NCBI RefSeq assembly: GCF_003129465.1
Contig: NZ_QFFF01000001.1
Coordinates: 2,031,501-2,095,500, forward strand
Length of the DNA stretch: 64,000 nt
Origin: Sphingosinicella humi
GTDB lineage: Bacteria; Pseudomonadota; Alphaproteobacteria; Sphingomonadales; Sphingomonadaceae
Direction: 5' to 3'
Shown here: positions 1-64,000 of the stretch, one piece after another
Numbering within the stretch: the stretch's first letter is position 1
Layout of the letters: each line of letters starts with the position of its first letter
Notes under the pieces: generated by a model
What the model was told of the DNA's origin: nothing
Databases searched by the model: none
Seen by the model: the letters and a program-made list of their open reading frames with translations, nothing else
Position numbers and translations under genes: made by a program

Positions 1-62
1 CCGTGCCCGAAATGGAAGCCGCGGCGCCGCCGCCCGCGATCGACGCGGCGACGACGATATGA
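1..62 (+). CDS. ftsQ: Cell-division protein FtsQ, C-terminal end (partial)
   Basis: An open frame enters from the left edge and ends at a TGA at 60-62, leaving about 19 C-terminal residues rich in Ala and Pro. The tail has no diagnostic motif. The call rests on position: in Alphaproteobacteria the gene just upstream of ftsA in the dcw cluster is ftsQ, and the 10-base gap to ftsA fits. FtsQ is the inner-membrane divisome linker. Identity is inferred from synteny only. Confidence 0.5.
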   Translation, partial: VPEMEAAAPPPAIDAATTI

Positions 63-72
63 GGGCGCGCCG

Positions 73-1344
73 TTGAGCAGGAGGATGCCGCAGCCTCCGG
101 GCCGCAAGCTCGTCACCGCCCTCGACATCGGTTCGTCCAAGGTCTCCGCCCTCATCGCGGAGCCGGGCGAGGCGGGCGAGCTGCGCATCCTCGGCACCGG
201 CCAGCGCGAGAGCCGCGGCGTCAAGCGCGGCTATGTCGCCGACATGGAGCGGACCGAAGCCGCCATCCGCGAGGCGGTGGAGCAGGCCGAGCGCATCGCC
301 GGCACCAATGTCGAGGACGCCTTCGTCGGCTATTCGGCGGGCGGCCTTGTCAGCACCGTCGCCAGCGTCGAGGTGGGCATCGGCGGCCGCAAGATCGAGA
401 AGAGCGATATCGACAATCTGCTCATTGCCGGACGGGATTCGATCAATCCGGAAGGCCGGATTCTCCTCCACGCGCTGCCCGCCCTCTACACGCTCGATGG
501 GTTGCAGGGGGTGAAGAAGCCGCTCGGCCTTCACGCCGACAAGCTGACCGTGGACATTCACGTCATCTCCACCGAGCCGTCGCCCGTTCGCAACCTCGAC
601 CTGTGCGTTCGCTCGGCGCATCTCGGCGTCTCCGCCATCGTCGCCTCGCCGGTCGCCGCCGGCCGGGCCTGTCTCAGCGAGGAAGAGAGGGAGTTGGGCG
701 TGGCGCTCGTCGAGATGGGCGCGGGCGTCACCAACGTCTCGGTCTTCGCCGGCGGAATGCTGGTCGGTTTGAAGTCGCTCCCCATCGGCGGCATCGACAT
801 CACCGACGATATCGCCTCCGCCTTCGGCACCCGGCGGGTGGAGGCGGAGCGGCTGAAATGCTTCTACGGCTCGGCGACCACCTCCCCCCGCGACAATCAC
901 GACATGATCGACATCGCTCCGATCGCCGGCGCAGAGGAGGGGGCGGAGACGACGCGGATTACGCGCGCCCAGCTCATCGCCATCATCCGCCAGCGGCTGG
1001 AGCAGTTGATGGACGAGATCGCGCAGGCGCTGAAGGATCTGGGTTTCGCCGGGCCGTTCGGCAGGCAGGTTGTGCTGACCGGAGGGGCCTCGGAACTGAA
1101 GGGCATGGCCGACTATGCTCAAGGCGTGCTCGGCCGTGCCGTGCGGGTCGGCCGGCCGAAGCTGCCCGGCCTTCCCGATGCGCATAGCGGACCCGCCTTT
1201 ACCACCCTGGCGGGGCTCGCTCTGTTCGCGGCGTCGAACGAGCTCGACCTGAGGCGGTTCGGCGGGAATGAAAAGGGCACGCGCAAGGGCGAAGGGGAGG
1301 GCATGATGCAGCGCCTCATCTCATTGTTCAAAAGCAACTATTAG
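73..1344 (+). CDS. ftsA: Cell-division protein FtsA
   Basis: FtsA is an actin-like ATPase that anchors FtsZ filaments to the inner membrane and recruits later divisome proteins. The 423-residue product has the N-terminal actin-fold phosphate loop ([14 protein letters not shown], about residue 16), a second phosphate-type motif ([13 protein letters not shown]) and the adenosine motif [12 protein letters not shown] near residue 340. It ends in an amphipathic helix ([13 protein letters not shown]) typical of the FtsA membrane-targeting tail. The start is taken as TTG 73, with GAGG about 8 bases upstream. The in-frame ATG at 85 directly abuts AGGAGG, which is too close to serve as its ribosome site. 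It sits between ftsQ and ftsZ as in other dcw clusters. Confidence 0.95.
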
Positions 1345-1453
1345 GAAAAATTATGCCCACGTTAACTTTTTGCTTCCGCCCGCGAATCGCATCGTGCAAA
1401 AGAGTCGGCAAGGTGCTTCGTGGGGGCGCCGTGAGCACAGGGGAGTCAACCAA

Positions 1454-2908
1454 ATGAGCATCGATTTCATCCGTCCGGAAGTTGACGAGCTGCGTCCCCG
1501 GATCAGCGTGATCGGCGTCGGTGGCGCGGGTGGCAACGCGATCGCGAACATGATCAACAGCGATGTTCAGGGCGTCGATTTCCTCGTCGCGAATACCGAT
1601 GCGCAGGCGCTGAACGCGTCCCTGGCGGACCAGAAGATCCAGCTGGGGCTCAAGATCACCCAGGGCCTCGGCGCCGGCTCCCGCCCCGAGATCGGCAAGG
1701 CTGCCGCCGAGGAGACGATCGCGGAGATCGAGAAGGCGCTCGACGGCGCCCATATGTGCTTCATCGCGGCCGGCATGGGCGGCGGCACCGGCACCGGCGC
1801 GGCCCCCGTCATCGCCAAGGCGGCGCGGGACAAGGGCATCCTCACCGTCGGCGTCGTCACCAAGCCGTTCGCCTTCGAAGGCACGCGCCGCGGCCGCTCG
1901 GCCGACGCGGGCATCGAGGAGCTGCAGCAGCATGTCGACACGCTGATCGTCATCCCCAACCAGAATCTGTTCCGCATCGCCAACCCGAATACGACCTTCA
2001 AGGAAGCCTTCGCTATGGCGGACGAGGTGCTCCAGCAGGGCGTGCGCGGCATCACCGACCTCATGGTCATGCCGGGCCTCATCAACCTCGATTTCGCCGA
2101 CGTCCGTTCGGTGATGGGCGAGATGGGCAAGGCGATGATGGGCACCGGCGAGGCTTCGGGCGACAACCGCGCCCTCGAGGCCGCCGAGCAGGCGATCGCC
2201 AACCCGCTCCTCGACGGCGTCAGCATGAAGGGCGCCAAGGGCGTCATCATCTCGATCACCGGCGGCGAGGACATGCGCCTGATGGAAGTGGACGAGGCCG
2301 CCAACCACATCAAGGATCTGGTCGATCCGGATGCCAACATCATCTGGGGCTCGGCGTTCAACAACGACCTCGACGGCAAGATCAGGGTTTCGGTCGTCGC
2401 GACCGGCATCGAGGCCGATGCCGTGGCGATCCAGCCGGCGCCGGCCAAGGTCTTCGCCTTCCCGTCCTCGCCGCGCGTGGCCGAGGCTCCGAAGCCGATG
2501 CCGGTGGCCGAGCCCGTGATCGTATCGGAAGAGGCCGAGGAGCAGGCTCCGGCTGCCGAGCTGACCCTCGAGGAGGAAGCGTCGACGGAGCTCGGGCTGG
2601 AAACACCGGTTGAGGAGGAGACGGGCGACGAGCTTCTGCTTGGCAGCGGCGATATGCTGGCGGGCGAAGAGACGGTCCCGGCGGCGGAGGAGACTCCGGC
2701 GGAGGAGCCGACGTCCGGCAACCGCAGCTGGCTCACCGGCCAGGAAGAGGCGCGCCAGGCGCCGCGTGCCGGCGGCACCTTGTTCGAGCGCATGTCGAAC
2801 ATCGCCCGCGGCGCGGCCAAGGCGCAGGTCGAAGAGGAAGCGCCGGCCCGGCATAGCCGCGATCCGCTCGATATTCCGCGGTTCCTCAATCGCCAGAACA
2901 ATCAGTAA
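1454..2908 (+). CDS. ftsZ: Cell-division GTPase FtsZ
   Basis: This is the tubulin-like GTPase that forms the cytokinetic Z ring. The start is ATG 1454, preceded by CAGGGGAG at 1438-1445; upstream in-frame codons have no ribosome site. The 484-residue product has the tubulin signature GGGTGTG at residues 109-115, the T7 loop (NLDFADVR) and a conserved FtsZ core to about residue 315. A long acidic Glu/Pro/Ala-rich linker of about 150 residues follows. The last residues (DIPRFLNRQ) form the conserved C-terminal peptide that binds FtsA and other partners. The 109 bases between ftsA and ftsZ leave room for a separate promoter. Confidence 0.97.
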
Positions 2909-2925
2909 GACCCAACCGCGGTCCG

Positions 2926-2961
2926 ATCGGTGCCACCCGTTTATCGACGGTAGGCACCGAT
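2926..2961 (+). terminator. Hairpin downstream of ftsZ
   Basis: ATCGGTGCC at 2926-2934 pairs with GGCACCGAT at 2953-2961, and an inner CCGT/ACGG stem extends the hairpin. It lies 18 bases after the ftsZ stop. No T-run follows, so it is either a weak terminator or a stabilising 3' hairpin. Confidence 0.35.
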
Positions 2962-3022
2962 TGGGCGTGGATCATCGGGTCCATACATCGTCGGTTTAGC
3001 TTTGGATGGGCTTATCGGCGGC

Positions 3023-4642
3023 ATGATTCCCATGAAGATGAACACGCTAAGGCTCGGCGCCGCCTTGCTAGTGGTCGGTTTCGCCAGCTCCGCAGGGGGC
3101 GCGCAGGAAATCCGGCACGTCTACAGCGGTAGCCAGCTGCGCGAGACGCCGGATGTGGCGCTCGCCCGCCATCTGCGCACGCTGGCCGAATCCCCCCGCA
3201 ACGGCAATGCGTTGAAGGGTGCCGGCGAGGCCGCGCTTGCGCTCAACGATCCGCAGACGGCGCTGACCTTCTTCGCCCGCGCCGAAGAGGTGACGCCGCG
3301 CGACGGCCGGGTGAAGGCGGGCATGGGCTCGGCCTTCGTGCTGCTGGAGCAGCCGGAGGCCGCGCTGCGCTTCTTCGCCGAGGCGAAGAGCATGGGCATC
3401 CTCGAGCGGACCTTCGCCGGCGACCGCGGCCTCGCCTACGACCTGACCGGGGACCCCATCCGTGCCCAGGCCGACTATCGCATGTCTCTCGCCTATCGCG
3501 AGGATCCGGATGTCCGCCAGCGTCTGGCCCTGTCGCTGGCGATCAGCGGAGACCGCGATGGCGCGATCAAGACGATCGACGACCTGCTGCGCAAGCAGGA
3601 TCGCGGCGCCTGGCGGACCCGGGCCTTCATCCTCGCGCTGACCGGCGATACGGCCGGAGCGACTGAGGCGACCCGCGCCGTGCTGCCGGCGCAGGCGTCG
3701 GCGCTCCAGCCCTTCTTCGCGCGTCTCCCCTGGCTCACGCCGGCCGAGCGGGCGATGGCGGTCCACTTCGGCCGCATTCCGACCGCCGGCACCCAGAACG
3801 CTGCCGCCGCACCGCCGGCTCAGACGCAATATGCCAACGCCGGTCCCGCCACCGGCCAAGCAACGAGCCCCAGCCGCCCAACCGCCTCCTCGCGCAGGGC
3901 GGCCCAGGCCGAACCCGATAAGACGTCGGCCCGCCGCCGCCCCGGCAGCCGCGACGGCACCGTCAGGCAGGCGCCCTTCGCGAAGGCGCAGCGAACTGCC
4001 GAGCCGGCATCGGCGCCGCCCACTCAGCGGAGCGGGCGTACGGCGGTTCGGACGGCCCCGCTGCCCTCGTCGGAAAAGGAGTCCGAGCCGTCGGACCCAG
4101 CCCCGGCTCCGGCCGCCGACGCTAAGCCGGCCCCAACAGGGTCGGCGAGCGCGGCCGGGGCCTCTCAGAAGAGCGCGCCCGAACGGACGAAGCCAGCAAA
4201 GACCGCCGCTGCCACGCCGCCGGCGAAGAAGCCGCCGGTCGTCCGTCTTCCCTTCGGCCCGCCGACACCGGGCACGCCGCCGCGCCTCGCCGACATCGGC
4301 GAGGCCGTCGCTGCGGTTCCCGATGCCGCCCAGGGCGAGCAAAGGGCCCCTGCGCCCAAGGCGGCCGCGCCTAGCCGGCACTGGGTCCAGATCGCGGGTG
4401 GCGCCAACAAGGACGGCCTGCCGCGCGAATTCAAGCGACTGAAGGCGAAGGCGCCCGACCTTCTTTCGGGCAAGACCGCCTGGACCTCCCCGCTGCGCTT
4501 CACTAATCGCCTTCTCGTGGGTCCCTTCGAATCCGAGACCGAGGCGCAGGCCTTCGTGAACGCGTTGGTCGCGGCGGATCTGGCCGCTTTCAGCTGGACC
4601 AGTGCGGAGGGGCAGGAGATCGAGAAGCTGGCCGTCCAGTGA
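3023..4642 (+). CDS. Secreted TPR and SPOR-domain protein
   Basis: This exported protein probably binds denuded peptidoglycan at division sites. A signal peptide (hydrophobic [19 protein letters not shown]) begins the 539-residue product. Residues of about 40-240 look like tetratricopeptide helices, with repeated Ala-rich helix pairs ([17 protein letters not shown] and similar). A low-complexity Pro/Ala/Lys-rich stretch spans about 255-445. The last 90 residues form a SPOR domain ([12 protein letters not shown], then LLVGPF). The start is uncertain between ATG 3023, 3032 and 3038, none with a strong ribosome site. The stop overlaps the next gene's start by 4 bases, implying translational coupling with the dGTPase gene. 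The family is well supported; the exact role is inferred from the SPOR domain. Confidence 0.8.
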
Positions 4643-5802
4643 GGGCGCTGGCCCCTTACGCCTCCGACCCCGCCCGGAGCCGTGGCCGCCTCCACGCCGA
4701 GGACCGCGGGGCCACCCGCGGCCCCCGCGACGCCTTCCAGCGCGACCGCGACCGCATCATCCATTCGGTCCCGTTCCGTCGCCTCCGCCACAAGACCCAG
4801 GTCTTCGTTGCGCCCGACGGCGATCATTTCCGCGTACGACTCACCCACAGCCTCGAGGTCGCACAGATCGGCCGCACGCTCGCCCGCGCGCTTGGCCTGA
4901 ACGAGGACCTGACCGAGGCGCTGTGCCTCGCCCACGATATCGGACACCCGCCCTTCGGCCATGCCGGTGAGGATGCTTTGAAGGCGGCCATGGTCGAGGC
5001 GGGCGGCTTCGATCACAATGCCCACACCATCCGCCTCCTCACCCGCCTGGAAACGCCTTATCCTGCTTTTGACGGTCTCAACCTCAGCTGGGAGACGCTG
5101 GAGGGGCTCGCCAAGCATAACGGCCCCGTCGCCAGCCCCGGCTGGGCGCTTGCCGAAGCCGATGCCGCCTTCCCGCTCGACCTCGCCACCTGGCCGAGCC
5201 TGGAGGCGCAGGTCGCCGCGATCGCCGACGATATCGCCTATGACAATCACGATATAGACGACGGTCTCCGGGCCGGCCTCTTCACCTTGGACGAACTGCT
5301 CGCCGTGCCGCTTACCGGCCGCGGCTGGCAGGCGGTGCGCAGCCGCTTCCCCAAGGTCGACGAGCAGCGCCTCATCCCAGAGCTGGTCCGCGACCAGATC
5401 GGCCGGATGGTGAACGACGTGCTCGAGGAAACCCGCCGCCGACTGGACGAAAGCGGCGTCGCCAGCCCCGACGATGTGCGGCAGGCGGGCCGGCTTCTTG
5501 CCGGCTTTTCGGACGAGATGGCGCGCGAGGAGCGGGGGCTCAAAGCCTTCCTTTCTCAGCGCATGTACCGCTCCGGCCCGGTCAAGGCGGTGGCAGACGA
5601 AGCGGAGCGGGTCCTTTCCCGCCTGTTCGAGGCCTATCGCACCAATGTCTGCCTGCTTCCCCCCGAGTGGCAACCCGCCGCGCCTGAGCCCGTGCCGACC
5701 TTGCGCGCCATCGGCGACTTCATCGCCGGCATGACCGACCGTTTCGCCATCCGCCAATATCGCGAGCTGGTCGGCCCGGTGGAGCTGCCCGAAGGCTTCT
5801 AG
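4639..5802 (+). CDS. dgt: Deoxyguanosinetriphosphate triphosphohydrolase-like protein
   Basis: This HD-superfamily enzyme hydrolyses dNTPs to deoxynucleoside and triphosphate. The 387-residue product carries the family's N-terminal [10 protein letters not shown] segment. Metal ligands are visible as H in [12 protein letters not shown], the HD pair in [15 protein letters not shown], and a later D in [13 protein letters not shown]. Length matches the type-2 dGTPase-like subfamily, about 380-400 residues. The start is GTG 4639 within the overlap with the SPOR gene stop (GTGA). argS follows 64 bases downstream, an order common in sphingomonads. Substrate preference cannot be read from the sequence. 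Confidence 0.88.
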
Positions 5803-5866
5803 GCGCTGGACCTTGGCGCTGGCCATCCGCTACAGCGCCATCTTTCCCGCCAATGGAAATTGTGAC

Positions 5867-7597
5867 GTGACCCTTTACGCCCGTTTCGCCGCGCATGTCG
5901 GCACCGTTCTCGACAGCCTTGAGCAGGAAGGAAGCCTCACGCCGGGCCTCGATCGCAAGGCGGTGGCGGTCGAGCCGCCGCGCGATGCCTCGCATGGCGA
6001 TCTCGCGACCAACGCGGCGATGGTGCTGGCGAAGAAGGCCGGCACCAATCCGCGCGCGCTGGCCGAGCTGATCGCGCCCAAGCTCCAGGCGCTGGACGAA
6101 GTCGCGGCGGTCGAGGTTGCGGGACCGGGTTTCATCAACATCCGCCTCGATCCCGGCATCTGGCAGAGCGAGCTTCGCGCCATCCTCGCCGAGGCCGCCG
6201 ATTATGGCCGTTCCAGCCTCGGCAAGGGCGAAAGGGTGAATGTCGAATATGTCTCGGCCAATCCGACCGGGCCGATGCACATGGGCCATTGCCGCGGCGC
6301 CGTGGTCGGCGATGCCCTGGCCGCCTTGCTCGAATATGCCGGCTACGCCGTCACGCGCGAATATTATGTGAACGACGCGGGAAGCCAAGTCGACACGCTC
6401 GCCCGCTCGGCGCACCTTCGCTACCGCGAAGCGCTCGGCGAGGAGATCGGTGAGATTCCCGAGGGCCTCTACCCTGGCGACTATCTCCTCCCGGTCGGGA
6501 AGGCGCTCGCGGAGGAGTTCGGCGACCGCTATGTCGGCGCGCCCGAGGCCGAATGGCTCCAGCTCTTCAAGAAGAAGACCGTGGTGGCGATGCTCGTCCT
6601 CATCCGCCACGACCTCGGCCTCCTCGGCATCCACCACGACATCTTCGCCTCCGAGGCGGACCTCCAGGCGAGCGGCGCCGTCGATCGCGGCCTCGAAACG
6701 CTGCGGGCCAAGGGCCTTGTCTATGAGGGCCTGCTCGAAGCGCCCAAAGGCGAGACGCCTGAAGACTGGGAGCCGGTCGAGCTGACCCTGTTCCGCTCGA
6801 CGGAGTTCGGCGACGACCAGGACCGGCCGATGAAGAAGTCCAACGGAAGCTGGACCTATTTCGGCGCCGACGCCGCCTATCATCTGCAGAAGGCGGAAAG
6901 CGCCGACCACCTCATCAACATCTGGGGCGCCGATCATGCCGGCACGGTGAAGCGCGTTCAGGCGGCGGTGAGGGCGCTGACCGACGGCCGCGTCGACCTC
7001 GACGTCAAGCTGGTCAACATGGTCCGCCTGTTCCGCGCCGGCGAGCCGATCAAGATGTCGAAGCGGGCCGGCAATTTCGTGACCCTGGCCGACGTCGTGC
7101 GCGAAGTCGGCAAGGACGTGGTGCGCTTCATGATGCTCACCCGCCGTGCCGACGCGCCGCTCGACTTCGATTTCGCCAAGGTGGTCGAGGCGTCGAAGGA
7201 CAACCCGGTTTTCTACGTGCAGTACGCCCATGCGCGCATCTGCTCGCTCCACCGGCGGACGAAAGAGGCCGCGCTGGATCTGCCGGAGACGGCCGATCTC
7301 GCCCTGCTGGACGATGAGGAACTGGCGCTGATCAAGCTGGGCGCCCAATTCCCGCGCGTGGTCGAGGCGGCGGCCCAGGCGCACGAGCCGCACCGCATCG
7401 CCTTCTACCTGAACGACCTCGCCGCGGCGCTCCACGCCCAGTGGAACAAGGGCAATGATGACCCGGCGCGCCGTTTCTTGTTGGCACAGAATCCCGATTT
7501 GACACGCGCACGTCTGGAACTCGCCTCGGCGATAGGGCAGATTATCCGCAACGGCCTGGCGATCATGGGGGTGGCCGCCGCTGAGGAGATGCAGTGA
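5867..7597 (+). CDS. argS: Arginyl-tRNA synthetase
   Basis: This class I aminoacyl-tRNA synthetase charges tRNA-Arg. The 576-residue product has the N-terminal ArgRS additional domain. The HIGH-type motif reads HMGH within [14 protein letters not shown], and the KMSKS-type motif reads [11 protein letters not shown]-terminal DALR anticodon-binding domain ends the protein. The start is taken as GTG 5867, with GGAAA 8 bases upstream; this gives the usual family length and removes an unlikely N-terminal extension. The stop overlaps the start of the next SPOR gene (TGATG). Confidence 0.96.
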
Positions 7598-8253
7598 TGA
7601 CCGATACGCGCGTTGACGAGGCCTTGCCCGACGAGGACCGCCTGCCCTGGCTCGAGGCCGTCGAGGAGGAAGAAGCGAGCGAGGGACCGTCGGCCGCCAA
7701 GCTCATTGCTTTTGTCGTCATCGGCCTGGCCGCGATCGGTTTGATCGTCGGCGGCCTGTTTTGGATCGGCAGTCGAGATGCGAGCGGTGAGGGGGGCGAG
7801 CCCGAGCTGATCGCCGCGCCGGCCGGCGACTATAAGGTGAAGCCGGACGAGCCCGGCGGGATGCAGGTCGAAGGCACCGGCGATACCGCCTTTGCCGCCA
7901 GCGAGGGCGCGGTTCCCAAGGCGGCGATCGATACCGGCGCGCTGCCCGAAACGCCGGTGACCAAGGAAGCGGCTCCGGTCGCGGCTCCGGCCGAACCGAA
8001 GCGGGCGGCCGCGCCGTCCACCGCGGCGGGTGCCACGATCCAGCTCGGCGCCTTCTCCAGCCAGAGCGCGGCGAACAGCGCGTGGAAGGCGCTGTCCGGC
8101 CGCTTCTCCTATCTGGCGCCGCTCAGCCACAGCGTCACGCCGGTGAAGAGCGGCGATGCGACGCTTTATCGCTTGCGCGCCAGCGGTCCCGATGCGAGCG
8201 GCATTTGCGGTCGCCTGCGCGTCGCCGGCGAGGCCTGCGTGCGTATCGACTAA
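7597..8253 (+). CDS. Membrane-anchored SPOR-domain protein
   Basis: This small bitopic inner-membrane protein is likely to bind septal peptidoglycan. The 218-residue product has an acidic N-terminus, one transmembrane helix at about residues 35-57 (IAFVVIGLAAIGLIVGGLFW), an Ala/Pro-rich periplasmic linker and a C-terminal SPOR domain (TIQLGAFSSQSAA to the end). GAGGAG at 7583-7588 favours ATG 7597 over GTG 7594. It is translationally coupled to argS. The argS, SPOR gene, nagZ order is typical of sphingomonads. Its two cysteines near the end (SGICGRLRVAGEACV) match a disulphide-type SPOR variant. Confidence 0.82.
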   Translation: MTDTRVDEALPDEDRLPWLEAVEEEEASEGPSAAKLIAFVVIGLAAIGLIVGGLFWIGSRDASGEGGEPELIAAPAGDYKVKPDEPGGMQVEGTGDTAFAASEGAVPKAAIDTGALPETPVTKEAAPVAAPAEPKRAAAPSTAAGATIQLGAFSSQSAANSAWKALSGRFSYLAPLSHSVTPVKSGDATLYRLRASGPDASGICGRLRVAGEACVRID

Positions 8254-8268
8254 TTGTGAGCATTGAGC

Positions 8269-8339
8269 GTCATTGCGAGGAGCATCGCGACGAAGCAATC
8301 CAGACCCAGGCTGGATTGCCGCGCTTCGCTCGCAATGAC
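8269..8339. repeat. Dispersed palindromic repeat, GTCATTGCGAG family
   Basis: GTCATTGCGAG at 8269-8279 is repeated inverted as CTCGCAATGAC at 8329-8339. An inner pair GCAATCCAG (8295-8303) and CTGGATTGC (8311-8319) completes a long hairpin. The sequence resembles the intergenic palindromes dispersed through many alphaproteobacterial genomes. It fills almost the whole gap between the SPOR gene and nagZ. Confidence 0.8.
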
Positions 8340-8359
8340 AGGCAGTTTTGGGAGACCTG

Positions 8360-9367
8360 ATGCAGCCGGCGATTTACGGCCTGGCGGGTGAAAGCCTCAC
8401 CGCCGACGAGCGGGATTTCTTCCGGGACGCCGATCCCGCCGGCTATATCCTCTTCCGCCGAAACTGCGCGGACCGGGAACAGCTCCGCGCGCTGACGGAC
8501 TCGCTGCGCGCCCTCCACGGCCGCGAGGATGTGCCGATCCTGATCGACCAGGAAGGCGGCCGCGTCGCCCGCATGCAGCCGCCGGTCTGGCCGAAATTCC
8601 CCCAAGCGGGGCGCTTCGCCGACCTTTACGCCAAGGCTCCGATCAGCGCGATCGAAGCCGCTCGGGCCAACGCCGGGGCGATCGCCCTGGTGTTGAGGGA
8701 AGCCGGCATCAACGTGAACTGCCTTCCGCTCCTCGACGTGCGCCAGCCCGGCGCCCACGACATCATCGGCGACCGTGCGCTCGGCGGCGAACCCATGCAG
8801 GTCGCCGCCCTGGGGCGCGCCGTGCTCGATGGCATGGCCGCCGCGGGCGTCGTCGGCGTCGTCAAGCACATCCCCGGCCACGGCCGCTCGATGAGCGACA
8901 GCCATGTCGAGCTCCCGGTCGTGAACGCGTCGGACGAAGAGCTGGACCTGGATATCGAACCCTTCCGCACCCTTCGCAACGCACCGATGGGCATGACCGC
9001 CCACGTCGTCTACACCGCCTGGGATCCGGATCGTCCCGCCAGCCTCTCGCCGACGGTCATCAACGACATCATCCGGGAGCGTATCGGCTTCGACGGCCTC
9101 CTCATGTCCGACGATCTCGGCATGCACGCCCTCACCGGCGGCTTCGACCGACGCGCCCGCGGCGTCGTCGAGGCGGGCTGCGACGTGGCGCTGCACTGCT
9201 CGGGCGACATGGCCGAGATGGTCGCGGTCGCGAACGGCCTGGGAGAGATGACGGGAAAGACGCGCGAGCGGCTCGATCGGGCCATGGCCAGCGTCGCCGA
9301 TGCCGCTCCGGCCGGCTCCTATGAGGAACTCGCCGCCAAGCGCGACGCGCTGCTCGCCTACGCTTGA
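8360..9367 (+). CDS. nagZ: Beta-N-acetylhexosaminidase (NagZ)
   Basis: This glycoside hydrolase family 3 enzyme removes GlcNAc from 1,6-anhydro-muropeptides during cytoplasmic cell-wall recycling. The 335-residue product contains the family's Asp-His catalytic loop (VKHIPGHGRSMSDSH), the binding motif LIDQEGGRVARM and the nucleophile Asp in LLMSDDLGMHAL. There is no signal peptide, as expected for NagZ. ATG 8360 is preceded by GGGAG 6-10 bases upstream, which separates the gene from the repeat immediately before it. Confidence 0.94.
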   Translation: MQPAIYGLAGESLTADERDFFRDADPAGYILFRRNCADREQLRALTDSLRALHGREDVPILIDQEGGRVARMQPPVWPKFPQAGRFADLYAKAPISAIEAARANAGAIALVLREAGINVNCLPLLDVRQPGAHDIIGDRALGGEPMQVAALGRAVLDGMAAAGVVGVVKHIPGHGRSMSDSHVELPVVNASDEELDLDIEPFRTLRNAPMGMTAHVVYTAWDPDRPASLSPTVINDIIRERIGFDGLLMSDDLGMHALTGGFDRRARGVVEAGCDVALHCSGDMAEMVAVANGLGEMTGKTRERLDRAMASVADAAPAGSYEELAAKRDALLAYA

Positions 9368-9398
9368 TCCGCGCTTTTTGACCGCTGGAATACCGTAA

Positions 9399-9416
9399 AA
9401 ACCGCCGATGCGGTTT
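9399..9416 (+). terminator. Weak hairpin terminator after nagZ
   Basis: AAACCGC at 9399-9405 pairs with GCGGTTT at 9410-9416 around a 4-base loop, 32 bases after the nagZ stop. The T-tract is short, so efficiency is doubtful. Confidence 0.3.
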
Positions 9417-9489
9417 ATGCGGTAGCGCACCGGAACGATCTGGCGCGAATGTGCCGGCCTTTCCCAAGCAGCCCGACGAAAGGTCGCCC

Positions 9490-11103
9490 ATGCGTCTTCT
9501 GCCCCTGGTTTCCGTTGCCGCCCTCATGATCGCCACGGCCGCGACTGCGCAAACGGAAGCCGATAAGGGCGGCGGCAAGGGCAAGAGCATCGAGGCGCTC
9601 CACAAGGAAGCCGTCGCCGAGGAGGCGGAAGCCGGATGGGCGCGGGCGCCGGTGGAGGAGCGCGAAGTCGTCACCCGCCACAGCGTCCGCGTCGGCGGCA
9701 AGACGCTCGGCTACGCCGCGACGGCGGGAACGCTCACCCTCCGCGACGCCGTCGGCAAGCCCGAGGCGAGCATCTTCTACACCGCCTACACTCTGGACGG
9801 CACGAAGCCCGGCACCAAGCGGCCGGTCATGTTCTTCTTCAACGGCGGGCCGGGCTCGGCGAGCCTCTGGCTGCACATGGGCTCCTTCGCTCCGGTGCGG
9901 CTTACCACCGGCAATCCGGAATATATCCGCCCCGCGCCGTTCGACTTCGGTCCGAATCCGGACACATTGCTCGGCACCACCGACCTCGTCTTCATCGATG
10001 CGCCCGGCGCCGGCTATTCGCGGCCGCTTGGCGATGCCAAGCCGTCCGATTTCTACGGCGTCGATCAGGACGTCGACGCCTTCGCCCGCGCCATCCTGCG
10101 CTACTCCACCAAGTTCGGGCGCTGGAACAGCCCGAAGTTCATCCTGGGCGAAAGCTACGGCACTTTGCGCGCGGGCGCGCTGGCCCATCAGCTCCAGGAG
10201 CGGGGCATGGCGCTGAACGGCGTCATCCTGCTCTCATCGATCATGAATTACGGCGTCCGCCAGCCCGGCTTCGACCAGATCTACCTCACCTATCTGCCGA
10301 GCTATGCCGCCACGGCCTGGTATCACAACCGCCTGCCCAGCCGTCCGGAGACCGTCGAGGAAGCGGTGGCGGCCGCGCGGCAATTCGCCGAGGGACCCTA
10401 TGCGGCTGCGCTCGCCAAGGGCCAGACGATCAGCCCCGAAGAACGCGACGCCGTCGCCCAGCGGATGAGCGAGCTGACGGGGCTTTCGGCCGACTTCATC
10501 AAGCGGGCGAACCTGCGTGTCGATCTCTCCCGCTTCCGCAAGGAGCTGCTGCGCGACGACCGCATCACGGTCGGCCGCTTCGATTCCCGCTACACCGGCG
10601 TCGACGGCGACGCGGCCGGCGAGGGCCCGGATTTCGACGCCTCGTCCGAAGCGATCAGCGGGGCCTTCATCGGCTCGCTGAACGGCTATCTGACCCATGA
10701 ACTCGGCTACAAGACCGACATGACCTATCGACTCAGCGCTCGCGATGCGCCCGGCTTCGAGTGGGACTGGAGCCATGCGGCGCCCGGAACCCGCCGCGAG
10801 CAGACCACGCCGAACACGGCCGTGGACCTGTCCGTGGCGATGCGAACCAATCCCTACCTCAAGGTGCTTTCGCTCAACGGCTATTACGACATGGCGACGC
10901 CCTTCTACGGCACCGAATACGACCTTCGCCACATGATGCTTGAGCCGGCGCAGCAGCGGAATCTGCAGTTCACCTATTATCCCGCCGGGCACATGACCTA
11001 TCTCAATCCCGACGCGCTCCGCCAGATGACGGCGGACATCGAGCGCTTCGTCGGCGAGGCGGTGGCCGAGGCTCGCAGCGGCACGCCGCCGGTGGCGCCC
11101 TAA
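9490..11103 (+). CDS. Secreted S10-family serine carboxypeptidase
   Basis: This exported peptidase of the S10 family is related to eukaryotic carboxypeptidase Y. The 537-residue product opens with a signal peptide (MRLLPLVSVAALMIATAATA). Catalytic elements are visible: the oxyanion region FFFNGGPGSAS, the nucleophile in LGESYGTLR, the Asp in LNGYYDMATPF and the His in YYPAGHMTYL. ATG 9490 follows GAAAGG by about 7 bases. Its last bases overlap the 3' end of the convergent FrhB-like gene. It begins the accessory stretch between nagZ and scpA. Substrate is unknown. Confidence 0.9.
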   Translation: MRLLPLVSVAALMIATAATAQTEADKGGGKGKSIEALHKEAVAEEAEAGWARAPVEEREVVTRHSVRVGGKTLGYAATAGTLTLRDAVGKPEASIFYTAYTLDGTKPGTKRPVMFFFNGGPGSASLWLHMGSFAPVRLTTGNPEYIRPAPFDFGPNPDTLLGTTDLVFIDAPGAGYSRPLGDAKPSDFYGVDQDVDAFARAILRYSTKFGRWNSPKFILGESYGTLRAGALAHQLQERGMALNGVILLSSIMNYGVRQPGFDQIYLTYLPSYAATAWYHNRLPSRPETVEEAVAAARQFAEGPYAAALAKGQTISPEERDAVAQRMSELTGLSADFIKRANLRVDLSRFRKELLRDDRITVGRFDSRYTGVDGDAAGEGPDFDASSEAISGAFIGSLNGYLTHELGYKTDMTYRLSARDAPGFEWDWSHAAPGTRREQTTPNTAVDLSVAMRTNPYLKVLSLNGYYDMATPFYGTEYDLRHMMLEPAQQRNLQFTYYPAGHMTYLNPDALRQMTADIERFVGEAVAEARSGTPPVAP

Positions 11104-12512
11104 CCGTGTCTACCGGTCGCCGTTTCGAGGCGATCGATCATCCGGCCGACCGGGCCGCGCGAGTAGGTGAGGCCCTGATAGACGGTCACCACCGTTCGCG
11201 CCCAACGAAGGTAGAGTGCGGGCCAGTGCAGGCGGCGGGCGAGGTCGAAGACGGGATGGCTCCAGACGGCGATGTGGTGGCGCATGCGGTAGATCAGCTT
11301 GCGTCGAAGAGGCAGGCCGCCTGAGTTGGCCTCGACGCGCTTGGCCGGACGCACGCCCGGGCGGCGCCAGCTCAGCCTGTAGGCCAGCCCTTCGCGGCGC
11401 TGCCTGAAGCCGGCGGCCTGGGTCTGCTCGACGAAGTCGGCGTCGACCGGAGTGAGGTCGAGGCGGCCTTCGCTGATCCCCTGCTTGATCAGCCTGTGCA
11501 GTTCCGGCGAACGGACGATGACGACGTTCGTCCCGCGCCCGTCCGACGAATAGGGTTCCACCCAGGCATCGCCGAAGGAGATGTCCGCTGTTTCCGCCAC
11601 CACGTCGTCGCAGAAGTCGCAGGCGCTGTTCTGGAAGAAGCCGGCGCCCCAGTCGCCGTCGACGAGATGCCACCAGTCCTGCGCCTCGCGACGGCCGTCG
11701 CGGCGGGTGATCTCGGCGCGATACCAGTTGGCCGGCCGGCACGGGTCCTTGAGGCGGAAGTCGATCCGCTGCACCTCCTCGGCCTTCATGCCCATCTGCC
11801 AAGCGAAGCTCTCGACCATGCGAGCGCTCTTCATGTGGCCGCAATAGAGGCCGAGGGTGAAGGCGATCCGATCGGAGAGCCTCTCGTCCTCGGCGCGGAG
11901 CAGGTTCACCGCCTTGATGAAGCAGGGAATGCCGACAACGGCGTAGCGCCCGGGGACGGATCGGATTTCATCAAGCACGCCCGACAACTCGATCGGATAA
12001 TAGCGCGACTTGGCGCCGGCGCGCACGGCCGCCTCGTCGCGGGAGATGCGATAGCGAAAATGGCGTCCTTCCTTCTCGGGATCATCGACCGCGACGACAT
12101 GGGCGACGCCCTCCACGAGCCCCTGGCGCAGCAGTTCGGCCGCGATCCAGCTCACCAGCCCGCCGGAGCTGCCTTCCTCGCGAAAGCCGTCCCGCGCATG
12201 GCCAACATAAGCGGCCTCGAAGGGACCAACCCGTTCGTCTTGATAACGAGCGGCCGGAAAGAGATGAGCCGCCAGCGCGCGCTCGTCCCGTGCAGTGGGT
12301 GAGAAGGGGCAGATGCGGGCAAAGGAGGGCGATGGCTCGCCTAGCCATTCGGCCGGCCCCGCGGGTTTGAGCTGGCCGTGGCGGTCCCACCTCATTCTGC
12401 CCTTGTCGGCGAGACAGGCGCCGCAACCGATGCACAGGCCGGATGCCATCATGTCGCGGCGGCTGACCGGGCGCGCCTCTTCCGGCGAAGCAAGGCAGCT
12501 AGGCGAGGACAT
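11100..12512 (-). CDS. Coenzyme F420 hydrogenase/dehydrogenase beta-subunit (FrhB)-like protein
   Basis: This is a flavin and iron-sulphur oxidoreductase of the FrhB/FdhB family. The 470-residue product has an N-terminal cysteine cluster (LCIGCGACLADKG, then a Cys in ARICPFSP). The family's C-terminal domain is marked by GIPCFIKAV, YCGHMKS and CDFCDDVVAETADISFGDAW. A basic C-terminal region may be membrane-associated. It overlaps the preceding pyruvyl transferase gene by 14 bases, so the two form an operon. This pairing recurs in polysaccharide-modification loci, where the FrhB-like partner's reaction is not established. The start may be at 12512 or at the Met-Met near 12452. Confidence 0.8.
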   Translation of the reverse strand: MSSPSCLASPEEARPVSRRDMMASGLCIGCGACLADKGRMRWDRHGQLKPAGPAEWLGEPSPSFARICPFSPTARDERALAAHLFPAARYQDERVGPFEAAYVGHARDGFREEGSSGGLVSWIAAELLRQGLVEGVAHVVAVDDPEKEGRHFRYRISRDEAAVRAGAKSRYYPIELSGVLDEIRSVPGRYAVVGIPCFIKAVNLLRAEDERLSDRIAFTLGLYCGHMKSARMVESFAWQMGMKAEEVQRIDFRLKDPCRPANWYRAEITRRDGRREAQDWWHLVDGDWGAGFFQNSACDFCDDVVAETADISFGDAWVEPYSSDGRGTNVVIVRSPELHRLIKQGISEGRLDLTPVDADFVEQTQAAGFRQRREGLAYRLSWRRPGVRPAKRVEANSGGLPLRRKLIYRMRHHIAVWSHPVFDLARRLHWPALYLRWARTVVTVYQGLTYSRGPVGRMIDRLETATGRHG

Positions 12513-13593
12513 GGTCGAGATAGGAGGCGGACTGGCGGCGCAGCGCGGCGATCCGCTCGTGGACGGCGGGGCCTAGGGGTTCGGCGAGGAGCCTGTGGAA
12601 ATGCGAGGTGGGAGTGTCTTCGGCAACGACGTGCTTCTGCGCACCGACAGCGTCGGCGAGATCGCGCACCTTGTTGAAGCGATAGGGAGACGTGGCGCAG
12701 GCGAAGGGCCGGCCATATAGGAGCGCGAACACGCAGCCATGAAAGAAGTTGGTCGCGATCGCGGCGGAGGCGGCCATCAGCTTGGCGAAACGCTCGGGAC
12801 CGGCGGTGAGCAGCTGCTCGTCCGCCCAGTCGTTGCGATAGCCTATGCTGAGGAGTTTGTAGCCATGGGCCGCCGCGCTGCGCCGGACGCGCTCCGTGAA
12901 CCAGGCCGGAAAGCTGTGGCCATAGACCGCGATATAGGGCTGGCGCCGTTGAACCTGGCCAGGCGAAACCTTGGGCGGGAACTGGAGGCAGGGGTCCAGC
13001 ACCAGCTCGGGCTCGCGGTTCAGCGCATCACGGACCATCCGGCGGCTGTTCTCGTCGCGGACGGAGATAAAGGAAAAGCGCTTGAGCAGTGCCGTCCACC
13101 AACCGTCCAGGCCGTCGGCGGCGTCGTGGTTGCCGAAGCTGGCGGCGTAGGAGACGAGGCGTTCGACGTTGAGTCCGGCGCCGTAGAAGAGCGGCCGTCC
13201 GCCATACCAGGGATGGCGGAGGTTCCAGACCTCGTCGCTGCCGACGATGACGACGTCATAGCGCTCGAGCCCTTGCGGATCGTCGAGCCGAAACCGCGCG
13301 GAACGGGGCAGGGCATCGAAGGCGCCGAGGAAACGTCGGGTCTTGAGAGCGTAGAGCCGATAATCGGACCGCGACGTCCGCTCGGGCAATAGCGGCCGGA
13401 GCGCGCAGCGCCATTCCGCCCGGTTCACCTTGGCCGAATCATGGTCGAGAAGAACCGCGTCATCGCCCCGAGCGCGCAAGCCTTCGACGAGGCAGCGCGC
13501 TTGCCAATAGGAGCCGTAGTTGATGCAGCGGTGGAAGGTGAGAACACCGATTTTCCGGCGGCGCGGCATGATCTCGAGCCAATGCGCCGCCAT
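12499..13593 (-). CDS. Polysaccharide pyruvyl transferase family protein
   Basis: This is a WcaK/CsaB-type transferase predicted to add ketal-linked pyruvate, or a related group, to cell-surface glycans. The 364-residue product opens with KIGVLTFHRCINYGSYWQ, the family's N-terminal signature. It also shows YDVVIVGSDEVWN, FISVRDENSRRM, a central VLDPCLQF and FHGCVFALLYGRPF, all typical of the family. The start at 13593 has GGGGGAA about 8 bases upstream; an alternative is 13569. It is the first gene of a two-gene operon with the FrhB-like protein. No glycosyltransferases are adjacent, so the target glycan is made elsewhere. Confidence 0.82.
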   Translation of the reverse strand: MAAHWLEIMPRRRKIGVLTFHRCINYGSYWQARCLVEGLRARGDDAVLLDHDSAKVNRAEWRCALRPLLPERTSRSDYRLYALKTRRFLGAFDALPRSARFRLDDPQGLERYDVVIVGSDEVWNLRHPWYGGRPLFYGAGLNVERLVSYAASFGNHDAADGLDGWWTALLKRFSFISVRDENSRRMVRDALNREPELVLDPCLQFPPKVSPGQVQRRQPYIAVYGHSFPAWFTERVRRSAAAHGYKLLSIGYRNDWADEQLLTAGPERFAKLMAASAAIATNFFHGCVFALLYGRPFACATSPYRFNKVRDLADAVGAQKHVVAEDTPTSHFHRLLAEPLGPAVHERIAALRRQSASYLDHVLA

Positions 13594-13657
13594 GGCCGAT
13601 GTTCCCCCGGCCGGTCGCAAACGGGAACCCGTAAGCGGCCCCGTCATTGGCTCAGAC

Positions 13658-14269
13658 ATGAAGGCTCTGATCGTCCCGTTCGTGCTCGCTTTGCTGCTCG
13701 TCGGTTGTCGCGAGATCGCCACCGAAACGGGGGAATATCGACCGACCGAGGCAGGGACGGTGGATCATGCGCTTTGCCTGCTCGGCTTCACGGGCATCCC
13801 GCTGACGGAGCTGCTGACGGGGCATCATCTCGTAGAAGCGACCGTCAACGGACGGCCCGGCCATTTCGTGCTCGACACCGGCGCCAATCTCAGCGTGCTG
13901 GACGCCGCCCATGTTCAGGATTTCGGCTTATCCGGAGACACGGCGGCGCCCGGCGCCGCGATCGGGCTGGGCGGCACGATGAAGGCGCGCCAGCTGTCGG
14001 TCGACAGCCTCGCCATCGGCCCGGTGGCGATCCGTCAGCGATCGATGGCGGTCGCGGATCTATCGCAGTTGACCGATGTGCTGAGGCCGTTCGCCGGAGG
14101 GACGCCCATTCACGGCATCATCGGACACGATGTGATGGAGGAGCATCGGGCCGTGATCGATGTTGCGGGGCCGGTCCTCTACCTGATCGAGCCTGACGAG
14201 GCTCCGGCCCCGGTGCCGGTCGGACGATGCCTCGCCGACGAGGAAAGCCCGCCGCCCTCCAACCGATGA
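13658..14269 (+). CDS. Lipoprotein with retropepsin-like aspartyl protease domain
   Basis: This 203-residue product begins with a lipoprotein signal (MKALIVPFVLALLLVGC), with lipobox Cys at residue 17. One aspartyl-protease domain follows, with the catalytic DTGAN in GHFVLDTGANLSVLD. A second conserved segment (IHGIIGHDVMEEHRAVID) resembles the flap and C-terminal parts of bacterial single-domain pepsin-like proteins. A single active-site Asp implies dimerisation. The start is ATG 13658; the ribosome site is weak. It is divergent from the pyruvyl transferase gene with 64 bases between them. Substrate is unknown. Confidence 0.72.
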   Translation: MKALIVPFVLALLLVGCREIATETGEYRPTEAGTVDHALCLLGFTGIPLTELLTGHHLVEATVNGRPGHFVLDTGANLSVLDAAHVQDFGLSGDTAAPGAAIGLGGTMKARQLSVDSLAIGPVAIRQRSMAVADLSQLTDVLRPFAGGTPIHGIIGHDVMEEHRAVIDVAGPVLYLIEPDEAPAPVPVGRCLADEESPPPSNR

Positions 14270-14311
14270 TTTCTGGTTCGCATCGGGCGTCTTTCCGCTT
14301 AGTCTCCCCTC

Positions 14312-15073
14312 GTGGAGTTCGACGATTCCTTCGACGATGCGCCCGCCGTGGCGGAGGCGGAACGGCTGACGCTGGACCTCGACGGGTGGGAAGGGCCGCT
14401 TGATCTGCTGCTCACGCTGGCGCGGACGCAGAAGGTCGATCTTGCCAAGATCTCGATCCTGGCGCTTACCGAGCAATATCTCGCTTTCATCGCCGATGCG
14501 AAGCGGCTCCGCCTCGAGATCGCCGCCGACTATCTCGTGATGGCGGCCTGGCTCGCCTATCTCAAATCCTGCCTGCTGCTGCCCAAGGATCCGGAGCAGG
14601 ACCCGAGCCCGGAGGAATTGGCGCTTCGTCTCCAGCTTCGGCTGCAGCGGCTGGGTGCGATGCGCGAGGCGGGAGCGCGACTGCTGGCCCGCGATCGGGT
14701 CGGACGCGACGTGTTCCTGCGCGGCGCACCGGAGGGGCTGCGCGTCGTCCGCAAGGCGGCGTGGCAGGCCGAGCTCTACGACCTGATCTCCGCTTATGGC
14801 TCCGTGCGCGCACGGACCGAGCCGGCGGTGCATATCGTTTCGCGGCGGCCGGTGATGACCTTGGAGGAGGCACTGCAGAGGGTCGAGCGGTTGATCGGGG
14901 CGAGCCTTGAGTGGGCGACGCTCGAATCCTTTCTCCCCGACACCCAGGATGCGGAGTTCCGCCGCTCGGCGCTCGCCTCCAGCTTCGTCGCCAGCCTCGA
15001 GCTGGCGCGGCAGGGAAGGATCGAGCTCGATCAGCGATCCGCCTTTTCGCCGCTCTTGATCCGGGCCGCATGA
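14312..15073 (+). CDS. scpA: Segregation and condensation protein A
   Basis: ScpA is the kleisin of the bacterial Smc-ScpAB condensin and bridges the Smc heads. The 253-residue product has the hallmark N-terminal EGPLDLLLTLARTQKVDLAK and a hydrophobic DYLVMAAWLAYLKSCLLLP segment. The C-terminal winged-helix region ends near FLPDTQDAEFRRSALASSF. The start is GTG 14312. Its stop overlaps the scpB start (ATGA), the usual coupling. Confidence 0.94.
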   Translation: MEFDDSFDDAPAVAEAERLTLDLDGWEGPLDLLLTLARTQKVDLAKISILALTEQYLAFIADAKRLRLEIAADYLVMAAWLAYLKSCLLLPKDPEQDPSPEELALRLQLRLQRLGAMREAGARLLARDRVGRDVFLRGAPEGLRVVRKAAWQAELYDLISAYGSVRARTEPAVHIVSRRPVMTLEEALQRVERLIGASLEWATLESFLPDTQDAEFRRSALASSFVASLELARQGRIELDQRSAFSPLLIRAA

Positions 15074-15648
15074 AAGAGCTGCCGGACGACATCCGCGCCG
15101 TCGAGGCGACTCTGTTCGCCGCCGAGGAGCCGATGACGGAGCGGGAGATCGTCGATTATGTCGGCGAGGGCGTCGATGTAGCGTCGGCGCTGCAGGTGCT
15201 GGCGGAGCAATATGCCGGCCGCGGCATCAATCTCGTCGAGCGAGGCAAGCGCTGGCATTTCCAGACCGCGGCCGACATGGCCCATATATTGCGGCGGGAG
15301 CGGGACGAGGTGAGGAAACTCTCCCGCGCCGCGGTCGAAACCCTCGCCATCATCGCCTATCACGAGCCGGTCAGCCGCGCCGAGATCGAGGCGATCCGCG
15401 GCGTGCAGATTTCCAAGGGCACGCTCGACGTGCTGATGGAGGCGGGCTGGGTGCGGCCGGCCGGACGCCGCGAGGTGCCGGGGCGGCCGCTCATCTACGC
15501 CACGACTGCAACCTTCCTGCAGCATTTCGGCCTTAGCAGCCGGCGCGATCTTCCGGGGATCGACGATCTGAAGGCCGCCGGACTGCTCGATCCGATCGAT
15601 GCGGCGATGGAGCAGCTAGAACTGGAAACGCAGCGTGATGAGGACTAG
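15070..15648 (+). CDS. scpB: Segregation and condensation protein B
   Basis: ScpB is a winged-helix dimer that binds the ScpA linker in the Smc-ScpAB complex. The 192-residue product shows [36 protein letters not shown] and [18 protein letters not shown], all typical of ScpB. The start ATG 15070 lies in the ATGA overlap with scpA. tatA begins 32 bases downstream, a sphingomonad-like arrangement. Confidence 0.94.
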
Positions 15649-15680
15649 GTAAGTCCTCAAGCGTAATCGGAGATTTTGAA

Positions 15681-15929
15681 ATGGGTGGTCTCAGCCTCTG
15701 GCATTGGCTCGTCGTCGGCGTCATCATCTTGCTGCTGTTCGGCAAGGGCCGTTTCTCCGACATGATGGGCGATGTCGCCAAGGGCATCAAAAGCTTCAAG
15801 AAAGGCATGAGCGAGGACGAGGAGAAGCCGGCCGAGCCGCGCCGCATCGAGGGTGGCCGCACGGTCGATGCCACTCCCCCCGTCGAGCGCAGCCCTGTCG
15901 TCGACCCGGAAGAACGGCGCGAGCCCTGA
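15681..15929 (+). CDS. tatA: Twin-arginine translocase subunit TatA
   Basis: TatA polymerises to form the conduit that exports folded proteins across the inner membrane. The 82-residue product has a single N-terminal helix ([18 protein letters not shown]), the Phe-Gly hinge ([13 protein letters not shown]), an amphipathic helix and a charged tail. It is first in a tatABC operon. Confidence 0.95.
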
Positions 15930-15955
15930 TCGGCTCGCCTGAAGGGCGGGGCTGA

Positions 15956-16303
15956 ATGTTCGATATTGCACCTACCGAGCTGTTGATCGTCGCCCTGGTC
16001 GCGCTCGTCGTGATCGGGCCCAAGGACCTGCCGCGCGTGATGCGCACCGTCGGCAACTGGGTCGGCAAGGCACGGGGCATGGCGCGCCACTTCCGTTCCG
16101 GCCTGGATACGATGATGCGCGAGGCCGAGCTCGAGGAGATGGAGAAGAAGTGGAAGGCGGAGAATGAGCGCATCATGCGCGACTTCCCCTCCGCCGCCCC
16201 GCCCGCTCCGCCGTCATCGACCAGCCAGGACTCGGCGGCCTCGCTGCCCGAGGGTCAGATGCCGCCGCCTCGCGACGGCGACGATCGGCGGGAACTGCCA
16301 TGA
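15956..16303 (+). CDS. tatB: Twin-arginine translocase subunit TatB
   Basis: TatB forms the signal-peptide receptor with TatC. The 115-residue product begins MFDIAPTELLIVALVALVVI. The helix is followed by GPKDLPRVMRTVGNWVGKAR, which distinguishes TatB from TatA, then by a long amphipathic helix and a Pro/Ser-rich tail. It lies 26 bases after tatA, and its stop overlaps the tatC start (ATGA). Confidence 0.95.
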   Translation: MFDIAPTELLIVALVALVVIGPKDLPRVMRTVGNWVGKARGMARHFRSGLDTMMREAELEEMEKKWKAENERIMRDFPSAAPPAPPSSTSQDSAASLPEGQMPPPRDGDDRRELP

Positions 16304-17070
16304 GGGACGTGGACGACAGTCGCGCTCCCTTGATGGACCATTTGATCGAGTTGAGGCGGCGGCTGATCTGGTCCTTCGCGGCGCTGTTCGTCGCTTTCGG
16401 CGTCTGCTTCTACTTCGCCGACGACATCTTCGCCTTCCTGGCGCAGCCGCTCGTCGACGCTTTCGGCCCGGGCGAGGGCAAGCTGGTCTACACCAAGCTC
16501 TATGAGGCCTTCTTCGTCGAGGTCAGGGTCGCCTTCTTCGCCGCTTTCTTCCTCGCCTTCCCGGTCATCGCCAATCAGATATGGGCCTTCGTCGCGCCGG
16601 GACTCTACGCCAAGGAGAAGCGCGCCTTCCTGCCCTTTCTGATCGCCACGCCGGTGCTGTTCGTGATGGGCGGAGCACTGGCTTACTATGTAGTGATGCC
16701 GACCGCGTTCCGCTTTTTTCTTGGCTTTCAGGGTAATCTCGGGGGCATCGAGCAGGAAGCGCTGCCCTCGATCGGCGAGTATCTCAGCCTCGTCATGCAC
16801 TTCATCCTGGCGTTCGGCATCGCCTTTCTGCTGCCGGTGCTGCTGATGCTGCTGGAGCGGGCCGGTATCGTCACCCGCGACCAGCTGAAACGCGGGCGGC
16901 GCTACGCCATCCTCGTCGCCTTCGTCATCGCCGCCGTGGCGACGCCGCCGGACGTTCTCTCCCAGTTCATGCTCGCCGTGCCCCTCATCCTGCTCTACGA
17001 ACTGTCGCTTATCGCCATCTGGTTCACCGAGCGCCGGCGGGTCCGGGAAACAGGGACGGAGCTGCTTTGA
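16300..17070 (+). CDS. tatC: Twin-arginine translocase subunit TatC
   Basis: TatC is the six-helix receptor for twin-arginine signal peptides. The 256-residue product has the conserved N-terminal MDHLIELRRRLIWS and the periplasmic-loop FVAPGLYAKEKR. Six hydrophobic segments follow, including a VATPPDVLSQF loop. The next gene, the phospholipase-D-like protein, starts inside its stop codon. Confidence 0.95.
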   Translation: MRDVDDSRAPLMDHLIELRRRLIWSFAALFVAFGVCFYFADDIFAFLAQPLVDAFGPGEGKLVYTKLYEAFFVEVRVAFFAAFFLAFPVIANQIWAFVAPGLYAKEKRAFLPFLIATPVLFVMGGALAYYVVMPTAFRFFLGFQGNLGGIEQEALPSIGEYLSLVMHFILAFGIAFLLPVLLMLLERAGIVTRDQLKRGRRYAILVAFVIAAVATPPDVLSQFMLAVPLILLYELSLIAIWFTERRRVRETGTELL

Positions 17071-18902
17071 AGGACCGGGGCCCGCCGTTTCTCGAACCCG
17101 ATAATGCAATGCTGGCGGTCAAGCACCCGCTCGACTGGATGAAACCGGCGCCGCCCCGGCAAGGCTGCCGCGTCACGCCGCTGGTCGAGGCGGCCGACAT
17201 GTATCCCCGGCTGGAGCGGCTGGTGCTGAACGCGACGCGATCGGTCTGGCTCTCCTTCCGCATCTTCGATCCGGACACCAAGCTCCGTTCGGAGGAGGCG
17301 AAGGCGCTTGGCCTTGCCGACTGGTCCGAGCTTCTCGCCCACACCGTCAGGCGCGGTGTCGAGGTCCGCATCCTCCTTTCCGATTTCGAACCGGTGCTCG
17401 CCGACTATCTGCACGCCGGCTCCTGGTGCACTTATTGGGCGATCCGCAACATATTGGAGAGGCTGGAGGAAGAAGAGCGCGAGCGGCTCCAGCTCATCAT
17501 CATCCAGCATGAAGGCGAGATGGGCCGGGGCTGGCGGCAGCTGCTGCACTTCTTGCTCCGCCGCCGCATCCGCAAGGTGGTCGAAAAGCTCCTGCAGAAG
17601 ACGTCGCACGACGATGGCGGTCTCGATACCCGGCCGGGCCTGTGGCGCCATGTCGAATGGGAGGAAGAGAAGGCGCAGGGCTGGAAGGCCGCTCCGCCGC
17701 CCCGTCTCTGGCCCGCCACCTATCATCAGAAATTCGTCGTGATCGACGGCGAGAAGGCGATCATCGGCGGCCTGGACCTCGACGAGCGGCGCTGGGACGA
17801 CCGCCGCCATCACCAGCGCGCCGACCGGACCTGGCACGACATCTCGGCGCTGATCGAGGGACCGGCGGTGGCCGATGCTGAGTGCCATTTCGCTCGCCTC
17901 TGGAATCGCGAGATGCCGCGCTATCGCGCCACCGTCGCCGAGTGGATCGACGGCTGCGGCCGGGAGCTGATGCTCGATCCCCTTACGGAGATTGGCGACG
18001 CGGACCAAAACAATGTGTCATCCCGGCGGAAGCCGGGACCCAAGAACACTAAGGAAGCCGGAATCGCTCGGCATAATTTGGACAAGTCGAGTTCTTGGGT
18101 CCCGGCTTCCGCCGGGATGACGGATAAGGCGACGGTTCAACTCGCCCGGACGATGTCGCTGAAGTCGGACGGCCTGTTCGCCATCGGCCCGAAGCCCGGT
18201 ATTCGCGAGTTGAAGGCGGCGCACAAGGCGGTGATCCTCTCCGCCCGGCGCCGGCTATACATCGAGGGCCAGTTCTTCCGCTCCAACGCCGCCGCCGACT
18301 GGATCGAGGCGGCGCTCCGGGCCAGCCCCGAACTGGAGGTGATCATCCTGGTCGCCAACGCGCCGGAGGAAATCGCCTTCGAAGGCCAGACCGACAATCT
18401 GGCGCATCGCCATGGTGAGCATCTTCAGGCCCGAGCGTTGGGCCGGCTGCTTCGAAAGGCGGGGCCTAACCGTATCGGCCTGTTCACCCTCGCCAAGGAC
18501 GAACCCGTCAAGCCCAGCGAGGAAAAGTTCGAGGACACCCGCGGAACCGCCTTCGGCTCCGGCCTCATCCACATTCATTCCAAGCTGCTGATTGCCGACG
18601 ATGCGGCCTGCCTGCTGTCCTCGGCCAATATCAACGGCCGCAGCTTCGAATGGGATACGGAGCTGGGCTTCATCTGGACCGAGCCGGGCGACGCCATCGC
18701 CGCCTTCCGCCGCAGCCTCTGGAAACAGCTGTTCGGGGGGTCGGTCGCCGCCGATCTCGACCTCGAAGGCTGGCGCGACATCGCCCGCCACAACAGCACC
18801 GCCGATCCCGGGCACCGCCGGGGCTTCGTTATCCCCTACCAGCTCGGCCGCGCCCGCCGCTTCGGGCGCCCCTACTGGTTCATCCCCGACGATCTGGTCT
18901 GA
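17067..18902 (+). CDS. Phospholipase D/cardiolipin synthase-like protein with in-frame repeat insertion
   Basis: This 611-residue phospholipase D superfamily protein has two HKD motifs: YHQKFVVIDGEKAIIGGLD near residue 220, and HIHSKLLIADDAACLLSSAN near residue 505 with the following NGRSFEWDTE. Such enzymes transfer phosphatidyl groups or hydrolyse phospholipids; the layout fits the long PLD-like proteins rather than classic ClsA. There is no signal peptide or clear membrane helix. The start TTG 17067 has AGGGACGGAG about 8 bases upstream and overlaps the tatC stop; ATG 17109 is an alternative. About 35 residues between the two catalytic domains (about 317-352, containing SSRRKPGPK and SSWVPASAGMT) are encoded by a palindromic repeat inserted in frame. 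Confidence 0.82.
   Translation: MKDRGPPFLEPDNAMLAVKHPLDWMKPAPPRQGCRVTPLVEAADMYPRLERLVLNATRSVWLSFRIFDPDTKLRSEEAKALGLADWSELLAHTVRRGVEVRILLSDFEPVLADYLHAGSWCTYWAIRNILERLEEEERERLQLIIIQHEGEMGRGWRQLLHFLLRRRIRKVVEKLLQKTSHDDGGLDTRPGLWRHVEWEEEKAQGWKAAPPPRLWPATYHQKFVVIDGEKAIIGGLDLDERRWDDRRHHQRADRTWHDISALIEGPAVADAECHFARLWNREMPRYRATVAEWIDGCGRELMLDPLTEIGDADQNNVSSRRKPGPKNTKEAGIARHNLDKSSSWVPASAGMTDKATVQLARTMSLKSDGLFAIGPKPGIRELKAAHKAVILSARRRLYIEGQFFRSNAAADWIEAALRASPELEVIILVANAPEEIAFEGQTDNLAHRHGEHLQARALGRLLRKAGPNRIGLFTLAKDEPVKPSEEKFEDTRGTAFGSGLIHIHSKLLIADDAACLLSSANINGRSFEWDTELGFIWTEPGDAIAAFRRSLWKQLFGGSVAADLDLEGWRDIARHNSTADPGHRRGFVIPYQLGRARRFGRPYWFIPDDLV
18017..18121. repeat. Palindromic element inserted in frame in the PLD-like gene
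   Basis: A perfect 31-base inverted repeat (18017-18047 and 18091-18121) flanks a 43-base spacer. The arms begin GTCATCCCGGCGGAAGCCGG. Total length is 105 bases, exactly 35 codons, so the reading frame continues. The arm sequence matches a repeat type that is usually intergenic in sphingomonads and other Proteobacteria. Here it lies in the linker between the two catalytic domains of the host protein. Confidence 0.92.
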
Positions 18903-18908
18903 ATGGGC

Positions 18909-18939
18909 AAAAGGCGCCGCCCGATGGACGGCGCCTTTT
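18909..18939. terminator. Bidirectional intrinsic terminator
   Basis: AAAAGGCGCCG at 18909-18919 pairs with CGGCGCCTTTT at 18929-18939 around a 9-base loop. Poly-A on one side and poly-T on the other let it serve both the PLD-like gene (+) and the convergent entericidin-like gene (-). Confidence 0.8.
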
Positions 18940-18964
18940 ACGGATTAGTCACTCTCCAAGAAGG

Positions 18965-19105
18965 TCAGCAGTCGACGCCCTCGGCGCAATCCTCGACGGC
19001 GTCGCCGACGGATTCGACGTCTTCACCGGCTCCCGCGATCGTGTTGCAGGCGGCGAGGGCAAGGCTGCTCGATAGAGCGAAGACCGCGAAAATCTTACGA
19101 ACCAT
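18965..19105 (-). CDS. Entericidin A/B family small lipoprotein
   Basis: This is a 46-residue lipoprotein. Its signal MVRKIFAVFALSSSLALAAC has the lipobox Cys at residue 20. A short mature part follows, NTIAGAGEDVESVGDAVEDC and then AEGVDC. The Asn-Thr-x-x-Gly-x-Gly-x-Asp start of the mature chain is the entericidin signature. AGGAG lies about 5 bases before the ATG at 19105; a second ATG at 19108 is too close to it. In enterobacteria the family is a membrane-active toxin/antidote pair tied to stationary-phase stress; here only one gene is present. A possible EcfG-type promoter lies upstream. Confidence 0.82.
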   Translation of the reverse strand: MVRKIFAVFALSSSLALAACNTIAGAGEDVESVGDAVEDCAEGVDC

Positions 19106-19162
19106 CATCTCTCTCCTAAAGTTCGACGCGCGACGATACTCGGCGTGCGAAGGTGAGGGATA

Positions 19163-19188
19163 AATGCGTGTCGCTGCGGCTTGGTTCC
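19163..19188 (-). promoter_or_regulatory. Possible EcfG-type stress promoter for the entericidin-like gene
   Basis: On the minus strand GGAAC (19188-19184) is followed after 17 bases by CATT (19166-19163). The alphaproteobacterial general-stress consensus is GGAAC-N16/17-CGTT, so there is one mismatch. The predicted transcript would start about 50 bases before the ATG at 19105. Confidence 0.4.
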
Positions 19189-19246
19189 ACCCGCGTCACA
19201 AGCGGACGATGGCCGGATTCCCGTAGAAGATGGCCCGAAAAATGTA

Positions 19247-19292
19247 GAGCCCGGAGCGCCACCGGGGGGGGGAGGTTGGCGCATCCGGGCTC
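19247..19292. other. Strong hairpin in a 368-base gene-free stretch
   Basis: Between the entericidin-like gene and the next gene (19106-19473) no convincing gene is seen. Its main feature is a hairpin: GAGCCCGGAGCGCCACC (19247-19263) opposite GGTTGGCGCATCCGGGCTC (19274-19292), with a G-run in the loop. A second G-run lies near 19313. Read on the minus strand the hairpin is followed by a short T-tract, so it could terminate a leftward transcript. A poor EcfG-like match (GGCAAC-N16-GGTT, 19428-19453) precedes the next gene. Confidence 0.45.
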
Positions 19293-19473
19293 ATGTTCTG
19301 GATAGCGAGAGCGGGGGGGCAAAAGGTCACTATCCGAAGATCAAAACGAGGGAGGGCGGCCCCGGTTCCCCGCCCATCCCGAAAAATTTTTCGTTCGTCG
19401 CGGAAAAGGTCGGTGCCTCTGAGGAAAGGCAACTGTCCTTTGTGTCGACGGTTGTCCTTTGATGGAGGAACAG

Positions 19474-19662
19474 ATGAGAAAACCGCCCAAAACGCCGCCC
19501 CATTCCGATCTCGACGGAGTCGCCGAGGACGAGAGAAACAATGTCGATGCGGCTATCAAATCGGGACAGGACAGCGGCGATCTGGCCAGGGCGAAGGATA
19601 AGTCGGTTGGCCGCCCACGCTATGTCGAAGACGAGGAGAGCCGTGACGACCGCACCAAATAG
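19474..19662 (+). CDS. Small hydrophilic protein of unknown function
   Basis: This is a 62-residue, highly charged product beginning MRKPPKTPPHSDLDGVAEDE and ending in a Glu/Asp/Arg-rich tail. There is no signal peptide, membrane segment or cysteine. The start ATG 19474 is chosen because GGAGG lies at 19465-19469; upstream in-frame starts lack a ribosome site. It ends 9 bases before the convergent sensor gene. The composition looks like a small disordered stress protein, but I do not recognise the family. Its place beside the general stress response genes is the only functional hint. Confidence 0.6.
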   Translation: MRKPPKTPPHSDLDGVAEDERNNVDAAIKSGQDSGDLARAKDKSVGRPRYVEDEESRDDRTK

Positions 19663-19671
19663 GCTCCGGCT

Positions 19672-21273
19672 CTAGCCTTGATCGACGATCGCGATGTCGA
19701 GAGAATAGCGCCCCCTCTCGGTGTCGCGTTCAAGGGCCGAGCGGAGCTGGCGCGAGAGGCCGATGACGACCCGATCGAAGCGCTCGATCAGCGCTTCGTC
19801 GCAGGCAAGCTCTCCCTTGAGGCTATCCGACTCGATTGTCAGCCGAGCGGTTCGTGTATCGCTACCGACCAGCGAAATCGTAACCAAGCGGGCGTTGCAG
19901 AACATCGCGAATTCGACGAGTTCGGTGATCAGGAAGGCCACTGAAACGGCAACGTCCTGCGTCACGAACAAAGGTTCGATGTCGATCCGGATGGCCATGC
20001 CGGCCGCCGAAGCTGGCGCGGTGGCGCGCAGGTTGGCACCCAGTTCCGATATGAGCGGCCTTACCGCGACGCCGCGATTCTCCTCAAGCTCGGCATAGTG
20101 ATTGCGATGCACCACGGCGAGCGCGTCCACCCGTCGCTGGATCGAAGCATAGGCGGCGGCGACCTCCTCGTTGAGTGAGGCCCGCGCATGAAGATTGAGG
20201 AGGGACGCCACCACCTGAAGATTGTTCTTCACGCGATGATGAACCTCACGCACCAGGCGAGCCTGGCGCTCGATGCCGGCTTCCAGCTCCGCCTCGTGCT
20301 GCGCCACGATGTGCACCACTCGCTCGAAGGCGCGGCCGAGATCGTTGATTTCGCGCGCCGGCGTTCTCAGCGCCGGGAGATCCACATGCCGATCCCCGGG
20401 CTGGTAGGCCGCGATCGCACGCTGCATCCTCAACAGCGGCCGCAATAGCAAGCGGTCGAGAACGATCCAGCCGATGAAGGCGGCTAACATCCACATCAGC
20501 ACGGGAAGCAGGGTCATCAGCAGTTCCGCCGCCGTGACGGGCAGCTCGCCGAGTGCGATGCGCATGTGGAGCCGATCGTCGACGATAGACACCGTACCGG
20601 TCACGGTATTGACCAGGGGCCCGGGTTCGTAGCCGTCCCGGAGCTGCATTTCTCGCCCGCCCCCGATGAGGGTCAGATCGAAATTACCGTCGGTTCCAGG
20701 GAGATAGGTCAGATCCGCCAAGGCTTCCCGCGAGAATTCGCCGATGCCCTCGAGCCGGCCGGAATCGTCGAACAAGGCAAAGCGCAACGCCTCTCCATTT
20801 TCGCTGATCTCGATCAGAGACCGTTTCCCGTCGGCGGGGGCAACCGCCGGTGGGACGAAGCCGGGGGTGGTGCAGCGAAGGTTGTTGTCGCTTCCATAGA
20901 GCGCGAAGCGGCCGGGCCAGGTCTGGGCGCGGTGGAGCCGGAGGAGCGTGCTCTGGCAGACGCCGGAACCGACCGGGGTCAGGGCGATCGCCGCGCTGGC
21001 GGCGCGGATCGTGCTGGCGCTTCGCGACAGGAGCGAGCTGACTCGCTGCGCCTTTATGTCGAGATGGGATAGGGTTTGCTGGGCTCGGTCCGTATTATTG
21101 TCGCGGGCGCTCTCGATCGAGGCGAGTATGGCGATGAGCCCGAGCGGCGCCAGGCCCAGGCTCAGGATCAGAAGCATCTTCAGTCCGGTAGAAAGGTCGG
21201 CGAACCGAGATGCAAACCAGCCTTTATCGTCTTCCACGCTGCGCCAATTGTCCCCCGAGCGGGCGCTAGCCAA
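19672..21273 (-). CDS. phyP: PhyP-like membrane sensor of the general stress response
   Basis: This is a membrane protein of the HisKA_2/HWE sensor type. Transmembrane helices lie at about residues 30-50 and 230-255 and flank a periplasmic sensor domain. A HAMP-like linker and then the dimerisation box REVHHRVKNNLQVVASLLNL follow, with the phospho-acceptor His near 345. The ATP-binding domain looks degenerate: the expected NELVxNA N-box reads TELVEFA, and no DxGxG box is visible. It overlaps nepR by 8 bases. In Sphingomonas sp. Fr1, PhyP at the equivalent locus is a negative regulator of PhyR, which fits loss of kinase activity here. The start TTG 21273 is uncertain; GTG near 21237 is an alternative. 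Confidence 0.8.
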   Translation of the reverse strand: MASARSGDNWRSVEDDKGWFASRFADLSTGLKMLLILSLGLAPLGLIAILASIESARDNNTDRAQQTLSHLDIKAQRVSSLLSRSASTIRAASAAIALTPVGSGVCQSTLLRLHRAQTWPGRFALYGSDNNLRCTTPGFVPPAVAPADGKRSLIEISENGEALRFALFDDSGRLEGIGEFSREALADLTYLPGTDGNFDLTLIGGGREMQLRDGYEPGPLVNTVTGTVSIVDDRLHMRIALGELPVTAAELLMTLLPVLMWMLAAFIGWIVLDRLLLRPLLRMQRAIAAYQPGDRHVDLPALRTPAREINDLGRAFERVVHIVAQHEAELEAGIERQARLVREVHHRVKNNLQVVASLLNLHARASLNEEVAAAYASIQRRVDALAVVHRNHYAELEENRGVAVRPLISELGANLRATAPASAAGMAIRIDIEPLFVTQDVAVSVAFLITELVEFAMFCNARLVTISLVGSDTRTARLTIESDSLKGELACDEALIERFDRVVIGLSRQLRSALERDTERGRYSLDIAIVDQG

Positions 21274-21469
21274 GTTTGCCGAGGAGATCGAGCATTTCTG
21301 GCGGGATTTCCTCCTCCACCGTGCGCTGATAGACCGTTCTCAAGGCGAGGCCGAGTTCCGGCATGTCGGCCCGCTTGTCTTCCTGTCTGGACGGGTTCGT
21401 GATCTCAGCCTCGGTGGAATGATTGGATTTGCGCCGGCGGTCGCCGTCCTTATCATGCTCGAAAGTCAA
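21266..21469 (-). CDS. nepR: Anti-sigma factor NepR
   Basis: NepR holds EcfG inactive until phosphorylated PhyR sequesters it. The 67-residue product has a charged, disordered N-terminus and the core LGLALRTVYQRTVEEEIPPE plus MLDLLGKL, the two helices that grip sigma or PhyR. It is the first gene of a leftward operon with the sensor. It diverges from phyR, the standard alphaproteobacterial arrangement. Confidence 0.92.
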   Translation of the reverse strand: MTFEHDKDGDRRRKSNHSTEAEITNPSRQEDKRADMPELGLALRTVYQRTVEEEIPPEMLDLLGKLG

Positions 21470-21549
21470 AACAATTCACCCCTCGCGGCAGAACCGCGCC
21501 CGCTGAAATAAAAAATATCTGCGCCGATCCCGGCTCCTGCCGGGCTGCC

Positions 21550-21576
21550 TGAACAGACCCCACTTATGCAGACGTT
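21550..21576 (+). promoter_or_regulatory. Alternative EcfG-like promoter for phyR
   Basis: TGAAC (21550-21554) is separated by 18 bases from CGTT (21573-21576). The first base differs from GGAAC and the spacer is one base over the usual range. This would give a leader of about 180 bases before phyR. Confidence 0.3.
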
Positions 21577-21598
21577 TTGTAATAGTCCGCGTGGCGAT

Positions 21599-21626
21599 GG
21601 AAACAAAAAAGTCGCCCATTGGTTCC
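21599..21626 (-). promoter_or_regulatory. Candidate EcfG promoter for nepR, near-symmetrical
   Basis: On the minus strand GGAAC (21626-21622) is followed after 16-17 bases by TGTTT (about 21605-21601), one mismatch from GGAAC-N16/17-CGTT. Read on the plus strand the same segment is GGAAAC-N16-GGTT, a weaker match facing phyR. It lies about 130 bases from both start codons. Confidence 0.45.
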
Positions 21627-21763
21627 ATTGCATCGAGAGGGAGCGGGCCGGGCCGTTTTCTTTCGCATGTCACACGTCTTGGGCGGTTCCGCGGCGCGGG
21701 GTTGCCAAGGGCGGATCAGCCAATCACAACACCGGCAAGATTTATTCAGGAGTCGTAACGAAT

Positions 21764-22561
21764 ATGTCGCTCGGCCAGGACCTCGCGCCCCACCTCCCAT
21801 TTCTCCGCCGCTACGCCCGCGCCCTCACCGGCAGCCAGGGTCATGGCGACGCATTCGTCCGAGCGACCCTGGAGGCGATCGTGGCCGCGCCCGACGATTT
21901 CCCGCGCGACGTCGATCCCCGTCTCGGCCTTTATCGCACCTTTCACGCCATCTGGTCGTCGGCGCACATCGAGGACGAGCCGGCCGATACCGGCCGGGAC
22001 CAGCCGGAAGGGATCGCGCAGGCGCGTCTGGCGCGGATCACCCCACTGTCGCGGCAGGCGCTCCTCCTCACCGCGATGGAAGGCTTCACCCCGGAGGATG
22101 CCGGTTATCTGATCGGCGCGTCGGCGGAGGAGGTTGAGAGCCTGGTCGCCGAAGCACTGGCCGAGATCGAGCGTCAGACCCGAGCAGAGGTCCTCATCAT
22201 CGAGGACGAGCCGATCATCGCCATGGATATCGAGACGATCGTGCGCGACCTCGGCCACAGCGTCACCGGCGTTGCGGTGACTCGTGACGAGGCCGTGTCG
22301 CAGGCGATGGCGAAGCGGCCGGGACTGGTTCTCGCCGACATTCAGCTCGCTGACGACAGCTCGGGCATCGACGCGGTCAAGGACATCCTCTCCGAATTTT
22401 CGGTGCCGGTCATCTTCATCACCGCCTTTCCGGAGCGGCTGCTGACCGGCGAGCGGCCGGAGCCGACCTTCCTCATCACCAAGCCGTTCCAGCGGTCGAC
22501 GGTGAAAGCAGCGATCGCGCAGGCTCTGTTTTTCGACAGCGCGACTGTTCCGGCCGGATAA
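21764..22561 (+). CDS. phyR: General stress response regulator PhyR
   Basis: PhyR is the anti-anti-sigma response regulator. When phosphorylated it binds NepR through a sigma-like domain and frees EcfG. The 265-residue product has an N-terminal sigma-mimic domain (MSLGQDLAPHLPFLRRYARA onward, to about 130). A C-terminal receiver domain follows, with acidic pocket IIEDEPIIAMD, phospho-acceptor Asp in LVLADIQLAD, Thr in FITAF and Lys in ITKPF. The start ATG 21764 has AGGAG at 21748-21752, 11 bases upstream. It is divergent from nepR. A small membrane-protein gene and ecfG follow on the same strand. Confidence 0.95.
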   Translation: MSLGQDLAPHLPFLRRYARALTGSQGHGDAFVRATLEAIVAAPDDFPRDVDPRLGLYRTFHAIWSSAHIEDEPADTGRDQPEGIAQARLARITPLSRQALLLTAMEGFTPEDAGYLIGASAEEVESLVAEALAEIERQTRAEVLIIEDEPIIAMDIETIVRDLGHSVTGVAVTRDEAVSQAMAKRPGLVLADIQLADDSSGIDAVKDILSEFSVPVIFITAFPERLLTGERPEPTFLITKPFQRSTVKAAIAQALFFDSATVPAG

Positions 22562-22570
22562 CCACCGAAG

Positions 22571-22596
22571 GGAACTTCGCCACGGCGGCGGGCGTT
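22571..22596 (+). promoter_or_regulatory. EcfG-type promoter, perfect consensus
   Basis: GGAAC at 22571-22575, a 17-base spacer, and CGTT at 22593-22596 match the alphaproteobacterial general-stress consensus exactly. It lies 9 bases after phyR and about 40 bases before the small membrane-protein gene, and could also drive ecfG, giving positive autoregulation. Confidence 0.72.
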
Positions 22597-22636
22597 GCGG
22601 TGTCAGGGTTCAACTCTTGAGGGAAGCCGCGCGCTT

Positions 22637-22774
22637 ATGGATGAACGCGAACAGCATATAGGCAAGACGGAGGCGAGGGCGGGCACCACGCCTCACATGA
22701 CGCGTTACATTCTGCCGATATCGACCCTTCTCGTCGTGATTCTATTCGCGCTGATCGTGTTTCTCTGGCTCTAG
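22637..22774 (+). CDS. Small single-helix membrane protein in the stress locus
   Basis: This 45-residue product has a charged N-terminal half (MDEREQHIGKTEARAG) and one strongly hydrophobic C-terminal helix (ILPISTLLVVILFALIVFLW). GAGGGAAG lies about 11 bases before ATG 22637. It sits between phyR and ecfG, just downstream of a perfect EcfG-type promoter. The family is not recognised. The single C-terminal helix suggests a tail-anchored regulator or stress-membrane peptide. Confidence 0.6.
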   Translation: MDEREQHIGKTEARAGTTPHMTRYILPISTLLVVILFALIVFLWL

Positions 22775-22855
22775 CCGCAGAATCTGCGCGCTCGCACTGG
22801 CGGCAGCCACGTCGCCTTCCTAAGTCATCAACACCATTCCACCGGGGGCAACCTG

Positions 22856-23509
22856 ATGGCCGGCCACAAGCCTGCAACGACAGACGAGCAAGAGGAGCGC
22901 CGGGAAGATCCGGTGCCGCTGCCCGACAATGAATTCAAGGACCAGCTCGCCCAGGTGATCCCTCATCTTCGCGCCTTTGGGCGCTCTTTGTCCGGCAGCC
23001 GCGATCTGGCCGACGATCTGGTACAGGAAACGCTGCTCAAGGCCTGGGCCGCGCGGAAGCGCTTCCAGGCCGGCACCAACATGCGCGCCTGGACCTTCAT
23101 CATCCTTCGCAATCTTTTCCTGTCCCAGATGCGACGCGCCCGCTTCAAGGGCGAATGGGACGAACTCACGGCGTCGAAGCTGCTCGCCGCGCCGGCGAGC
23201 CAGGACCGCCACGTTGAACTCGGCGACATGCAGCGGGCGCTGATGCACCTGCCGCAGCCGCAGCGCGAGGCGCTGATCCTCGTGGGCGCGGGCGGCTTCG
23301 CCTATGAGGAAGCGGCGGAAATCTGCGGCTGCGCGGTCGGAACGATCAAGAGCCGGGTCGCCCGCGGCCGGGTTGCGCTGGAGACGCTGTTGGCCGAAGG
23401 CAAGCTACCGTCGCGGCGCGATCATGAAACCGACGCCGACAAGACGGCGCTGCAGTCGATCATGAGCGAGGTGGACGATCTTAGCCGGGACCGGGATCCC
23501 GCCGACTAA
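22856..23509 (+). CDS. ecfG: General stress response sigma factor EcfG
   Basis: This ECF15-group sigma factor is released from NepR by phosphorylated PhyR and drives the general stress regulon. The 217-residue product has an acidic N-terminal extension, a region 2 (HLRAFGRSLSGSRDLADDLV and WTFIILRNLFLSQMRRARFK) and a region 4 (LPQPQREALILVGAGGFAYE and GTIKSRVARGR), as in EcfG. ATG 22856 has a GGGGG ribosome site. Here ecfG lies downstream of phyR rather than directly after nepR, so anti-sigma and sigma genes are in different transcription units. Confidence 0.93.
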   Translation: MAGHKPATTDEQEERREDPVPLPDNEFKDQLAQVIPHLRAFGRSLSGSRDLADDLVQETLLKAWAARKRFQAGTNMRAWTFIILRNLFLSQMRRARFKGEWDELTASKLLAAPASQDRHVELGDMQRALMHLPQPQREALILVGAGGFAYEEAAEICGCAVGTIKSRVARGRVALETLLAEGKLPSRRDHETDADKTALQSIMSEVDDLSRDRDPAD

Positions 23510-23676
23510 TCAAGCTTGGCGAGCAGCGCCTCGAACTCATCGAGCGACCGCATCTCGCCATCCATGGCGAAAGCTTCGCGCAAGGCATTCCCGACACCGG
23601 CATGGACGGTGGGCGGCGCCACCTTCACGAAACGCCTCGAGGAAGCATTGACCATCGCTTCTTTGCTCGGATTCAT
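23506..23676 (-). CDS. Small conserved-looking hypothetical protein
   Basis: This 56-residue product starts MNPSKEAMVNASSRRFVKVA and ends in a helix-forming LDEFEALLAKLD. There is no signal or membrane segment. It overlaps the 3' end of ecfG tail to tail and diverges from glnE. No strong ribosome site is visible, but the start and compact length look gene-like. The family is unknown. Confidence 0.5.
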   Translation of the reverse strand: MNPSKEAMVNASSRRFVKVAPPTVHAGVGNALREAFAMDGEMRSLDEFEALLAKLD

Positions 23677-23760
23677 CGTATTCACGCGGGTTAGAACGCA
23701 TTTTGTTCTTGCCGGTTGCAAAAGTTGCGCTGCGCTAACGGAACGGGTCTGATTTGTTGC

Positions 23761-26463
23761 ATGACGGTGACACTCGAAAATCGGCCACTGGACCCGGCCC
23801 TGAGGCGGGCGGAGGCGCATTCCACGTTTCTCGCCCGCCAGCTGGAAATGGGCGGGGATTGGGTCGAGGCGCTTCGTTCGGACGACATCGAGACCGCGCT
23901 GGATCGAGCTCGGGCGAGCGGCGTCGAGGCGCCCGACGTCGGCTCCGCCTTGCGCCGCCAGCGGGCGGCGACGGCGCTCGTGCTCGGCATTGGCGATCTG
24001 GCGGGTGTCCTCCCGCTCAAGCGGGTAACGGCCGAACTGTCCGATCTCGCCGACCGCGCGCTTGAACTGGCGCTGCAGGCCGCGGTCGCGGACCGCACGC
24101 CCGATGCGACGCCGCAAGGGTTCGCGATCATCGCCCTCGGCAAGCTCGGCAGCCGCGAGCTCAACTATTCCTCCGACGTCGACCTGCTCTTCCTGTTCGA
24201 TCCGGCCACCCTCCCCGTGCGGCCCGGCGAGGAGCCGGCGCGGGCGGCGGTGCGCATCGGCCAGCGCGTCGTCGAACTGATCCAGAAGCGGGAGGGGGAC
24301 GGCTATGTCTTCCGGGTCGACCTCAGGCTTCGGCCTTCGCCGGAGGCGACGCCGCTGGCGCTGCCGGTGAACGCGGCGATTTCCTATTATGAATCGAGCG
24401 CACTGCCATGGGAGCGGGCCGCCTTCATCCGCGCGCGGTGCGTGGCCGGAGATCGAGGGCTGGGGCGCTATTTCCTCGACGCGATCCACCCGTTCATATG
24501 GCGTCGAAGCCTGGATTTCGGCGCCATCGGCGAGCTTCGTTCGATCACCCGGCGCATCCGCGACCATTATGCCCAGGGACAGGCTTTCGGCCCCGGCTAC
24601 GATCTGAAACGCGGCCGTGGCGGCATTCGCGAGATAGAATTCTTCGCGCAGATCCATCAGCTTATCCATGGCGGCCGCGAGCCGGGCCTGCGGGCGCCGG
24701 GGACGCTCGATGCGCTGTCGGCGCTGGCCGAGGCGGGGCGCATCTCCGGCGGTGAGGCGGCCGACCTTGCCGAGGCCTACCGGTTTTTCCGCACCATCGA
24801 GCATCGGCTCCAGATGGTCGACGATCGGCAGACCCACAGCCTTCCCGTGAGTGGCGACGCGCTCGACAATGTCGCGCGTCTTCATGGGCTGGGCGATGGC
24901 GCGGCGCTGCTGGCACGGCTCCGCCCGCATGTGGAACGGGTGGCCGCCATCTATGATGAGTTGGACGAGGGCAGTGGCGAGCGCCTGCCCCGCGATCCGG
25001 CAGCCCTCGAGGAACGGCTGAGGACGGCCGGGTTCGATGATCCCATGGCCGGGCGCCTGAGGATCGAAAGCTGGCGTTCGGGCAAGGCGCGGTCGCTGCG
25101 CGCGGCCGCCGCCAGCGACGCTTTCGAGGCGATGCTTCCGGCATTGGTCGATGCCTTTGGCGCCTCACCGGACGGGATGCGGGCGATGAACCGCTTCGAC
25201 GATGTCGTCACCAAGCTGCCGAGCGGCGTCAATTTCTACCGGCTGCTGCAGGCGAGGCCGGGGCTCATGCAGCTTCTCGCCACCGTGTTGAGCCACGCCC
25301 CCGCGCTCGCGGAGCAGCTCGGCCGGCGGCCGGAGCTGCTCGACGGTCTGATCGACGCGAGCGCGCTGGAGCCGGCCCGGTCGGTCGAGGCATTGGCGCA
25401 AGACTTTGCGCGGGCGGACCGGTACGATGAGGATTATCAGTGGCTGCTCGACCGGGTTCGACGCCGCGTCAACGGAACGCGCTTCGCTCTTGGCGTGCAG
25501 CTCGTGGCGGCGCGCAGCGATCCGCTCGAGGTCGCGGGTGGCTATGCGCGGGTGGCGGAGGCGGCCATCCGGGTGCTGGCCGATGCCACGGTCGCAGAAT
25601 TCGAGGCCGCGCATGGACGGGTCCCGGGGTCGGAGCTTCTCATCCTGGGGCTGGGCCGACTGGGCGGCGAGGCGCTGACGCATGCCTCGGACCTCGATCT
25701 CATCTATCTTTTTTCGGGCACGCACGAGGCGCGATCGGACGGACCGAGGCCGCTCGGCGCCACCGACTATTTCAATCGCCTCGCGCCGCGGGTGAGCGCC
25801 GCCTTGTCCGTACCGACTGCGGCCGGGCCTCTCTACGATGTTGACACCCGCCTCCGCCCCTCCGGCCAAGACGGCCTTATCGCCGTGTCGCTGCCTAGCT
25901 TCGCCGAATATCAGCACGAGCGCGCCTGGACCTGGGAGCATATGGCCTTGACCCGGGCGCGGCCGGTCTATGGCTCGGACGAGGGCCGTGCGGCGCTCCA
26001 GAAGGTGCTGGACGGCATTTTGCTGCGGCCTCGAGACGCGGCACTCGTCACCGCCGATGCGGCGAAGATGCGGGCCGAAATGGCCGCCCACAAGCCCGCC
26101 AAGGGGCCCTATGACATCAAGTTGGGGGATGGCGGGCTGGTCGACCTCGAATTCGCCGTCCAGGTGCTCCAGCTTCGCCATGGAGTCGGTCTCCACCCGC
26201 GGCTGGACCGAGCCATCGCGGAACTCGCCGCCGAGGGCCTCATCCCCTCCCAAATCGAGGAGGCGCACCAGCTCCTCACGCGGATGCTGGTGACGTTCCG
26301 CCTGGTATCGCCCGCGTCCGACGTGCCGCCCGAGGCGACGCGTCCGCTCGTGGCCCGAGCTTGCGGCATGCCCGACTGGGAAAGCCTGCTTGCGGCGCAT
26401 GACGAAGCCCGGCACAGGATTTTGGAGCTGTGGCGCGATATCGCCGCCGACAAAGGAGACTGA
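23761..26463 (+). CDS. glnE: Glutamine synthetase adenylyltransferase/deadenylylase
   Basis: GlnE adds AMP to glutamine synthetase when nitrogen is plentiful and removes it when scarce, under PII control. The 900-residue product has two nucleotidyltransferase domains. The N-terminal deadenylylase has LGKLGSRELNYSSDVDLLFL near residue 130. The C-terminal adenylylase has LGLGRLGGEALTHASDLDLI near residue 630. Helical linkers follow each, including GPYDIKLGDGGLVDLEF, the family signature. The start ATG 23761 follows a poor ribosome site. bcp is 2 bases downstream. Confidence 0.95.
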   Translation: MTVTLENRPLDPALRRAEAHSTFLARQLEMGGDWVEALRSDDIETALDRARASGVEAPDVGSALRRQRAATALVLGIGDLAGVLPLKRVTAELSDLADRALELALQAAVADRTPDATPQGFAIIALGKLGSRELNYSSDVDLLFLFDPATLPVRPGEEPARAAVRIGQRVVELIQKREGDGYVFRVDLRLRPSPEATPLALPVNAAISYYESSALPWERAAFIRARCVAGDRGLGRYFLDAIHPFIWRRSLDFGAIGELRSITRRIRDHYAQGQAFGPGYDLKRGRGGIREIEFFAQIHQLIHGGREPGLRAPGTLDALSALAEAGRISGGEAADLAEAYRFFRTIEHRLQMVDDRQTHSLPVSGDALDNVARLHGLGDGAALLARLRPHVERVAAIYDELDEGSGERLPRDPAALEERLRTAGFDDPMAGRLRIESWRSGKARSLRAAAASDAFEAMLPALVDAFGASPDGMRAMNRFDDVVTKLPSGVNFYRLLQARPGLMQLLATVLSHAPALAEQLGRRPELLDGLIDASALEPARSVEALAQDFARADRYDEDYQWLLDRVRRRVNGTRFALGVQLVAARSDPLEVAGGYARVAEAAIRVLADATVAEFEAAHGRVPGSELLILGLGRLGGEALTHASDLDLIYLFSGTHEARSDGPRPLGATDYFNRLAPRVSAALSVPTAAGPLYDVDTRLRPSGQDGLIAVSLPSFAEYQHERAWTWEHMALTRARPVYGSDEGRAALQKVLDGILLRPRDAALVTADAAKMRAEMAAHKPAKGPYDIKLGDGGLVDLEFAVQVLQLRHGVGLHPRLDRAIAELAAEGLIPSQIEEAHQLLTRMLVTFRLVSPASDVPPEATRPLVARACGMPDWESLLAAHDEARHRILELWRDIAADKGD

Positions 26464-26465
26464 CG

Positions 26466-26930
26466 ATGCTGGCCGAAGGCGATCCCGTACCCAATGTCGC
26501 GCTGGAGGGGATGGAGGGGAAACCCGTCCGTCCCGCGGACTTCAAAGGCCAGAAACTGGTCCTTTATTTCTACCCGAAGGACGACACGTCCGGCTGCACG
26601 CGCGAGGCGCAGGACTTCACAGCGCTCGCCGAGGAGTTAGAAAAGGCCGGCACATGGATCATGGGCGTATCGAAGGACGATGCGAAGAAGCATCGCAAGT
26701 TCATCGACAAATACGACCTCAAGGTGCCGCTCGCGACCGACCCCGACGGTTCCGTGTGCGAGGCGTTCGGCACCTGGGTCGAGAAGTCCATGTACGGCCG
26801 CAAATATATGGGCATCGAACGCGCGACCTTCCTGATCGACCGGGACGGAGTCATCAAACGCGTCTGGCGCAAGGTGAAGGTGCCCGGCCATGCCCAGGAA
26901 GTGCTGGCGGCGGCGCGCGAGCTCCCATAG
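26466..26930 (+). CDS. bcp: Thioredoxin-dependent peroxiredoxin (Bcp/PrxQ)
   Basis: This PrxQ-type peroxidase reduces hydroperoxides. The 154-residue product has the peroxidatic site YFYPKDDTSGCTREAQDF. The second Cys five residues on, found in E. coli Bcp, is absent (CTREAQ). Another Cys occurs near residue 97 (GSVCEAFGTW), so resolution may use that residue or thioredoxin directly. AGGAG lies 7 bases before ATG 26466. It is co-transcribed with glnE. Confidence 0.93.
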   Translation: MLAEGDPVPNVALEGMEGKPVRPADFKGQKLVLYFYPKDDTSGCTREAQDFTALAEELEKAGTWIMGVSKDDAKKHRKFIDKYDLKVPLATDPDGSVCEAFGTWVEKSMYGRKYMGIERATFLIDRDGVIKRVWRKVKVPGHAQEVLAAARELP

Positions 26931-26993
26931 CGGCCGGCAAGATAGGGAAAACCGAAACTCGACACCCTCGTTCCGGAAGTTTACCGATCCGAG

Positions 26994-27956
26994 ATGATGT
27001 TGATCGAGGCTTATCTGCCGGCCCTGATGCTCGCCGCGACCCCACTCCCCACCACCTTGGATGTGGTAGAGAGCGACGCGGAGCCGAGTGCTCTCGCCGC
27101 CGCCTTGCCCGAGCCGGCACGGCGGATGATCGACACCGCCATCGCCGACGGGGACGCCAAGGCCGCAGCCGCCGTGATGGACGTGGCGCGGAAATCCTAT
27201 CCCCAGGCGGTCGCCGAGATCGACGTGATCGAGGCCGCCTGGCGCCACCGGTTGGCGGAGGAAAAGGCGCGGCAGGAGGCGGAAGCGCTTCGGCAGCTCG
27301 CATCCGCGCCCCTGTTCGATAATTGGAAGGGCCAGGTGGAGCTGGGCGCGTCCCGATCCACCGGCAATACCAGCAATTTCGGGCTCTACGGAGCCTTCAG
27401 CGCGCAGCGCAAGGGTATCGACTGGAGTCACAAGCTGGTCGCCCGCGCCGACATCCAGCGGACAAACGGGACCACGACCACCCAGCGCGTGCTGGCTTCG
27501 TGGCAGCCCAATTACGTCGTGCAGGATCGGCTCTATGGTTTCGGCCTTGCGCAATATGAGCATGACCGGTTTCTGGGCTACGAGAACCGCTACACGCTGG
27601 GCGGCGGCCTCGGCTACGGCGTTATCGACTCGAGCGCGGTGACCTTGGACCTGGAAGGCGGCCCCGCCTTTCGCCTCACCGACTTCACGGCCGGAGCAAC
27701 GGAACCGACCCTGGCCGGGCGCGCGTCGCTGGATTTCGCCTGGAAGATCACGCCGACGCTGCAGTTCAGCCAAAAGGGCTCCCTGTTCCTGGAATCAGAA
27801 GATGGCAGCGCCAGCGCGCTCACCGCGCTCGACACCAAGCTAATTGGATCGTTGAAGGCGCGCTTTTCCTACAATGTCCAATATGAGCGCGGGACGCCGC
27901 CGGGGGTCGACCCCGTCGATACGCTGAGCCGCGCAACGCTGATCTACAGCTTCTAG
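26994..27956 (+). CDS. DUF481 family outer-membrane protein
   Basis: This 320-residue product has an N-terminal hydrophobic segment, a helical Glu/Ala-rich region to about residue 105 and then a DUF481 beta-barrel domain. The barrel begins WKGQVELGASRSTGNTSNFG and includes VLASWQPNYVVQDRLYGFG and RYTLGGGLGYGVI. Alternating hydrophobic strands and the C-terminal aromatic residue (LIYSF) fit an outer-membrane barrel. It resembles YdiY-type proteins of unknown role. The start at ATG 26994 or 26997 has a weak ribosome site. Confidence 0.75.
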   Translation: MMLIEAYLPALMLAATPLPTTLDVVESDAEPSALAAALPEPARRMIDTAIADGDAKAAAAVMDVARKSYPQAVAEIDVIEAAWRHRLAEEKARQEAEALRQLASAPLFDNWKGQVELGASRSTGNTSNFGLYGAFSAQRKGIDWSHKLVARADIQRTNGTTTTQRVLASWQPNYVVQDRLYGFGLAQYEHDRFLGYENRYTLGGGLGYGVIDSSAVTLDLEGGPAFRLTDFTAGATEPTLAGRASLDFAWKITPTLQFSQKGSLFLESEDGSASALTALDTKLIGSLKARFSYNVQYERGTPPGVDPVDTLSRATLIYSF

Positions 27957-27994
27957 ATGGGGCGGTTTCGTACTGGCCCGTGCTGGGAACGCTG

Positions 27995-29344
27995 ATGGCA
28001 GACGCGCACGCCCCGCCGCCCATTGTCGAGAGAGCACCGCGCCGGGCGCTCGGCTTCTGGATGTGCCTGGCCCTGGTGATGGGCAACATGATCGGCTCCG
28101 GCGTCTATCTGTTGCCGGCGAGCCTCGCGCCCTACGGCTGGAACGCGGTGCTGGGCTGGGTCTTCACGGTCGGTGGGGCGCTCTGCCTCGCCTATGTGTT
28201 CAGCCGGCTGGCGCAGGCCTTGCCGAGTGTGGGCGGTGCCTACGGTTTTGTGCGAAGGGGTTTCGGACCGTTCGCCGCCTTCCTCGTGGGGCTTACCTAT
28301 TGGATGTCGGTGTGGATCGCGAACGCGGCCATTTCGATCGCGGCGGTTAGCTATCTGAGCATTTTCGCGCCGGGCATAGCGTCGGTTTCGGGGCTGCCGG
28401 CCGGACTCGCCGTCGCCCTAGTCTGGGCGGTGACGTTCGTCAATCTCTTCGGGGCGCGCTCGGCCGGCGGGTTTCAGCTCGCGACGATGGTGCTGAAGCT
28501 GCTGCCGCTTCTTGCCGTGATCGTGATCGTCCTGCTCTTCGTAGGCGGCATGGACGGGGCGGAGGTGCAGCCCTTCCGCGCCGCCGACATCACGGCCCCT
28601 GCCGTCACCGCCACCGCGGCCTTGACCCTATGGGCGATGCTCGGCTTCGAGTCCGCGTCGATCCCGCAGGGCAAGGTCGACCGGCCTGACATCACCATCC
28701 CGCGCGCTACGATGGTGGGGACGCTGCTGGTGGGTTTGATCTACATCGTCACCTGCTCGGCGATCATCCTGATGTTGCCGGCCGAGCAGGTCGCGCAGTC
28801 AAGTGCTCCCTTCGCCGACTTCATCGAGCGTTATTGGGGGCACGGGCCGGCCCTGCTCATCGCCTTGTTCGCCGCGATCAGCGCCATCGGCGCGCTGAAC
28901 GGCTGGGTGTTGATCCAGGGCGAACTGCCGCTCTCGATGGCGCGGCGCGGGAGCTTTCCGCGCTGGTTCGGAATCACCGACCGGAACGACACGCCGAGGC
29001 GGGGCCTAGTCCTCTCGAGCGCCCTCGTCAGCATTCTCATCATGATGAACTACAGCCGGACGATGGCGGACTTGTTCACCTTCATGGCGTTGCTGTCGAC
29101 GGCGGCGACGTTGGTTCTCTACCTCGCCTGCGCCGCCGCCAGCCTGCGCCTCACCGCCACCGGCGAGATGCCGCGCTCGGTGCCGTTCCTGATCATCGCC
29201 GCGCTCGGCCTGGTCTATGCCCTCTGGACCTTTTACGGCGCCGGCCTGGAGGCAACGGGATGGATAGCCGTCCTGCTCGCGCTCGGCGTGCCGCTCTACT
29301 TCCTGACGCCTCGCTCAGCCGCGGCGAATGAGGCGGCCGAATAG
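27995..29344 (+). CDS. APC-superfamily amino acid/amine permease
   Basis: This 449-residue membrane protein has about 12 hydrophobic helices and the APC helix-1 motif LVMGNMIGSGVYLLP. Helix 6 contains LTLWAMLGFESASIPQGKV. It most resembles the AdiC/CadB-like basic amino acid or amine antiporter branch. GGGAAC lies about 7 bases before ATG 27995. Its 3' end overlaps the convergent FAD oxidoreductase by 30 bases. The neighbouring Rieske oxygenase and BetI-like regulator suggest an amine or betaine-type substrate; that is inference. Confidence 0.82.
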   Translation: MADAHAPPPIVERAPRRALGFWMCLALVMGNMIGSGVYLLPASLAPYGWNAVLGWVFTVGGALCLAYVFSRLAQALPSVGGAYGFVRRGFGPFAAFLVGLTYWMSVWIANAAISIAAVSYLSIFAPGIASVSGLPAGLAVALVWAVTFVNLFGARSAGGFQLATMVLKLLPLLAVIVIVLLFVGGMDGAEVQPFRAADITAPAVTATAALTLWAMLGFESASIPQGKVDRPDITIPRATMVGTLLVGLIYIVTCSAIILMLPAEQVAQSSAPFADFIERYWGHGPALLIALFAAISAIGALNGWVLIQGELPLSMARRGSFPRWFGITDRNDTPRRGLVLSSALVSILIMMNYSRTMADLFTFMALLSTAATLVLYLACAAASLRLTATGEMPRSVPFLIIAALGLVYALWTFYGAGLEATGWIAVLLALGVPLYFLTPRSAAANEAAE

Positions 29345-30913
29345 CGAGCGGTCGGCGAGTATCTCTTGCGCTGCATTGTGGCCGGGCGCACCGGTGACTC
29401 CGCCGCCGGGATGCGTGCCGGCGCCGCACATATAGAGGCCTTTCACCGGCCCCCTGTAGGCGGCGTTGCCGAGCACCGGACGAGCCGACCAGAGCTGGTC
29501 CAGCGTCATGTTGCCGTGCATGATGTCGCCGCCGATAAGACCGAACTTGCGCTCCAGGTCGAGCGGCGAGAGGATCATGCGGCCGAGCACCGACGCCTTG
29601 AAACCCGGCGCGTAGGTTTCGACCGTGTCGATGATGGTGTCGGCTGCCGCCTCGCGATGCTCGTCCCAGTCCAGCTCGGGATCGAACTGCTGGCAGAAGA
29701 GGCTGGCGACATGTTGTCCCGGCGGAGCGAGGCTGTCGTCGACGGTGGATGGGATCAGCATCTCGACGATCGGCCGCTTCGACCAGCCATGCCGCTTCGC
29801 GTCGGTGAAGGCCTCGTCCATATAGTCGAGCGTGGGGGCGATGATGATGCCGGACTGGTGGTGCTCGCCCGGTTCGGGAAGGGAGGTGAAGCGCGGCAGC
29901 TCGCAGAGCGCCACGTTCATCCGGAAGGTCCCGGAGCCGGCCTTGAACGCCTTGATGCGGCGATGGAACTCGGGGGTGAGGTCCATGGGGTCCATCATCC
30001 GCTCGTAAAGCAGCTTCGGCCCGACATTGGCGATGACGGTGTCGGCGTGGATTTCTTCGCCGCTCTCCAGCCTGACGCCCGCCGCCTTGTTGCCGTCGAC
30101 GAGGACTCGGGCGACCGGCGTTTCCAGGCTGATCTCGACGCCGGCTTCGCGGCACACTTTGGCCATCGCCTGGGTGATCGCGCCCATGCCGCCGACGCTG
30201 TGGCCCCAGGCGCCACGCTTGCCATTCACCTCTCCGAAGACGTGATGGAGGAGGACATAGGCCGAACCCGGCGTGTCGGGGCTGGCATAGTTGCCGACGA
30301 CCGCGTCGAAACCGAAGGCCGCTTTCACTGGCTCGCTCTCGAACCAGCTGTCGAGGAAGGTCCGCGCGCTCTTCACGAAAAGGTCGAGCACGTCGCGCTG
30401 CTGGCCGAGCGGCATCCGGGCGAGGCGCCGTCCCTGGCGGGCGCCATCGAGCAACGTCTTCAAACCGTCGCCGAGATTAGGCGGCGTCTGGAGTGCGAGG
30501 TCGCGCAGCACGTCCGCAACATTCTCCAGCGCATCATAATAAGCTGGCAGGGCCCTCGCGTCCCTCGTGGAGAATTTCCGGAACTCCGCCTGGGTGCGCT
30601 CCAGCCCCCCGCCGAGCTTCAGATAGCCGCCATCCTCCTGAGGCAGGAAATTGGAGATGGGCCGCTCGATGACCTTGTAGCCCTGGTCGACGAGCTTCAT
30701 GTCGCGAATGACCTTGGGCTGGAGCAGGCTGACCGTGTAGCTCGCGACCGAGTTTCGAAAACCGGGATGGAACTCTTCGGTCACGGCCGCCCCGCCGACT
30801 ATGTCGCGCCGCTCGACGATGCGAACCCTGAGGCCAGCCCGGGCAAGGTAGAAGGCGCAGACCAGGCCGTTATGGCCGGCGCCGATGATGATCGCGTCGT
30901 AGCTCTTGGTCAT
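29315..30913 (-). CDS. Phytoene dehydrogenase/PYROXD2-like FAD oxidoreductase
   Basis: This 532-residue flavoprotein has the N-terminal dinucleotide motif DAIIIGAGHNGLVCAFYLAR and the FAD-family signature ERRDIVGGAAVTEE. A C-terminal GLYMCGAGTHPGGGVTGAPG segment completes FAD binding. It belongs to the amine-oxidase/phytoene-desaturase superfamily, in the PYROXD2-like branch. No crtB or other carotenoid genes are nearby, so carotenoid desaturation is unlikely. The start at 30913 gives a normal N-terminus; the frame extends further upstream only through a repeat. It lies downstream of, and on the same strand as, the Rieske oxygenase. Confidence 0.82.
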   Translation of the reverse strand: MTKSYDAIIIGAGHNGLVCAFYLARAGLRVRIVERRDIVGGAAVTEEFHPGFRNSVASYTVSLLQPKVIRDMKLVDQGYKVIERPISNFLPQEDGGYLKLGGGLERTQAEFRKFSTRDARALPAYYDALENVADVLRDLALQTPPNLGDGLKTLLDGARQGRRLARMPLGQQRDVLDLFVKSARTFLDSWFESEPVKAAFGFDAVVGNYASPDTPGSAYVLLHHVFGEVNGKRGAWGHSVGGMGAITQAMAKVCREAGVEISLETPVARVLVDGNKAAGVRLESGEEIHADTVIANVGPKLLYERMMDPMDLTPEFHRRIKAFKAGSGTFRMNVALCELPRFTSLPEPGEHHQSGIIIAPTLDYMDEAFTDAKRHGWSKRPIVEMLIPSTVDDSLAPPGQHVASLFCQQFDPELDWDEHREAAADTIIDTVETYAPGFKASVLGRMILSPLDLERKFGLIGGDIMHGNMTLDQLWSARPVLGNAAYRGPVKGLYMCGAGTHPGGGVTGAPGHNAAQEILADRSLFGRLIRRG

Positions 30914-30930
30914 CTCTACCCCTACTCGTT

Positions 30931-30990
30931 GCCAGCGAAGGCTGGCATCCATGCTGCACCAGTTCGGACCCCAGCTTTCGCTAGGGTGCC
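30931..30990. repeat. Degenerate dispersed palindromic repeat
   Basis: GCCAGCGAAGGCTGGCATCC at 30931-30950 is related by inversion to GGACCCCAGCTTTCGCTAGG, starting at 30966. It fills the gap between the Rieske gene and the FAD oxidoreductase. The form is a diverged version of the GCGAAAGCTGGGGTCC palindromes seen in many proteobacterial genomes. Confidence 0.6.
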
Positions 30991-30996
30991 CCATCG

Positions 30997-32187
30997 TCAA
31001 TTCACGGCATTAACAGCCCCACGCTGGCTCCACCCCGGCGCGGGCGGCTCGTGCAGCCTGGCTTCGGGAATGAGCCCACGCATCTTCCGGCAGAAGCTTT
31101 TTAGGCAGACTTCCTCGTCGCTGAGCGGCCCCACGGTGAAGCTCCTCGACTGCATCCCCGCCTGCACACGAGCGATCAGGGCGGTGTCTTCGGCATTCAC
31201 CTGCCGGTTGATCCGCCAGTTGAGATAGCGCGCCGCCTTCATCTCGCGCCGCTCGTCGGGCAGGGCGTAGCTGATCTCGCGGATCAGCGTCTCGGTGGGC
31301 GAGACGGGGAGGAACTGCATGAAATCGATCTGGTCGGGATAGATGTCGAAGGCGACATTGGGCCAGAGCTTGAAATAGAGCCACAGGCGCTGCGCGTCCT
31401 CCGGCAAATGCGGGACTTCGGGCAGCAAGGACTGATACGTCCGTTCCGACAGATTGGGGGAGGGCTGATCGACCAGCGCGCCCCACATCCGGTCGACATT
31501 CTCCTCCGCCTCGATACCGTAGCCGCGGCCGAACAGCCGGGTGAGGCCAGGGTGGGCGATCGGGATGTGGAGGCCGTCCGAATAATTGTCGGCCACGTTC
31601 TTCCAGTTGACCGGGCGGGGGCGGAGCGTGACGCGGCCAAGCGCCTCCAACTCCTCGAAGCGATAGGGGGCGATCCGGTCCTCATAGGGCGCCATCATAT
31701 CCCTGACGGATGGCCCGCCGCCTTCCAGCCGCACGAAGACGAAACCGCGCCACACTTCCATTTCCACCGGAGCGAGGCCGCTATTGGCCGGGTCGAGCGT
31801 CGGATAGCCGCCCTTTCCCGGCACGCCGGCCAGCGTCCCGTCCAGATTGTAGGTCCAGGCATGATAGGGGCAGACCAGCTTCTTTGCGCAGCCGGAGCTT
31901 CCGTCGACGATCCGGGAGCCTCGGTGGCGGCAGACATTGGTGAACGCCCGCACCGCGCCATCCTTGCCGCGCACCACGATGATGCTTTCGCCCAGGAATT
32001 CGAGCGTGTGCCATTGGCCCGGCTCGGCGATGTCGCTCAAATGGCAGACGACCTGCCAACTCGGCCGCATCACCCGCTCCATTTCGACGCGGAAGAATTC
32101 GGGGTCGCGATAGATCCAGGCGGGCAGGCTCCAGCCTTCGTCGGGATCGACGTCCGGCGCCCCGTTGATGCGCTGCACTTCCGCCAT
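30997..32187 (-). CDS. Rieske non-heme iron oxygenase, alpha subunit
   Basis: This 396-residue oxygenase has an N-terminal Rieske [2Fe-2S] centre with ligands CRH (within NVCRHRGSR) and CPYH (within LVCPYHAWTYNLDG). The C-terminal catalytic domain carries the iron-binding facial triad (DNYSDGLHIPIAHPGL, with a later Asp in YPDQIDFMQF). It is closest in layout to amine or betaine demethylating oxygenases and aromatic-ring hydroxylases. GGAGACG precedes the start at 32187. It is divergent from a TetR/BetI-like regulator with 50 bases between them. The electron-transfer partner may be the reductase at 33023-34246. Substrate is not determined. Confidence 0.88.
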   Translation of the reverse strand: MAEVQRINGAPDVDPDEGWSLPAWIYRDPEFFRVEMERVMRPSWQVVCHLSDIAEPGQWHTLEFLGESIIVVRGKDGAVRAFTNVCRHRGSRIVDGSSGCAKKLVCPYHAWTYNLDGTLAGVPGKGGYPTLDPANSGLAPVEMEVWRGFVFVRLEGGGPSVRDMMAPYEDRIAPYRFEELEALGRVTLRPRPVNWKNVADNYSDGLHIPIAHPGLTRLFGRGYGIEAEENVDRMWGALVDQPSPNLSERTYQSLLPEVPHLPEDAQRLWLYFKLWPNVAFDIYPDQIDFMQFLPVSPTETLIREISYALPDERREMKAARYLNWRINRQVNAEDTALIARVQAGMQSRSFTVGPLSDEEVCLKSFCRKMRGLIPEARLHEPPAPGWSQRGAVNAVN

Positions 32188-32207
32188 GATCGTCTCCAGC
32201 TTTTGCA

Positions 32208-32223
32208 CGATCGTATAATATCG
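32208..32223. promoter_or_regulatory. Candidate operator between the Rieske and TetR genes
   Basis: CGATCGTATAATATCG is an imperfect palindrome (12 of 16 positions symmetrical) in the 50-base divergent gap. The AT-rich centre may overlap promoters for both genes. It is a likely binding site for the adjacent TetR-type protein. Confidence 0.4.
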
Positions 32224-32237
32224 ACTATGATGGCGCA

Positions 32238-32849
32238 ATGGCGAGAGCGGCCGCAAAGCGGGAAAGCGCCGACTTCCGGCGTCAATCCCTCATCGAAGCG
32301 GCCGCGGACTGCCTCGCCGACAAGGGCGTGGCGGGAACATCGGTCCGCACCATCTGCGCTCGTGCAGGCGTTTCGCCGGGGCTGCTCAGGCATTATTTCG
32401 AAGGCATCGGCGACCTCATCGCCGCCACCTATCGCGATGTGACGGAGCGGGTTTCCCGCTCGTTGGCGGCGGCGGAAGGGGAAGCGGGACCGGAGCCTCG
32501 TCAGCGCCTGATCGCCTTTGTCACCGCCAGCTTCCGCCCGCCGATCGCGGACCCCAAGCTTCTCGCCACCTGGCTGGCCTTCTGGAGCCTGGTGAACACC
32601 CGCCCGGCCATCGCCGCCATCCATGGCGAAACCTATCGCGGCTATCGCGAAGGGCTGGAGCGGCTTCTCGCCGGCTGCGGCCTCGATCCCGCCGAGGTGC
32701 GGCCCGCGGCGATCGCGCTCACCGCGCTGGTTGACGGCCTTTGGTTGGAGCTCTCGCTAGACCCTTCCACTTTCACTCCGGCGGAGGCCAGCGCCATCGC
32801 CGTGCGGTGGGTGGATAACTGGCTGGGTCCATTGCAAACGGCTTGCTGA
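32238..32849 (+). CDS. TetR family regulator, BetI-like
   Basis: This 203-residue repressor has an N-terminal TetR helix-turn-helix (LIEAAADCLADKGVAGTSVR, then AGVSPGLLRHYFEGIGDLIA). Its C-terminal domain resembles BetI (TWLAFWSLVNTRPAIAAIHG). BetI-type proteins sense choline or betaine. It diverges from the Rieske gene, which it probably represses. The ribosome site before ATG 32238 is weak, and its transcript may be leaderless or short-leadered. Confidence 0.85.
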   Translation: MARAAAKRESADFRRQSLIEAAADCLADKGVAGTSVRTICARAGVSPGLLRHYFEGIGDLIAATYRDVTERVSRSLAAAEGEAGPEPRQRLIAFVTASFRPPIADPKLLATWLAFWSLVNTRPAIAAIHGETYRGYREGLERLLAGCGLDPAEVRPAAIALTALVDGLWLELSLDPSTFTPAEASAIAVRWVDNWLGPLQTAC

Positions 32850-32920
32850 GCAGCTGCATGCCTGGCTCGAGATGCTCGTTGGAAATCGCCGCGGCTCATG
32901 ATGCCGACGACCGAGATTCA

Positions 32921-32937
32921 GCAAACCGATCGTTTGC
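32921..32937. repeat. Short palindrome in a convergent gap
   Basis: GCAAACCGATCGTTTGC has 6-base inverted arms and a 5-base centre. It lies between the converging 3' ends of the TetR and reductase genes, where an operator would be unexpected. The rest of the 173-base gap shows nothing notable. Confidence 0.35.
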
Positions 32938-33022
32938 ATTCGAGGTTCCAACTTGGAAACGGGGGGCGGAGTTTGATCCGGCCTATCTCTATCTCGACCG
33001 CCGCAGGCGTTGAGCAAGGCGC

Positions 33023-34246
33023 TTACGCAAGTTCCTTCAGAGGAATGTCTGCATTCGCGATCCTGCTCGCGTCCGGCGAAAGACCTTCGAGCACGAGCTT
33101 TCGGCCTTGGACATAATCCTTGACGGCGTTGATGCAGTCCAAGGCGATCACTCGCCCTTGCTTCAGATACACGGCGGAAAAGCTCCGGGTGGCGGGATCG
33201 CCCCGCACGATGACCCGGTCGTGGTTGGTCGAGAGGCCCACCGTCTGCAGCTTCAGATCATATTGGTTGGACCAGAACCAGGGCATCGCCTCGTAAGGCT
33301 GGGCTTCTCCGGCAATGGCCCGCGCGGCCACGGTGGCCTGGTCGTTGGCGTTCTGGACGGACTCCAGGCGCAGGCGCAGCCCGTCGGCGAACCGGTTCTC
33401 GTGCGATGCGCAATCTCCGATCGCGAAGACATCCGGCAAGCTCGTGCGGCAGTAGGCGTCGACCTCGATGCCGTTGCCGCCGACGGCCCCGGCCTCGAGC
33501 AGCGGCTCGACCGCCGGGACGATGCCAATCCCGACAATGAACATGTCGGCCGGCACTTCGCTGCCGTCGCCCAGGCGCACTCCCGTCGCCGCGCCGCCTT
33601 CGCCGGTTATGCACTCGACGGCGATGCCGGTCCGGACGTCCACGCCATGAGCGCGATGCTCTGCCTCGTAGAAACGGGACACGGGCTCGCCGGCGACCCG
33701 CGCGAGGACGCGGTCGAGCGTTTCGAGCAGGACGACCTGCTTGCCGAGCTTGGTGAGCACGGCGGCCGCCTCGAGGCCGATATAGCCGCCGCCGATCACC
33801 GCGACGCGCCGGACGCTGTCCAGTTCCGCGATCATTCCGTCGACGTCGGCGCGGGAGCGCACGGAGTGGATCCGGCTTAGCTCGCTGCCGCTGCACGTCA
33901 GCTGGCGGGGCTTGCCGCCGGTGGCCCAGACCAGGGATCCATACTGGATTTTTGATCCATCCTCGAGCGTCACGACATGGGCCGCGGCATCGACAGCCGT
34001 GGCCCGCCGCCCGAGCAGCATCGATACCTCGCGCTCCTCCCAGAAGTGCTGGGGCCTGATCGCCAGTCGTTCGAACGGCTTCTCCCCGGCGAGATATTCC
34101 TTGGAGAGGGGAGGGCGCTCATAGGGGTATTCGGGCTCGTCTCCGACGATCGCGATGCTTCCGCCGAATTTGAGCATCCTGAGCGCAATCGCTGCCTGCG
34201 CCCCGCCATGCCCGGCTCCGACGATCAACACATCAAACCGATCCAC
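33023..34246 (-). CDS. Ferredoxin reductase-like FAD/NAD(P) oxidoreductase
   Basis: This 407-residue flavoprotein has the two Rossmann motifs of rubredoxin/ferredoxin reductases: [18 protein letters not shown] at the N-terminus and [19 protein letters not shown] near residue 150. [15 protein letters not shown] follows near 280, as does a C-terminal reductase domain ([17 protein letters not shown]). This is the BphA4/putidaredoxin-reductase type that feeds Rieske oxygenases via ferredoxin. GTG 34246 has AGAGGAG about 9 bases upstream. The Rieske gene is 0.8 kb away beyond the regulator. No ferredoxin gene is visible here. Confidence 0.88.
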
Positions 34247-34395
34247 CTGCCGTCACTCCTCTAGTTCACGTTTCTGGCCGCGTGATAATCCAGTCAAACA
34301 TTCCGCCGGCCTCTCGACCAGTGCGCCACGATCAAGGTCAGAATCAAATGATAGCCATCTGAAACAAGCGCGGACACGACACGGCGGCGGCGCTC

Positions 34396-34419
34396 TTGAC
34401 CTTCCAGTTACTGTAAGCT
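34396..34419 (+). promoter_or_regulatory. CueR-type copper-responsive promoter element
   Basis: A -35 TTGACC (34396-34401) leads into ACCTTCCAGTTACTGTAAGC (34399-34418), a dyad closely resembling the CueR box of copA promoters. The -10 is not clear. Its place upstream of a copper ATPase that has its own cueR supports the call. Confidence 0.6.
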
Positions 34420-34458
34420 CCACTTCCGAGGCACCATATGCGATTCGGAAGGTGCGAA

Positions 34459-36879
34459 GTGGAAACGAAGAACTGCTGCCACGGCCATAGCCATGAAGGT
34501 CACGCCCACCAGGGAGCTCAATCCGGCGGCGGCGCGGGCGCTCATCCTGGACATCACTACCGCGACGGTGAAAGCAGCGCCAATGTGATCGATCCGGTCT
34601 GCGGGATGACCGTGGACCCGGTGACCACGCCGCATCACGCCGAGCATGAAGGGCAGGCCTATCATTTCTGCTCCGCCAAATGCCGGGAGCGGTTCATTGC
34701 CCGTCCTGAGTTCTTCCTCGATGCGGCGCCGCCGACCCCGGCCGCCGGAGGTGAAGACCTAGTCTACACCTGCCCGATGCATCCGGAGATCGAGCAGATC
34801 GGACCCGGCACCTGCCCGATCTGCGGCATGGCGCTGGAGCCCAAGGGCATCTCCCTGGCCGATGGCCCGTCGGAAGAATATCTCTACATGCGCCGGCGTT
34901 TTATCGTCTCGGCCGTGCTTTCGGCACCACTCGCCATATTGGTCATGCTCCGCCATTTTGTGCCGGCGACGGTCGAGTTCGCCGGCGGCCGGACGCTCGA
35001 CTTCATAGAATTGGCGATGGCCACGCCGGTCGTTCTGTGGGGCGGCTGGCCCTTCTTCGTGCGCGGCTGGCAGAGCGTCGTCCGCCGCCGGTTCAACATG
35101 TTCACCCTCATCGCTTTGGGCACGGGCGTGGCCTGGGCCTATTCGATGGTCGGCGCGCTCGCGCCGCACATTTTCCCGCCGTCCTTCCGCGGACATGATG
35201 GCGGCGTCGGCCTCTATTTCGAGGCTGCCGCAGTCATCGTCACCCTCGTCCTGCTCGGGCAGGTGCTCGAACTGCGCGCACGGGAACGCACGGGCTCGGC
35301 CATCAGGGCGCTTCTCGATCTGGCGCCGAAGACGGCCCATCTGATCGACGGCAAGACGGATCGAACGATTCCGCTGGATCTGGTGAAACTGGGCGATCGG
35401 CTGAGGGTGAAGCCGGGCGAGGCGGTCCCCGTCGACGGTGTCGTGGTCGAGGGCAGCTCGGCCCTCGATGAGTCCATGCTGACCGGCGAGCCGCTTCCCG
35501 TCTCGAAGTCGATCGGCGACGAAGTCACGGGCGGGTCCATCAATGGCGATGGGTCCTTCATCATGAAGGCTCAGCGCGTCGGTTCGGAGACGATGCTGGC
35601 GCGCATCGTGCAGATGGTCGCCGAGGCCCAGCGCAGCCAGGCGCCGATCCAGAAGAAGGTCGACCAGGTTTCGGGCTGGTTCGTGCCGGCCGTCATCGCC
35701 GTGGCTGTCCTGGCTTTCATCGTCTGGTCGTTCGCCGCGCCGCCGCCGAGCGTTCCCTTCGCGCTGGTGGCCGCCGTGTCGGTGCTCATCATCGCTTGCC
35801 CCTGTGCCTTGGGCCTGGCGACGCCGATGTCGATCATGGTCGGCGTTGGAAAGGGTGCCCAGGCGGGCGTGCTCATCAAGAATGCCGAGGCGCTGGAGCG
35901 GTTCGCGGCCGTCGACACCATTGTCGTCGACAAGACGGGCACCCTCACCGAGGGCAAGCCCGCTCTGGTGGCGGTCGAACGGGCGGCCGGCCAGGACGAA
36001 AATGAGCTGCTGACCCTTACCGCCTCGCTGGAGCGCTCCAGTGCGCACCCCTTGGCGCATGCGATCATCGCTGGAGCGGAAGCCCGATCGCTTGACCTTC
36101 TGCCGGTCGACGGCTTCGAGTCCGTCTCGGGCAAGGGGGTCGTCGGGCAGATCGAGGGCCGCCGCGTGGCGATCGGCAATGCGGCATTGATGCAGGCGGA
36201 AGGCGCCGATCAACCCGATCTTGCGGACGCGGCAGGGCGCTATCGGGACGAGGGTGCCACCGTCATGTTCGCGGCGATCGACGGCAGGTTCGCGGGCCTG
36301 GCCGCCGTTGCCGATCCGATCAAGCCGACCACGGCGCGCGCCGTCGAGCTTCTTCACAAGGAAGGCCTCCGGGTGATCATGCTTACCGGCGACAACCGAA
36401 GGACCGCCGAAGCCGTGGCCAGGAAGCTCGGCATCGATGAGGTGATCGCGGACGTGCTGCCGCAAGACAAAGACGCCGTCATCGACCGTCTCAAACGCGA
36501 AGGCAGGGTGGTCGCCATGGCCGGCGACGGCGTCAATGATGCGCCTGCGCTCGCCCGGGCCGACATCGGCATCGCCATGGGGACCGGCGCCGACGTCGCC
36601 ATGGAGAGCGCTGGCGTCACTCTGGTGAGGGGCGACCTGATGGGGCTCGTTCGCGCCCGGCGGCTCTCGCGCGGCGTCACCCGCAACATTCGCGAGAACC
36701 TCTGGTTCGCCTTCGGCTACAACGCGCTCGGTGTTCCGATCGCGGCAGGGGTTCTCTACCCGATCACCGGCCTGCTGCTTAGCCCGATGATCGCCGCACT
36801 GGCGATGAGCCTCTCGTCCGTTTCGGTGATCGGCAATGCGCTCCGCCTGCGGACACTGGACCTTGAGGGACAGCCATGA
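34459..36879 (+). CDS. copA: Copper-translocating P1B-type ATPase
   Basis: This ATPase exports Cu(I) from the cytoplasm. The 806-residue product has a His-rich N-terminus ([14 protein letters not shown]) and a YHS domain ([11 protein letters not shown], then [10 protein letters not shown]). A heavy-metal-binding motif follows ([20 protein letters not shown]). The transport core carries TGEP, the membrane [10 protein letters not shown] site, [12 protein letters not shown] in AHPLAHAI and [10 protein letters not shown]. The start GTG 34459 has GGAAGG 6 bases upstream; ATG 34438 lies closer to the promoter element and lacks one. It is coupled to cueR (ATGA overlap). The N-terminal metal sites replace the usual HMA domains. 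Confidence 0.92.
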
Positions 36880-37304
36880 ACATCGGCCAAGCTGGAGACC
36901 TGTCGGGCCTGCCGCCCAAGACGATCCGCTACTATGAGGATATCGGGCTCATCTCCTCGGCGCGGCGGGATAATGGCTATCGCGACTATTCGATGAGAGA
37001 GGTTCACGAGCTGCGCTTCATCGCGCGGGCTCGAAGCCTCGGCTTCACCGTCGAAGAGTGCCGCCACCTTCTCGAGCTTTATCGCGACAAGGGAAGGGCC
37101 AGCTCCGAGGTCCGGGAAGCGGCGCTTTCGCACGTGGCGACGATTCGGGCCAAGATCGGCGAGCTGCAGGCGATGGAACATACGCTGACCGAGCTGATCG
37201 AGCGGTGCGCGGGCGACGGCAGGCCCGACTGCCCGATCATCGAGGAACTGTCCGGCGAACGCCCATCCCCTTCCAGGGCCGAGACCTCGAAACGGATCAA
37301 CTGA
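36876..37304 (+). CDS. cueR: MerR-family copper regulator CueR
   Basis: This 142-residue metal-sensing activator has the MerR helix-turn-helix ([20 protein letters not shown], then DNGYRDY) and a coiled-coil dimerisation helix. The C-terminal metal-binding loop has two Cys ([13 protein letters not shown]) as in CueR. It starts in the copA stop overlap, so it probably autoregulates through the copA promoter. Confidence 0.9.
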
Positions 37305-37319
37305 AAGGGGTCGCGGCCG

Positions 37320-38480
37320 TCAGCGCAGGTAGTTCTCGACGAGCGCCACCCAATAGGCCGCACCCATGGGCAGGATGGCCTGGTTGAAGCGATATTCGGG
37401 GTGGTGGACCATCTTGCCCGGGCCCCCGCCCAGGAAACAATAGGTCCCCTTCCTCTCCTGCAGCATGAAGGCGAAATCCTCCGACGCCAGGAAGGCGGGC
37501 CCGGGATAGATCACCCTGTCGTCGCCAAAGGCCTGCCGCGCGATCTTCACCGCCTTTTTGGTCTCGCTCTCATCATTGACCAGAACGGCGCCCGGAACGC
37601 CCTCGCGGATGTCCGACGTGCAGCCGAAGGACTCGGACTGATGCGCGACGATGCGGCGGATGTTGCCGAGGATCATCTCGCGATCGTCCGGCGTTGTCGT
37701 TCGGATCGAGAGACGCAGGATCGCCTTGTCGGCAACCACATTGCCGGCATTGCCGGCCAGGAAGGCGCCGATGGTGACGACGGCCCGATGCGCGGGCGCG
37801 ACGTTGCGCGACACGATGCTCTGGATCGCCATGACGATCGACGAGGCGGCCACGATCGGGTCAATGGCTAGCTCGGGCATGCCGCCATGGCCGCCCCTGC
37901 CGACGACCTCGACCTCCCAGTTGTCGACCGATGCCATCGTCTCGCCGGCCCGGAAGTAGAGCTTGCCCTCGTCGAGGCCCGGTATGTTGTGCATGCCGAA
38001 AACCGCGTCGACCGGAAAGCGTTCGAACAGCCCGTCGTCGATCATGGCGGGAGCGCCCTCCATGGTCTCCTCGCCGGGTTGGAAGATCAGCCGGACGGTG
38101 CCGTTGAAGTTCCTGGTCCGGGCGAGATAGCGGGCGGCACCCAGCAGCATGGCCGAATGACCGTCATGGCCGCATACATGCGCCACGCCGGATACCGTCG
38201 ACTTATAGGGGAGATTCTCCCGTTCCTCGATGGGCAGGGCGTCGAAATCGGCCCGCAGCCCGATGGCCTTGTCGCCCCCGCCGGCCGTCAGCGTGGCCAC
38301 AATGCCATGTTTGCCGACACCGGTGGCGACGTCGTCGACGCCGATGCTGCGCAGCTGCTCCTCGATATAATCGGCGGTTGCGGTTTCCCGCATCGAGAGT
38401 TCCGGGTGACGGTGCATATGCTCGAACCACTCCTTCATGCGCGGGGTGTCCTGTTCGAGCTCCGTCGCGAACGCTTGCAT
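37320..38480 (-). CDS. M20-family amidohydrolase
   Basis: This 386-residue zinc amidohydrolase of the M20D branch (hippurate hydrolase/IAA-amino acid hydrolase-like) shows HRHPELSMRE, LRADFDALPI, HVCGHDGHSAMLLG with catalytic Cys/His ligands, FQPGEETMEGAPAMI and a C-terminal SEDFAFML. It probably hydrolyses N-acyl amino acids. It lies 37 bases after, and on the same strand as, the MFS exporter gene, so they form an operon. Exact substrate is unknown. Confidence 0.88.
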   Translation of the reverse strand: MQAFATELEQDTPRMKEWFEHMHRHPELSMRETATADYIEEQLRSIGVDDVATGVGKHGIVATLTAGGGDKAIGLRADFDALPIEERENLPYKSTVSGVAHVCGHDGHSAMLLGAARYLARTRNFNGTVRLIFQPGEETMEGAPAMIDDGLFERFPVDAVFGMHNIPGLDEGKLYFRAGETMASVDNWEVEVVGRGGHGGMPELAIDPIVAASSIVMAIQSIVSRNVAPAHRAVVTIGAFLAGNAGNVVADKAILRLSIRTTTPDDREMILGNIRRIVAHQSESFGCTSDIREGVPGAVLVNDESETKKAVKIARQAFGDDRVIYPGPAFLASEDFAFMLQERKGTYCFLGGGPGKMVHHPEYRFNQAILPMGAAYWVALVENYLR

Positions 38481-38517
38481 GTCGCGTCTCCTCCGTGAGG
38501 GGAGACCGGCTCCCGGG

Positions 38518-39981
38518 TCAGCCCTGCTCGCCGGTCTTGCCCTTCGGCACGGTGGTCACGATCGAGATGACCGCCGCTACCACCATCACCAGATTGGCCA
38601 GCAGCGCGAAGAAGGCCGCCTCGCGCGAGGCCAGATTTTCCTGCCGTCCAACGAATGTGATCACCCCCTCGATCCAGCGAATGCCTTCTTCCCGGCCGGC
38701 GATGGCGGTGTAGATCGTCGACGATATGGCGACCCCGAACGACGCGCCGAGCGACGAGGCCATCTTGTAGATGCCCGCTCCCGCGCCCGCCTGGTCTTCG
38801 GGGAGGTTCGACAGCGCCGCATCGGTCGAGGGCGTGGCATAAAAGGCCAAACCCAGCCCGAAGAGCGAGAAGGCGATGACGGCCAGTATCGTATAGGTGC
38901 CCAGCATCAGGTTGGTCGGCATCAGCAGCAGGATCGACAGGCCGACGATATAGCTCCCCCACAGCATCGGTTTGCGTGGCCCGAAGCGCTGCAGCAGCTT
39001 TTCGCCGGCGCGAATGAAGGCGAGGATCGTGATCGCATAGCCGACGGTGAGCAGACCGGCCCGCTGGGCCGACATCTCGCCGCCCTCCTGGAGCAGCAGC
39101 ATCGCGACCATGATGATCCCGGCGGTCGCGTTCAGCAGAAGGTTCGAGATGGTGGCGCCGGTATAGGTCAGGTTTCGGAACAGGCGGAACTGCACGAAGG
39201 CGTTCGGATTGCCGCTCTCGATCCGGTAAAAGGCAAAGCCGAAGATCAGAGCGGCCGCCAGCAGGCCCACCGATGCCGGGCTGGTCCAGCCGAAGACGGC
39301 GCCCTGGGTGGCGAAGATCTGCAGCGCAACCATGGTCACCATGAATGTCAGCACGCCCGCGAGATCGAACCGATAGCCGGCTTTCGGGGGCGCTTTGCTT
39401 TCCGGCGTGCCGCGCACCATCAGCAGGCCGATCAGCGACACGATGGCGGCAATGATGAAGATCCAGCGCCAGCCGACATTCTCGGCCATCAGCCCCCCGA
39501 ACAGGGCCGCGAAACCCGAGCCGCCCCACGAGCCCATCGACCAAAGGGAAATGGCGCGCTGGCGCTCGGCGCCGTCCCAATAGGCCTTCACCAGCGCCAG
39601 CGACGACGGCATGACGAAGGCTCCGGACAGCCCCTGGCAAATCCGGCCGAGCATCAGGAACGTCCCACCCATCGGCCCGGCCGGAGCCAGCCCGACCAGC
39701 AGCGACCCCAGGATCGAAAAGCCGAAGCCGACGAGCAGCATCCGGACGCGCCCGACCCGGTCGGCCAGGCCGCCGACGACCACGATGAAGATCCCCGAGA
39801 ACAGCGCCGTGATCGACACCGCTATGTTCATGAACGACTGTTCGACGCGGAGATCCGCGGCCATGACCGGCGCGATGTTCAATGTGGTTTGGGCAAAGAG
39901 CCAAAATGCCAGCACGCCCAGGATGATGCCGTAGAGCAGCCGGTCATTGCCGCGGTAAACTTGGGTCGTGGTCTTATCCAT
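38518..39981 (-). CDS. MFS transporter, DHA2-like (14-helix) exporter
   Basis: This 487-residue membrane protein has roughly 14 hydrophobic helices. The MFS motif GGLADRVGRVRMLLVG follows helix 2, and FVMPSSLALVKAYWDGAERQ lies near helix 4-5. The layout fits drug:H+ antiporter-2 exporters. GGGAGG is about 6 bases before the start at 39981. It is the first gene of the operon with the M20 hydrolase, which suggests export of, or response to, an N-acyl compound; that is inference. Confidence 0.85.
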   Translation of the reverse strand: MDKTTTQVYRGNDRLLYGIILGVLAFWLFAQTTLNIAPVMAADLRVEQSFMNIAVSITALFSGIFIVVVGGLADRVGRVRMLLVGFGFSILGSLLVGLAPAGPMGGTFLMLGRICQGLSGAFVMPSSLALVKAYWDGAERQRAISLWSMGSWGGSGFAALFGGLMAENVGWRWIFIIAAIVSLIGLLMVRGTPESKAPPKAGYRFDLAGVLTFMVTMVALQIFATQGAVFGWTSPASVGLLAAALIFGFAFYRIESGNPNAFVQFRLFRNLTYTGATISNLLLNATAGIIMVAMLLLQEGGEMSAQRAGLLTVGYAITILAFIRAGEKLLQRFGPRKPMLWGSYIVGLSILLLMPTNLMLGTYTILAVIAFSLFGLGLAFYATPSTDAALSNLPEDQAGAGAGIYKMASSLGASFGVAISSTIYTAIAGREEGIRWIEGVITFVGRQENLASREAAFFALLANLVMVVAAVISIVTTVPKGKTGEQG

Positions 39982-40109
39982 GAAGACCTCCCTGCACCCC
40001 CTCCAAAATGACAGGTTCGGAGGTATCCGCCAATCCAAAGAAGACGCGGCCCGTCGCACGCCGGAATTTCGCTCTTGTGCGCCTTGCTGGGCAAGGGCAA
40101 TAAGGTGGC

Positions 40110-40241
40110 ATGACGCACCAGGGACATTTTGCTGACCCGGCTTCGACGGCGACTCGTTCGCGGTCCGGTTTCGTGCAGCTTTCCCTGCGCTGGTGGCGCT
40201 CGACTGCCCTTCGATGGCGGGCCGCGCCGACGTTCGACTAG
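40110..40241 (+). CDS. trpL: Trp leader peptide of the aroF-trpEG operon
   Basis: This short frame encodes 43 residues starting MTHQGHFADPA. The control region LSLRWWRSTALRWRAAPTFD has two adjacent Trp codons (40191-40196) and a third at 40215. AAGGTGG precedes ATG 40110; a GTG at 40173 would give a 22-residue version without a ribosome site. The third Trp codon overlaps GGCGGGCC (40216-40223), which can pair with GGCCCGCC (40272-40279) to block the terminator. This is the structure of a tryptophan attenuator. The rest of the 340-base gap upstream holds the promoter, not clearly resolved. Confidence 0.78.
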   Translation: MTHQGHFADPASTATRSRSGFVQLSLRWWRSTALRWRAAPTFD

Positions 40242-40272
40242 ATCTCCCTTCACGAGATCGACTGCGAAATTG

Positions 40273-40298
40273 GCCCGCCTCCTGGCGGGCTTTTTTTT
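40273..40298 (+). terminator. Trp attenuator terminator
   Basis: GCCCGCC (40273-40279) and GGCGGGC (40284-40290) form a 7-bp stem with a 4-base loop, followed by eight T. It lies 24 bases before the aroF start. An alternative pairing of 40272-40279 with 40216-40223 gives the antiterminator. GATCTC/GAGATC (40241-40259) forms a small intervening hairpin. Confidence 0.85.
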
Positions 40299-40321
40299 AC
40301 CCTGACGAAAGCTGTGTTGTC

Positions 40322-41338
40322 ATGATCATCACATTGAAGCCGGACACGCCGTCCGAGGCAGCCGACGCCTTGCTCGCGCGGATCTCAGAAACAGGATTGA
40401 GGGCGCTCCACATGCCGGGCGACGACCGGGTGGTGCTGGGCGCGCTGGGCGAGGCGTCTGTCGTCGCCGAGCTTGCGCTCGAAAGCCACCCCCATGTGGC
40501 TTCGGTGGAGCCGATCCTCGCCCCTTACAAGCTGGTGAGCCGCGAGCTTCATCCGCACGACACCGTGATTCCCCTTGGCAGGAGCGCGATCGGCGGCCGG
40601 GACTTTTGCGTGATCGCCGGTCCCTGTGCCGTCGAGACGCCCGATCAGCTCCGGGCGACCGCGCGGGCGGTCAAGAATGGCGGCGCGGTCGCCCTGAGGG
40701 CAGGCGCCTATAAGCCGAGGACGAGCCCCTACAGCTTCCAGGGCCATGGCCCCGACGGGCTTCAGCTCCTCTCGGAAGCGGGCCGGGAGATCGGCCTTCC
40801 CATCGTCACCGAGGTAATGGAGATCGCCGACGTCGACCTGGTCGCCGCCCATGCCGACATCGTCCAGGTGGGGGCGCGCAACATGCAGAATTTCGCGCTG
40901 CTGAGGGCGCTGGGGCGTATCGGAAAACCCATTCTTCTGAAGCGCGGCTTCGCGGCGCGCATCGAGGATCTGCTGCTCGCCGCCGAATATATACTCGCCG
41001 AAGGCAACGATCAGGTCATTCTGTGCGAGCGCGGCATACGCACCTTCGAGACGGCGATCCGCAATACGCTCGACCTCGCCGCCGTGCCCTACATAAAGGC
41101 AAGAACGCACCTGCCCGTCCTGGTCGATCCGTCGCACGGCACGGGTATCCGCGACCTCGTCCTCCCCATGTCCCTCGCCGCGGCGGCCTGCGGCGCGGAC
41201 GGGCTTCTCGTGGAGGTTCATGAAGATCCAGCAGTCGCCTGGTCCGACGGAGAGCAGTCGCTCTACCCGGCGCAGTTCGACGCGCTGATGGCGAAGCTTG
41301 GCGCGTTGCTGCCGATATTGGGAAGACGGCTCGCATGA
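40322..41338 (+). CDS. aroF: DAHP synthase, class I (AroF type)
   Basis: This enzyme catalyses the first step of the shikimate pathway, phosphoenolpyruvate plus erythrose 4-phosphate to DAHP. The 338-residue product has a small N-terminal ferredoxin-like/ACT-like regulatory domain (MIITLKPDTPSEAADALLAR) as in Thermotoga-type DAHP synthases. A TIM barrel follows with GRDFCVIAGPCAVET, LRAGAYKPRTSPYSFQG and VDPSHGTGIRDLV. The start is ATG 40322. It lies behind a Trp attenuator and is coupled to trpE (ATGA overlap), so it acts as the Trp-responsive isozyme. A second, class II DAHP synthase is encoded at 49972-51234. Confidence 0.93.
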   Translation: MIITLKPDTPSEAADALLARISETGLRALHMPGDDRVVLGALGEASVVAELALESHPHVASVEPILAPYKLVSRELHPHDTVIPLGRSAIGGRDFCVIAGPCAVETPDQLRATARAVKNGGAVALRAGAYKPRTSPYSFQGHGPDGLQLLSEAGREIGLPIVTEVMEIADVDLVAAHADIVQVGARNMQNFALLRALGRIGKPILLKRGFAARIEDLLLAAEYILAEGNDQVILCERGIRTFETAIRNTLDLAAVPYIKARTHLPVLVDPSHGTGIRDLVLPMSLAAAACGADGLLVEVHEDPAVAWSDGEQSLYPAQFDALMAKLGALLPILGRRLA

Positions 41339-42891
41339 GGGCGCCGGAGCTTCAACTGGGCGAGGCGGTCGCGCTTCGGCGGATCCTGTCGGTAAGCCGC
41401 GATCCGCTGAGCCTCTACGCGGCGCTGACCGATCGTGGCCAGCGCACCGACACATTGCTCCTGGAGGAGGCGGGCGGCAGGGCCTTCATCGTCGACAAGG
41501 CTGCCGTTCGCGCGGAGTGCAGGGGCCGCGATGTCACGCTCACCGCCCTCTCGAGCGGCGGACGGCGCGTCCTCGAGGTCGCGGCAGCGCAGCTCGGGCG
41601 ATATGTCGCGGCTTCGGCCGAGGATATCCTCACCCTCAGCTTTCCGAAGACCGACGAAGAGGGGGCCGAAGCCCGCCTGATCGCCCCGTCACCCTTCGAT
41701 GCGCTGCGAAGCCTGGTGCAGAACCTCAAGAGTTTCTCCGCAGACGAGCCGTTCGCCCTCTTCACGGCCGGCATCGTTTCCTTCGATCATGTGGACATGT
41801 TCGAAAGCCTGCCGGCGGGGCAGGAGGATGTCCTTGGCTTCCCCGACTACCAATTCTGGCTCGCCGAATCCCTGATCGTCGTGGAGCCGCACGCGTCGGT
41901 GCGGCTCATCTGCACCGCTTTCGGATCGGATTGCCGCCGGGAAGCGGAGCAGGCCCATCATGAGGCGGCCCAGCGGCTCGCACGGCTCGTCCAAAGGTGT
42001 GAGGCCGCCACCAGGAGCGTCGAGGTCCCGGCCACGGCCGAGGCGCCCGCCGAGGTGGCGGTCGACATCGACGACGAGAGCTTCGCATCGCTCGTCGACC
42101 GTCTCAAGCGCAACATCGAGGCGGGAGATGTCTATCAGATCGTGCCGTCCCGCACCTTCGAGATGCCCTGCAGCGATCCCGTTACGGCCTTCGCCAAGCA
42201 GCGCGGGCTGGACCCGAGTCCCTACATGTTCTTCGTCTCGGGTCCCGACCAAATTATCTTCGGCGCGTCTCCCGAAAGTGCCGTCCGCGTCCATCGCGAC
42301 GAAGGCTGGCCGATCGTCGAGGTAAAGCCGATCGCCGGCACGCGTGCGCGCGGCGAGACTCCCGACCTGGACGACCGTCTTGAGGCCGATCTTCGGCTCG
42401 ACGAGAAGGAGACGGCCGAGCATATGATGCTGGTCGACCTCGCCCGCAACGACGTCGCTCGGATCAGCATCCCCGGCACCCGGCGGGTTGCATCGCTCCT
42501 CAAGGTGGAGCGCTTTGCGCGGGTCATGCATCTGGTCTCGCTAGTGCGCGGCAATCTTGCGATCGGCTTCGACGCCTTCCACGCCCTCCAGGCTTGCCTC
42601 AATGTCGGCACGCTCACCGGCGCGCCCAAGCTCAAGGCCATGGAGTTGCTTAGGCAATGGGAAGCGACAAGGCGCGGCCCCTATGGCGGCGCGGTCGGTT
42701 GGGTATCCGGCGCCGGCGAGATGGACAGCGCCGTCATCATCCGATCCGCCGTCGTCCGCGATGGACAGGCACGGGTGCGGGCGGGCGCCGGCGTGGTGCA
42801 TGATTCCGATCCCGTGCGCGAGGCCGATGAAACGAGGCGCAAGGCGTCTGCCGTCCTGATCGCGCTGGCATCGGCGGAGGCGGCGCGATGA
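41335..42891 (+). CDS. trpE: Anthranilate synthase component I
   Basis: TrpE converts chorismate and ammonia to anthranilate. The 518-residue product has the chorismate-binding core (DVYQIVPSRTFEMP, PIAGTRARGETPDLD, LVDLARNDVARI, GAPKLKAMELL). Its N-terminal region follows the E. coli-type TrpE rather than the usual alphaproteobacterial type. The Trp-feedback motif LLES-x10-S reads LLEE with Ala at the second Ser position, suggesting reduced or lost inhibition by Trp. It is coupled by ATGA overlaps to aroF and trpG. Confidence 0.93.
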   Translation: MRAPELQLGEAVALRRILSVSRDPLSLYAALTDRGQRTDTLLLEEAGGRAFIVDKAAVRAECRGRDVTLTALSSGGRRVLEVAAAQLGRYVAASAEDILTLSFPKTDEEGAEARLIAPSPFDALRSLVQNLKSFSADEPFALFTAGIVSFDHVDMFESLPAGQEDVLGFPDYQFWLAESLIVVEPHASVRLICTAFGSDCRREAEQAHHEAAQRLARLVQRCEAATRSVEVPATAEAPAEVAVDIDDESFASLVDRLKRNIEAGDVYQIVPSRTFEMPCSDPVTAFAKQRGLDPSPYMFFVSGPDQIIFGASPESAVRVHRDEGWPIVEVKPIAGTRARGETPDLDDRLEADLRLDEKETAEHMMLVDLARNDVARISIPGTRRVASLLKVERFARVMHLVSLVRGNLAIGFDAFHALQACLNVGTLTGAPKLKAMELLRQWEATRRGPYGGAVGWVSGAGEMDSAVIIRSAVVRDGQARVRAGAGVVHDSDPVREADETRRKASAVLIALASAEAAR

Positions 42892-43493
42892 AGCCCCAGA
42901 TCCTCCTCGTCGATCATCTCGACAGCTTCAGCTTCAACCTGGCCGAGTCCTTCGAACGAATGGGGCGCCGCGTGCAGGTGATGAGGAGCCATGTCGAGGC
43001 GGGCCGCGCCTTCGACGTGGCGATGCGCAACGAGGCGATCATCGTCCTCTCGCCCGGTCCCGGCCGGCCGGCGGATGCCGGCTGCTACCTGGAGTTGATC
43101 GGCCTCGCACGGGGCCGTCTCCCGCTGGTCGGCATTTGCCTCGGCCATCAGGCTATCGTCGAGGAGGCCGGGGGCGCCGTCCGCGGCGCCCCCGCGATCG
43201 TGCACGGCAAGGCCTCGGTCCTTCATCATGACTCGGAGGGGCCCTTCCTGGGGTTGGAAAGCCCGCTTCGTGTCGGACGCTACCACTCGCTGTGCACGCC
43301 CGACGTGCCGGAGCGATTCCAGGTACATGCCGAGCTCGACGGCATGGCGATGGCGATCAGCGACCCCGAGGCGCTGCAGGTCGGGCTCCAATTCCACCCG
43401 GAATCGATCCTCACGCCGCTCGGCGACCGCATACTCGCCAACATATTGGCGAGCTGCGATCGCTGGGGTCGTCAGACGGCGGCCAGCGCCTGA
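42888..43493 (+). CDS. trpG: Anthranilate synthase glutamine amidotransferase
   Basis: TrpG supplies ammonia from glutamine to TrpE. The 201-residue class I amidotransferase has LVDHLDSFSFNLA, IVLSPGPGRPADAG, the nucleophile in VGICLGHQAI and the His-Glu pair in LQFHPESILTP. No trpD fusion is present. It is last in the aroF-trpE-trpG operon, and its 3' end overlaps convergent metY by 22 bases. trpD, trpC, trpF, trpB and trpA are absent from the window. Confidence 0.93.
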   Translation: MKPQILLVDHLDSFSFNLAESFERMGRRVQVMRSHVEAGRAFDVAMRNEAIIVLSPGPGRPADAGCYLELIGLARGRLPLVGICLGHQAIVEEAGGAVRGAPAIVHGKASVLHHDSEGPFLGLESPLRVGRYHSLCTPDVPERFQVHAELDGMAMAISDPEALQVGLQFHPESILTPLGDRILANILASCDRWGRQTAASA

Positions 43494-44743
43494 TCGATGT
43501 CGGCGATGATGTCGTCGACATGTTCGATGCCGATCGACAGGCGCACGAGATCTTCCGAGACGCCCGCGCGGGCCAGCTCTTCCGGGTTGAGCTGACGGTG
43601 CGTCGTCGAGGCCGGATGGCAGGCGAGCGACTTGGCATCGCCGATATTGACGAGCCGCAGGATCATCTGGAGCCCGTCGATGAACTTGCCGCCGGCTTCC
43701 TTCCCGCCCTTGATGCCGAAGCTCAGGATGCCCGAGCCCTTGCCCTTGGTGATCTTGCGCGCGACCGCATTGAACTTGCTGTCGGGAAGCGCGGCATAGC
43801 TGACCCATTCGACCTTGGGATGGGCCTGGAGATGCTGGGCGACCTTGAGCGCGTTCTCGCAGTGCCGCTCCATCCTGAGGCCCAGCGTCTCCAGCCCCTG
43901 AAGGATCAGGAAGGCGCTGTGCGGCGCGAGCGCGGCGCCCATGTTGCGAAGCGGCGCCACCCGGGCGCGTCCGATGAACGCGGCCGGCCCCAGCGCCTCG
44001 GTATAGACGACGCCGTGATAGGAGGGATCGGGCTCGTTTAGGATAGGGAAGCGGGCCTTGTTGGCGACCCAGTCGAACTTGCCGCTGTCGACGATCATGC
44101 CGCCCACGGTGGTGCCATGGCCACCGATATATTTGGTGAGGGAGTGGACGACGATGTCGGCTCCGAAATCGAAGGGGCGGCACAGGAAGGGCGTCGCCAC
44201 CGTATTGTCGACGATGACGGGCACGCCGTGGCGATGAGCGATCTCGGCGATGCGCTCGATGTCGACGACGTTGCCGGCCGGGTTGCCGATCGATTCGAGG
44301 AACACGGCCCGGGTGCGCTCGTCGATCAGGGCCTCCAGCCCCTCATAGTCGTCGAAGGCCGCCATGCGCACTTCGATGCCCTGGCGGGGGAAGGCGTGCA
44401 TGAAGAGGTTGTAGGTGCCGCCGTAGAGCTGGGAGATCGACACGATATTGTCGCCGGCCCCCGCGATCGTCTGGATCGCGTAGGTGATCGCCGCCATGCC
44501 GGAAGCGAGGCCGAGCGCTGCGATCCCCCCTTCCATCTCCGCCACCCGCGCCTCGAGCACGGCGGTGGTCGGGTTCATGATGCGCGTATAGATGTTGCCG
44601 GTGACCTTGAGGTCGAACAGGTCGGCGCCATGCTGCGTGTCGTCGAACGTATAGGACGTCGTCTGGTAGATCGGCACCGCCGCCGACCGGGTCGTGGGAT
44701 CCGACGAATAGCCATGGTGCAGGGCAACGGACTCGAGCTTCAT
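43472..44743 (-). CDS. metY: O-acetylhomoserine sulfhydrylase
   Basis: This PLP enzyme makes homocysteine (or methionine) from O-acetylhomoserine and sulphide (or methanethiol). The 423-residue product has the Cys/Met metabolism family fold: TTSYTFDDTQHGADLF, YTRIMNPTTAVLE, DNTVATPFLCRPF and the PLP lysine in HSLTKYIGGHGT. The length and GLETLGLRMERHCENA are typical of MetY. AAGGAG precedes the start. It links the aspartate-family cluster to methionine. No SAM riboswitch or Met leader was found in the 80 bases upstream. Confidence 0.92.
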   Translation of the reverse strand: MKLESVALHHGYSSDPTTRSAAVPIYQTTSYTFDDTQHGADLFDLKVTGNIYTRIMNPTTAVLEARVAEMEGGIAALGLASGMAAITYAIQTIAGAGDNIVSISQLYGGTYNLFMHAFPRQGIEVRMAAFDDYEGLEALIDERTRAVFLESIGNPAGNVVDIERIAEIAHRHGVPVIVDNTVATPFLCRPFDFGADIVVHSLTKYIGGHGTTVGGMIVDSGKFDWVANKARFPILNEPDPSYHGVVYTEALGPAAFIGRARVAPLRNMGAALAPHSAFLILQGLETLGLRMERHCENALKVAQHLQAHPKVEWVSYAALPDSKFNAVARKITKGKGSGILSFGIKGGKEAGGKFIDGLQMILRLVNIGDAKSLACHPASTTHRQLNPEELARAGVSEDLVRLSIGIEHVDDIIADIDQALAAV

Positions 44744-44823
44744 TTCATTCTCCTTCGGGGCCTTAAAGCCCGATAGTCATGGGGGTCAAAGAGGGAGGCA
44801 GGGGATGGCGCGCGGCGATCCGC

Positions 44824-45684
44824 TCAGGCCGCGAGCAGATCGGCCTCCTCGATGCTACAGGGGCTGAGGTCTGGCGAACGGTCCAGCTCTTCGTAAAGCG
44901 CGGACAGATCGTTCCTGAGCACCAGCTTCAGTACGTCCTCGAAGCGGTCGATCACGAAGTAGCTGAGCTGGAATGAGTCGGTCCGGTAACCCGTTCTCAG
45001 GACCCGCCTCAGATCGAAATTCAGCCGGTGCGGTTTCGCGCTTTCGAGCGAATAGTGCGATTCGCCGAAGCTCGACAGGATGCCGGCGCCGTAGATCTTG
45101 AACGCGCCGTTCTCGCGGGCCAGCCCGAACTCGACGGTGTACCAGTAGAGACGGGCGAGGCGATGGAGGGCGCCAAGCTCGACCGCCTCGAGGCCCAGAT
45201 GGCCGAGCGCCTGCATGAAGTCGGCGACGTCGGGCTGGGCGAGGAGCGGCACGTGGCCGAAGACGTCGTGGAAGACGTCCGGCTCCTCGAGATAATCGAG
45301 CTGGTCCGCGGCGCGGATGAAGTTTCCGGCCGGAAAACGGCGTTCGCTCAAATGCCGGAAGAATACGTCATCGGGAACGAGGCCCGGCACGGCGACGACC
45401 GTCCATCCGGTGCGGCGATGGAGCTTGTCGTTCAGCTCGTCGAAATTGGGAACGCCGGGGCGCGAGAGGTGGAGCACGTCGAGGCCCTGGCCGAATGCCT
45501 CGACGGCGCGGCCGTGGAGCAGGGTCTGCTGGCGGGCGAAGAGGGTGTCCCACACCCAATGGTCCTCCGCCGTCAGCTCGTCCCAGCGCTGGGGCACCGT
45601 CCAGTCCTCCGCCGCGCCAGTAGGGGGCGTCGGCGAGGCGAGGGCGCCGTGCCTTTCTCGTTGATGATTATCATTCTGCAACAT
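44824..45684 (-). CDS. phhA: Phenylalanine-4-hydroxylase
   Basis: This iron- and pterin-dependent enzyme converts Phe to Tyr. The 286-residue product has the bacterial short form without a regulatory domain. Iron ligands are visible: two His in FHDVFGHVPLL and Glu in YWYTVEFGL. GGAA precedes the start at 45684. Upstream lies an attenuator with Phe/Tyr codons. PhhA is usually catabolic, but with no tyrA in the window and such a leader it is probably used to make Tyr here. Confidence 0.92.
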   Translation of the reverse strand: MLQNDNHQRERHGALASPTPPTGAAEDWTVPQRWDELTAEDHWVWDTLFARQQTLLHGRAVEAFGQGLDVLHLSRPGVPNFDELNDKLHRRTGWTVVAVPGLVPDDVFFRHLSERRFPAGNFIRAADQLDYLEEPDVFHDVFGHVPLLAQPDVADFMQALGHLGLEAVELGALHRLARLYWYTVEFGLARENGAFKIYGAGILSSFGESHYSLESAKPHRLNFDLRRVLRTGYRTDSFQLSYFVIDRFEDVLKLVLRNDLSALYEELDRSPDLSPCSIEEADLLAA

Positions 45685-45707
45685 CGTGGGTTCCTTCTTG
45701 CAACAAG

Positions 45708-45739
45708 AAAAAACCCCGCCTGGAGGACCGGGCGGGGTT
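45708..45739 (-). terminator. Phe/Tyr attenuator terminator of phhA
   Basis: On the minus strand AACCCCGCC... is seen as the complement of GGCGGGGTT (45731-45739) and AACCCCGCC (45712-45720), a 9-bp stem with a 10-base loop. The A-run at 45708-45713 is a T-tract on that strand. The minus-strand antiterminator is 45781-45787 pairing with 45729-45735 (7 bp). Confidence 0.83.
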
Positions 45740-45769
45740 CGAAATCTGCGAGCCTTTTGCGTGCGCGCG

Positions 45770-45883
45770 TCAGCCGATCTCCGCCCGTCGGGTGAGATAA
45801 TAGGTAAAGCAAATGACCGACGCCGCGGCAGCGGCATCGCGCGATGCGAGGGCCTCAAGGCCAAAGGTCACACGGCGGGTCAT
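45770..45883 (-). CDS. Phe/Tyr leader peptide of phhA
   Basis: This 37-residue frame starts MTRRVTFGLEALAS and ends SVICFTYYLTRRAEIG. The control codons Phe-Thr-Tyr-Tyr lie at 45797-45808, just before the antiterminator segment at 45781-45787, as in classical attenuation. The ribosome site is weak. The composition (Phe then two adjacent Tyr) differs from neighbouring coding density and fits sensing of charged tRNA-Phe and tRNA-Tyr. Confidence 0.68.
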   Translation of the reverse strand: MTRRVTFGLEALASRDAAAAASVICFTYYLTRRAEIG

Positions 45884-45891
45884 CGGCAAGG

Positions 45892-45920
45892 GTTCAACCC
45901 GTCTTGGAGGCCCGTGTCAA
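45892..45920 (-). promoter_or_regulatory. Candidate promoter of the phhA leader
   Basis: On the minus strand TTGACA (45920-45915) is followed after 17 bases by TTGAAC (45897-45892). The -35 is perfect and the -10 weak. The leader ATG is 9 bases beyond, so the transcript would have almost no 5' leader before the peptide. Confidence 0.4.
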
Positions 45921-45946
45921 CATGAAAGCGGCGCCGCCCCGTCCGG

Positions 45947-47041
45947 TCAGGCTCTACGGTCGAGGAAATGCTCGACCTCCTCTAGCTCTACACTCATGTC
46001 GACGAAGGCCTGGCCGATGCCGCGGGTCAGGATGAAGGGAAGCCGTCCCCCCTCGCGCTTCTTGTCGTGCATCATATGGGCGACGAGTCTCCTGCCGTCG
46101 GCGGCGATGCCGATATCGCCGAGCCTGGTGGGGAGTCCGGTGGCGGCGAGGTGGGCCTGGACTCGCTCCGCGTCCGCGGACGGACAAAGGCGCCGTTCCA
46201 CCGAGAATTGGAAGGCGCAGACGATCCCGGCGGCCACCGCTTCGCCATGGAGGAGGCGATCGGAATAGCCCGTTTCCGCCTCGAGCGCGTGACCGAAGGT
46301 GTGGCCGAGATTGAGAAGGGCGCGGCGGCCGAGCGTCTCGCGCTCGTCTTCGGCGACGATCCGGGCCTTGCCGGCGACGGCGGCCGCGATCGCGTGGTGG
46401 AGCAGGCCGGGTTCGCCTCCGAGCAGCGCCGGGCCATTTTCCTCCAGCCAGGCGAACAGGGGCGCATCCTCGATCAGCGCATATTTGACGATCTCGGCAT
46501 AGCCGGCGCGCAGCTGGCGCGCATCGAGGGTGGCCAACACCGTCGGGTCGATCAGCACCAGCGAGGGCTGGTGGAAGGCGCCGACCAGATTCTTTCCGGC
46601 CGGCACGTTGATCGCGGTCTTGCCGCCGACGGAGCTGTCGACCTGGGCGAGGAGGCTCGTCGGGATCTGGACGAAACCGCAGCCGCGATTGACGATGGCG
46701 GCGGCGAAGCCGGCGAGATCGCCGATGACGCCGCCGCCGAAGGCGACGATATGGTCGCGCCGCTCGACGCCGAGCGCGAGCAGCCGGTCGACGAGGTGCG
46801 CGAGCGTCGCCCAGCTCTTGCTCGCCTCGCCGGGCGGAAGGATGATGGGCGCGGCCTGGACGGGTCCCAGCCCGCGGCTCAGCCTTTCGCCCTGGGCCGC
46901 CCAGACGGTTTCGTCGCTGACGACGATCAGGCGGCCGTCGCGAGCGAAGCCCGCCAAGTGATCGGCGGCTCGATCGAGCAGGCCTTCCTCGACGAGGATA
47001 TCGTAGCTGCGTTGGCCGAGGGCGACGTTGAGGATGGTCAT
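45947..47041 (-). CDS. aroB: 3-dehydroquinate synthase
   Basis: AroB converts DAHP to 3-dehydroquinate, the second shikimate step, using NAD and a divalent metal. The 364-residue product has [52 protein letters not shown] and [12 protein letters not shown] with metal ligands. The start at 47041 lies in the ATGA overlap with aroC, at the end of a six-gene operon. No aroK is adjacent, unlike the common aroKB pair. Confidence 0.95.
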
Positions 47042-48096
47042 CCGCACTGAGCCCGGTGGAGGAGCTTCTGGTCGGCCAGGACGAACGCCATCATCGCCTC
47101 GACGACCGGCGCGCCGCGGATGCCTACGCAGGGATCGTGGCGACCCTTGGTGCTGATCTCCGTTTCCGCGCCCGTCCGGTCGATCGTGGGCACGGGAGTC
47201 AGGATCGAGCTCGTCGGTTTGAACGCGACGCGGACGACCACCGGCTGCCCGGTCGAAATCCCGCCCGCTATTCCCCCCGCATGATTGGCGAGGAAGGCGG
47301 GGCCGGCACGCATCGGATCGGCATTGTCTTCGCCGCGGGCCCGCGCCGCCGCGAAGCCGTCGCCGATCTCCACACCCTTCACCGCATTGATCGACATGCA
47401 GGCGGCGGCCAGCTCGCTGTCGAGCTTGGCATAGACGGGGGCGCCCCAACCGGGAGGAACGCCGGTGGCAACGCATTCGACCACGGCGCCGACCGAGGAT
47501 CCCGCCTTGCGGACATCGTCGATGAGCTTTTCCCAGCGCTCGGCGGCGGCCGGGTCGGGACAGAAGAAGGGGTTGGCCTCGATGGCGGAGTCATCGAAGG
47601 CGGAACGGTCGATCGCGTCCCCGCCGATCTCGACGACATAGGCGCGGATCGTGACCTCGGGGACGATGAGCCGCGCGACCGCTCCGGCCGCGACGCGCGA
47701 GGCGGTTTCCCGCGCCGAGCTGCGCCCGCCGCCGCGCCAGTCGCGCAGCCCGTATTTGGCGTCATAGGCATAGTCGGCATGGCCCGGACGATAGGCGGCG
47801 GCGATCTCGCCATAATCCTTGGAACGCTGGTCGACATTGTCGATTGCGAGGCTGATCGGCGTGCCGGTCGTGCGGCCCTCGAACAGGCCGGAGAGGATAC
47901 GGACCTGGTCGGGCTCGCGGCGCTGGGTGGTGAAGCGCGAGGCGCCGGGGCGCCGCCGGTCGAGCCAGGGCTGGATGTCGGACTCGGACAGCTCGAGCCC
48001 CGGGGGGCAGCCGTCGACAATCGCGCCGATGGCTGGCCCGTGGCTCTCGCCCCAGGTCATGAAGCGCAGGGCGCGGCCGAACATGTTGTAGCTCAT
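47038..48096 (-). CDS. aroC: Chorismate synthase
   Basis: AroC forms chorismate from EPSP using reduced FMN. The 352-residue product shows [51 protein letters not shown] and the C-terminal [15 protein letters not shown], all family signatures. It is coupled by ATGA overlaps to pheA upstream and aroB downstream. Confidence 0.95.
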
Positions 48097-48650
48097 GCAC
48101 TGTCTCCCGGCCGACCGACGACCCGAAATCGGGTGGCGTTGTCGGGACGGTCATGCACATCCCGGCGCAAGATCGCCAGACCATAGGTCCTGGCCGCCGC
48201 CGAGGAGGCGAGCACCGCGGTTTGAAGGTCGGTTCCGGTCGCCAGCTTTTCCGCCGCGATGGCCGTGTTGGCGGCGGCGGCGGTCGCGAGCTTCAGCGAG
48301 CGCAGCGTCTCGGCGCATTGGGCGAGCGCCATCGGGTGGCTGATCGCTCGGATAATCGCCTCCAGCCGGGCTCCGGGAAGGGATAGAAGATGGAGGCGGA
48401 TGGGAAGCGAGTGTTCCGAAACGGTGGCGAGAGGGCTCTGGGCCAAGACGCGATGCGCTTCCTCAACCGGGCCGGCGCTGCTGTTTTCGATGGGAAGAAT
48501 ACCGAGATCAGCTTCGCCGGCCTCCACTGCAGCGGCTACGGCGGCGAAGCTGGGTTTCGCGATGGGCCAAAAGGCGGGCAAAAAGGCGAGGCAAGCCTCG
48601 TGGCTGAAGGCGCCGGGCAGCCCCTGATAGGCGACAGTTGGACGGCTCAT
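48093..48650 (-). CDS. pheA: Prephenate dehydratase lacking the ACT domain
   Basis: This enzyme converts prephenate to phenylpyruvate, the Phe branch step. The 185-residue product has [46 protein letters not shown] and the active-site TRF in [10 protein letters not shown]. It stops right there; family members usually continue with an ACT domain of about 80-90 residues that binds Phe. The N-terminal chorismate mutase is encoded separately. Both ends are coupled by ATGA overlaps. Loss of the ACT domain implies no Phe feedback. Confidence 0.9.
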
Positions 48651-49957
48651 GCGATGCGAGCCCCGATAGAACCCATGGTCCGAGCGAAGCCGGGGAAGCT
48701 GGTATCTATCATGTTGGCCGAATCCACGGAGATGGCGCGTTCGCTGGCGAGGCCCATGACGAGGAAGCTCATGGCGATGCGGTGGTCGTCATGGGCGAGC
48801 ACCTTGGCGCCACCGACGGGCGGGCCGCCAAGGCCATCGACGATGAGCGTGTCGCCTTCTTCCCAGGCCTCGATCCCGCAAGCGGCGAGGCCGGCGAGGA
48901 TGGCAGCGAGGCGGTCGCTCTCCTTCACCCGGAGTTCGCCGATGCCGTGCATCACGGTCCGGCCGCGCGCGAAGGCGGCGGCGATGGCGAGGATCGGATA
49001 TTCGTCGATCATGGAAGGCGCGCGCTCTGCGGGCACCTCGACGCCGCGAAGCGGACTGGAGCGGACGGCGATGTCCGCAACCGCTTCGCCCGACATAGAG
49101 CGCTGATCGAGGAAGCGGAGGTCGGCTCCCATCTCGGCCAGCGTCGTGAACAGGCCGGCGCGAAGCGGGTTGACCATGACCGAGCGGACGGTGAGGTTCG
49201 AGCCCGGCGAGATGAGCGCGGCGACGAGCGGGAAAGCGGCGGAGGAAGGGTCGCCGGGTATTTGGAGGGTGGCGGCGGTGAGCGAACGCTGGCGGCCGAG
49301 ACGGACGAGGCGGCCGTCCGCCGTCTCTTCGACCTCGACGTCGCACCCGAAGGCGCGGAGCATGTTTTCGCTATGGTCGCGGCTCGGGGCGGGCTCGAGG
49401 ACCTCGACCGCAGCCTCGGACCGGAGGCCGGCGAGCAGGATGGCGGACTTGATCTGCGCCGAAGCCTTGTCGTTCCGGAAATGGATGCCGCAAAGCCTCC
49501 CGCCGCGAAGCCGTACGGGGAGGCGCCCCCCCTCGCTCGCCTCGACTTCGGCACCCATCGTCCGGAGTGGGGCGAGCACCCGGTCCATCGGGCGCCGGGT
49601 GAGGGAGCGGTCGCCGGTGAAGACCGCTTCGAGGTCGAAGCCCGCGGCGGCGCCCATCAGCAGACGCACGCCCGTTCCCGAATTGCCGCAATCGATCGCT
49701 GTTGGCGGCGAGCGCCAGGCGCCGCCGGTGACTCGCCATTCGCCGGGGGCGCAGCGTTCGGCGGTGGCGCCGAACGCCCGCACGGCGGCGGCCGTGTCGA
49801 GCACATCCTGGCCTTCGAGAAGGCCGGAGATGCTCGTCGTGCCCTTCGCCAGCGCGCCGAGGATAAGGGCGCGGTGGGACATGGACTTGTCCGCCGGCAC
49901 CTCGATCGTGCCGCGAAGGGCGGGCGACGCCGTGGCGGTAGCCTGGTCGCCGGCCAT
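48647..49957 (-). CDS. aroA: 3-phosphoshikimate 1-carboxyvinyltransferase (EPSP synthase, class II type)
   Basis: This enzyme joins phosphoenolpyruvate to shikimate 3-phosphate. The 436-residue product has PADKSMSHRALILGALAKGT, LTRRPMDRVLAPLRTMG, APSMIDEYPILAIAAAF and LRVKESDRLAAI, matching class II (CP4-like) enzymes. The active-site loop reads CGNSGTGVRL, with Gly where CP4 has Ala. GGAGG lies about 8 bases before the start at 49957. It follows the class II DAHP synthase by 14 bases and is coupled to pheA. Confidence 0.94.
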   Translation of the reverse strand: MAGDQATATASPALRGTIEVPADKSMSHRALILGALAKGTTSISGLLEGQDVLDTAAAVRAFGATAERCAPGEWRVTGGAWRSPPTAIDCGNSGTGVRLLMGAAAGFDLEAVFTGDRSLTRRPMDRVLAPLRTMGAEVEASEGGRLPVRLRGGRLCGIHFRNDKASAQIKSAILLAGLRSEAAVEVLEPAPSRDHSENMLRAFGCDVEVEETADGRLVRLGRQRSLTAATLQIPGDPSSAAFPLVAALISPGSNLTVRSVMVNPLRAGLFTTLAEMGADLRFLDQRSMSGEAVADIAVRSSPLRGVEVPAERAPSMIDEYPILAIAAAFARGRTVMHGIGELRVKESDRLAAILAGLAACGIEAWEEGDTLIVDGLGGPPVGGAKVLAHDDHRIAMSFLVMGLASERAISVDSANMIDTSFPGFARTMGSIGARIA

Positions 49958-49971
49958 AAGCTGGCCTCCGT

Positions 49972-51234
49972 TCACGCCGCGTCTGATCTGGTGAGGGCCC
50001 GACGCTGACGGAGCAGCCGTGCGATCGTCGAGGCGACATCCAGCGCCTGAGTCCGGTTGAGGCGCGGATCGCAAAGGGTGAGGTAGCGTCGCGGCAGATC
50101 CTCCTCCGACATCTTCACGCTTCCACCAAGACACTCGGTCACGTCGGCCCCGGTCATCTCCAGATGGACGCCGCCGGGATGGACGTTTTCGGCGGCGGCC
50201 ACTTCGAAGAAGGCGGACACCTCGGCCATTATGTCTTGGACCAGCCGCGTCTTGAAGCCGCCGAGGCTGCGCGTGTTGCCGTGCATCGGATCGATCGACC
50301 AGATGGCCGCACGGCCTTCGCGCAGGGTGACACGCATCAATTCAGGCAGGCGATCGCCGACATTCGCGGCGCCGAAGCGCCCGATCAGGACCAGCCGGCC
50401 CGGCCTGTTGTCGGGATCGAGCCGGTCGATGAGACGCAGCAGCGCGTCAGGCTCCAGGTTCGGACCGCATTTGAGCCCGATCGGGTTGGCGATGCCGCTC
50501 GCGAACTCGACATGGGCGCCGTCCAGCTGCCGCGTGCGGTCGCCGATCCAGATCATATGGCCCGAAAGCGCCCACCAGCGCTCGCTCGCCTCGTCGAAGC
50601 GGGTCAGCGCCTGCTCATAGTTGAGAAGCAGGGCTTCATGGCTGGTGAACAGGCTGACTGGACGGGCCGGCTCGTTGCTGCCGACATCGCGGTTGATCTC
50701 CGGCAGGTCGGCATAGGCCGCCGCGGCATAGGCCTTGAGCAGATCGATCGTGACCTGCGCCTGGCGATGGGCGTCGAGCAGGCGGCGAGGATCGGGAATT
50801 CGGCTCGCTTCGTCGAACGCCGGCCCGTTCACCGCATCGCCCCGATAGCTGGGGAGGGTCACTCCGTCGATCGTCTCGCTGGGCGAGGAACGGGGCTTCG
50901 CGAATTGTCCCGCGATGCGGGCGAGATGGACGACCTCGCCATAGCCGCCGGCGCGGAGGATCGCCCCCATTTTCAGGAGCAGGTTGAAGGTCGTCCTGAC
51001 CTTGTCCGATCCGAATTCGGCGAAGCTTTCGGCGCAGTCGCCGCCCTGGATCAGGAACGCCCGTCCGCTCGCCACCCGCGCGAGCTGGGCCCTGAGGTGC
51101 ATGATGTCGGCGACTTTGGTGAGCGGGGGGGCGGCGGCGAGGCGAGCCTCGACCCGGCCAAGGGCTTCCGGATCGGGATAGTCCGGCATCTGCGCGGCCG
51201 GGCGATTCCGCCAGCTTTTAGGGGACCAGCTCAT
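49972..51234 (-). CDS. aroG: DAHP synthase, class II
   Basis: This is the second DAHP synthase of the window, of the plant-like class II. The 420-residue product has FLIQGGDCAESFAEF, PSYRGDAVNGPAFDE, FTSHEALLLNYEQALTR, NPIGLKCGPNLEPD and the C-terminal HLEMTGADVTECLGG. The start at 51234 overlaps the chorismate mutase stop (ATGA). It heads Phe/Tyr supply in the aro operon, so the two isozymes look to be wired to different end products. Confidence 0.93.
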   Translation of the reverse strand: MSWSPKSWRNRPAAQMPDYPDPEALGRVEARLAAAPPLTKVADIMHLRAQLARVASGRAFLIQGGDCAESFAEFGSDKVRTTFNLLLKMGAILRAGGYGEVVHLARIAGQFAKPRSSPSETIDGVTLPSYRGDAVNGPAFDEASRIPDPRRLLDAHRQAQVTIDLLKAYAAAAYADLPEINRDVGSNEPARPVSLFTSHEALLLNYEQALTRFDEASERWWALSGHMIWIGDRTRQLDGAHVEFASGIANPIGLKCGPNLEPDALLRLIDRLDPDNRPGRLVLIGRFGAANVGDRLPELMRVTLREGRAAIWSIDPMHGNTRSLGGFKTRLVQDIMAEVSAFFEVAAAENVHPGGVHLEMTGADVTECLGGSVKMSEEDLPRRYLTLCDPRLNRTQALDVASTIARLLRQRRALTRSDAA

Positions 51235-51959
51235 CGGTTCGCCTCCCCCTGAGAGGTGAGGCACAGCCGGAGCTCCCCGCTGGCGGCGATCGGCTCGACC
51301 GTCTCGCCGCGGGCGCGCCGGATCTCCAATTCGCCTTCGGTAAGGACCCTCAGGCTCGGACCTTCGGCCACATCGTCCGGGCCAACGCGTCCGACGATAA
51401 TGGCGAGCAGCCGGCCGCTTTCCTCCCTGATCAGGTCGAAGGCGGCCAGGTTGGAATGGCGCAGCGCCGTCCACCAGGGGGTGAGTGGCGAATATTCGAT
51501 CGCGGCCACCACCTCGCGGCGGCGGGCCAGGTCGAGGGCCTCCTCCGGGGTGGCGACCCATTGGGCATGGGCGGCCCGGCCCAATCGCTCCCGGACGCGT
51601 TCCTTGAGCGTGTGCGGGCTTCGCGAAGCGCACAGGACAAGATCGGTCCGGGCTTGGGCCTGGAGGCAATGCCCCATCAGCTCGCGCCAGACATGGGTGA
51701 CGAGCGCCGATGAAGCGTGTTCGGCGCGGTCGATGAGGCGACCGATGACTTCCGTTTCCCGGCGCGGACGGAATCGGAGGGTTCCGCTCGTATCATTGGC
51801 TTTGAGTCCGGCGATGGCGATGCAGGCGTTCAGCCGTTGCTCGATCAGATCGAGAAGCTCATGGTCGAGACGGTCGATTTGCGCCCTCAGCGCTTCCAGG
51901 TCGGAAGGGACAGGCGCGGGTCCGCGGACAAGCCGCGTCAGGCCAAGAATCTGTGGCAT
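51231..51959 (-). CDS. Chorismate mutase (AroQ fold) with C-terminal extension
   Basis: This enzyme converts chorismate to prephenate. The 242-residue product has an AroQ-type helical domain at about residues 20-105 (LEALRAQIDRLDHELLDLIE, ETEVIGRL, VWRELMGHCLQAQ). A second domain of about 130 residues follows, of alpha/beta character (LVLCASRSPHT, EYSPLTPWWTALRHS). The extension resembles part of a dehydratase-like or small-molecule-binding domain, but I cannot assign it. It is the first gene of the six-gene aro operon, preceded by a Tyr/Phe-rich leader. Confidence 0.85.
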   Translation of the reverse strand: MPQILGLTRLVRGPAPVPSDLEALRAQIDRLDHELLDLIEQRLNACIAIAGLKANDTSGTLRFRPRRETEVIGRLIDRAEHASSALVTHVWRELMGHCLQAQARTDLVLCASRSPHTLKERVRERLGRAAHAQWVATPEEALDLARRREVVAAIEYSPLTPWWTALRHSNLAAFDLIREESGRLLAIIVGRVGPDDVAEGPSLRVLTEGELEIRRARGETVEPIAASGELRLCLTSQGEANR

Positions 51960-52028
51960 TGTTCATGTCCGATCGCCGTCGCCGCGACCCCAAGGCGCCA
52001 CAAGGCGCAAGGGTACCGACGGAAGGCG

Positions 52029-52109
52029 TTTAGCTCGAGTTTTTACGAAGGGTTTGGGTCGTGACTCCGATACGCCTCAGTAGGCGTATCGGCCCGTAAA
52101 CGAGCTAAA
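52029..52109 (-). other. Nested inverted repeats in the aro operon leader
   Basis: An inner perfect hairpin pairs CCGATACGCCT (52067-52077) with AGGCGTATCGG (52082-52092) around a 4-base loop. An outer pair, 52029-52047 with 52095-52109 (15 pairs with a small bulge), encloses it. On the minus-strand RNA the outer stem begins inside the leader-peptide Phe codons. There is no U-tract terminator, so regulation may differ from classical attenuation. Confidence 0.6.
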
Positions 52110-52127
52110 ATAATAGGGAGCGGCCAT
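52077..52127 (-). CDS. Tyr/Phe-rich leader peptide of the aro operon
   Basis: A 16-residue frame reads MAAPYYFSSFTGRYAY, with four Tyr and two Phe. Its stop overlaps the inner hairpin arm. It lies about 120 bases before the chorismate mutase gene on the same strand. No clear ribosome site is seen on this strand, which lowers confidence. The chance of six aromatics in sixteen residues exactly upstream of a Phe/Tyr operon is low. Confidence 0.5.
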   Translation of the reverse strand: MAAPYYFSSFTGRYAY

Positions 52128-52406
52128 CAGCGAGGAGGGGCGACGAATGTCCTGTCCTGTGCGCATTGCCTGATACTCCCAATGGCGGCACTTGCAGCCG
52201 CTGTCTTAAGGCTGACAAGGGCGCCTTGGTCTGTCAAGCCCCGTTGTGCAATGCAGCATCAGGGGCAGGGAAAGTTGTCCAAAAAGTGGTGGAGATAAGC
52301 TCCCAAAATTATCACGTCGCCGATCGTCTGCCTGGGTTCTGCGAAGCTAAAACGAACTATTTGTCGCCGAATTCCAGTCATATGGCGGCTGATCAGCTAA
52401 AAGCGA
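52128..52406. other. Gene-poor divergent region between the aro and thr operons
   Basis: This AT-richer stretch has no gene I can support. It holds a near-palindrome at 52211-52240 (GGCTGACAAGG...CCTTGG...TGTCAAGCC). Its minus strand supplies a TTGACA at 52237-52232, a possible -35 for the leftward aro operon, with a poor -10. A plus-strand GAGGAGGGG followed by an 8-codon frame at 52147 was also seen. Confidence 0.4.
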
Positions 52407-52436
52407 TTGACGAGCGCCGAATCGGAAAGTCATTTT
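52407..52436 (+). promoter_or_regulatory. Candidate promoter of the thr operon leader
   Basis: TTGACG (52407-52412), an 18-base spacer and CATTTT (52431-52436). The -35 is near-perfect and the -10 weak. The leader ATG lies about 50 bases beyond the predicted start. Confidence 0.4.
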
Positions 52437-52492
52437 AGGTGCGAATCGCATGTTCGTTTCCGCCGCCGTGGCGGGAATAGAGGAATGACCGA

Positions 52493-52624
52493 ATGATGAT
52501 GCCGGTTACATTCCAGTTTGCTTCCGACCGCACCGCCGCGGCGCGCGTCGATGCGTGCGCGATCGCCGCCATCACCCTCATTATTACGACGACGACCACC
52601 CGTTCGCGCGGGGGATGCGGCTGA
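52493..52624 (+). CDS. thrL: Thr/Ile leader peptide of the thrABC operon
   Basis: This 43-residue frame starts MMMPVTFQF with AGAGGA 8 bases upstream. The control segment AAITLIITTTTTRSRGGCG has three Ile and six Thr codons packed at 52571-52600, the same logic as E. coli thrL. It is followed directly by GCGGGGGATGCGG (52608-52620), which can pair with 52657-52668 and block the terminator. Confidence 0.83.
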   Translation: MMMPVTFQFASDRTAAARVDACAIAAITLIITTTTTRSRGGCG

Positions 52625-52653
52625 CCTCGGACTGACAAAACCGAACTTCAGAT

Positions 52654-52686
52654 AACCCGCTCCCCGCCAGGCGAGCGGGTTTTTTT
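52654..52686 (+). terminator. Thr attenuator terminator
   Basis: AACCCGCTC (52654-52662) pairs with GAGCGGGTT (52673-52681), followed by a T-run to 52686. It is 48 bases before the thrA start and 30 bases after the leader stop. The antiterminator partner is at 52608-52620. Confidence 0.86.
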
Positions 52687-52734
52687 GTGCCTTCGAACAT
52701 CCCCCGACACCCGAAAAAACGAAAGAGAAGCGAG

Positions 52735-54495
52735 ATGAACCCTCAATCTGTCTACGAAGCGCAGGCGCCGAAGCTTTGCGTCCTCAAGTTCGGAAGCTCG
52801 GTGCTGGGGGTGGAGACCGACTATCCGGCCGCCGCGCTCGAGGTCTACCGCCATGTCCGCGACGGCGAGAAGGTGGTCGCCGTGGTCTCGGCGCTGGCGG
52901 GGGAGACCGACGCGCTGCTCGGCCAGGGCGAGAGGGTCGGAGGCGCGGGCGCGAACCCCGCCCTGCTCGCCCGGGTGGCGCGGGTCGGCGAGCTTCACTC
53001 CGCCGCGCTGATGGCACTGGCGCTGGGGCGAATTGGCGTTCGCGCCTGCACCCTCGACCCCCATGAAATGGGCCTCTGCGCCGAAGGCGAACCGCTCGAT
53101 GCCAATCTGGTGGGCCTCGACGTCGACGCGGTTCGCGCCAGCCTCGAGGCTCATGACGTGGTGGTCGTGCCGGGCTTCACGGCCGGCCATGCGCAGCATG
53201 GGGTCGTGACGCTGGGCCGCGGCGGAACGGACCTCAGCGCCGTCTTCTTCGCGGCGCGCCTTGGCGCCCATCGCGTCCGGCTGATCAAGGACGTCGACGG
53301 CGTCTATGCCGAGGATCCGGCGAGGAACCCCGGCGCCGAACGCTTCGCGCAAATGGGCTATGACGAGGCGGCCGCCGCGAGCGCCGGGCTCATCCAGCCC
53401 AAGGCGATCATGGCCGCCAAGGCCGACGAATTGCTGATCGAGGTCGCCGCGCTCGGAGCCGGCGAGGCGACGACCATCGCCCACTTGCCCGTTCGCAAGG
53501 CGCGGCCCCTAAGGGGCGAGAAGCTGAAGGTGGCGCTGCTCGGCTGCGGCGCGGTGGGCGCGGGCGTCCTTGCCTACCTCAGGGCCCGGCCGGACCTGTT
53601 CGAGCTCAACCCGGTTCTGGTGCGCGACCTCGCCAGGCATGGCGAGGATGCGCGGTTCACCGATACGCTAAGCGAGGCGCTGGCGGGCCAGCCCGATCTG
53701 GTGGTCGAGCTGCTCGGCGGGGCTGATTATCCGGCCGAGATCATGTGCAGCGCGCTTCGCTCGGCCGCGCATGTAGTGACAGCCAACAAGGCCGCGCTCG
53801 CCCGGCATTATGACGCCCTCCATGCCTGCGCCGAAGCGGGCGGCGTGTCGCTCGCATACTCGGCGGCGGTTGGCGGAGGCGCGCCGATCCTGGAGACGCT
53901 TGCGCGGCTCGGGGGCGAGGTCGTCGCTGTCCAAGGGGTGATGAACGGCACTGCCAATTTCCTGCTCGGGCGGTTGGCCGAGGGGCAGCTCTTCGACCAG
54001 GCGGTGCGCGAGGCGCGGGCGCGGGGCTTCGCGGAGGCCGATCCGTCCGCCGACGTCGATGGCCATGACGCGGCCGACAAGCTCGCGATCCTGGTGCGCG
54101 AGGCCTTCGGCGTCGCGCTGCCACCGGAGCGGATCGCGAAGGACACGCTGCGCGATGTCACGGCCGCCATGGTGAAGGCGGCGCTGGCGCGTGACGAAGT
54201 GCTGAAGCAGGTAGGCCGCTGCCGACGTCTCCCGGACGGGCGGGTCGAGGCCGACGTGCGGATCGAATCCCTCCCTCTCGACCATCCCCTCGCCGGCACC
54301 CGTGACGAGAACAACCGCTTCCTCGTTTCCGATGCTGGCGGGCGAGTGCATGGCGTTTATGGTAAGGGGGCAGGGCGTTGGCCCACGGCGGCGTCGGTCT
54401 TTGCCGACATCATGGATTGCCAGCGCGCGCTTCTGCGCCAGAGCGCGGCAGGGAAGCCCCGGGGCGAAGCCATGCCGCTTCGCCTGAGCGCGTGA
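52735..54495 (+). CDS. thrA: Compact aspartokinase-homoserine dehydrogenase fusion without ACT domains
   Basis: This bifunctional enzyme phosphorylates aspartate and reduces aspartate semialdehyde to homoserine. The 586-residue product has an amino-acid-kinase domain at about 1-265 (LCVLKFGSSVLGVETD, VVPGFTAGHAQHGVVTLGRG, IKDVDGVYAEDPARN). A homoserine dehydrogenase follows (VALLGCGAVGAGVLAYL, TANKAALARHYDALH, MNGTANFLLGRL, PSADVDGHDAADKLAIL). E. coli ThrA is about 820 residues; the missing length is the ACT region between the domains. The kinase motif KFGGTS reads KFGSSV. AGAGAAG precedes ATG 52735. It is first in a thr operon behind a Thr/Ile attenuator. Confidence 0.88.
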   Translation: MNPQSVYEAQAPKLCVLKFGSSVLGVETDYPAAALEVYRHVRDGEKVVAVVSALAGETDALLGQGERVGGAGANPALLARVARVGELHSAALMALALGRIGVRACTLDPHEMGLCAEGEPLDANLVGLDVDAVRASLEAHDVVVVPGFTAGHAQHGVVTLGRGGTDLSAVFFAARLGAHRVRLIKDVDGVYAEDPARNPGAERFAQMGYDEAAAASAGLIQPKAIMAAKADELLIEVAALGAGEATTIAHLPVRKARPLRGEKLKVALLGCGAVGAGVLAYLRARPDLFELNPVLVRDLARHGEDARFTDTLSEALAGQPDLVVELLGGADYPAEIMCSALRSAAHVVTANKAALARHYDALHACAEAGGVSLAYSAAVGGGAPILETLARLGGEVVAVQGVMNGTANFLLGRLAEGQLFDQAVREARARGFAEADPSADVDGHDAADKLAILVREAFGVALPPERIAKDTLRDVTAAMVKAALARDEVLKQVGRCRRLPDGRVEADVRIESLPLDHPLAGTRDENNRFLVSDAGGRVHGVYGKGAGRWPTAASVFADIMDCQRALLRQSAAGKPRGEAMPLRLSA

Positions 54496-54505
54496 GGAGG
54501 ATGTG

Positions 54506-55456
54506 ATGGCCCACTATGCCACGGCCAGTGCACCGGCGAGCATCGGCAATGTCGGCGTCGGCTTCGACGTTCTCGGCCAGGCCTTCGATGCCGCTCGCGA
54601 CACGGTGACCGCCCATCAGGAGGCCAAGCCGGGCGTGCGCCTGGGTAAGGTGACCGGGCTTGTCGATGCGCTGCCCGACAGCCCGGAAAACAACACCGCG
54701 CTGGCGGCGGCCCAGGCCGTGCTGGCGGCGGCCCAGGCTCCATTCGGCGCGCGCCTTTCGATCGACAAGGGCGTGCCGCTGGCAGCTGGCATGGGCGGCT
54801 CGGCGGCTTCGGCCGTGGCGGCAGCGACGGCGGTGAATGCGCTTCTGTCGGAGCCGTTCGAAAAAGAGGCGCTCCTGCCCTTCGCGCTGGAAGGGGAGCG
54901 GGTGGCGTCAGACCCGCCGCCCTGGGACAATGTGATCGCAAGCCTGATGGGCGGCCTGGTGCTGGCCGCGCGGGAAGAGCCGGCTTCCATCCGGCGGCTG
55001 CCGGTGCCCGAAGGGGTCGTTTGCGTGTTGCTGCACCCGGACGTCAAGGTCGAGACCCGCGCCGCGCGCGCGCTGCTCAAGAGCGAGGTGCCGATGGCGG
55101 TGGCGGTCGAACATTCGCGGCGGATGGCGGCGTTCGTGGCGGGCTGCGCGACGGGCGATCTCGACCTTGTGCGTCTGGGGCTGGAGGATGTGCTGGTCGA
55201 GCCGCAGCGCGAGCACCTGTTTCCGCTACTGCCGGAGGTCAGGCTGGCGGCGGTGGCGGCGGGGGCACTCGGCTGTTCCTTCTCGGGATCGGGTCCGTCG
55301 GTCTTCGCCTGGGCAGTGGAGGACCGGGCGGATGCGGTGGAGGCGGCGATGGCCGGCACGTTCCGCGCGGCGGGGAAGGCGGCGAAGGCCTACCGGGCGG
55401 CGGGACATTCCGCCGGGGCGCGGATCGAGCAGCTCTGTGAGATGGCGGCGGCCTGA
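54506..55456 (+). CDS. thrB: Homoserine kinase, GHMP type
   Basis: This enzyme phosphorylates homoserine. The 316-residue GHMP-family kinase has ASAPASIGNVGVGFDVLGQA, the ATP loop GVPLAAGMGGSAASAVAAAT and the C-terminal GCSFSGSGPSVFAW. Most Alphaproteobacteria use the unrelated aminoglycoside-phosphotransferase-like ThrB, so this version points to transfer from another group. GAGGAGG precedes ATG 54506. Its stop overlaps the thrC start. Confidence 0.94.
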   Translation: MAHYATASAPASIGNVGVGFDVLGQAFDAARDTVTAHQEAKPGVRLGKVTGLVDALPDSPENNTALAAAQAVLAAAQAPFGARLSIDKGVPLAAGMGGSAASAVAAATAVNALLSEPFEKEALLPFALEGERVASDPPPWDNVIASLMGGLVLAAREEPASIRRLPVPEGVVCVLLHPDVKVETRAARALLKSEVPMAVAVEHSRRMAAFVAGCATGDLDLVRLGLEDVLVEPQREHLFPLLPEVRLAAVAAGALGCSFSGSGPSVFAWAVEDRADAVEAAMAGTFRAAGKAAKAYRAAGHSAGARIEQLCEMAAA

Positions 55457-56760
55457 TGCTTTATCGGAGCACAAGGGGCGTATCGCCGTCGGTCGCGCTC
55501 AGCGAGGCGATCCGGGCCGGTGCGGCGCCGGACGGCGGCCTCTATCTTCCGGAAACGGTGCCGGAGACGGGTCAGTTCCAGGCTGAGCCGGATCTGCCCG
55601 CCTTCGCTGCGGCCTTCCTCGCGCCTTTCTTCGCAGGCGACCGGCTGGCCGGCGAGTTGGCGACCCTCTGCCGGGAGGCTTTCGATTTTCCCGTGCCGTT
55701 GGTGACGCCTGATCCGATGAGGCCGGGCCTGCGGGCGCTGGAGCTGTTCCATGGCCCGACCGGCGCCTTCAAGGATTTCGGCGCGCGCTTCCTGATGGGC
55801 TGCTTCGACCGCATCGGCGACCCGCACGATCCCCTCACGGTGCTCGTCGCGACATCGGGCGATACGGGCGGCGCGGTCGGTTGCGCGGCCGAGGGGCGGG
55901 GCGCCTTGCGGGCGATCATCCTTTATCCCGCCGGCCGGGTGTCTGCCTTCCAGGAGCGGCAGCTGACCTGCTGGGGCGACCCTGTCCGGGCGTTGGAGGT
56001 GGATGGCGACTTCGATGCTTGCCAAGGTCTGGTGAAGGCCGCCTTCGCCGATGCGGAGCTCGCGCGCACGTTCAATCTCACCTCGGCCAACTCCATCAAT
56101 ATCGGCCGCCTCCTTCCGCAGATGGCCTATATTGCCCATGCCGCGACCCGGCTGTTCGCCGAGACGGGGGTGGCTCCGGGTTTCATCATCCCGACCGGCA
56201 ATCTCGGCCATGGCTTCGCGGCCGTCTATGCCAGGGCCATGGGCGCGCCGATCGGGCCGATCGTGCTGGCGACCAACGCCAACCGGCCGCTCAGCCGGTG
56301 GAAGGCCGAGGGTATCTACCGGCCCGCCGCGTCGGTCGCCACGCTCGCCAATGCCATGGACGTCGGCGCGCCGAGCAATTTCGAGCGGCTCGATCACCTG
56401 CCCGTCGAGATGCGGGATGTCGAAGTCGAACGGGTCGAGGACGATGCCATCCGGGCGCGCATCCGGGCCGACTATGAAGCAAGCCGCTATGTCTGGTGCC
56501 CTCATTCGGCGACGGCGGCGGAGGCCTATGCCCGGCTCGACCCCCGTCGTCGCGCCGAGCGGCCCTGGATCGTGGCCGCGACCGCCAGTCCTTTCAAGTT
56601 TGCCGGCATCGTCGAATCGGCCATCGGCCACGCCGTCGAGCCGCCGGCGGCGCTCTCCGCCATCGCTGGCCGGACCACCCGCAGCCGGCGCATTTCGGCC
56701 GACCTAGCTGGTCTGTGTACTGAGCTCTGTGAAGAAAAACTTGCGACATCAACAGTATGA
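55456..56760 (+). CDS. thrC: Threonine synthase
   Basis: This PLP enzyme converts O-phosphohomoserine to threonine. The 434-residue product has the N-terminal MLYRSTRGVSPSVALSEAIR and GGLYLPETVPE. The PLP lysine lies in FHGPTGAFKDFGARF, followed by LVATSGDTGGAVGCA and SANSINIGRLLPQMAYI. It is last in thrABC, coupled to thrB. Its last bases lead into the ilv leader region with no clear terminator. Confidence 0.94.
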   Translation: MLYRSTRGVSPSVALSEAIRAGAAPDGGLYLPETVPETGQFQAEPDLPAFAAAFLAPFFAGDRLAGELATLCREAFDFPVPLVTPDPMRPGLRALELFHGPTGAFKDFGARFLMGCFDRIGDPHDPLTVLVATSGDTGGAVGCAAEGRGALRAIILYPAGRVSAFQERQLTCWGDPVRALEVDGDFDACQGLVKAAFADAELARTFNLTSANSINIGRLLPQMAYIAHAATRLFAETGVAPGFIIPTGNLGHGFAAVYARAMGAPIGPIVLATNANRPLSRWKAEGIYRPAASVATLANAMDVGAPSNFERLDHLPVEMRDVEVERVEDDAIRARIRADYEASRYVWCPHSATAAEAYARLDPRRRAERPWIVAATASPFKFAGIVESAIGHAVEPPAALSAIAGRTTRSRRISADLAGLCTELCEEKLATSTV

Positions 56761-56803
56761 GGAAAGTCGGCGTGCAAATAGCGCAACGCAGTATTTTTAC
56801 GAG

Positions 56804-56833
56804 TTGCATGCTGCAGCTGCGAAGGCTTATGCA
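56804..56833 (+). promoter_or_regulatory. Candidate promoter of the ilv-leu operon
   Basis: TTGCAT (56804-56809), an 18-base spacer and TATGCA (56828-56833). The predicted start is about 35 bases before the leader peptide ATG. A small hairpin (CGGG...CCCG, about 56846-56861) lies between. Confidence 0.5.
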
Positions 56834-56875
56834 TAGTGAGAACCTGCGGGCTTAGTCCCGCGTCTAGGACGAACA

Positions 56876-56998
56876 ATGCTGCTGAATTCGAAGCCTTGCA
56901 TTGAAGCCAATACGGAAGCGCTCCGCGCGGCCGCGTCCATTCTCGTCACCGTACTGCTTATTAGCTGCCATAGGGGAGCGGCGTACGGCTCTGTGTGA
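56876..56998 (+). CDS. ilvL: Ile/Leu/Val leader peptide of the ilvCGM-leu operon
   Basis: This 40-residue frame starts [12 protein letters not shown] with AGGA about 7 bases upstream. The control segment [20 protein letters not shown] has Ile-Leu-Val-Thr-Val-Leu-Leu-Ile codons at 56939-56962. It is followed by GGGAGCGG (56974-56981), which can pair with CCGCTCCC (57033-57040) to prevent termination. The logic matches E. coli ilvL. Confidence 0.82.
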
Positions 56999-57028
56999 CG
57001 GTCAAATCTAAACGACCAGATACCAGGA

Positions 57029-57059
57029 CCCCCCGCTCCCACCGGAGCGGGGGGTTTTT
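57029..57059 (+). terminator. Ilv attenuator terminator
   Basis: CCCCCCGCTCC (57029-57039) pairs with GGAGCGGGGGG (57044-57054), an 11-bp stem with a 4-base loop, followed by TTTTT. It lies 23 bases before the ilvC start. The antiterminator partner is 56974-56981. Confidence 0.88.
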
Positions 57060-57081
57060 CTTTGCCCAAAGGAGACCCTCG

Positions 57082-58095
57082 ATGGAAATGATCTACACGG
57101 AACAGCATGCCAATCCCGCCGCACTCAAGGGCGGGCGGATCGCCATCGTCGGATATGGCAGCCAGGGCCGCGCCCACGCCCGCAATCTGCGGGACAGCGG
57201 CTTCGACGTGGTCGTCGGCGCCCGCGCCGGCGGCGGGGCCGAGCGCAAGGCAAAGGCGGATGGCTTTCGCGTGGTCTCGCCGGCCGAGGCGGCGAAGGAA
57301 GCCGACCTGGTTGCATTGCTGACGCCCGACATGAGCCATCGCTCGGTCTATGCTCATGAGATCGCGCCCAACCTCAAGGCCGAAGCTGCGCTCCTCGTCG
57401 CCCATGGCTTTTCGGTTCATTATGGCGAGATCGTTCCCCGCAAGGACATCGACGTCGTCCTCGTCGCTCCCAAGGGGCCCGGCGATCTCGTCCGCCGCGA
57501 ATATGAGATCGGGCGCGGCGTCCCTTGTCTTTTTGCCGTTCAGCAGGATGCGAGCGCAGCGGCGCGCGAGCGGGCGCTGGCCTATGCCTCCGGCATCGGC
57601 GGAACGCTCGCCGGCGCGATCGAGACCAGCTTCGCGGAAGAAACGGAAACCGACCTGTTCGGCGAGCAGGCAGTGCTGTGCGGGGGCGCGAGCGAGCTCA
57701 TCACGGCCGGCTACGAGACATTGGTGGAGGCCGGCTACAAGCCCGAGGTCGCCTATTTCGAGTGCCTCCACGAGCTGAAGCTGATCGTCGACCTCCTCTA
57801 TGAGGGTGGGCTCGCCAAGATGCACGAGTTCGTGTCCGAGACGGCCAAATATGGTGATCTCGTCTCGGGCCCGCGGGTCGTGAACGGCGAGACCCGCGAG
57901 CGCATGCGCGAAGTGCTGCGCGACATCCAGACCGGCAAGTTCGCTCAGGAATGGATCTTCGAGAACGAGAGCGGCAAGCAGAATTACGACGCGATGCTTG
58001 CGGCCGATCTCGACCAGCCGATCGAGAAGGTGGGGGCGCGGCTGCGCCAGCACATGGCATGGCTGCAGTCCAAGCCCGACGCGAAGGCGGCCTGA
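57082..58095 (+). CDS. ilvC: Ketol-acid reductoisomerase
   Basis: IlvC converts acetohydroxy acids to dihydroxy acids with NADPH and Mg. The 337-residue class I product has the Rossmann motif [20 protein letters not shown]. The metal ligands lie in [17 protein letters not shown] and in the following [24 protein letters not shown] lies 8 bases before ATG 57082. It is first in the ilvC-ilvG-ilvM-leuABC operon behind an Ilv attenuator. Confidence 0.95.
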
Positions 58096-58097
58096 CC

Positions 58098-59792
58098 ATG
58101 AGACCTGCCTCTCACGCCCAGCCGCTCAATGTCCGCGAGCCCGTCAGCGGGGCGCGCCTCGTGGTGGAGGCGCTGGAGCGCGAGGGCGTAAGGCACATCT
58201 TCGGCTACCCCGGCGGCGCGATCATGCCTGTTTATGACGCGCTGCCGGGCTCGAGCCTGACGCACATACTGGTCCGCCACGAGCAGGCGGCGGCGCTCGC
58301 GGCCGACGCCTATGGCCGCGTGACGGGGGAACCCGGCGTCTGTCTTGCCACCTCCGGGCCGGGCGCGACCAACCTCGTCACCGGCATCGCCAACGCCTTC
58401 ATGGACAGCGTGCCGATGGTGGCGATCACCGGACAGGTCGCGGCGCCGCTGATCGGAACCGATGCGTTCCAGGAAGTCGATATCTTCGGCATCACCCTGC
58501 CGATCGTGAAGCACAGCTATATCGTCCGGCGGACGGAAGATATTCCCTCGGTCTTCGCCGAAGCCTTCGCACTGGCGCGGTCGGGAAGGCCGGGGCCTGT
58601 GCTGATCGACCTGCCGAAGGACGTGGCCATGACGGCGGCGGTCCCGCAGGAGGCGGAGCCCGTCGCGCTTGAGGCACCTGCACTCGATGAAGTTGCGCTG
58701 GCGAAGGCGAACGCCCTCATCGCCCAGGCGGAATCGCCGATCCTCTATTTCGGCGGCGGCATAGCCATTGCCCGGGCGGAGCGTGCCTTGCGCGGCTTCG
58801 TCGAGAGGAGCGCCATCCCGTCCGTCGCGACGCTGAAGGGCTTGGGCGGTGTCCCGACCGATGCCCCGAGCTTTCTCGGCATGCTCGGCATGCACGGCAC
58901 GCGGGTGGCGAACGTCGCCATCGACAATTGCGATCTGCTGATCTGCGTCGGCGCACGTTTCGACGACCGGGCGACGGGAAAGCTCGATACGTTCGCGCCC
59001 CGCGCCAAGGTCATCCACATAGACGGCGACCCGGCCGAGATCGGCAAGCTGCGGCGCGCGGAAGTCGGTATCGCCGGGGACGTGACGGCGATCCTCGACC
59101 GGCTTACGGCCATCCCGGCCGATGCCGAGGCCTGGAAGCAGCAATGCGCCGAGCAAAAGCGCATGTGGGCCATGTCGTACGACGCGCCCGGCAATGGCGT
59201 CTATGCGCCGGCGCTCCTGAAGCAATTGTCGGAAGCCGCCGGCGACCGGGCAATCTTCACCTGCGACGTCGGCCAGCACCAGATGTGGGTGGCGCAGCAT
59301 TGCCGCTTCGCACGTCCCCAGGCGCATCTCACCAGCGCCGGGCTCGGTACGATGGGCTACGGGATTCCGGCCGGCATCGGCGCGCTCATCGCCGATCCGG
59401 AAGCCACCGTCATCACCGTGTCGGGCGACGGCTCGATCATGATGAACATCCACGAGCTGGCGACCCTGAGGCGCTACCGCCTGCCGCTGAAGATCGTGCT
59501 CCTCGACAACTCTCAGCTCGGCATGGTCCGCCAGTGGCAGGAGCTGTTCTACGAGGAGAATTTCTCGGAGATCGACCTCACCGACAATCCCGATTTCGCT
59601 GATGTGGCGCGAGCCTTCGGGATCGAGGCCTTCACGGTCGATCACCGCTCCGACGTGCCCGGCGCGATCCGGCGGCTTCTCGAAACGGCGGGGCCGATCC
59701 TGTGCCACGTCCGGATCGACCCGCGCGAGAATGTCTGGCCGCTCGTGCCCCCCAACCATTCCAATGTTCAGATGATGGAGAAGACCCGATGA
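58098..59792 (+). CDS. ilvG: Acetolactate synthase large subunit (IlvG-like)
   Basis: This ThDP enzyme condenses pyruvate with pyruvate or 2-oxobutyrate. The 564-residue product has the catalytic Glu in RHEQAAALAADAYGR, the FAD region and the ThDP motif GDGSIMMNIHELATL. The last part, PLKIVLLDNSQLGMVRQWQE, is typical of AHAS. With an IlvM-like partner immediately downstream it resembles isozyme II. It is 2 bases after ilvC and coupled to ilvM. Confidence 0.93.
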   Translation: MRPASHAQPLNVREPVSGARLVVEALEREGVRHIFGYPGGAIMPVYDALPGSSLTHILVRHEQAAALAADAYGRVTGEPGVCLATSGPGATNLVTGIANAFMDSVPMVAITGQVAAPLIGTDAFQEVDIFGITLPIVKHSYIVRRTEDIPSVFAEAFALARSGRPGPVLIDLPKDVAMTAAVPQEAEPVALEAPALDEVALAKANALIAQAESPILYFGGGIAIARAERALRGFVERSAIPSVATLKGLGGVPTDAPSFLGMLGMHGTRVANVAIDNCDLLICVGARFDDRATGKLDTFAPRAKVIHIDGDPAEIGKLRRAEVGIAGDVTAILDRLTAIPADAEAWKQQCAEQKRMWAMSYDAPGNGVYAPALLKQLSEAAGDRAIFTCDVGQHQMWVAQHCRFARPQAHLTSAGLGTMGYGIPAGIGALIADPEATVITVSGDGSIMMNIHELATLRRYRLPLKIVLLDNSQLGMVRQWQELFYEENFSEIDLTDNPDFADVARAFGIEAFTVDHRSDVPGAIRRLLETAGPILCHVRIDPRENVWPLVPPNHSNVQMMEKTR

Positions 59793-60049
59793 ACGACAAG
59801 ATCCGGATCGATTTCGCGATGGCGGAAGGCGCCGTTCTTCGTGTGCTCGGCCTCATCGAGCGGCGCGGCTATCGCCTGTGCGCCATCGGCATGACCGAGC
59901 ATGAGGATGGCGAGACGGCTTCGATGGAGCTGGAGATCGCCGCGCGCGACGCCGGACGCGACCTGGCCGTGCTCGACCGTCAGATCCGCCGCCTCGTCGG
60001 CATTCGAGCCGTCGCCCGCTTTCCAATGCCGATGGCGAGTGCGGCATGA
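59789..60049 (+). CDS. ilvM: Acetolactate synthase small subunit (IlvM-like)
   Basis: This 86-residue single-ACT-domain subunit (MNDKIRIDFAMAEGAVLRVL and LIERRGYRLCAIGMTEH) matches the length of E. coli IlvM, 87 residues, rather than IlvH at about 160. E. coli isozyme II with IlvM is insensitive to valine, so weak Val feedback is expected. It is coupled by ATGA overlap to ilvG and to leuA. Confidence 0.82.
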   Translation: MNDKIRIDFAMAEGAVLRVLGLIERRGYRLCAIGMTEHEDGETASMELEIAARDAGRDLAVLDRQIRRLVGIRAVARFPMPMASAA

Positions 60050-61629
60050 TGGAACAGGTTCGCATCTTCGACACCACCCTGCGCGACGGCGAGCAGGCGC
60101 CCGGCTTCTCGATGAACGAGGACGCCAAGCTGCGTGTGGCGCGGGCGCTTGCCGCGCTGAAGGTCGACGTGATCGAGGCCGGCTTCGCGGCGGCCTCGCC
60201 CGGCGACGCCCGCGCGATCGCCAGGATCGCCGAGCAGGTCGAGGGACCCGTCATCTGTTCGCTCGCGCGGACCACCGAAGCGGATATTCGCGCGGCGGGC
60301 GCGGCGCTGGCCAACGCCCCGCGCAAGCGCATCCATGTCTTCCTCGGTACCAGCCCGATTCACCGGGAGGCGAAGCTTGGTCTCACGCCGGCCGAGGTGC
60401 TGGAGAAGATCCGCACCTCCGTCGCCCTTGCCCGCGAATATGCGGATGATGTCGAATTTTCGGCCGAAGACGCGATCCGCACCGAGCGGGACTTCCTGGT
60501 CGAGGCGCTGTCGGTCGCCGCGGCGAGCGGGGCGATGACGCTCAACGTGCCTGACACCGTGGGCTACACCACGCCGGACGAGATTTACGAGCTGTTCCGG
60601 CATCTCGTGGCCCATGTCGACCGGCCGCGGGAAGCCGTCTTCTCCGCCCATTGCCATGACGATCTCGGCATGGCGGTCGCCAATTCGCTGGCGGCGGTGC
60701 GGGGTGGGGCGCGGCAGGTCGAGTGCGCCGTCAACGGCATTGGCGAGCGCGCCGGCAATTGCGCGTTGGAAGATGTGGTGATGGCGCTCAAGACCCGCGC
60801 CGATGTGTTCGGCGTTTCGACCGGCATCGACACCACCCGGCTCCTGGCCGCCAGCCGCACCCTGGCGCAGGCCACGAACAGTCCGCCGCCGCGCAACAAG
60901 TCGATCGTCGGCGCCAATGCCTTCGCGCATGAATCGGGCATTCACCAGCACGGTATCCTCAAGAACCGCGAAACCTATGAGATCATGAAGCCCGAGGATA
61001 TCGGGCTCGCGACCCACGGCATCGTGCTCGGCAAGCATTCGGGCCGTCATGCGCTCGTCGCCCGCGCGAAGGCGCTGGGCTTCGCGCTGGAGGGCGAGGC
61101 GCTGGACCGGGCCTTCGCCGCTTTCAAGGAGGTCGCGGACGAGGTCGGCATCGTCGATACGGCGCGGCTGATGGCGATCCTCGCCGGGAGCGGCCGGGAG
61201 GGCCGTCAGTCCTTCTGGAGCCTGAAGAAGATCGACATAAGGTCGCCCGCTTCGGCCAAGGCCTGGCCGGTGGCGAGGGTGGAGCTCGAGCATGGCGAGC
61301 GGGGGCTGGTGACGGACCTTGCCTCGGCGCCCGGCGCGCTCGATGCCGCCTTCGCGGCGGTCAGCCAGATCATGGGCGTGCCCGCGCGCGTCGACAAGAT
61401 CGAGCTTCAATATATCGCCGCCGATGCGGAAGAGCCCGCCTCGGACGGGCAGGGCGCCAACGTCCTCATCGAGATCACATTGGAGGTCGAGGGCGAGCTC
61501 TTCTCCGGCCGCGCGCGGGCACGCGACATCCTCCCCTGCTGCCTCGCCGCCTACATCGACGCGGCCGCCAATGCCGAGGCGGTCTCGCGTTTCCGCCAAA
61601 CCCCCTCCGAACGGGCTGAAGCCGCATGA
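60046..61629 (+). CDS. leuA: 2-isopropylmalate synthase
   Basis: LeuA starts the leucine branch from 2-oxoisovalerate and acetyl-CoA. The 527-residue product has IFDTTLRDGEQAPGFSM, SAHCHDDLGMAVANSLAAVR, GERAGNCALEDVVMALK and HESGIHQHGILKN. A C-terminal allosteric domain remains (VLIEITLEVEGELFSGRARA), so Leu feedback is probably kept, unlike several neighbours. It is coupled to ilvM and leuB by overlaps. Confidence 0.95.
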   Translation: MMEQVRIFDTTLRDGEQAPGFSMNEDAKLRVARALAALKVDVIEAGFAAASPGDARAIARIAEQVEGPVICSLARTTEADIRAAGAALANAPRKRIHVFLGTSPIHREAKLGLTPAEVLEKIRTSVALAREYADDVEFSAEDAIRTERDFLVEALSVAAASGAMTLNVPDTVGYTTPDEIYELFRHLVAHVDRPREAVFSAHCHDDLGMAVANSLAAVRGGARQVECAVNGIGERAGNCALEDVVMALKTRADVFGVSTGIDTTRLLAASRTLAQATNSPPPRNKSIVGANAFAHESGIHQHGILKNRETYEIMKPEDIGLATHGIVLGKHSGRHALVARAKALGFALEGEALDRAFAAFKEVADEVGIVDTARLMAILAGSGREGRQSFWSLKKIDIRSPASAKAWPVARVELEHGERGLVTDLASAPGALDAAFAAVSQIMGVPARVDKIELQYIAADAEEPASDGQGANVLIEITLEVEGELFSGRARARDILPCCLAAYIDAAANAEAVSRFRQTPSERAEAA

Positions 61630-62738
61630 ACAAGGATAAGGACATGAAGATCGTGATTTTGCCCGGCGACGGCGTCGGGCCGGAGGTTTCGGCCGAGGCG
61701 GTGAAGTGCCTGGAGCTGCTGTCGAGCCATTGCGGGCTTGGCCTTCATTTCGAGACCCATGCCTTCGGCGGGGCGGCCATCGACGCGACGGGTTCGCCCC
61801 TTCCGGACAGCACGCTTGCGGCGTGCCAGGGGGCGGACGCGGTGCTGTTGGGCGCCGTCGGCGGGCCGCGCTGGGACGGGCGGACTGAAATGCCCGAGGC
61901 GGGACTGCTGAAGCTCCGGCGCGAACTTGGCCTCTTCGCCAATCTGCGTCCGGCCCGCGTCATCCAGGGCCTGGAGGCGTTGTCGCCGCTCCGCGCGGAT
62001 CTCGCCGAGGGAGCCGACGTGCTGGTCGTGCGGGAGCTGACCGGGGGAGTCTATTTCGGCGACCGAGTTCTGGAGGATGATGCGGCCTCGGACCTGTGCG
62101 TCTATTCCCGCGCGGAGATCGAGCGCATCGCCCATGTCGCCTTCCAGTCCGCCCGGCGGCGCGGTCGCAAGGTGACGTCGGTCGACAAGGCCAATGTGAT
62201 GGCGACGTCGAAGCTGTGGCGCCGGACGGTTGTGGAGGTGGCGGAGCACTATCCCGACGTGGCGCTCGACCATATGTATGTCGACGCCGCGGCCATGGCG
62301 CTCGTCACCAACCCCCGCCGGTTCGACGTTATCCTCACCGAAAATATGTTCGGCGACATATTGTCGGACGAGCTGTCGGTGATCGGCGGCTCGATCGGGC
62401 TGCTGGGCTCGGCGAGCGTCGGCGCCTCGGGTCCCGGCCTGTTCGAGCCGATCCACGGCTCCGCCCCGGACATCGCCGGGCTGGACATCGTCAATCCTGC
62501 GGGCGCCATCACCAGCGCGGCGATGATGCTGGAGCAGCTCGGGATGGCCGACATGGGGCGCTTTCTCGCCGAGGCGCTGGGCAAGACGATGCTTGGCGGC
62601 TGCCGCACGGCGGATATGGGCGGCAGTGCGCGCTGCTCCGAATTCGGCGAGGCGGTGCGCGAACATCTGCGGCGGCGGCTCGTGCGCTATGACGCCCATC
62701 TGGAGCTGGTGACGATGAACCGGGGCTGCTGCGCATGA
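61626..62738 (+). CDS. leuB: 3-isopropylmalate dehydrogenase
   Basis: LeuB oxidises 3-isopropylmalate. The 370-residue product has [52 protein letters not shown] and [20 protein letters not shown], all family signatures. It is coupled by ATGA overlaps to leuA and leuC. Confidence 0.95.
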
Positions 62739-64000
62739 GCGAGCGGCGTCGGACTCTCTACGAGAAGATCTGGGACGCCCATGTGGTCGAGCGGCGCGAG
62801 GACGGCACCTGCCTCATCTATATCGATCGCCATCTCGTCCACGAGGTGACTTCGCCGCAGGCGTTCGAGGGGCTGCGGATCGCCGGCCGCAAGGTGCGCC
62901 GACCGGACCTGACCCTTGCCGTGCCCGACCATAATGTGCCGACGACCGCGCGCGTGGGTGCGAACGGGGCGCGCCTGCCGATCGCGGATCCGGCCAGCGC
63001 CGGGCAGCTGGCGGCGCTCGAGTCGAATGTCGCGGAGTTCGGCGTGCCGTATATCGCCGATACGGCGGTGGAGCAGGGCATCGTCCATGTCGTCGGGCCG
63101 GAGCAGGGCTTCACCCTGCCGGGCACGACCGTCGTCTGCGGCGACAGCCACACGGCGGCGCACGGCGCCCTGGGCGCGCTCGCCTTCGGTATCGGCACCA
63201 GCGAGGTCGAGCATGTGCTCGCCACGCAGACGTTACTGCTGAAGCAGTCCAAGTCGATGGAGGTCCGGGTCGAGGGCAGTCTCGGCTTCGGCGTCTCGCC
63301 CAAGGACGTGGTTCTCGCCGTTATCGGTCGACTCGGCGCCGCCGGCGGCACCGGCTATGTCATCGAATATCGCGGCGACACGTTCGAGGCGATGTCGATC
63401 GAAGGCCGCCTGACGGTCGCCAACATGTCGATCGAGGCGGGCGCCCGCTCCGGTCTGTTCGCGCCGGACGAGAAGACCTACGCTTACCTCAAGGGCCGGC
63501 CGATGGCGCCGGCAGGCGAGGAGTGGGAGAAGAAGCTCGCCTGGTGGCGCACGCTCCCGACCGACGAAGGCGCGCGCTTCGACGCTGCCATCCGGCTCGA
63601 CGCGCAAGACATCGCGCCGAACGTCACCTGGGGCACCAGCCCCGAGGACGTGGTCGCGATCACCGGCACCATTCCCGATCCCGAGAGCTTCGCCGATCCC
63701 GCCAAGCAGGCGGCCGCCCGCAAGTCGCTCGACTATATGGGCCTGGCGCCGGGCACCGCCCTGCAGGACGTCGCCGTCCAGCACATCTTCATCGGCAGCT
63801 GCACCAACAGCCGCATCGAGGATTTGCGCGCCGCCGCCGACGTAGTCCGCGGCCGGAAGATCAGCGATGGCATAAAACAGGCGCTGATCGTGCCCGGCTC
63901 GGGACTGGTGAAGCGCCAGGCCGAGGCCGAAGGGCTCGACCGCATATTCGTCGAGGCGGGCTTCCAGTGGCGGGAGCCCGGCTGCTCGATGTGCCTCGCG
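62735..64000 (+). CDS. leuC: 3-isopropylmalate dehydratase large subunit (partial)
   Basis: LeuC isomerises 2- to 3-isopropylmalate with LeuD using a [4Fe-4S] cluster. The 422 residues present begin [18 protein letters not shown]. They include [20 protein letters not shown] and the cluster cysteines in [13 protein letters not shown] and PGCSMCLA, where the window ends. About 45 residues are missing. leuD is expected just beyond. The start ATG 62735 lies in the leuB stop overlap. Confidence 0.95.

What the first reader, a model, noticed from the sequence alone, without database searches (positions are those of the whole stretch)
40110..64000. Amino-acid biosynthesis supercluster controlled by up to five leader-peptide attenuators
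Within 24 kb lie aroF-trpE-trpG, metY, phhA, a six-gene aro/phe operon, thrABC and ilvCGM-leuABC. Five of these units start with a peptide rich in codons for the pathway product, and four also have a U-tract terminator and matching antiterminator. Attenuators are known singly in enterobacteria and Xanthomonadales. Having five next to one another in a sphingomonad-type genome looks like a coherent, co-evolved module.
Basis: partly seen in the sequence, partly recalled or inferred. Interest (0 to 1): 0.93.

Follow-up and report, generated by a model that had tools for sequence, protein, structure and literature searches.

The report
Five amino-acid-sensing leaders, one unusual
A sphingomonad bacterium carries most of its aromatic, threonine and branched-chain amino-acid genes side by side, each group preceded by a tiny peptide gene that probably senses the amino acid being made; four look like textbook attenuators, one of them on an unexpected gene (phenylalanine hydroxylase, read through tyrosine), and the fifth is built differently.

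Summary
The named operons are present and five start with a leader ORF rich in cognate codons (Trp; Tyr on phhA; Phe/Tyr on the aro operon; Thr/Ile; Ile/Leu/Val). Four have a GC hairpin plus U-tract. Counting the window, leaders persist in 26 of 27 thrA, 18/18 window-type ilvC, 20/20 aroF, 22/23 phhA and 18/18 genus cm upstream regions: classical ribosome-mediated attenuators for four heads.

Three things go further. (1) phhA carries a Tyr attenuator, and this genome has no detectable prephenate dehydrogenase, so PhhA looks like its tyrosine-synthesis enzyme. (2) The aro leader has no U-tract in the window; it has a near-invariant SF-x-GRYA hairpin under nucleotide-level constraint (TTT in 22 of 22 leaders, 12 TTT/177 TTC in 14 nearby genes) and a downstream complement. 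Its output step is unresolved. (3) In the one genus genome with this AK-HSD but no ThrC match, Thr/Ile codons are replaced by Met codons.

"One co-evolved module" is partly supported: leaders follow their operon; all five heads lie within 25 kb in 1 of 11 genomes having all five.

The parts
40110..40241 (+). trpL leader peptide ORF (..LRWWRSTALRW..)
   Evidence: W-rich leader in 20 of 20 aroF loci used, own included
40272..40298 (+). trp terminator hairpin + T8
   Evidence: terminator called in 19 of 20 aroF loci
40322..43493 (+). aroF (class I-beta DAHP synthase) - trpE - trpG
43472..44743 (-). metY, O-acetylhomoserine sulfhydrylase, about 80 bases behind phhA on the same strand; no Met-rich leader or terminator found upstream
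44824..45684 (-). phhA phenylalanine 4-monooxygenase
   Evidence: TIGR01267 over cut-off
45708..45739 (-). phhA terminator hairpin + T6
45770..45883 (-). phhA Tyr leader ORF (..VICFTYYLTRRAEIG*)
   Evidence: Tyr leader in 22 of 23 phhA upstream regions, own included, the other masked by N
45947..51959 (-). six-gene aro/phe operon: CM 51231-51959, class II DAHPS 49972-51234, aroA 48647-49957, PDT (185 aa, no ACT domain) 48093-48650, aroC 47038-48096, aroB 45947-47041
52025..52047 (-). downstream element complementary to the aro leader (CGTAAAAACTCGAGCTAAACGCC)
   Evidence: combined p 9e-5 over 22 related leaders, 8 of 22 below 0.05 singly; control segment 0.89
52067..52092 (-). aro leader hairpin CCGATACGCC/GGCGTATCGG overlapping the GRYA codons and the stop; no U-tract
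52077..52166 (-). aro-operon Phe/Tyr leader ORF (MRTGQDIRRPSSLMAAPYYFSSFTGRYAY*)
   Evidence: core in 18 of 18 genus cm loci, own included, plus L019 and three loci of two other genera
52493..52624 (+). thrL leader ORF (..ITLIITTTTTRSRGGCG*)
52656..52686 (+). thr terminator hairpin + T7
   Evidence: terminator in 27 of 27 thrA upstream regions
52735..56760 (+). AK-HSD fusion without ACT domains (52735-54495), thrB, thrC
56876..56998 (+). ilvL leader ORF (..[11 protein letters not shown]..)
   Evidence: (18 of 18)
57029..57059 (+). ilv terminator hairpin + T5
   Evidence: (18 of 18)
57082..64000 (+). ilvC-ilvG-ilvM-leuA-leuB-leuC (leuC runs off the window; leuD-like ORF and ilvD follow)

Best explanation
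[quoted passage not shown] For trp, thr, ilv-leu and phhA, a ribosome that reads the Trp, Thr/Ile, Ile/Leu/Val or Tyr codons without delay lets the GC hairpin and U-tract form and transcription stops; a stalled ribosome lets a strand at the leader's end pair with the terminator's 5' arm and the operon is read (anatomy and conservation shown; switching inferred). phhA is controlled by tyrosine because, without TyrA, hydroxylation of Phe is the likely tyrosine-synthesis step (inferred from absence of TyrA). The aro/phe operon is controlled through Phe/Tyr codons by a different layout, without an intrinsic terminator: a hairpin spanning the leader's GRYA-stop codons and a pairing between the GCTCGTTTA region and a downstream element. 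Rho-dependent termination after the leader is my best guess for its output; it is not shown.
For: Counts, own genome included: thrA 26/27 leaders and 27/27 terminators (three pairs of loci look like one record seen twice), window-type ilvC 18/18 and 18/18, aroF 20/20 and 19/20, phhA terminators 19/23 by script with four more hairpins followed by interrupted T-tracts; phhA leaders 22/23 after reading ten sequences. Leaders were not found before the second-type AK-HSD (0 of 5), the own second ilvC or 18 of 19 other-type ilvC loci fetched (L067 ambiguous). TyrA (PF02153) has no match in 19 of 26 genus genomes, G000 among them, while 14 of 14 control genomes ring. The aro leader core is in 18 of 18 genus cm loci; TTT at the conserved Phe in 22 of 22 leaders against 12 TTT/177 TTC in 14 window genes (the finder asked for TTTA, but no locus failed it); hairpin pairs 95% standard with modest covariation; downstream complement longer than shuffled. 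G151: AK-HSD without ThrC match, leader AAMMMMAAMRMRGGAG with terminator kept.
Against: No transcript data. Antiterminator pairing is only modestly better than shuffled leader sequence (mean z -1.08 thr, -1.77 ilv, -0.73 trp, -1.96 phh). For the aro leader, start-site accessibility did not differ between modelled states (mean difference 0.008 over 22 loci); the C>G skew after the hairpin (19 of 22) is also seen near other leaders, e.g. 19 of 20 trp and 20 of 22 phh in a differently placed 45-base window, so it does not single out Rho. The energy-based test of the long-range pairing was weak (mean z -0.78 over 20); in the helix test 14 of 22 loci were not below 0.05 singly, and the loci are related. 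A T5 follows the hairpin region in L135 and a T4 in L019, so a terminator there is not excluded. phhA of L019 has no Tyr leader, and five genus genomes with TyrA keep the leader.
Confidence: 0.82

Rival explanations
1. The aro leader acts at translation: leader ribosome position decides whether the CM start site is sequestered.
For: No U-tract in the window; a downstream complementary element lies between leader and CM start.
Against: Folding with the leader ribosome at the codons or at the stop changed predicted start-site accessibility by only 0.008 on average over 22 loci.
Confidence: 0.25
2. The aro leader is a nascent-peptide arrest or trans-acting peptide (conserved M-x-K/N-G-Q start and SFxGRYA end) rather than a codon sensor.
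For: Both ends of the peptide are conserved in many of the 22 leaders; a leader peptide with a trans role is reported in Sinorhizobium (peTrpL, PMC7298713, start of abstract in the listing).
Against: Invariant TTT and the hairpin point to nucleotide-level constraint, which also forces GRYA.
Confidence: 0.15
3. The leaders are chance short ORFs upstream of ordinary terminators of preceding transcripts.
For: W-rich and F/Y-rich short ORFs are not rare in this GC-rich DNA.
Against: Codon runs, hairpins and spacing conserved before the same genes in relatives and not found before the paralogues scanned.
Confidence: 0.02
4. The whole neighbourhood is one selected regulatory module, inherited or transferred as a unit.
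For: Neighbouring pairs recur: aroF-phhA within 25 kb in 10 of 18, thrA-ilvC 6 of 11, cm-thrA 5 of 12 genomes holding both. G155 holds all five within about 43 kb. Of the 14 named-genome loci, seven also hold a window-type ilvC close to thrA, six divergently (L011-L014, L016, L020) and L019 in the same direction. A full-length AK-HSD fusion match in only 2 of 149 sampled family genomes, the own genome included.
Against: All five within 25 kb in 1 of 11; leaders persist in dispersed operons.
Confidence: 0.2

Closest known systems
Ribosome-mediated transcription attenuators of amino-acid operons (enterobacterial trp, thr, ilv, recalled; Caulobacter ilvBN, passage read)
   Same: Leader ORF with tandem regulatory codons, candidate antiterminator strand at leader end, GC hairpin + U-tract before the first gene
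   Different: Operon content; phhA as the controlled gene with Tyr codons; class I-beta DAHPS heads the trp operon; no Rfam match at gathering threshold
Enterobacterial pheA (Phe) leader (recalled, not fetched)
   Same: Phe-coded leader before chorismate mutase and prephenate dehydratase functions
   Different: No U-tract terminator in the window; conserved GRYA hairpin overlapping the stop codon; six-gene operon headed by CM and class II DAHPS; PDT without ACT domain
Tyrosine synthesis by phenylalanine hydroxylase (Dyella, Legionella; GapMind paper PMC7311316)
   Same: PhhA as tyrosine route where TyrA is missing (passages read)
   Different: Here phhA additionally carries a Tyr-coded attenuator; the passages read mention none
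E. coli ThrA aspartokinase-homoserine dehydrogenase (domain order recalled)
   Same: AK-HSD fusion heading thrABC behind a Thr/Ile leader
   Different: No ACT domains between AK (13-230) and HSD (from about 262)

Membership tests
Ribosome-mediated intrinsic-terminator attenuator (trp, thr, ilv, phh leaders) | Short ORF with clustered codons for the pathway product just upstream | tested here: met
Ribosome-mediated intrinsic-terminator attenuator (trp, thr, ilv, phh leaders) | GC hairpin + U-tract between leader and first gene | tested here: met
   thr 27/27, ilv 18/18, trp 19/20, phh 19/23 (+4 with interrupted T-tract)
Ribosome-mediated intrinsic-terminator attenuator (trp, thr, ilv, phh leaders) | Alternative antiterminator pairing overlapping the leader end | tested here: inconclusive
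   best strand near the leader end in most rows, mean z -0.7 to -2.0 against shuffles
Ribosome-mediated intrinsic-terminator attenuator (trp, thr, ilv, phh leaders) | Premature transcripts relieved by amino-acid starvation | not testable with these tools
   no RNA data
Ribosome-mediated intrinsic-terminator attenuator (aro leader) | Short ORF with clustered Phe/Tyr codons | tested here: met
   aromatic residues before SFxGRYA in 22 of 22 leaders, weakest in L147
Ribosome-mediated intrinsic-terminator attenuator (aro leader) | GC hairpin + U-tract | tested here: not met
   not met in the window. Of 18 genus loci the scan called a T5 only in L135 and an upstream T4 in L146, with a laxer rule, called a T4 in L019
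Rfam leader or riboswitch families | Match at gathering score | tested here: not met
   for 51900-52300
Tyr-synthetic PhhA | PhhA present and prephenate dehydrogenase family absent | tested here: met
Tyr-synthetic PhhA | phhA loss causes Tyr auxotrophy | not testable with these tools
   needs a knockout

The most novel reading that the evidence does not exclude
The aro-operon leader is a new class of aromatic-amino-acid sensing RNA, seen so far only in sphingomonads (3 of 84 genera sampled in the order). A ribosome reading Phe/Tyr codons decides between a hairpin spanning the GRYA-stop codons nested in a long-range pairing and an open downstream RNA, with output by Rho or another non-intrinsic step. 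In this lineage such RNA control has taken over from allostery: AK-HSD and PDT have no ACT domains, phhA has become a tyrosine-regulated synthesis gene, and regulatory codons are rewritten (Thr/Ile to Met in G151) when the pathway's product changes.
Probability: 0.3. Interest if true: 0.72.

Novelty: new variant of a known kind. Interest (0 to 1): 0.5.

Why it matters
It offers natural experiments on how codon-reading regulation evolves. A gene usually discussed as catabolic (phhA) appears rewired to tyrosine synthesis under a Tyr attenuator. One attenuator seems retargeted from Thr/Ile to Met where threonine synthase was not found. One leader lacks the intrinsic terminator that defines the textbook design. 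The ACT-less AK-HSD and PDT behind such leaders make 'RNA control instead of feedback inhibition' directly testable.

Tried and rejected
Translational sequestration of the CM start site: modelled, no effect. C-rich segment as a Rho signature: 19 of 22 aro leaders, but as common near the trp and phh leaders, so not diagnostic. Duplex-energy test of the long-range pairing: weak; the contiguous-helix test was stronger, but I ran it second, after seeing the matches, and the loci are related, so its combined p is not a true probability. Degenerate pattern of the aro leader in 298 family genomes: 5 genomes hit against 5 with a hit of the reversed control; G000, G164 and G168 are cm leaders, the other two I take for chance without checking. 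I then used a covariance model (5 of 396 order genomes; G055, G125 and G006 lie before cm genes of two other genera).

First scan of genus loci used the wrong orientation and was discarded; redone, where the ilvC group failed on locus names and was redone. In one search the script picked wrong ORFs for L119, L120 and L123; I read those sequences.

Dropped before counting: phhA L128-L130 (partial or small matches; 22 of 25 loci used, plus L009); aroF L169-L174 (six matches of 34-40% identity; 20 of 26 loci used); 19 other-type ilvC loci from the window-type count; five second-type AK-HSD loci from the thrA count. Other-type ilvC was scanned only where a locus had been fetched (19 loci, plus the own copy).

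Literature: in searches no listed title or abstract start described a Tyr attenuator on phhA, an ACT-less AK-HSD behind a Thr leader, or the GRYA leader. Listings are partial and the library lacks most subscription journals. Passages read: PMC1173090, PMC7311316, PMC2965389, PMC4117421; all other papers seen as listings only.
Full report
Setting. The window is G000:C1:2031501-2095500 of a 3.03-Mb genome in 4 contigs, completeness 100. One genus genome, G155, has a contig of the same length (293,297 bases) as a contig of Sphingosinicella sp. CPCC 101087, so I call the genus Sphingosinicella-like; the name is an inference.

Observation. Five head genes have a leader ORF; four have a GC hairpin with U-tract. 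metY lies about 80 bases behind phhA on the same strand; a scan found no Met-rich leader or terminator before it.

Conservation. ThrA relatives in named genomes (14 loci, Sphingosinicella, Sphingomonas, Glycocaulis, Oceanicaulis, Marinicauda and others) and 26 genus genomes gave upstream regions for each head; counts include the window; thrA 26 of 27 leaders and 27 of 27 terminators; window-type ilvC 18 of 18 and 18 of 18; aroF 20 of 20 and 19 of 20; phhA 19 of 23 terminators by script, four more with interrupted T-tracts, and 22 of 23 leaders after reading ten of the sequences (one masked by N). In the thrA set three pairs (L008/L183, L010/L184, L007/L180) look like one record seen twice. Paralogues scanned lack leaders: 0 of 5 second-type AK-HSD; other-type ilvC 18 of 19 fetched loci none, L067 ambiguous; the own second ilvC none. 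The candidate antiterminator strand sits near the leader end in most rows but beats shuffles only modestly.

Copies elsewhere. ilvC has a second copy (about 49% identical). AK-HSD has a second fusion (41%), also without ACT domains and followed by an alpha/beta-hydrolase-fold gene and a Cys/Met-metabolism PLP enzyme gene, which suggests the methionine branch. A separate aspartokinase is a third partial match. DAHPS-I, PhhA and CM gave one match each in G000.

phhA. Prephenate dehydrogenase (PF02153) has no match in 19 of 26 genus genomes, G000 among them; 14 of 14 controls ring. Tyrosine from phenylalanine is known for Dyella and Legionella (passages), whereas a 2005 review treats Phh mainly as catabolic (passages). 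A Tyr attenuator on phhA fits a synthetic role. Against: five genus genomes with TyrA (G149, G152, G154, G163, G171) keep the leader too, and phhA of L019 has none.

Aro leader. All 18 genus cm loci and L019 carry the core TCGTTTA..GGCCGGTACGCC..GGCGTGCCGG with small variations; three further loci in two other genera lie before cm genes. Aromatic residues cluster just before SFxGRYA. The conserved Phe codon is TTT in 22 of 22, while 14 window genes use 12 TTT and 177 TTC, so the constraint is on the RNA. My finder asked for TTTA, but no locus failed it. The hairpin keeps 95% standard pairs with a few compensatory changes. The segment before the hairpin finds longer complements downstream than shuffled sequence (6.45 against 5.13 bases, combined p 9e-5, 8 of 22 loci below 0.05 singly; control segment p 0.89), with different sequences matched in different loci, e.g. 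GTTTACGGG in L019, GTTTACCTG in L208, GGCTCGTTT in L144. An energy test was weak. No U-tract follows in the window; a T5 in L135 and a T4 in L019 are exceptions. The output step stays open: start-site sequestration was not supported and the C-rich skew is not specific.

Regulatory recoding. Of 13 genus genomes with the window-type AK-HSD, 12 have a ThrC match; G151 has none. There the AK-HSD (66% identical) is followed by a glutaminase gene and lies beside aroA, aroC and aroB genes (the latter two by eye), without thrBC. Its leader reads AAMMMMAAMRMRGGAG with the usual terminator. This is one genome, a lead and not a law. Thirteen of 26 genus genomes have a ThrC match, and nine show only the AK part of the ThrA query (two of them, G160 and G167, are 81 and 68% complete), so threonine auxotrophy may be common here (inference).

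Allostery. ThrA has AK 13-230 and HSD from about 262 with no ACT domain; complete relatives have similar length. PDT ends after its catalytic domain (185 aa; 5 of 5 relatives checked run 159-185 aa from match start to stop). IlvM and LeuA keep ACT and LeuA_dimer domains. That RNA control replaced feedback inhibition is inference.

Clustering. Within 25 kb: aroF-phhA 10 of 18 genomes with both, aroF-cm 8 of 17, phhA-cm 8 of 17, cm-thrA 5 of 12, thrA-ilvC 6 of 11; all five only in G000. G155 has all five within about 43 kb, G168 four within 16 kb, and G163 four within about 12 kb with its thr operon apparently cut by a contig end, so draft genomes may hide true neighbours. A full-length match to the ThrA fusion was found in 2 of 149 sampled family genomes, G000 included.

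Verdict. Four classical attenuators, conserved, in an unusually compact cluster; one leader of a variant design; phhA an unexpected attenuated gene.

Noticed in passing
L186 / G151:C1:559364-561034: AK-HSD leader in which Thr/Ile codons are replaced by Met codons while the terminator is kept; no thrBC behind it and no ThrC match in that genome.
   Followed up: partly
L139-L143 and others: In several genus genomes the chorismate mutase match lies in an open frame of about 580-650 aa that reaches the class II DAHP synthase, as if fused; in the window the two genes overlap.
   Followed up: no
window 52735-54495 and L021 6068-7828: Two AK-HSD fusions of 586 aa in one genome, neither with an ACT domain by Pfam; the second is followed by an alpha/beta-hydrolase-fold gene and a Cys/Met PLP-enzyme gene, as if for the Met branch.
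   Followed up: partly
window 48093-48650: Prephenate dehydratase of 185 aa without ACT domain; five relatives checked are as short.
   Followed up: partly
L019 (Sphingomonas daechungensis): thrA and aroA matches are split into pieces in different frames; sequencing error or decay not decided.
   Followed up: no
genus genomes: Nine of 26 genus genomes show only aspartokinase and no homoserine dehydrogenase match; possible Thr/Met auxotrophs.
   Followed up: partly
window 19672-22561: PhyR-type response regulator gene (21566-22561) with a PhyK-like histidine kinase on the other strand.
   Followed up: no
window 34438-37304: Heavy-metal P-type ATPase followed by a MerR regulator.
   Followed up: no
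cm leaders: The start of the leader peptide (M-x-K/N-G-Q) is also conserved in many of the loci, unexplained.
   Followed up: no
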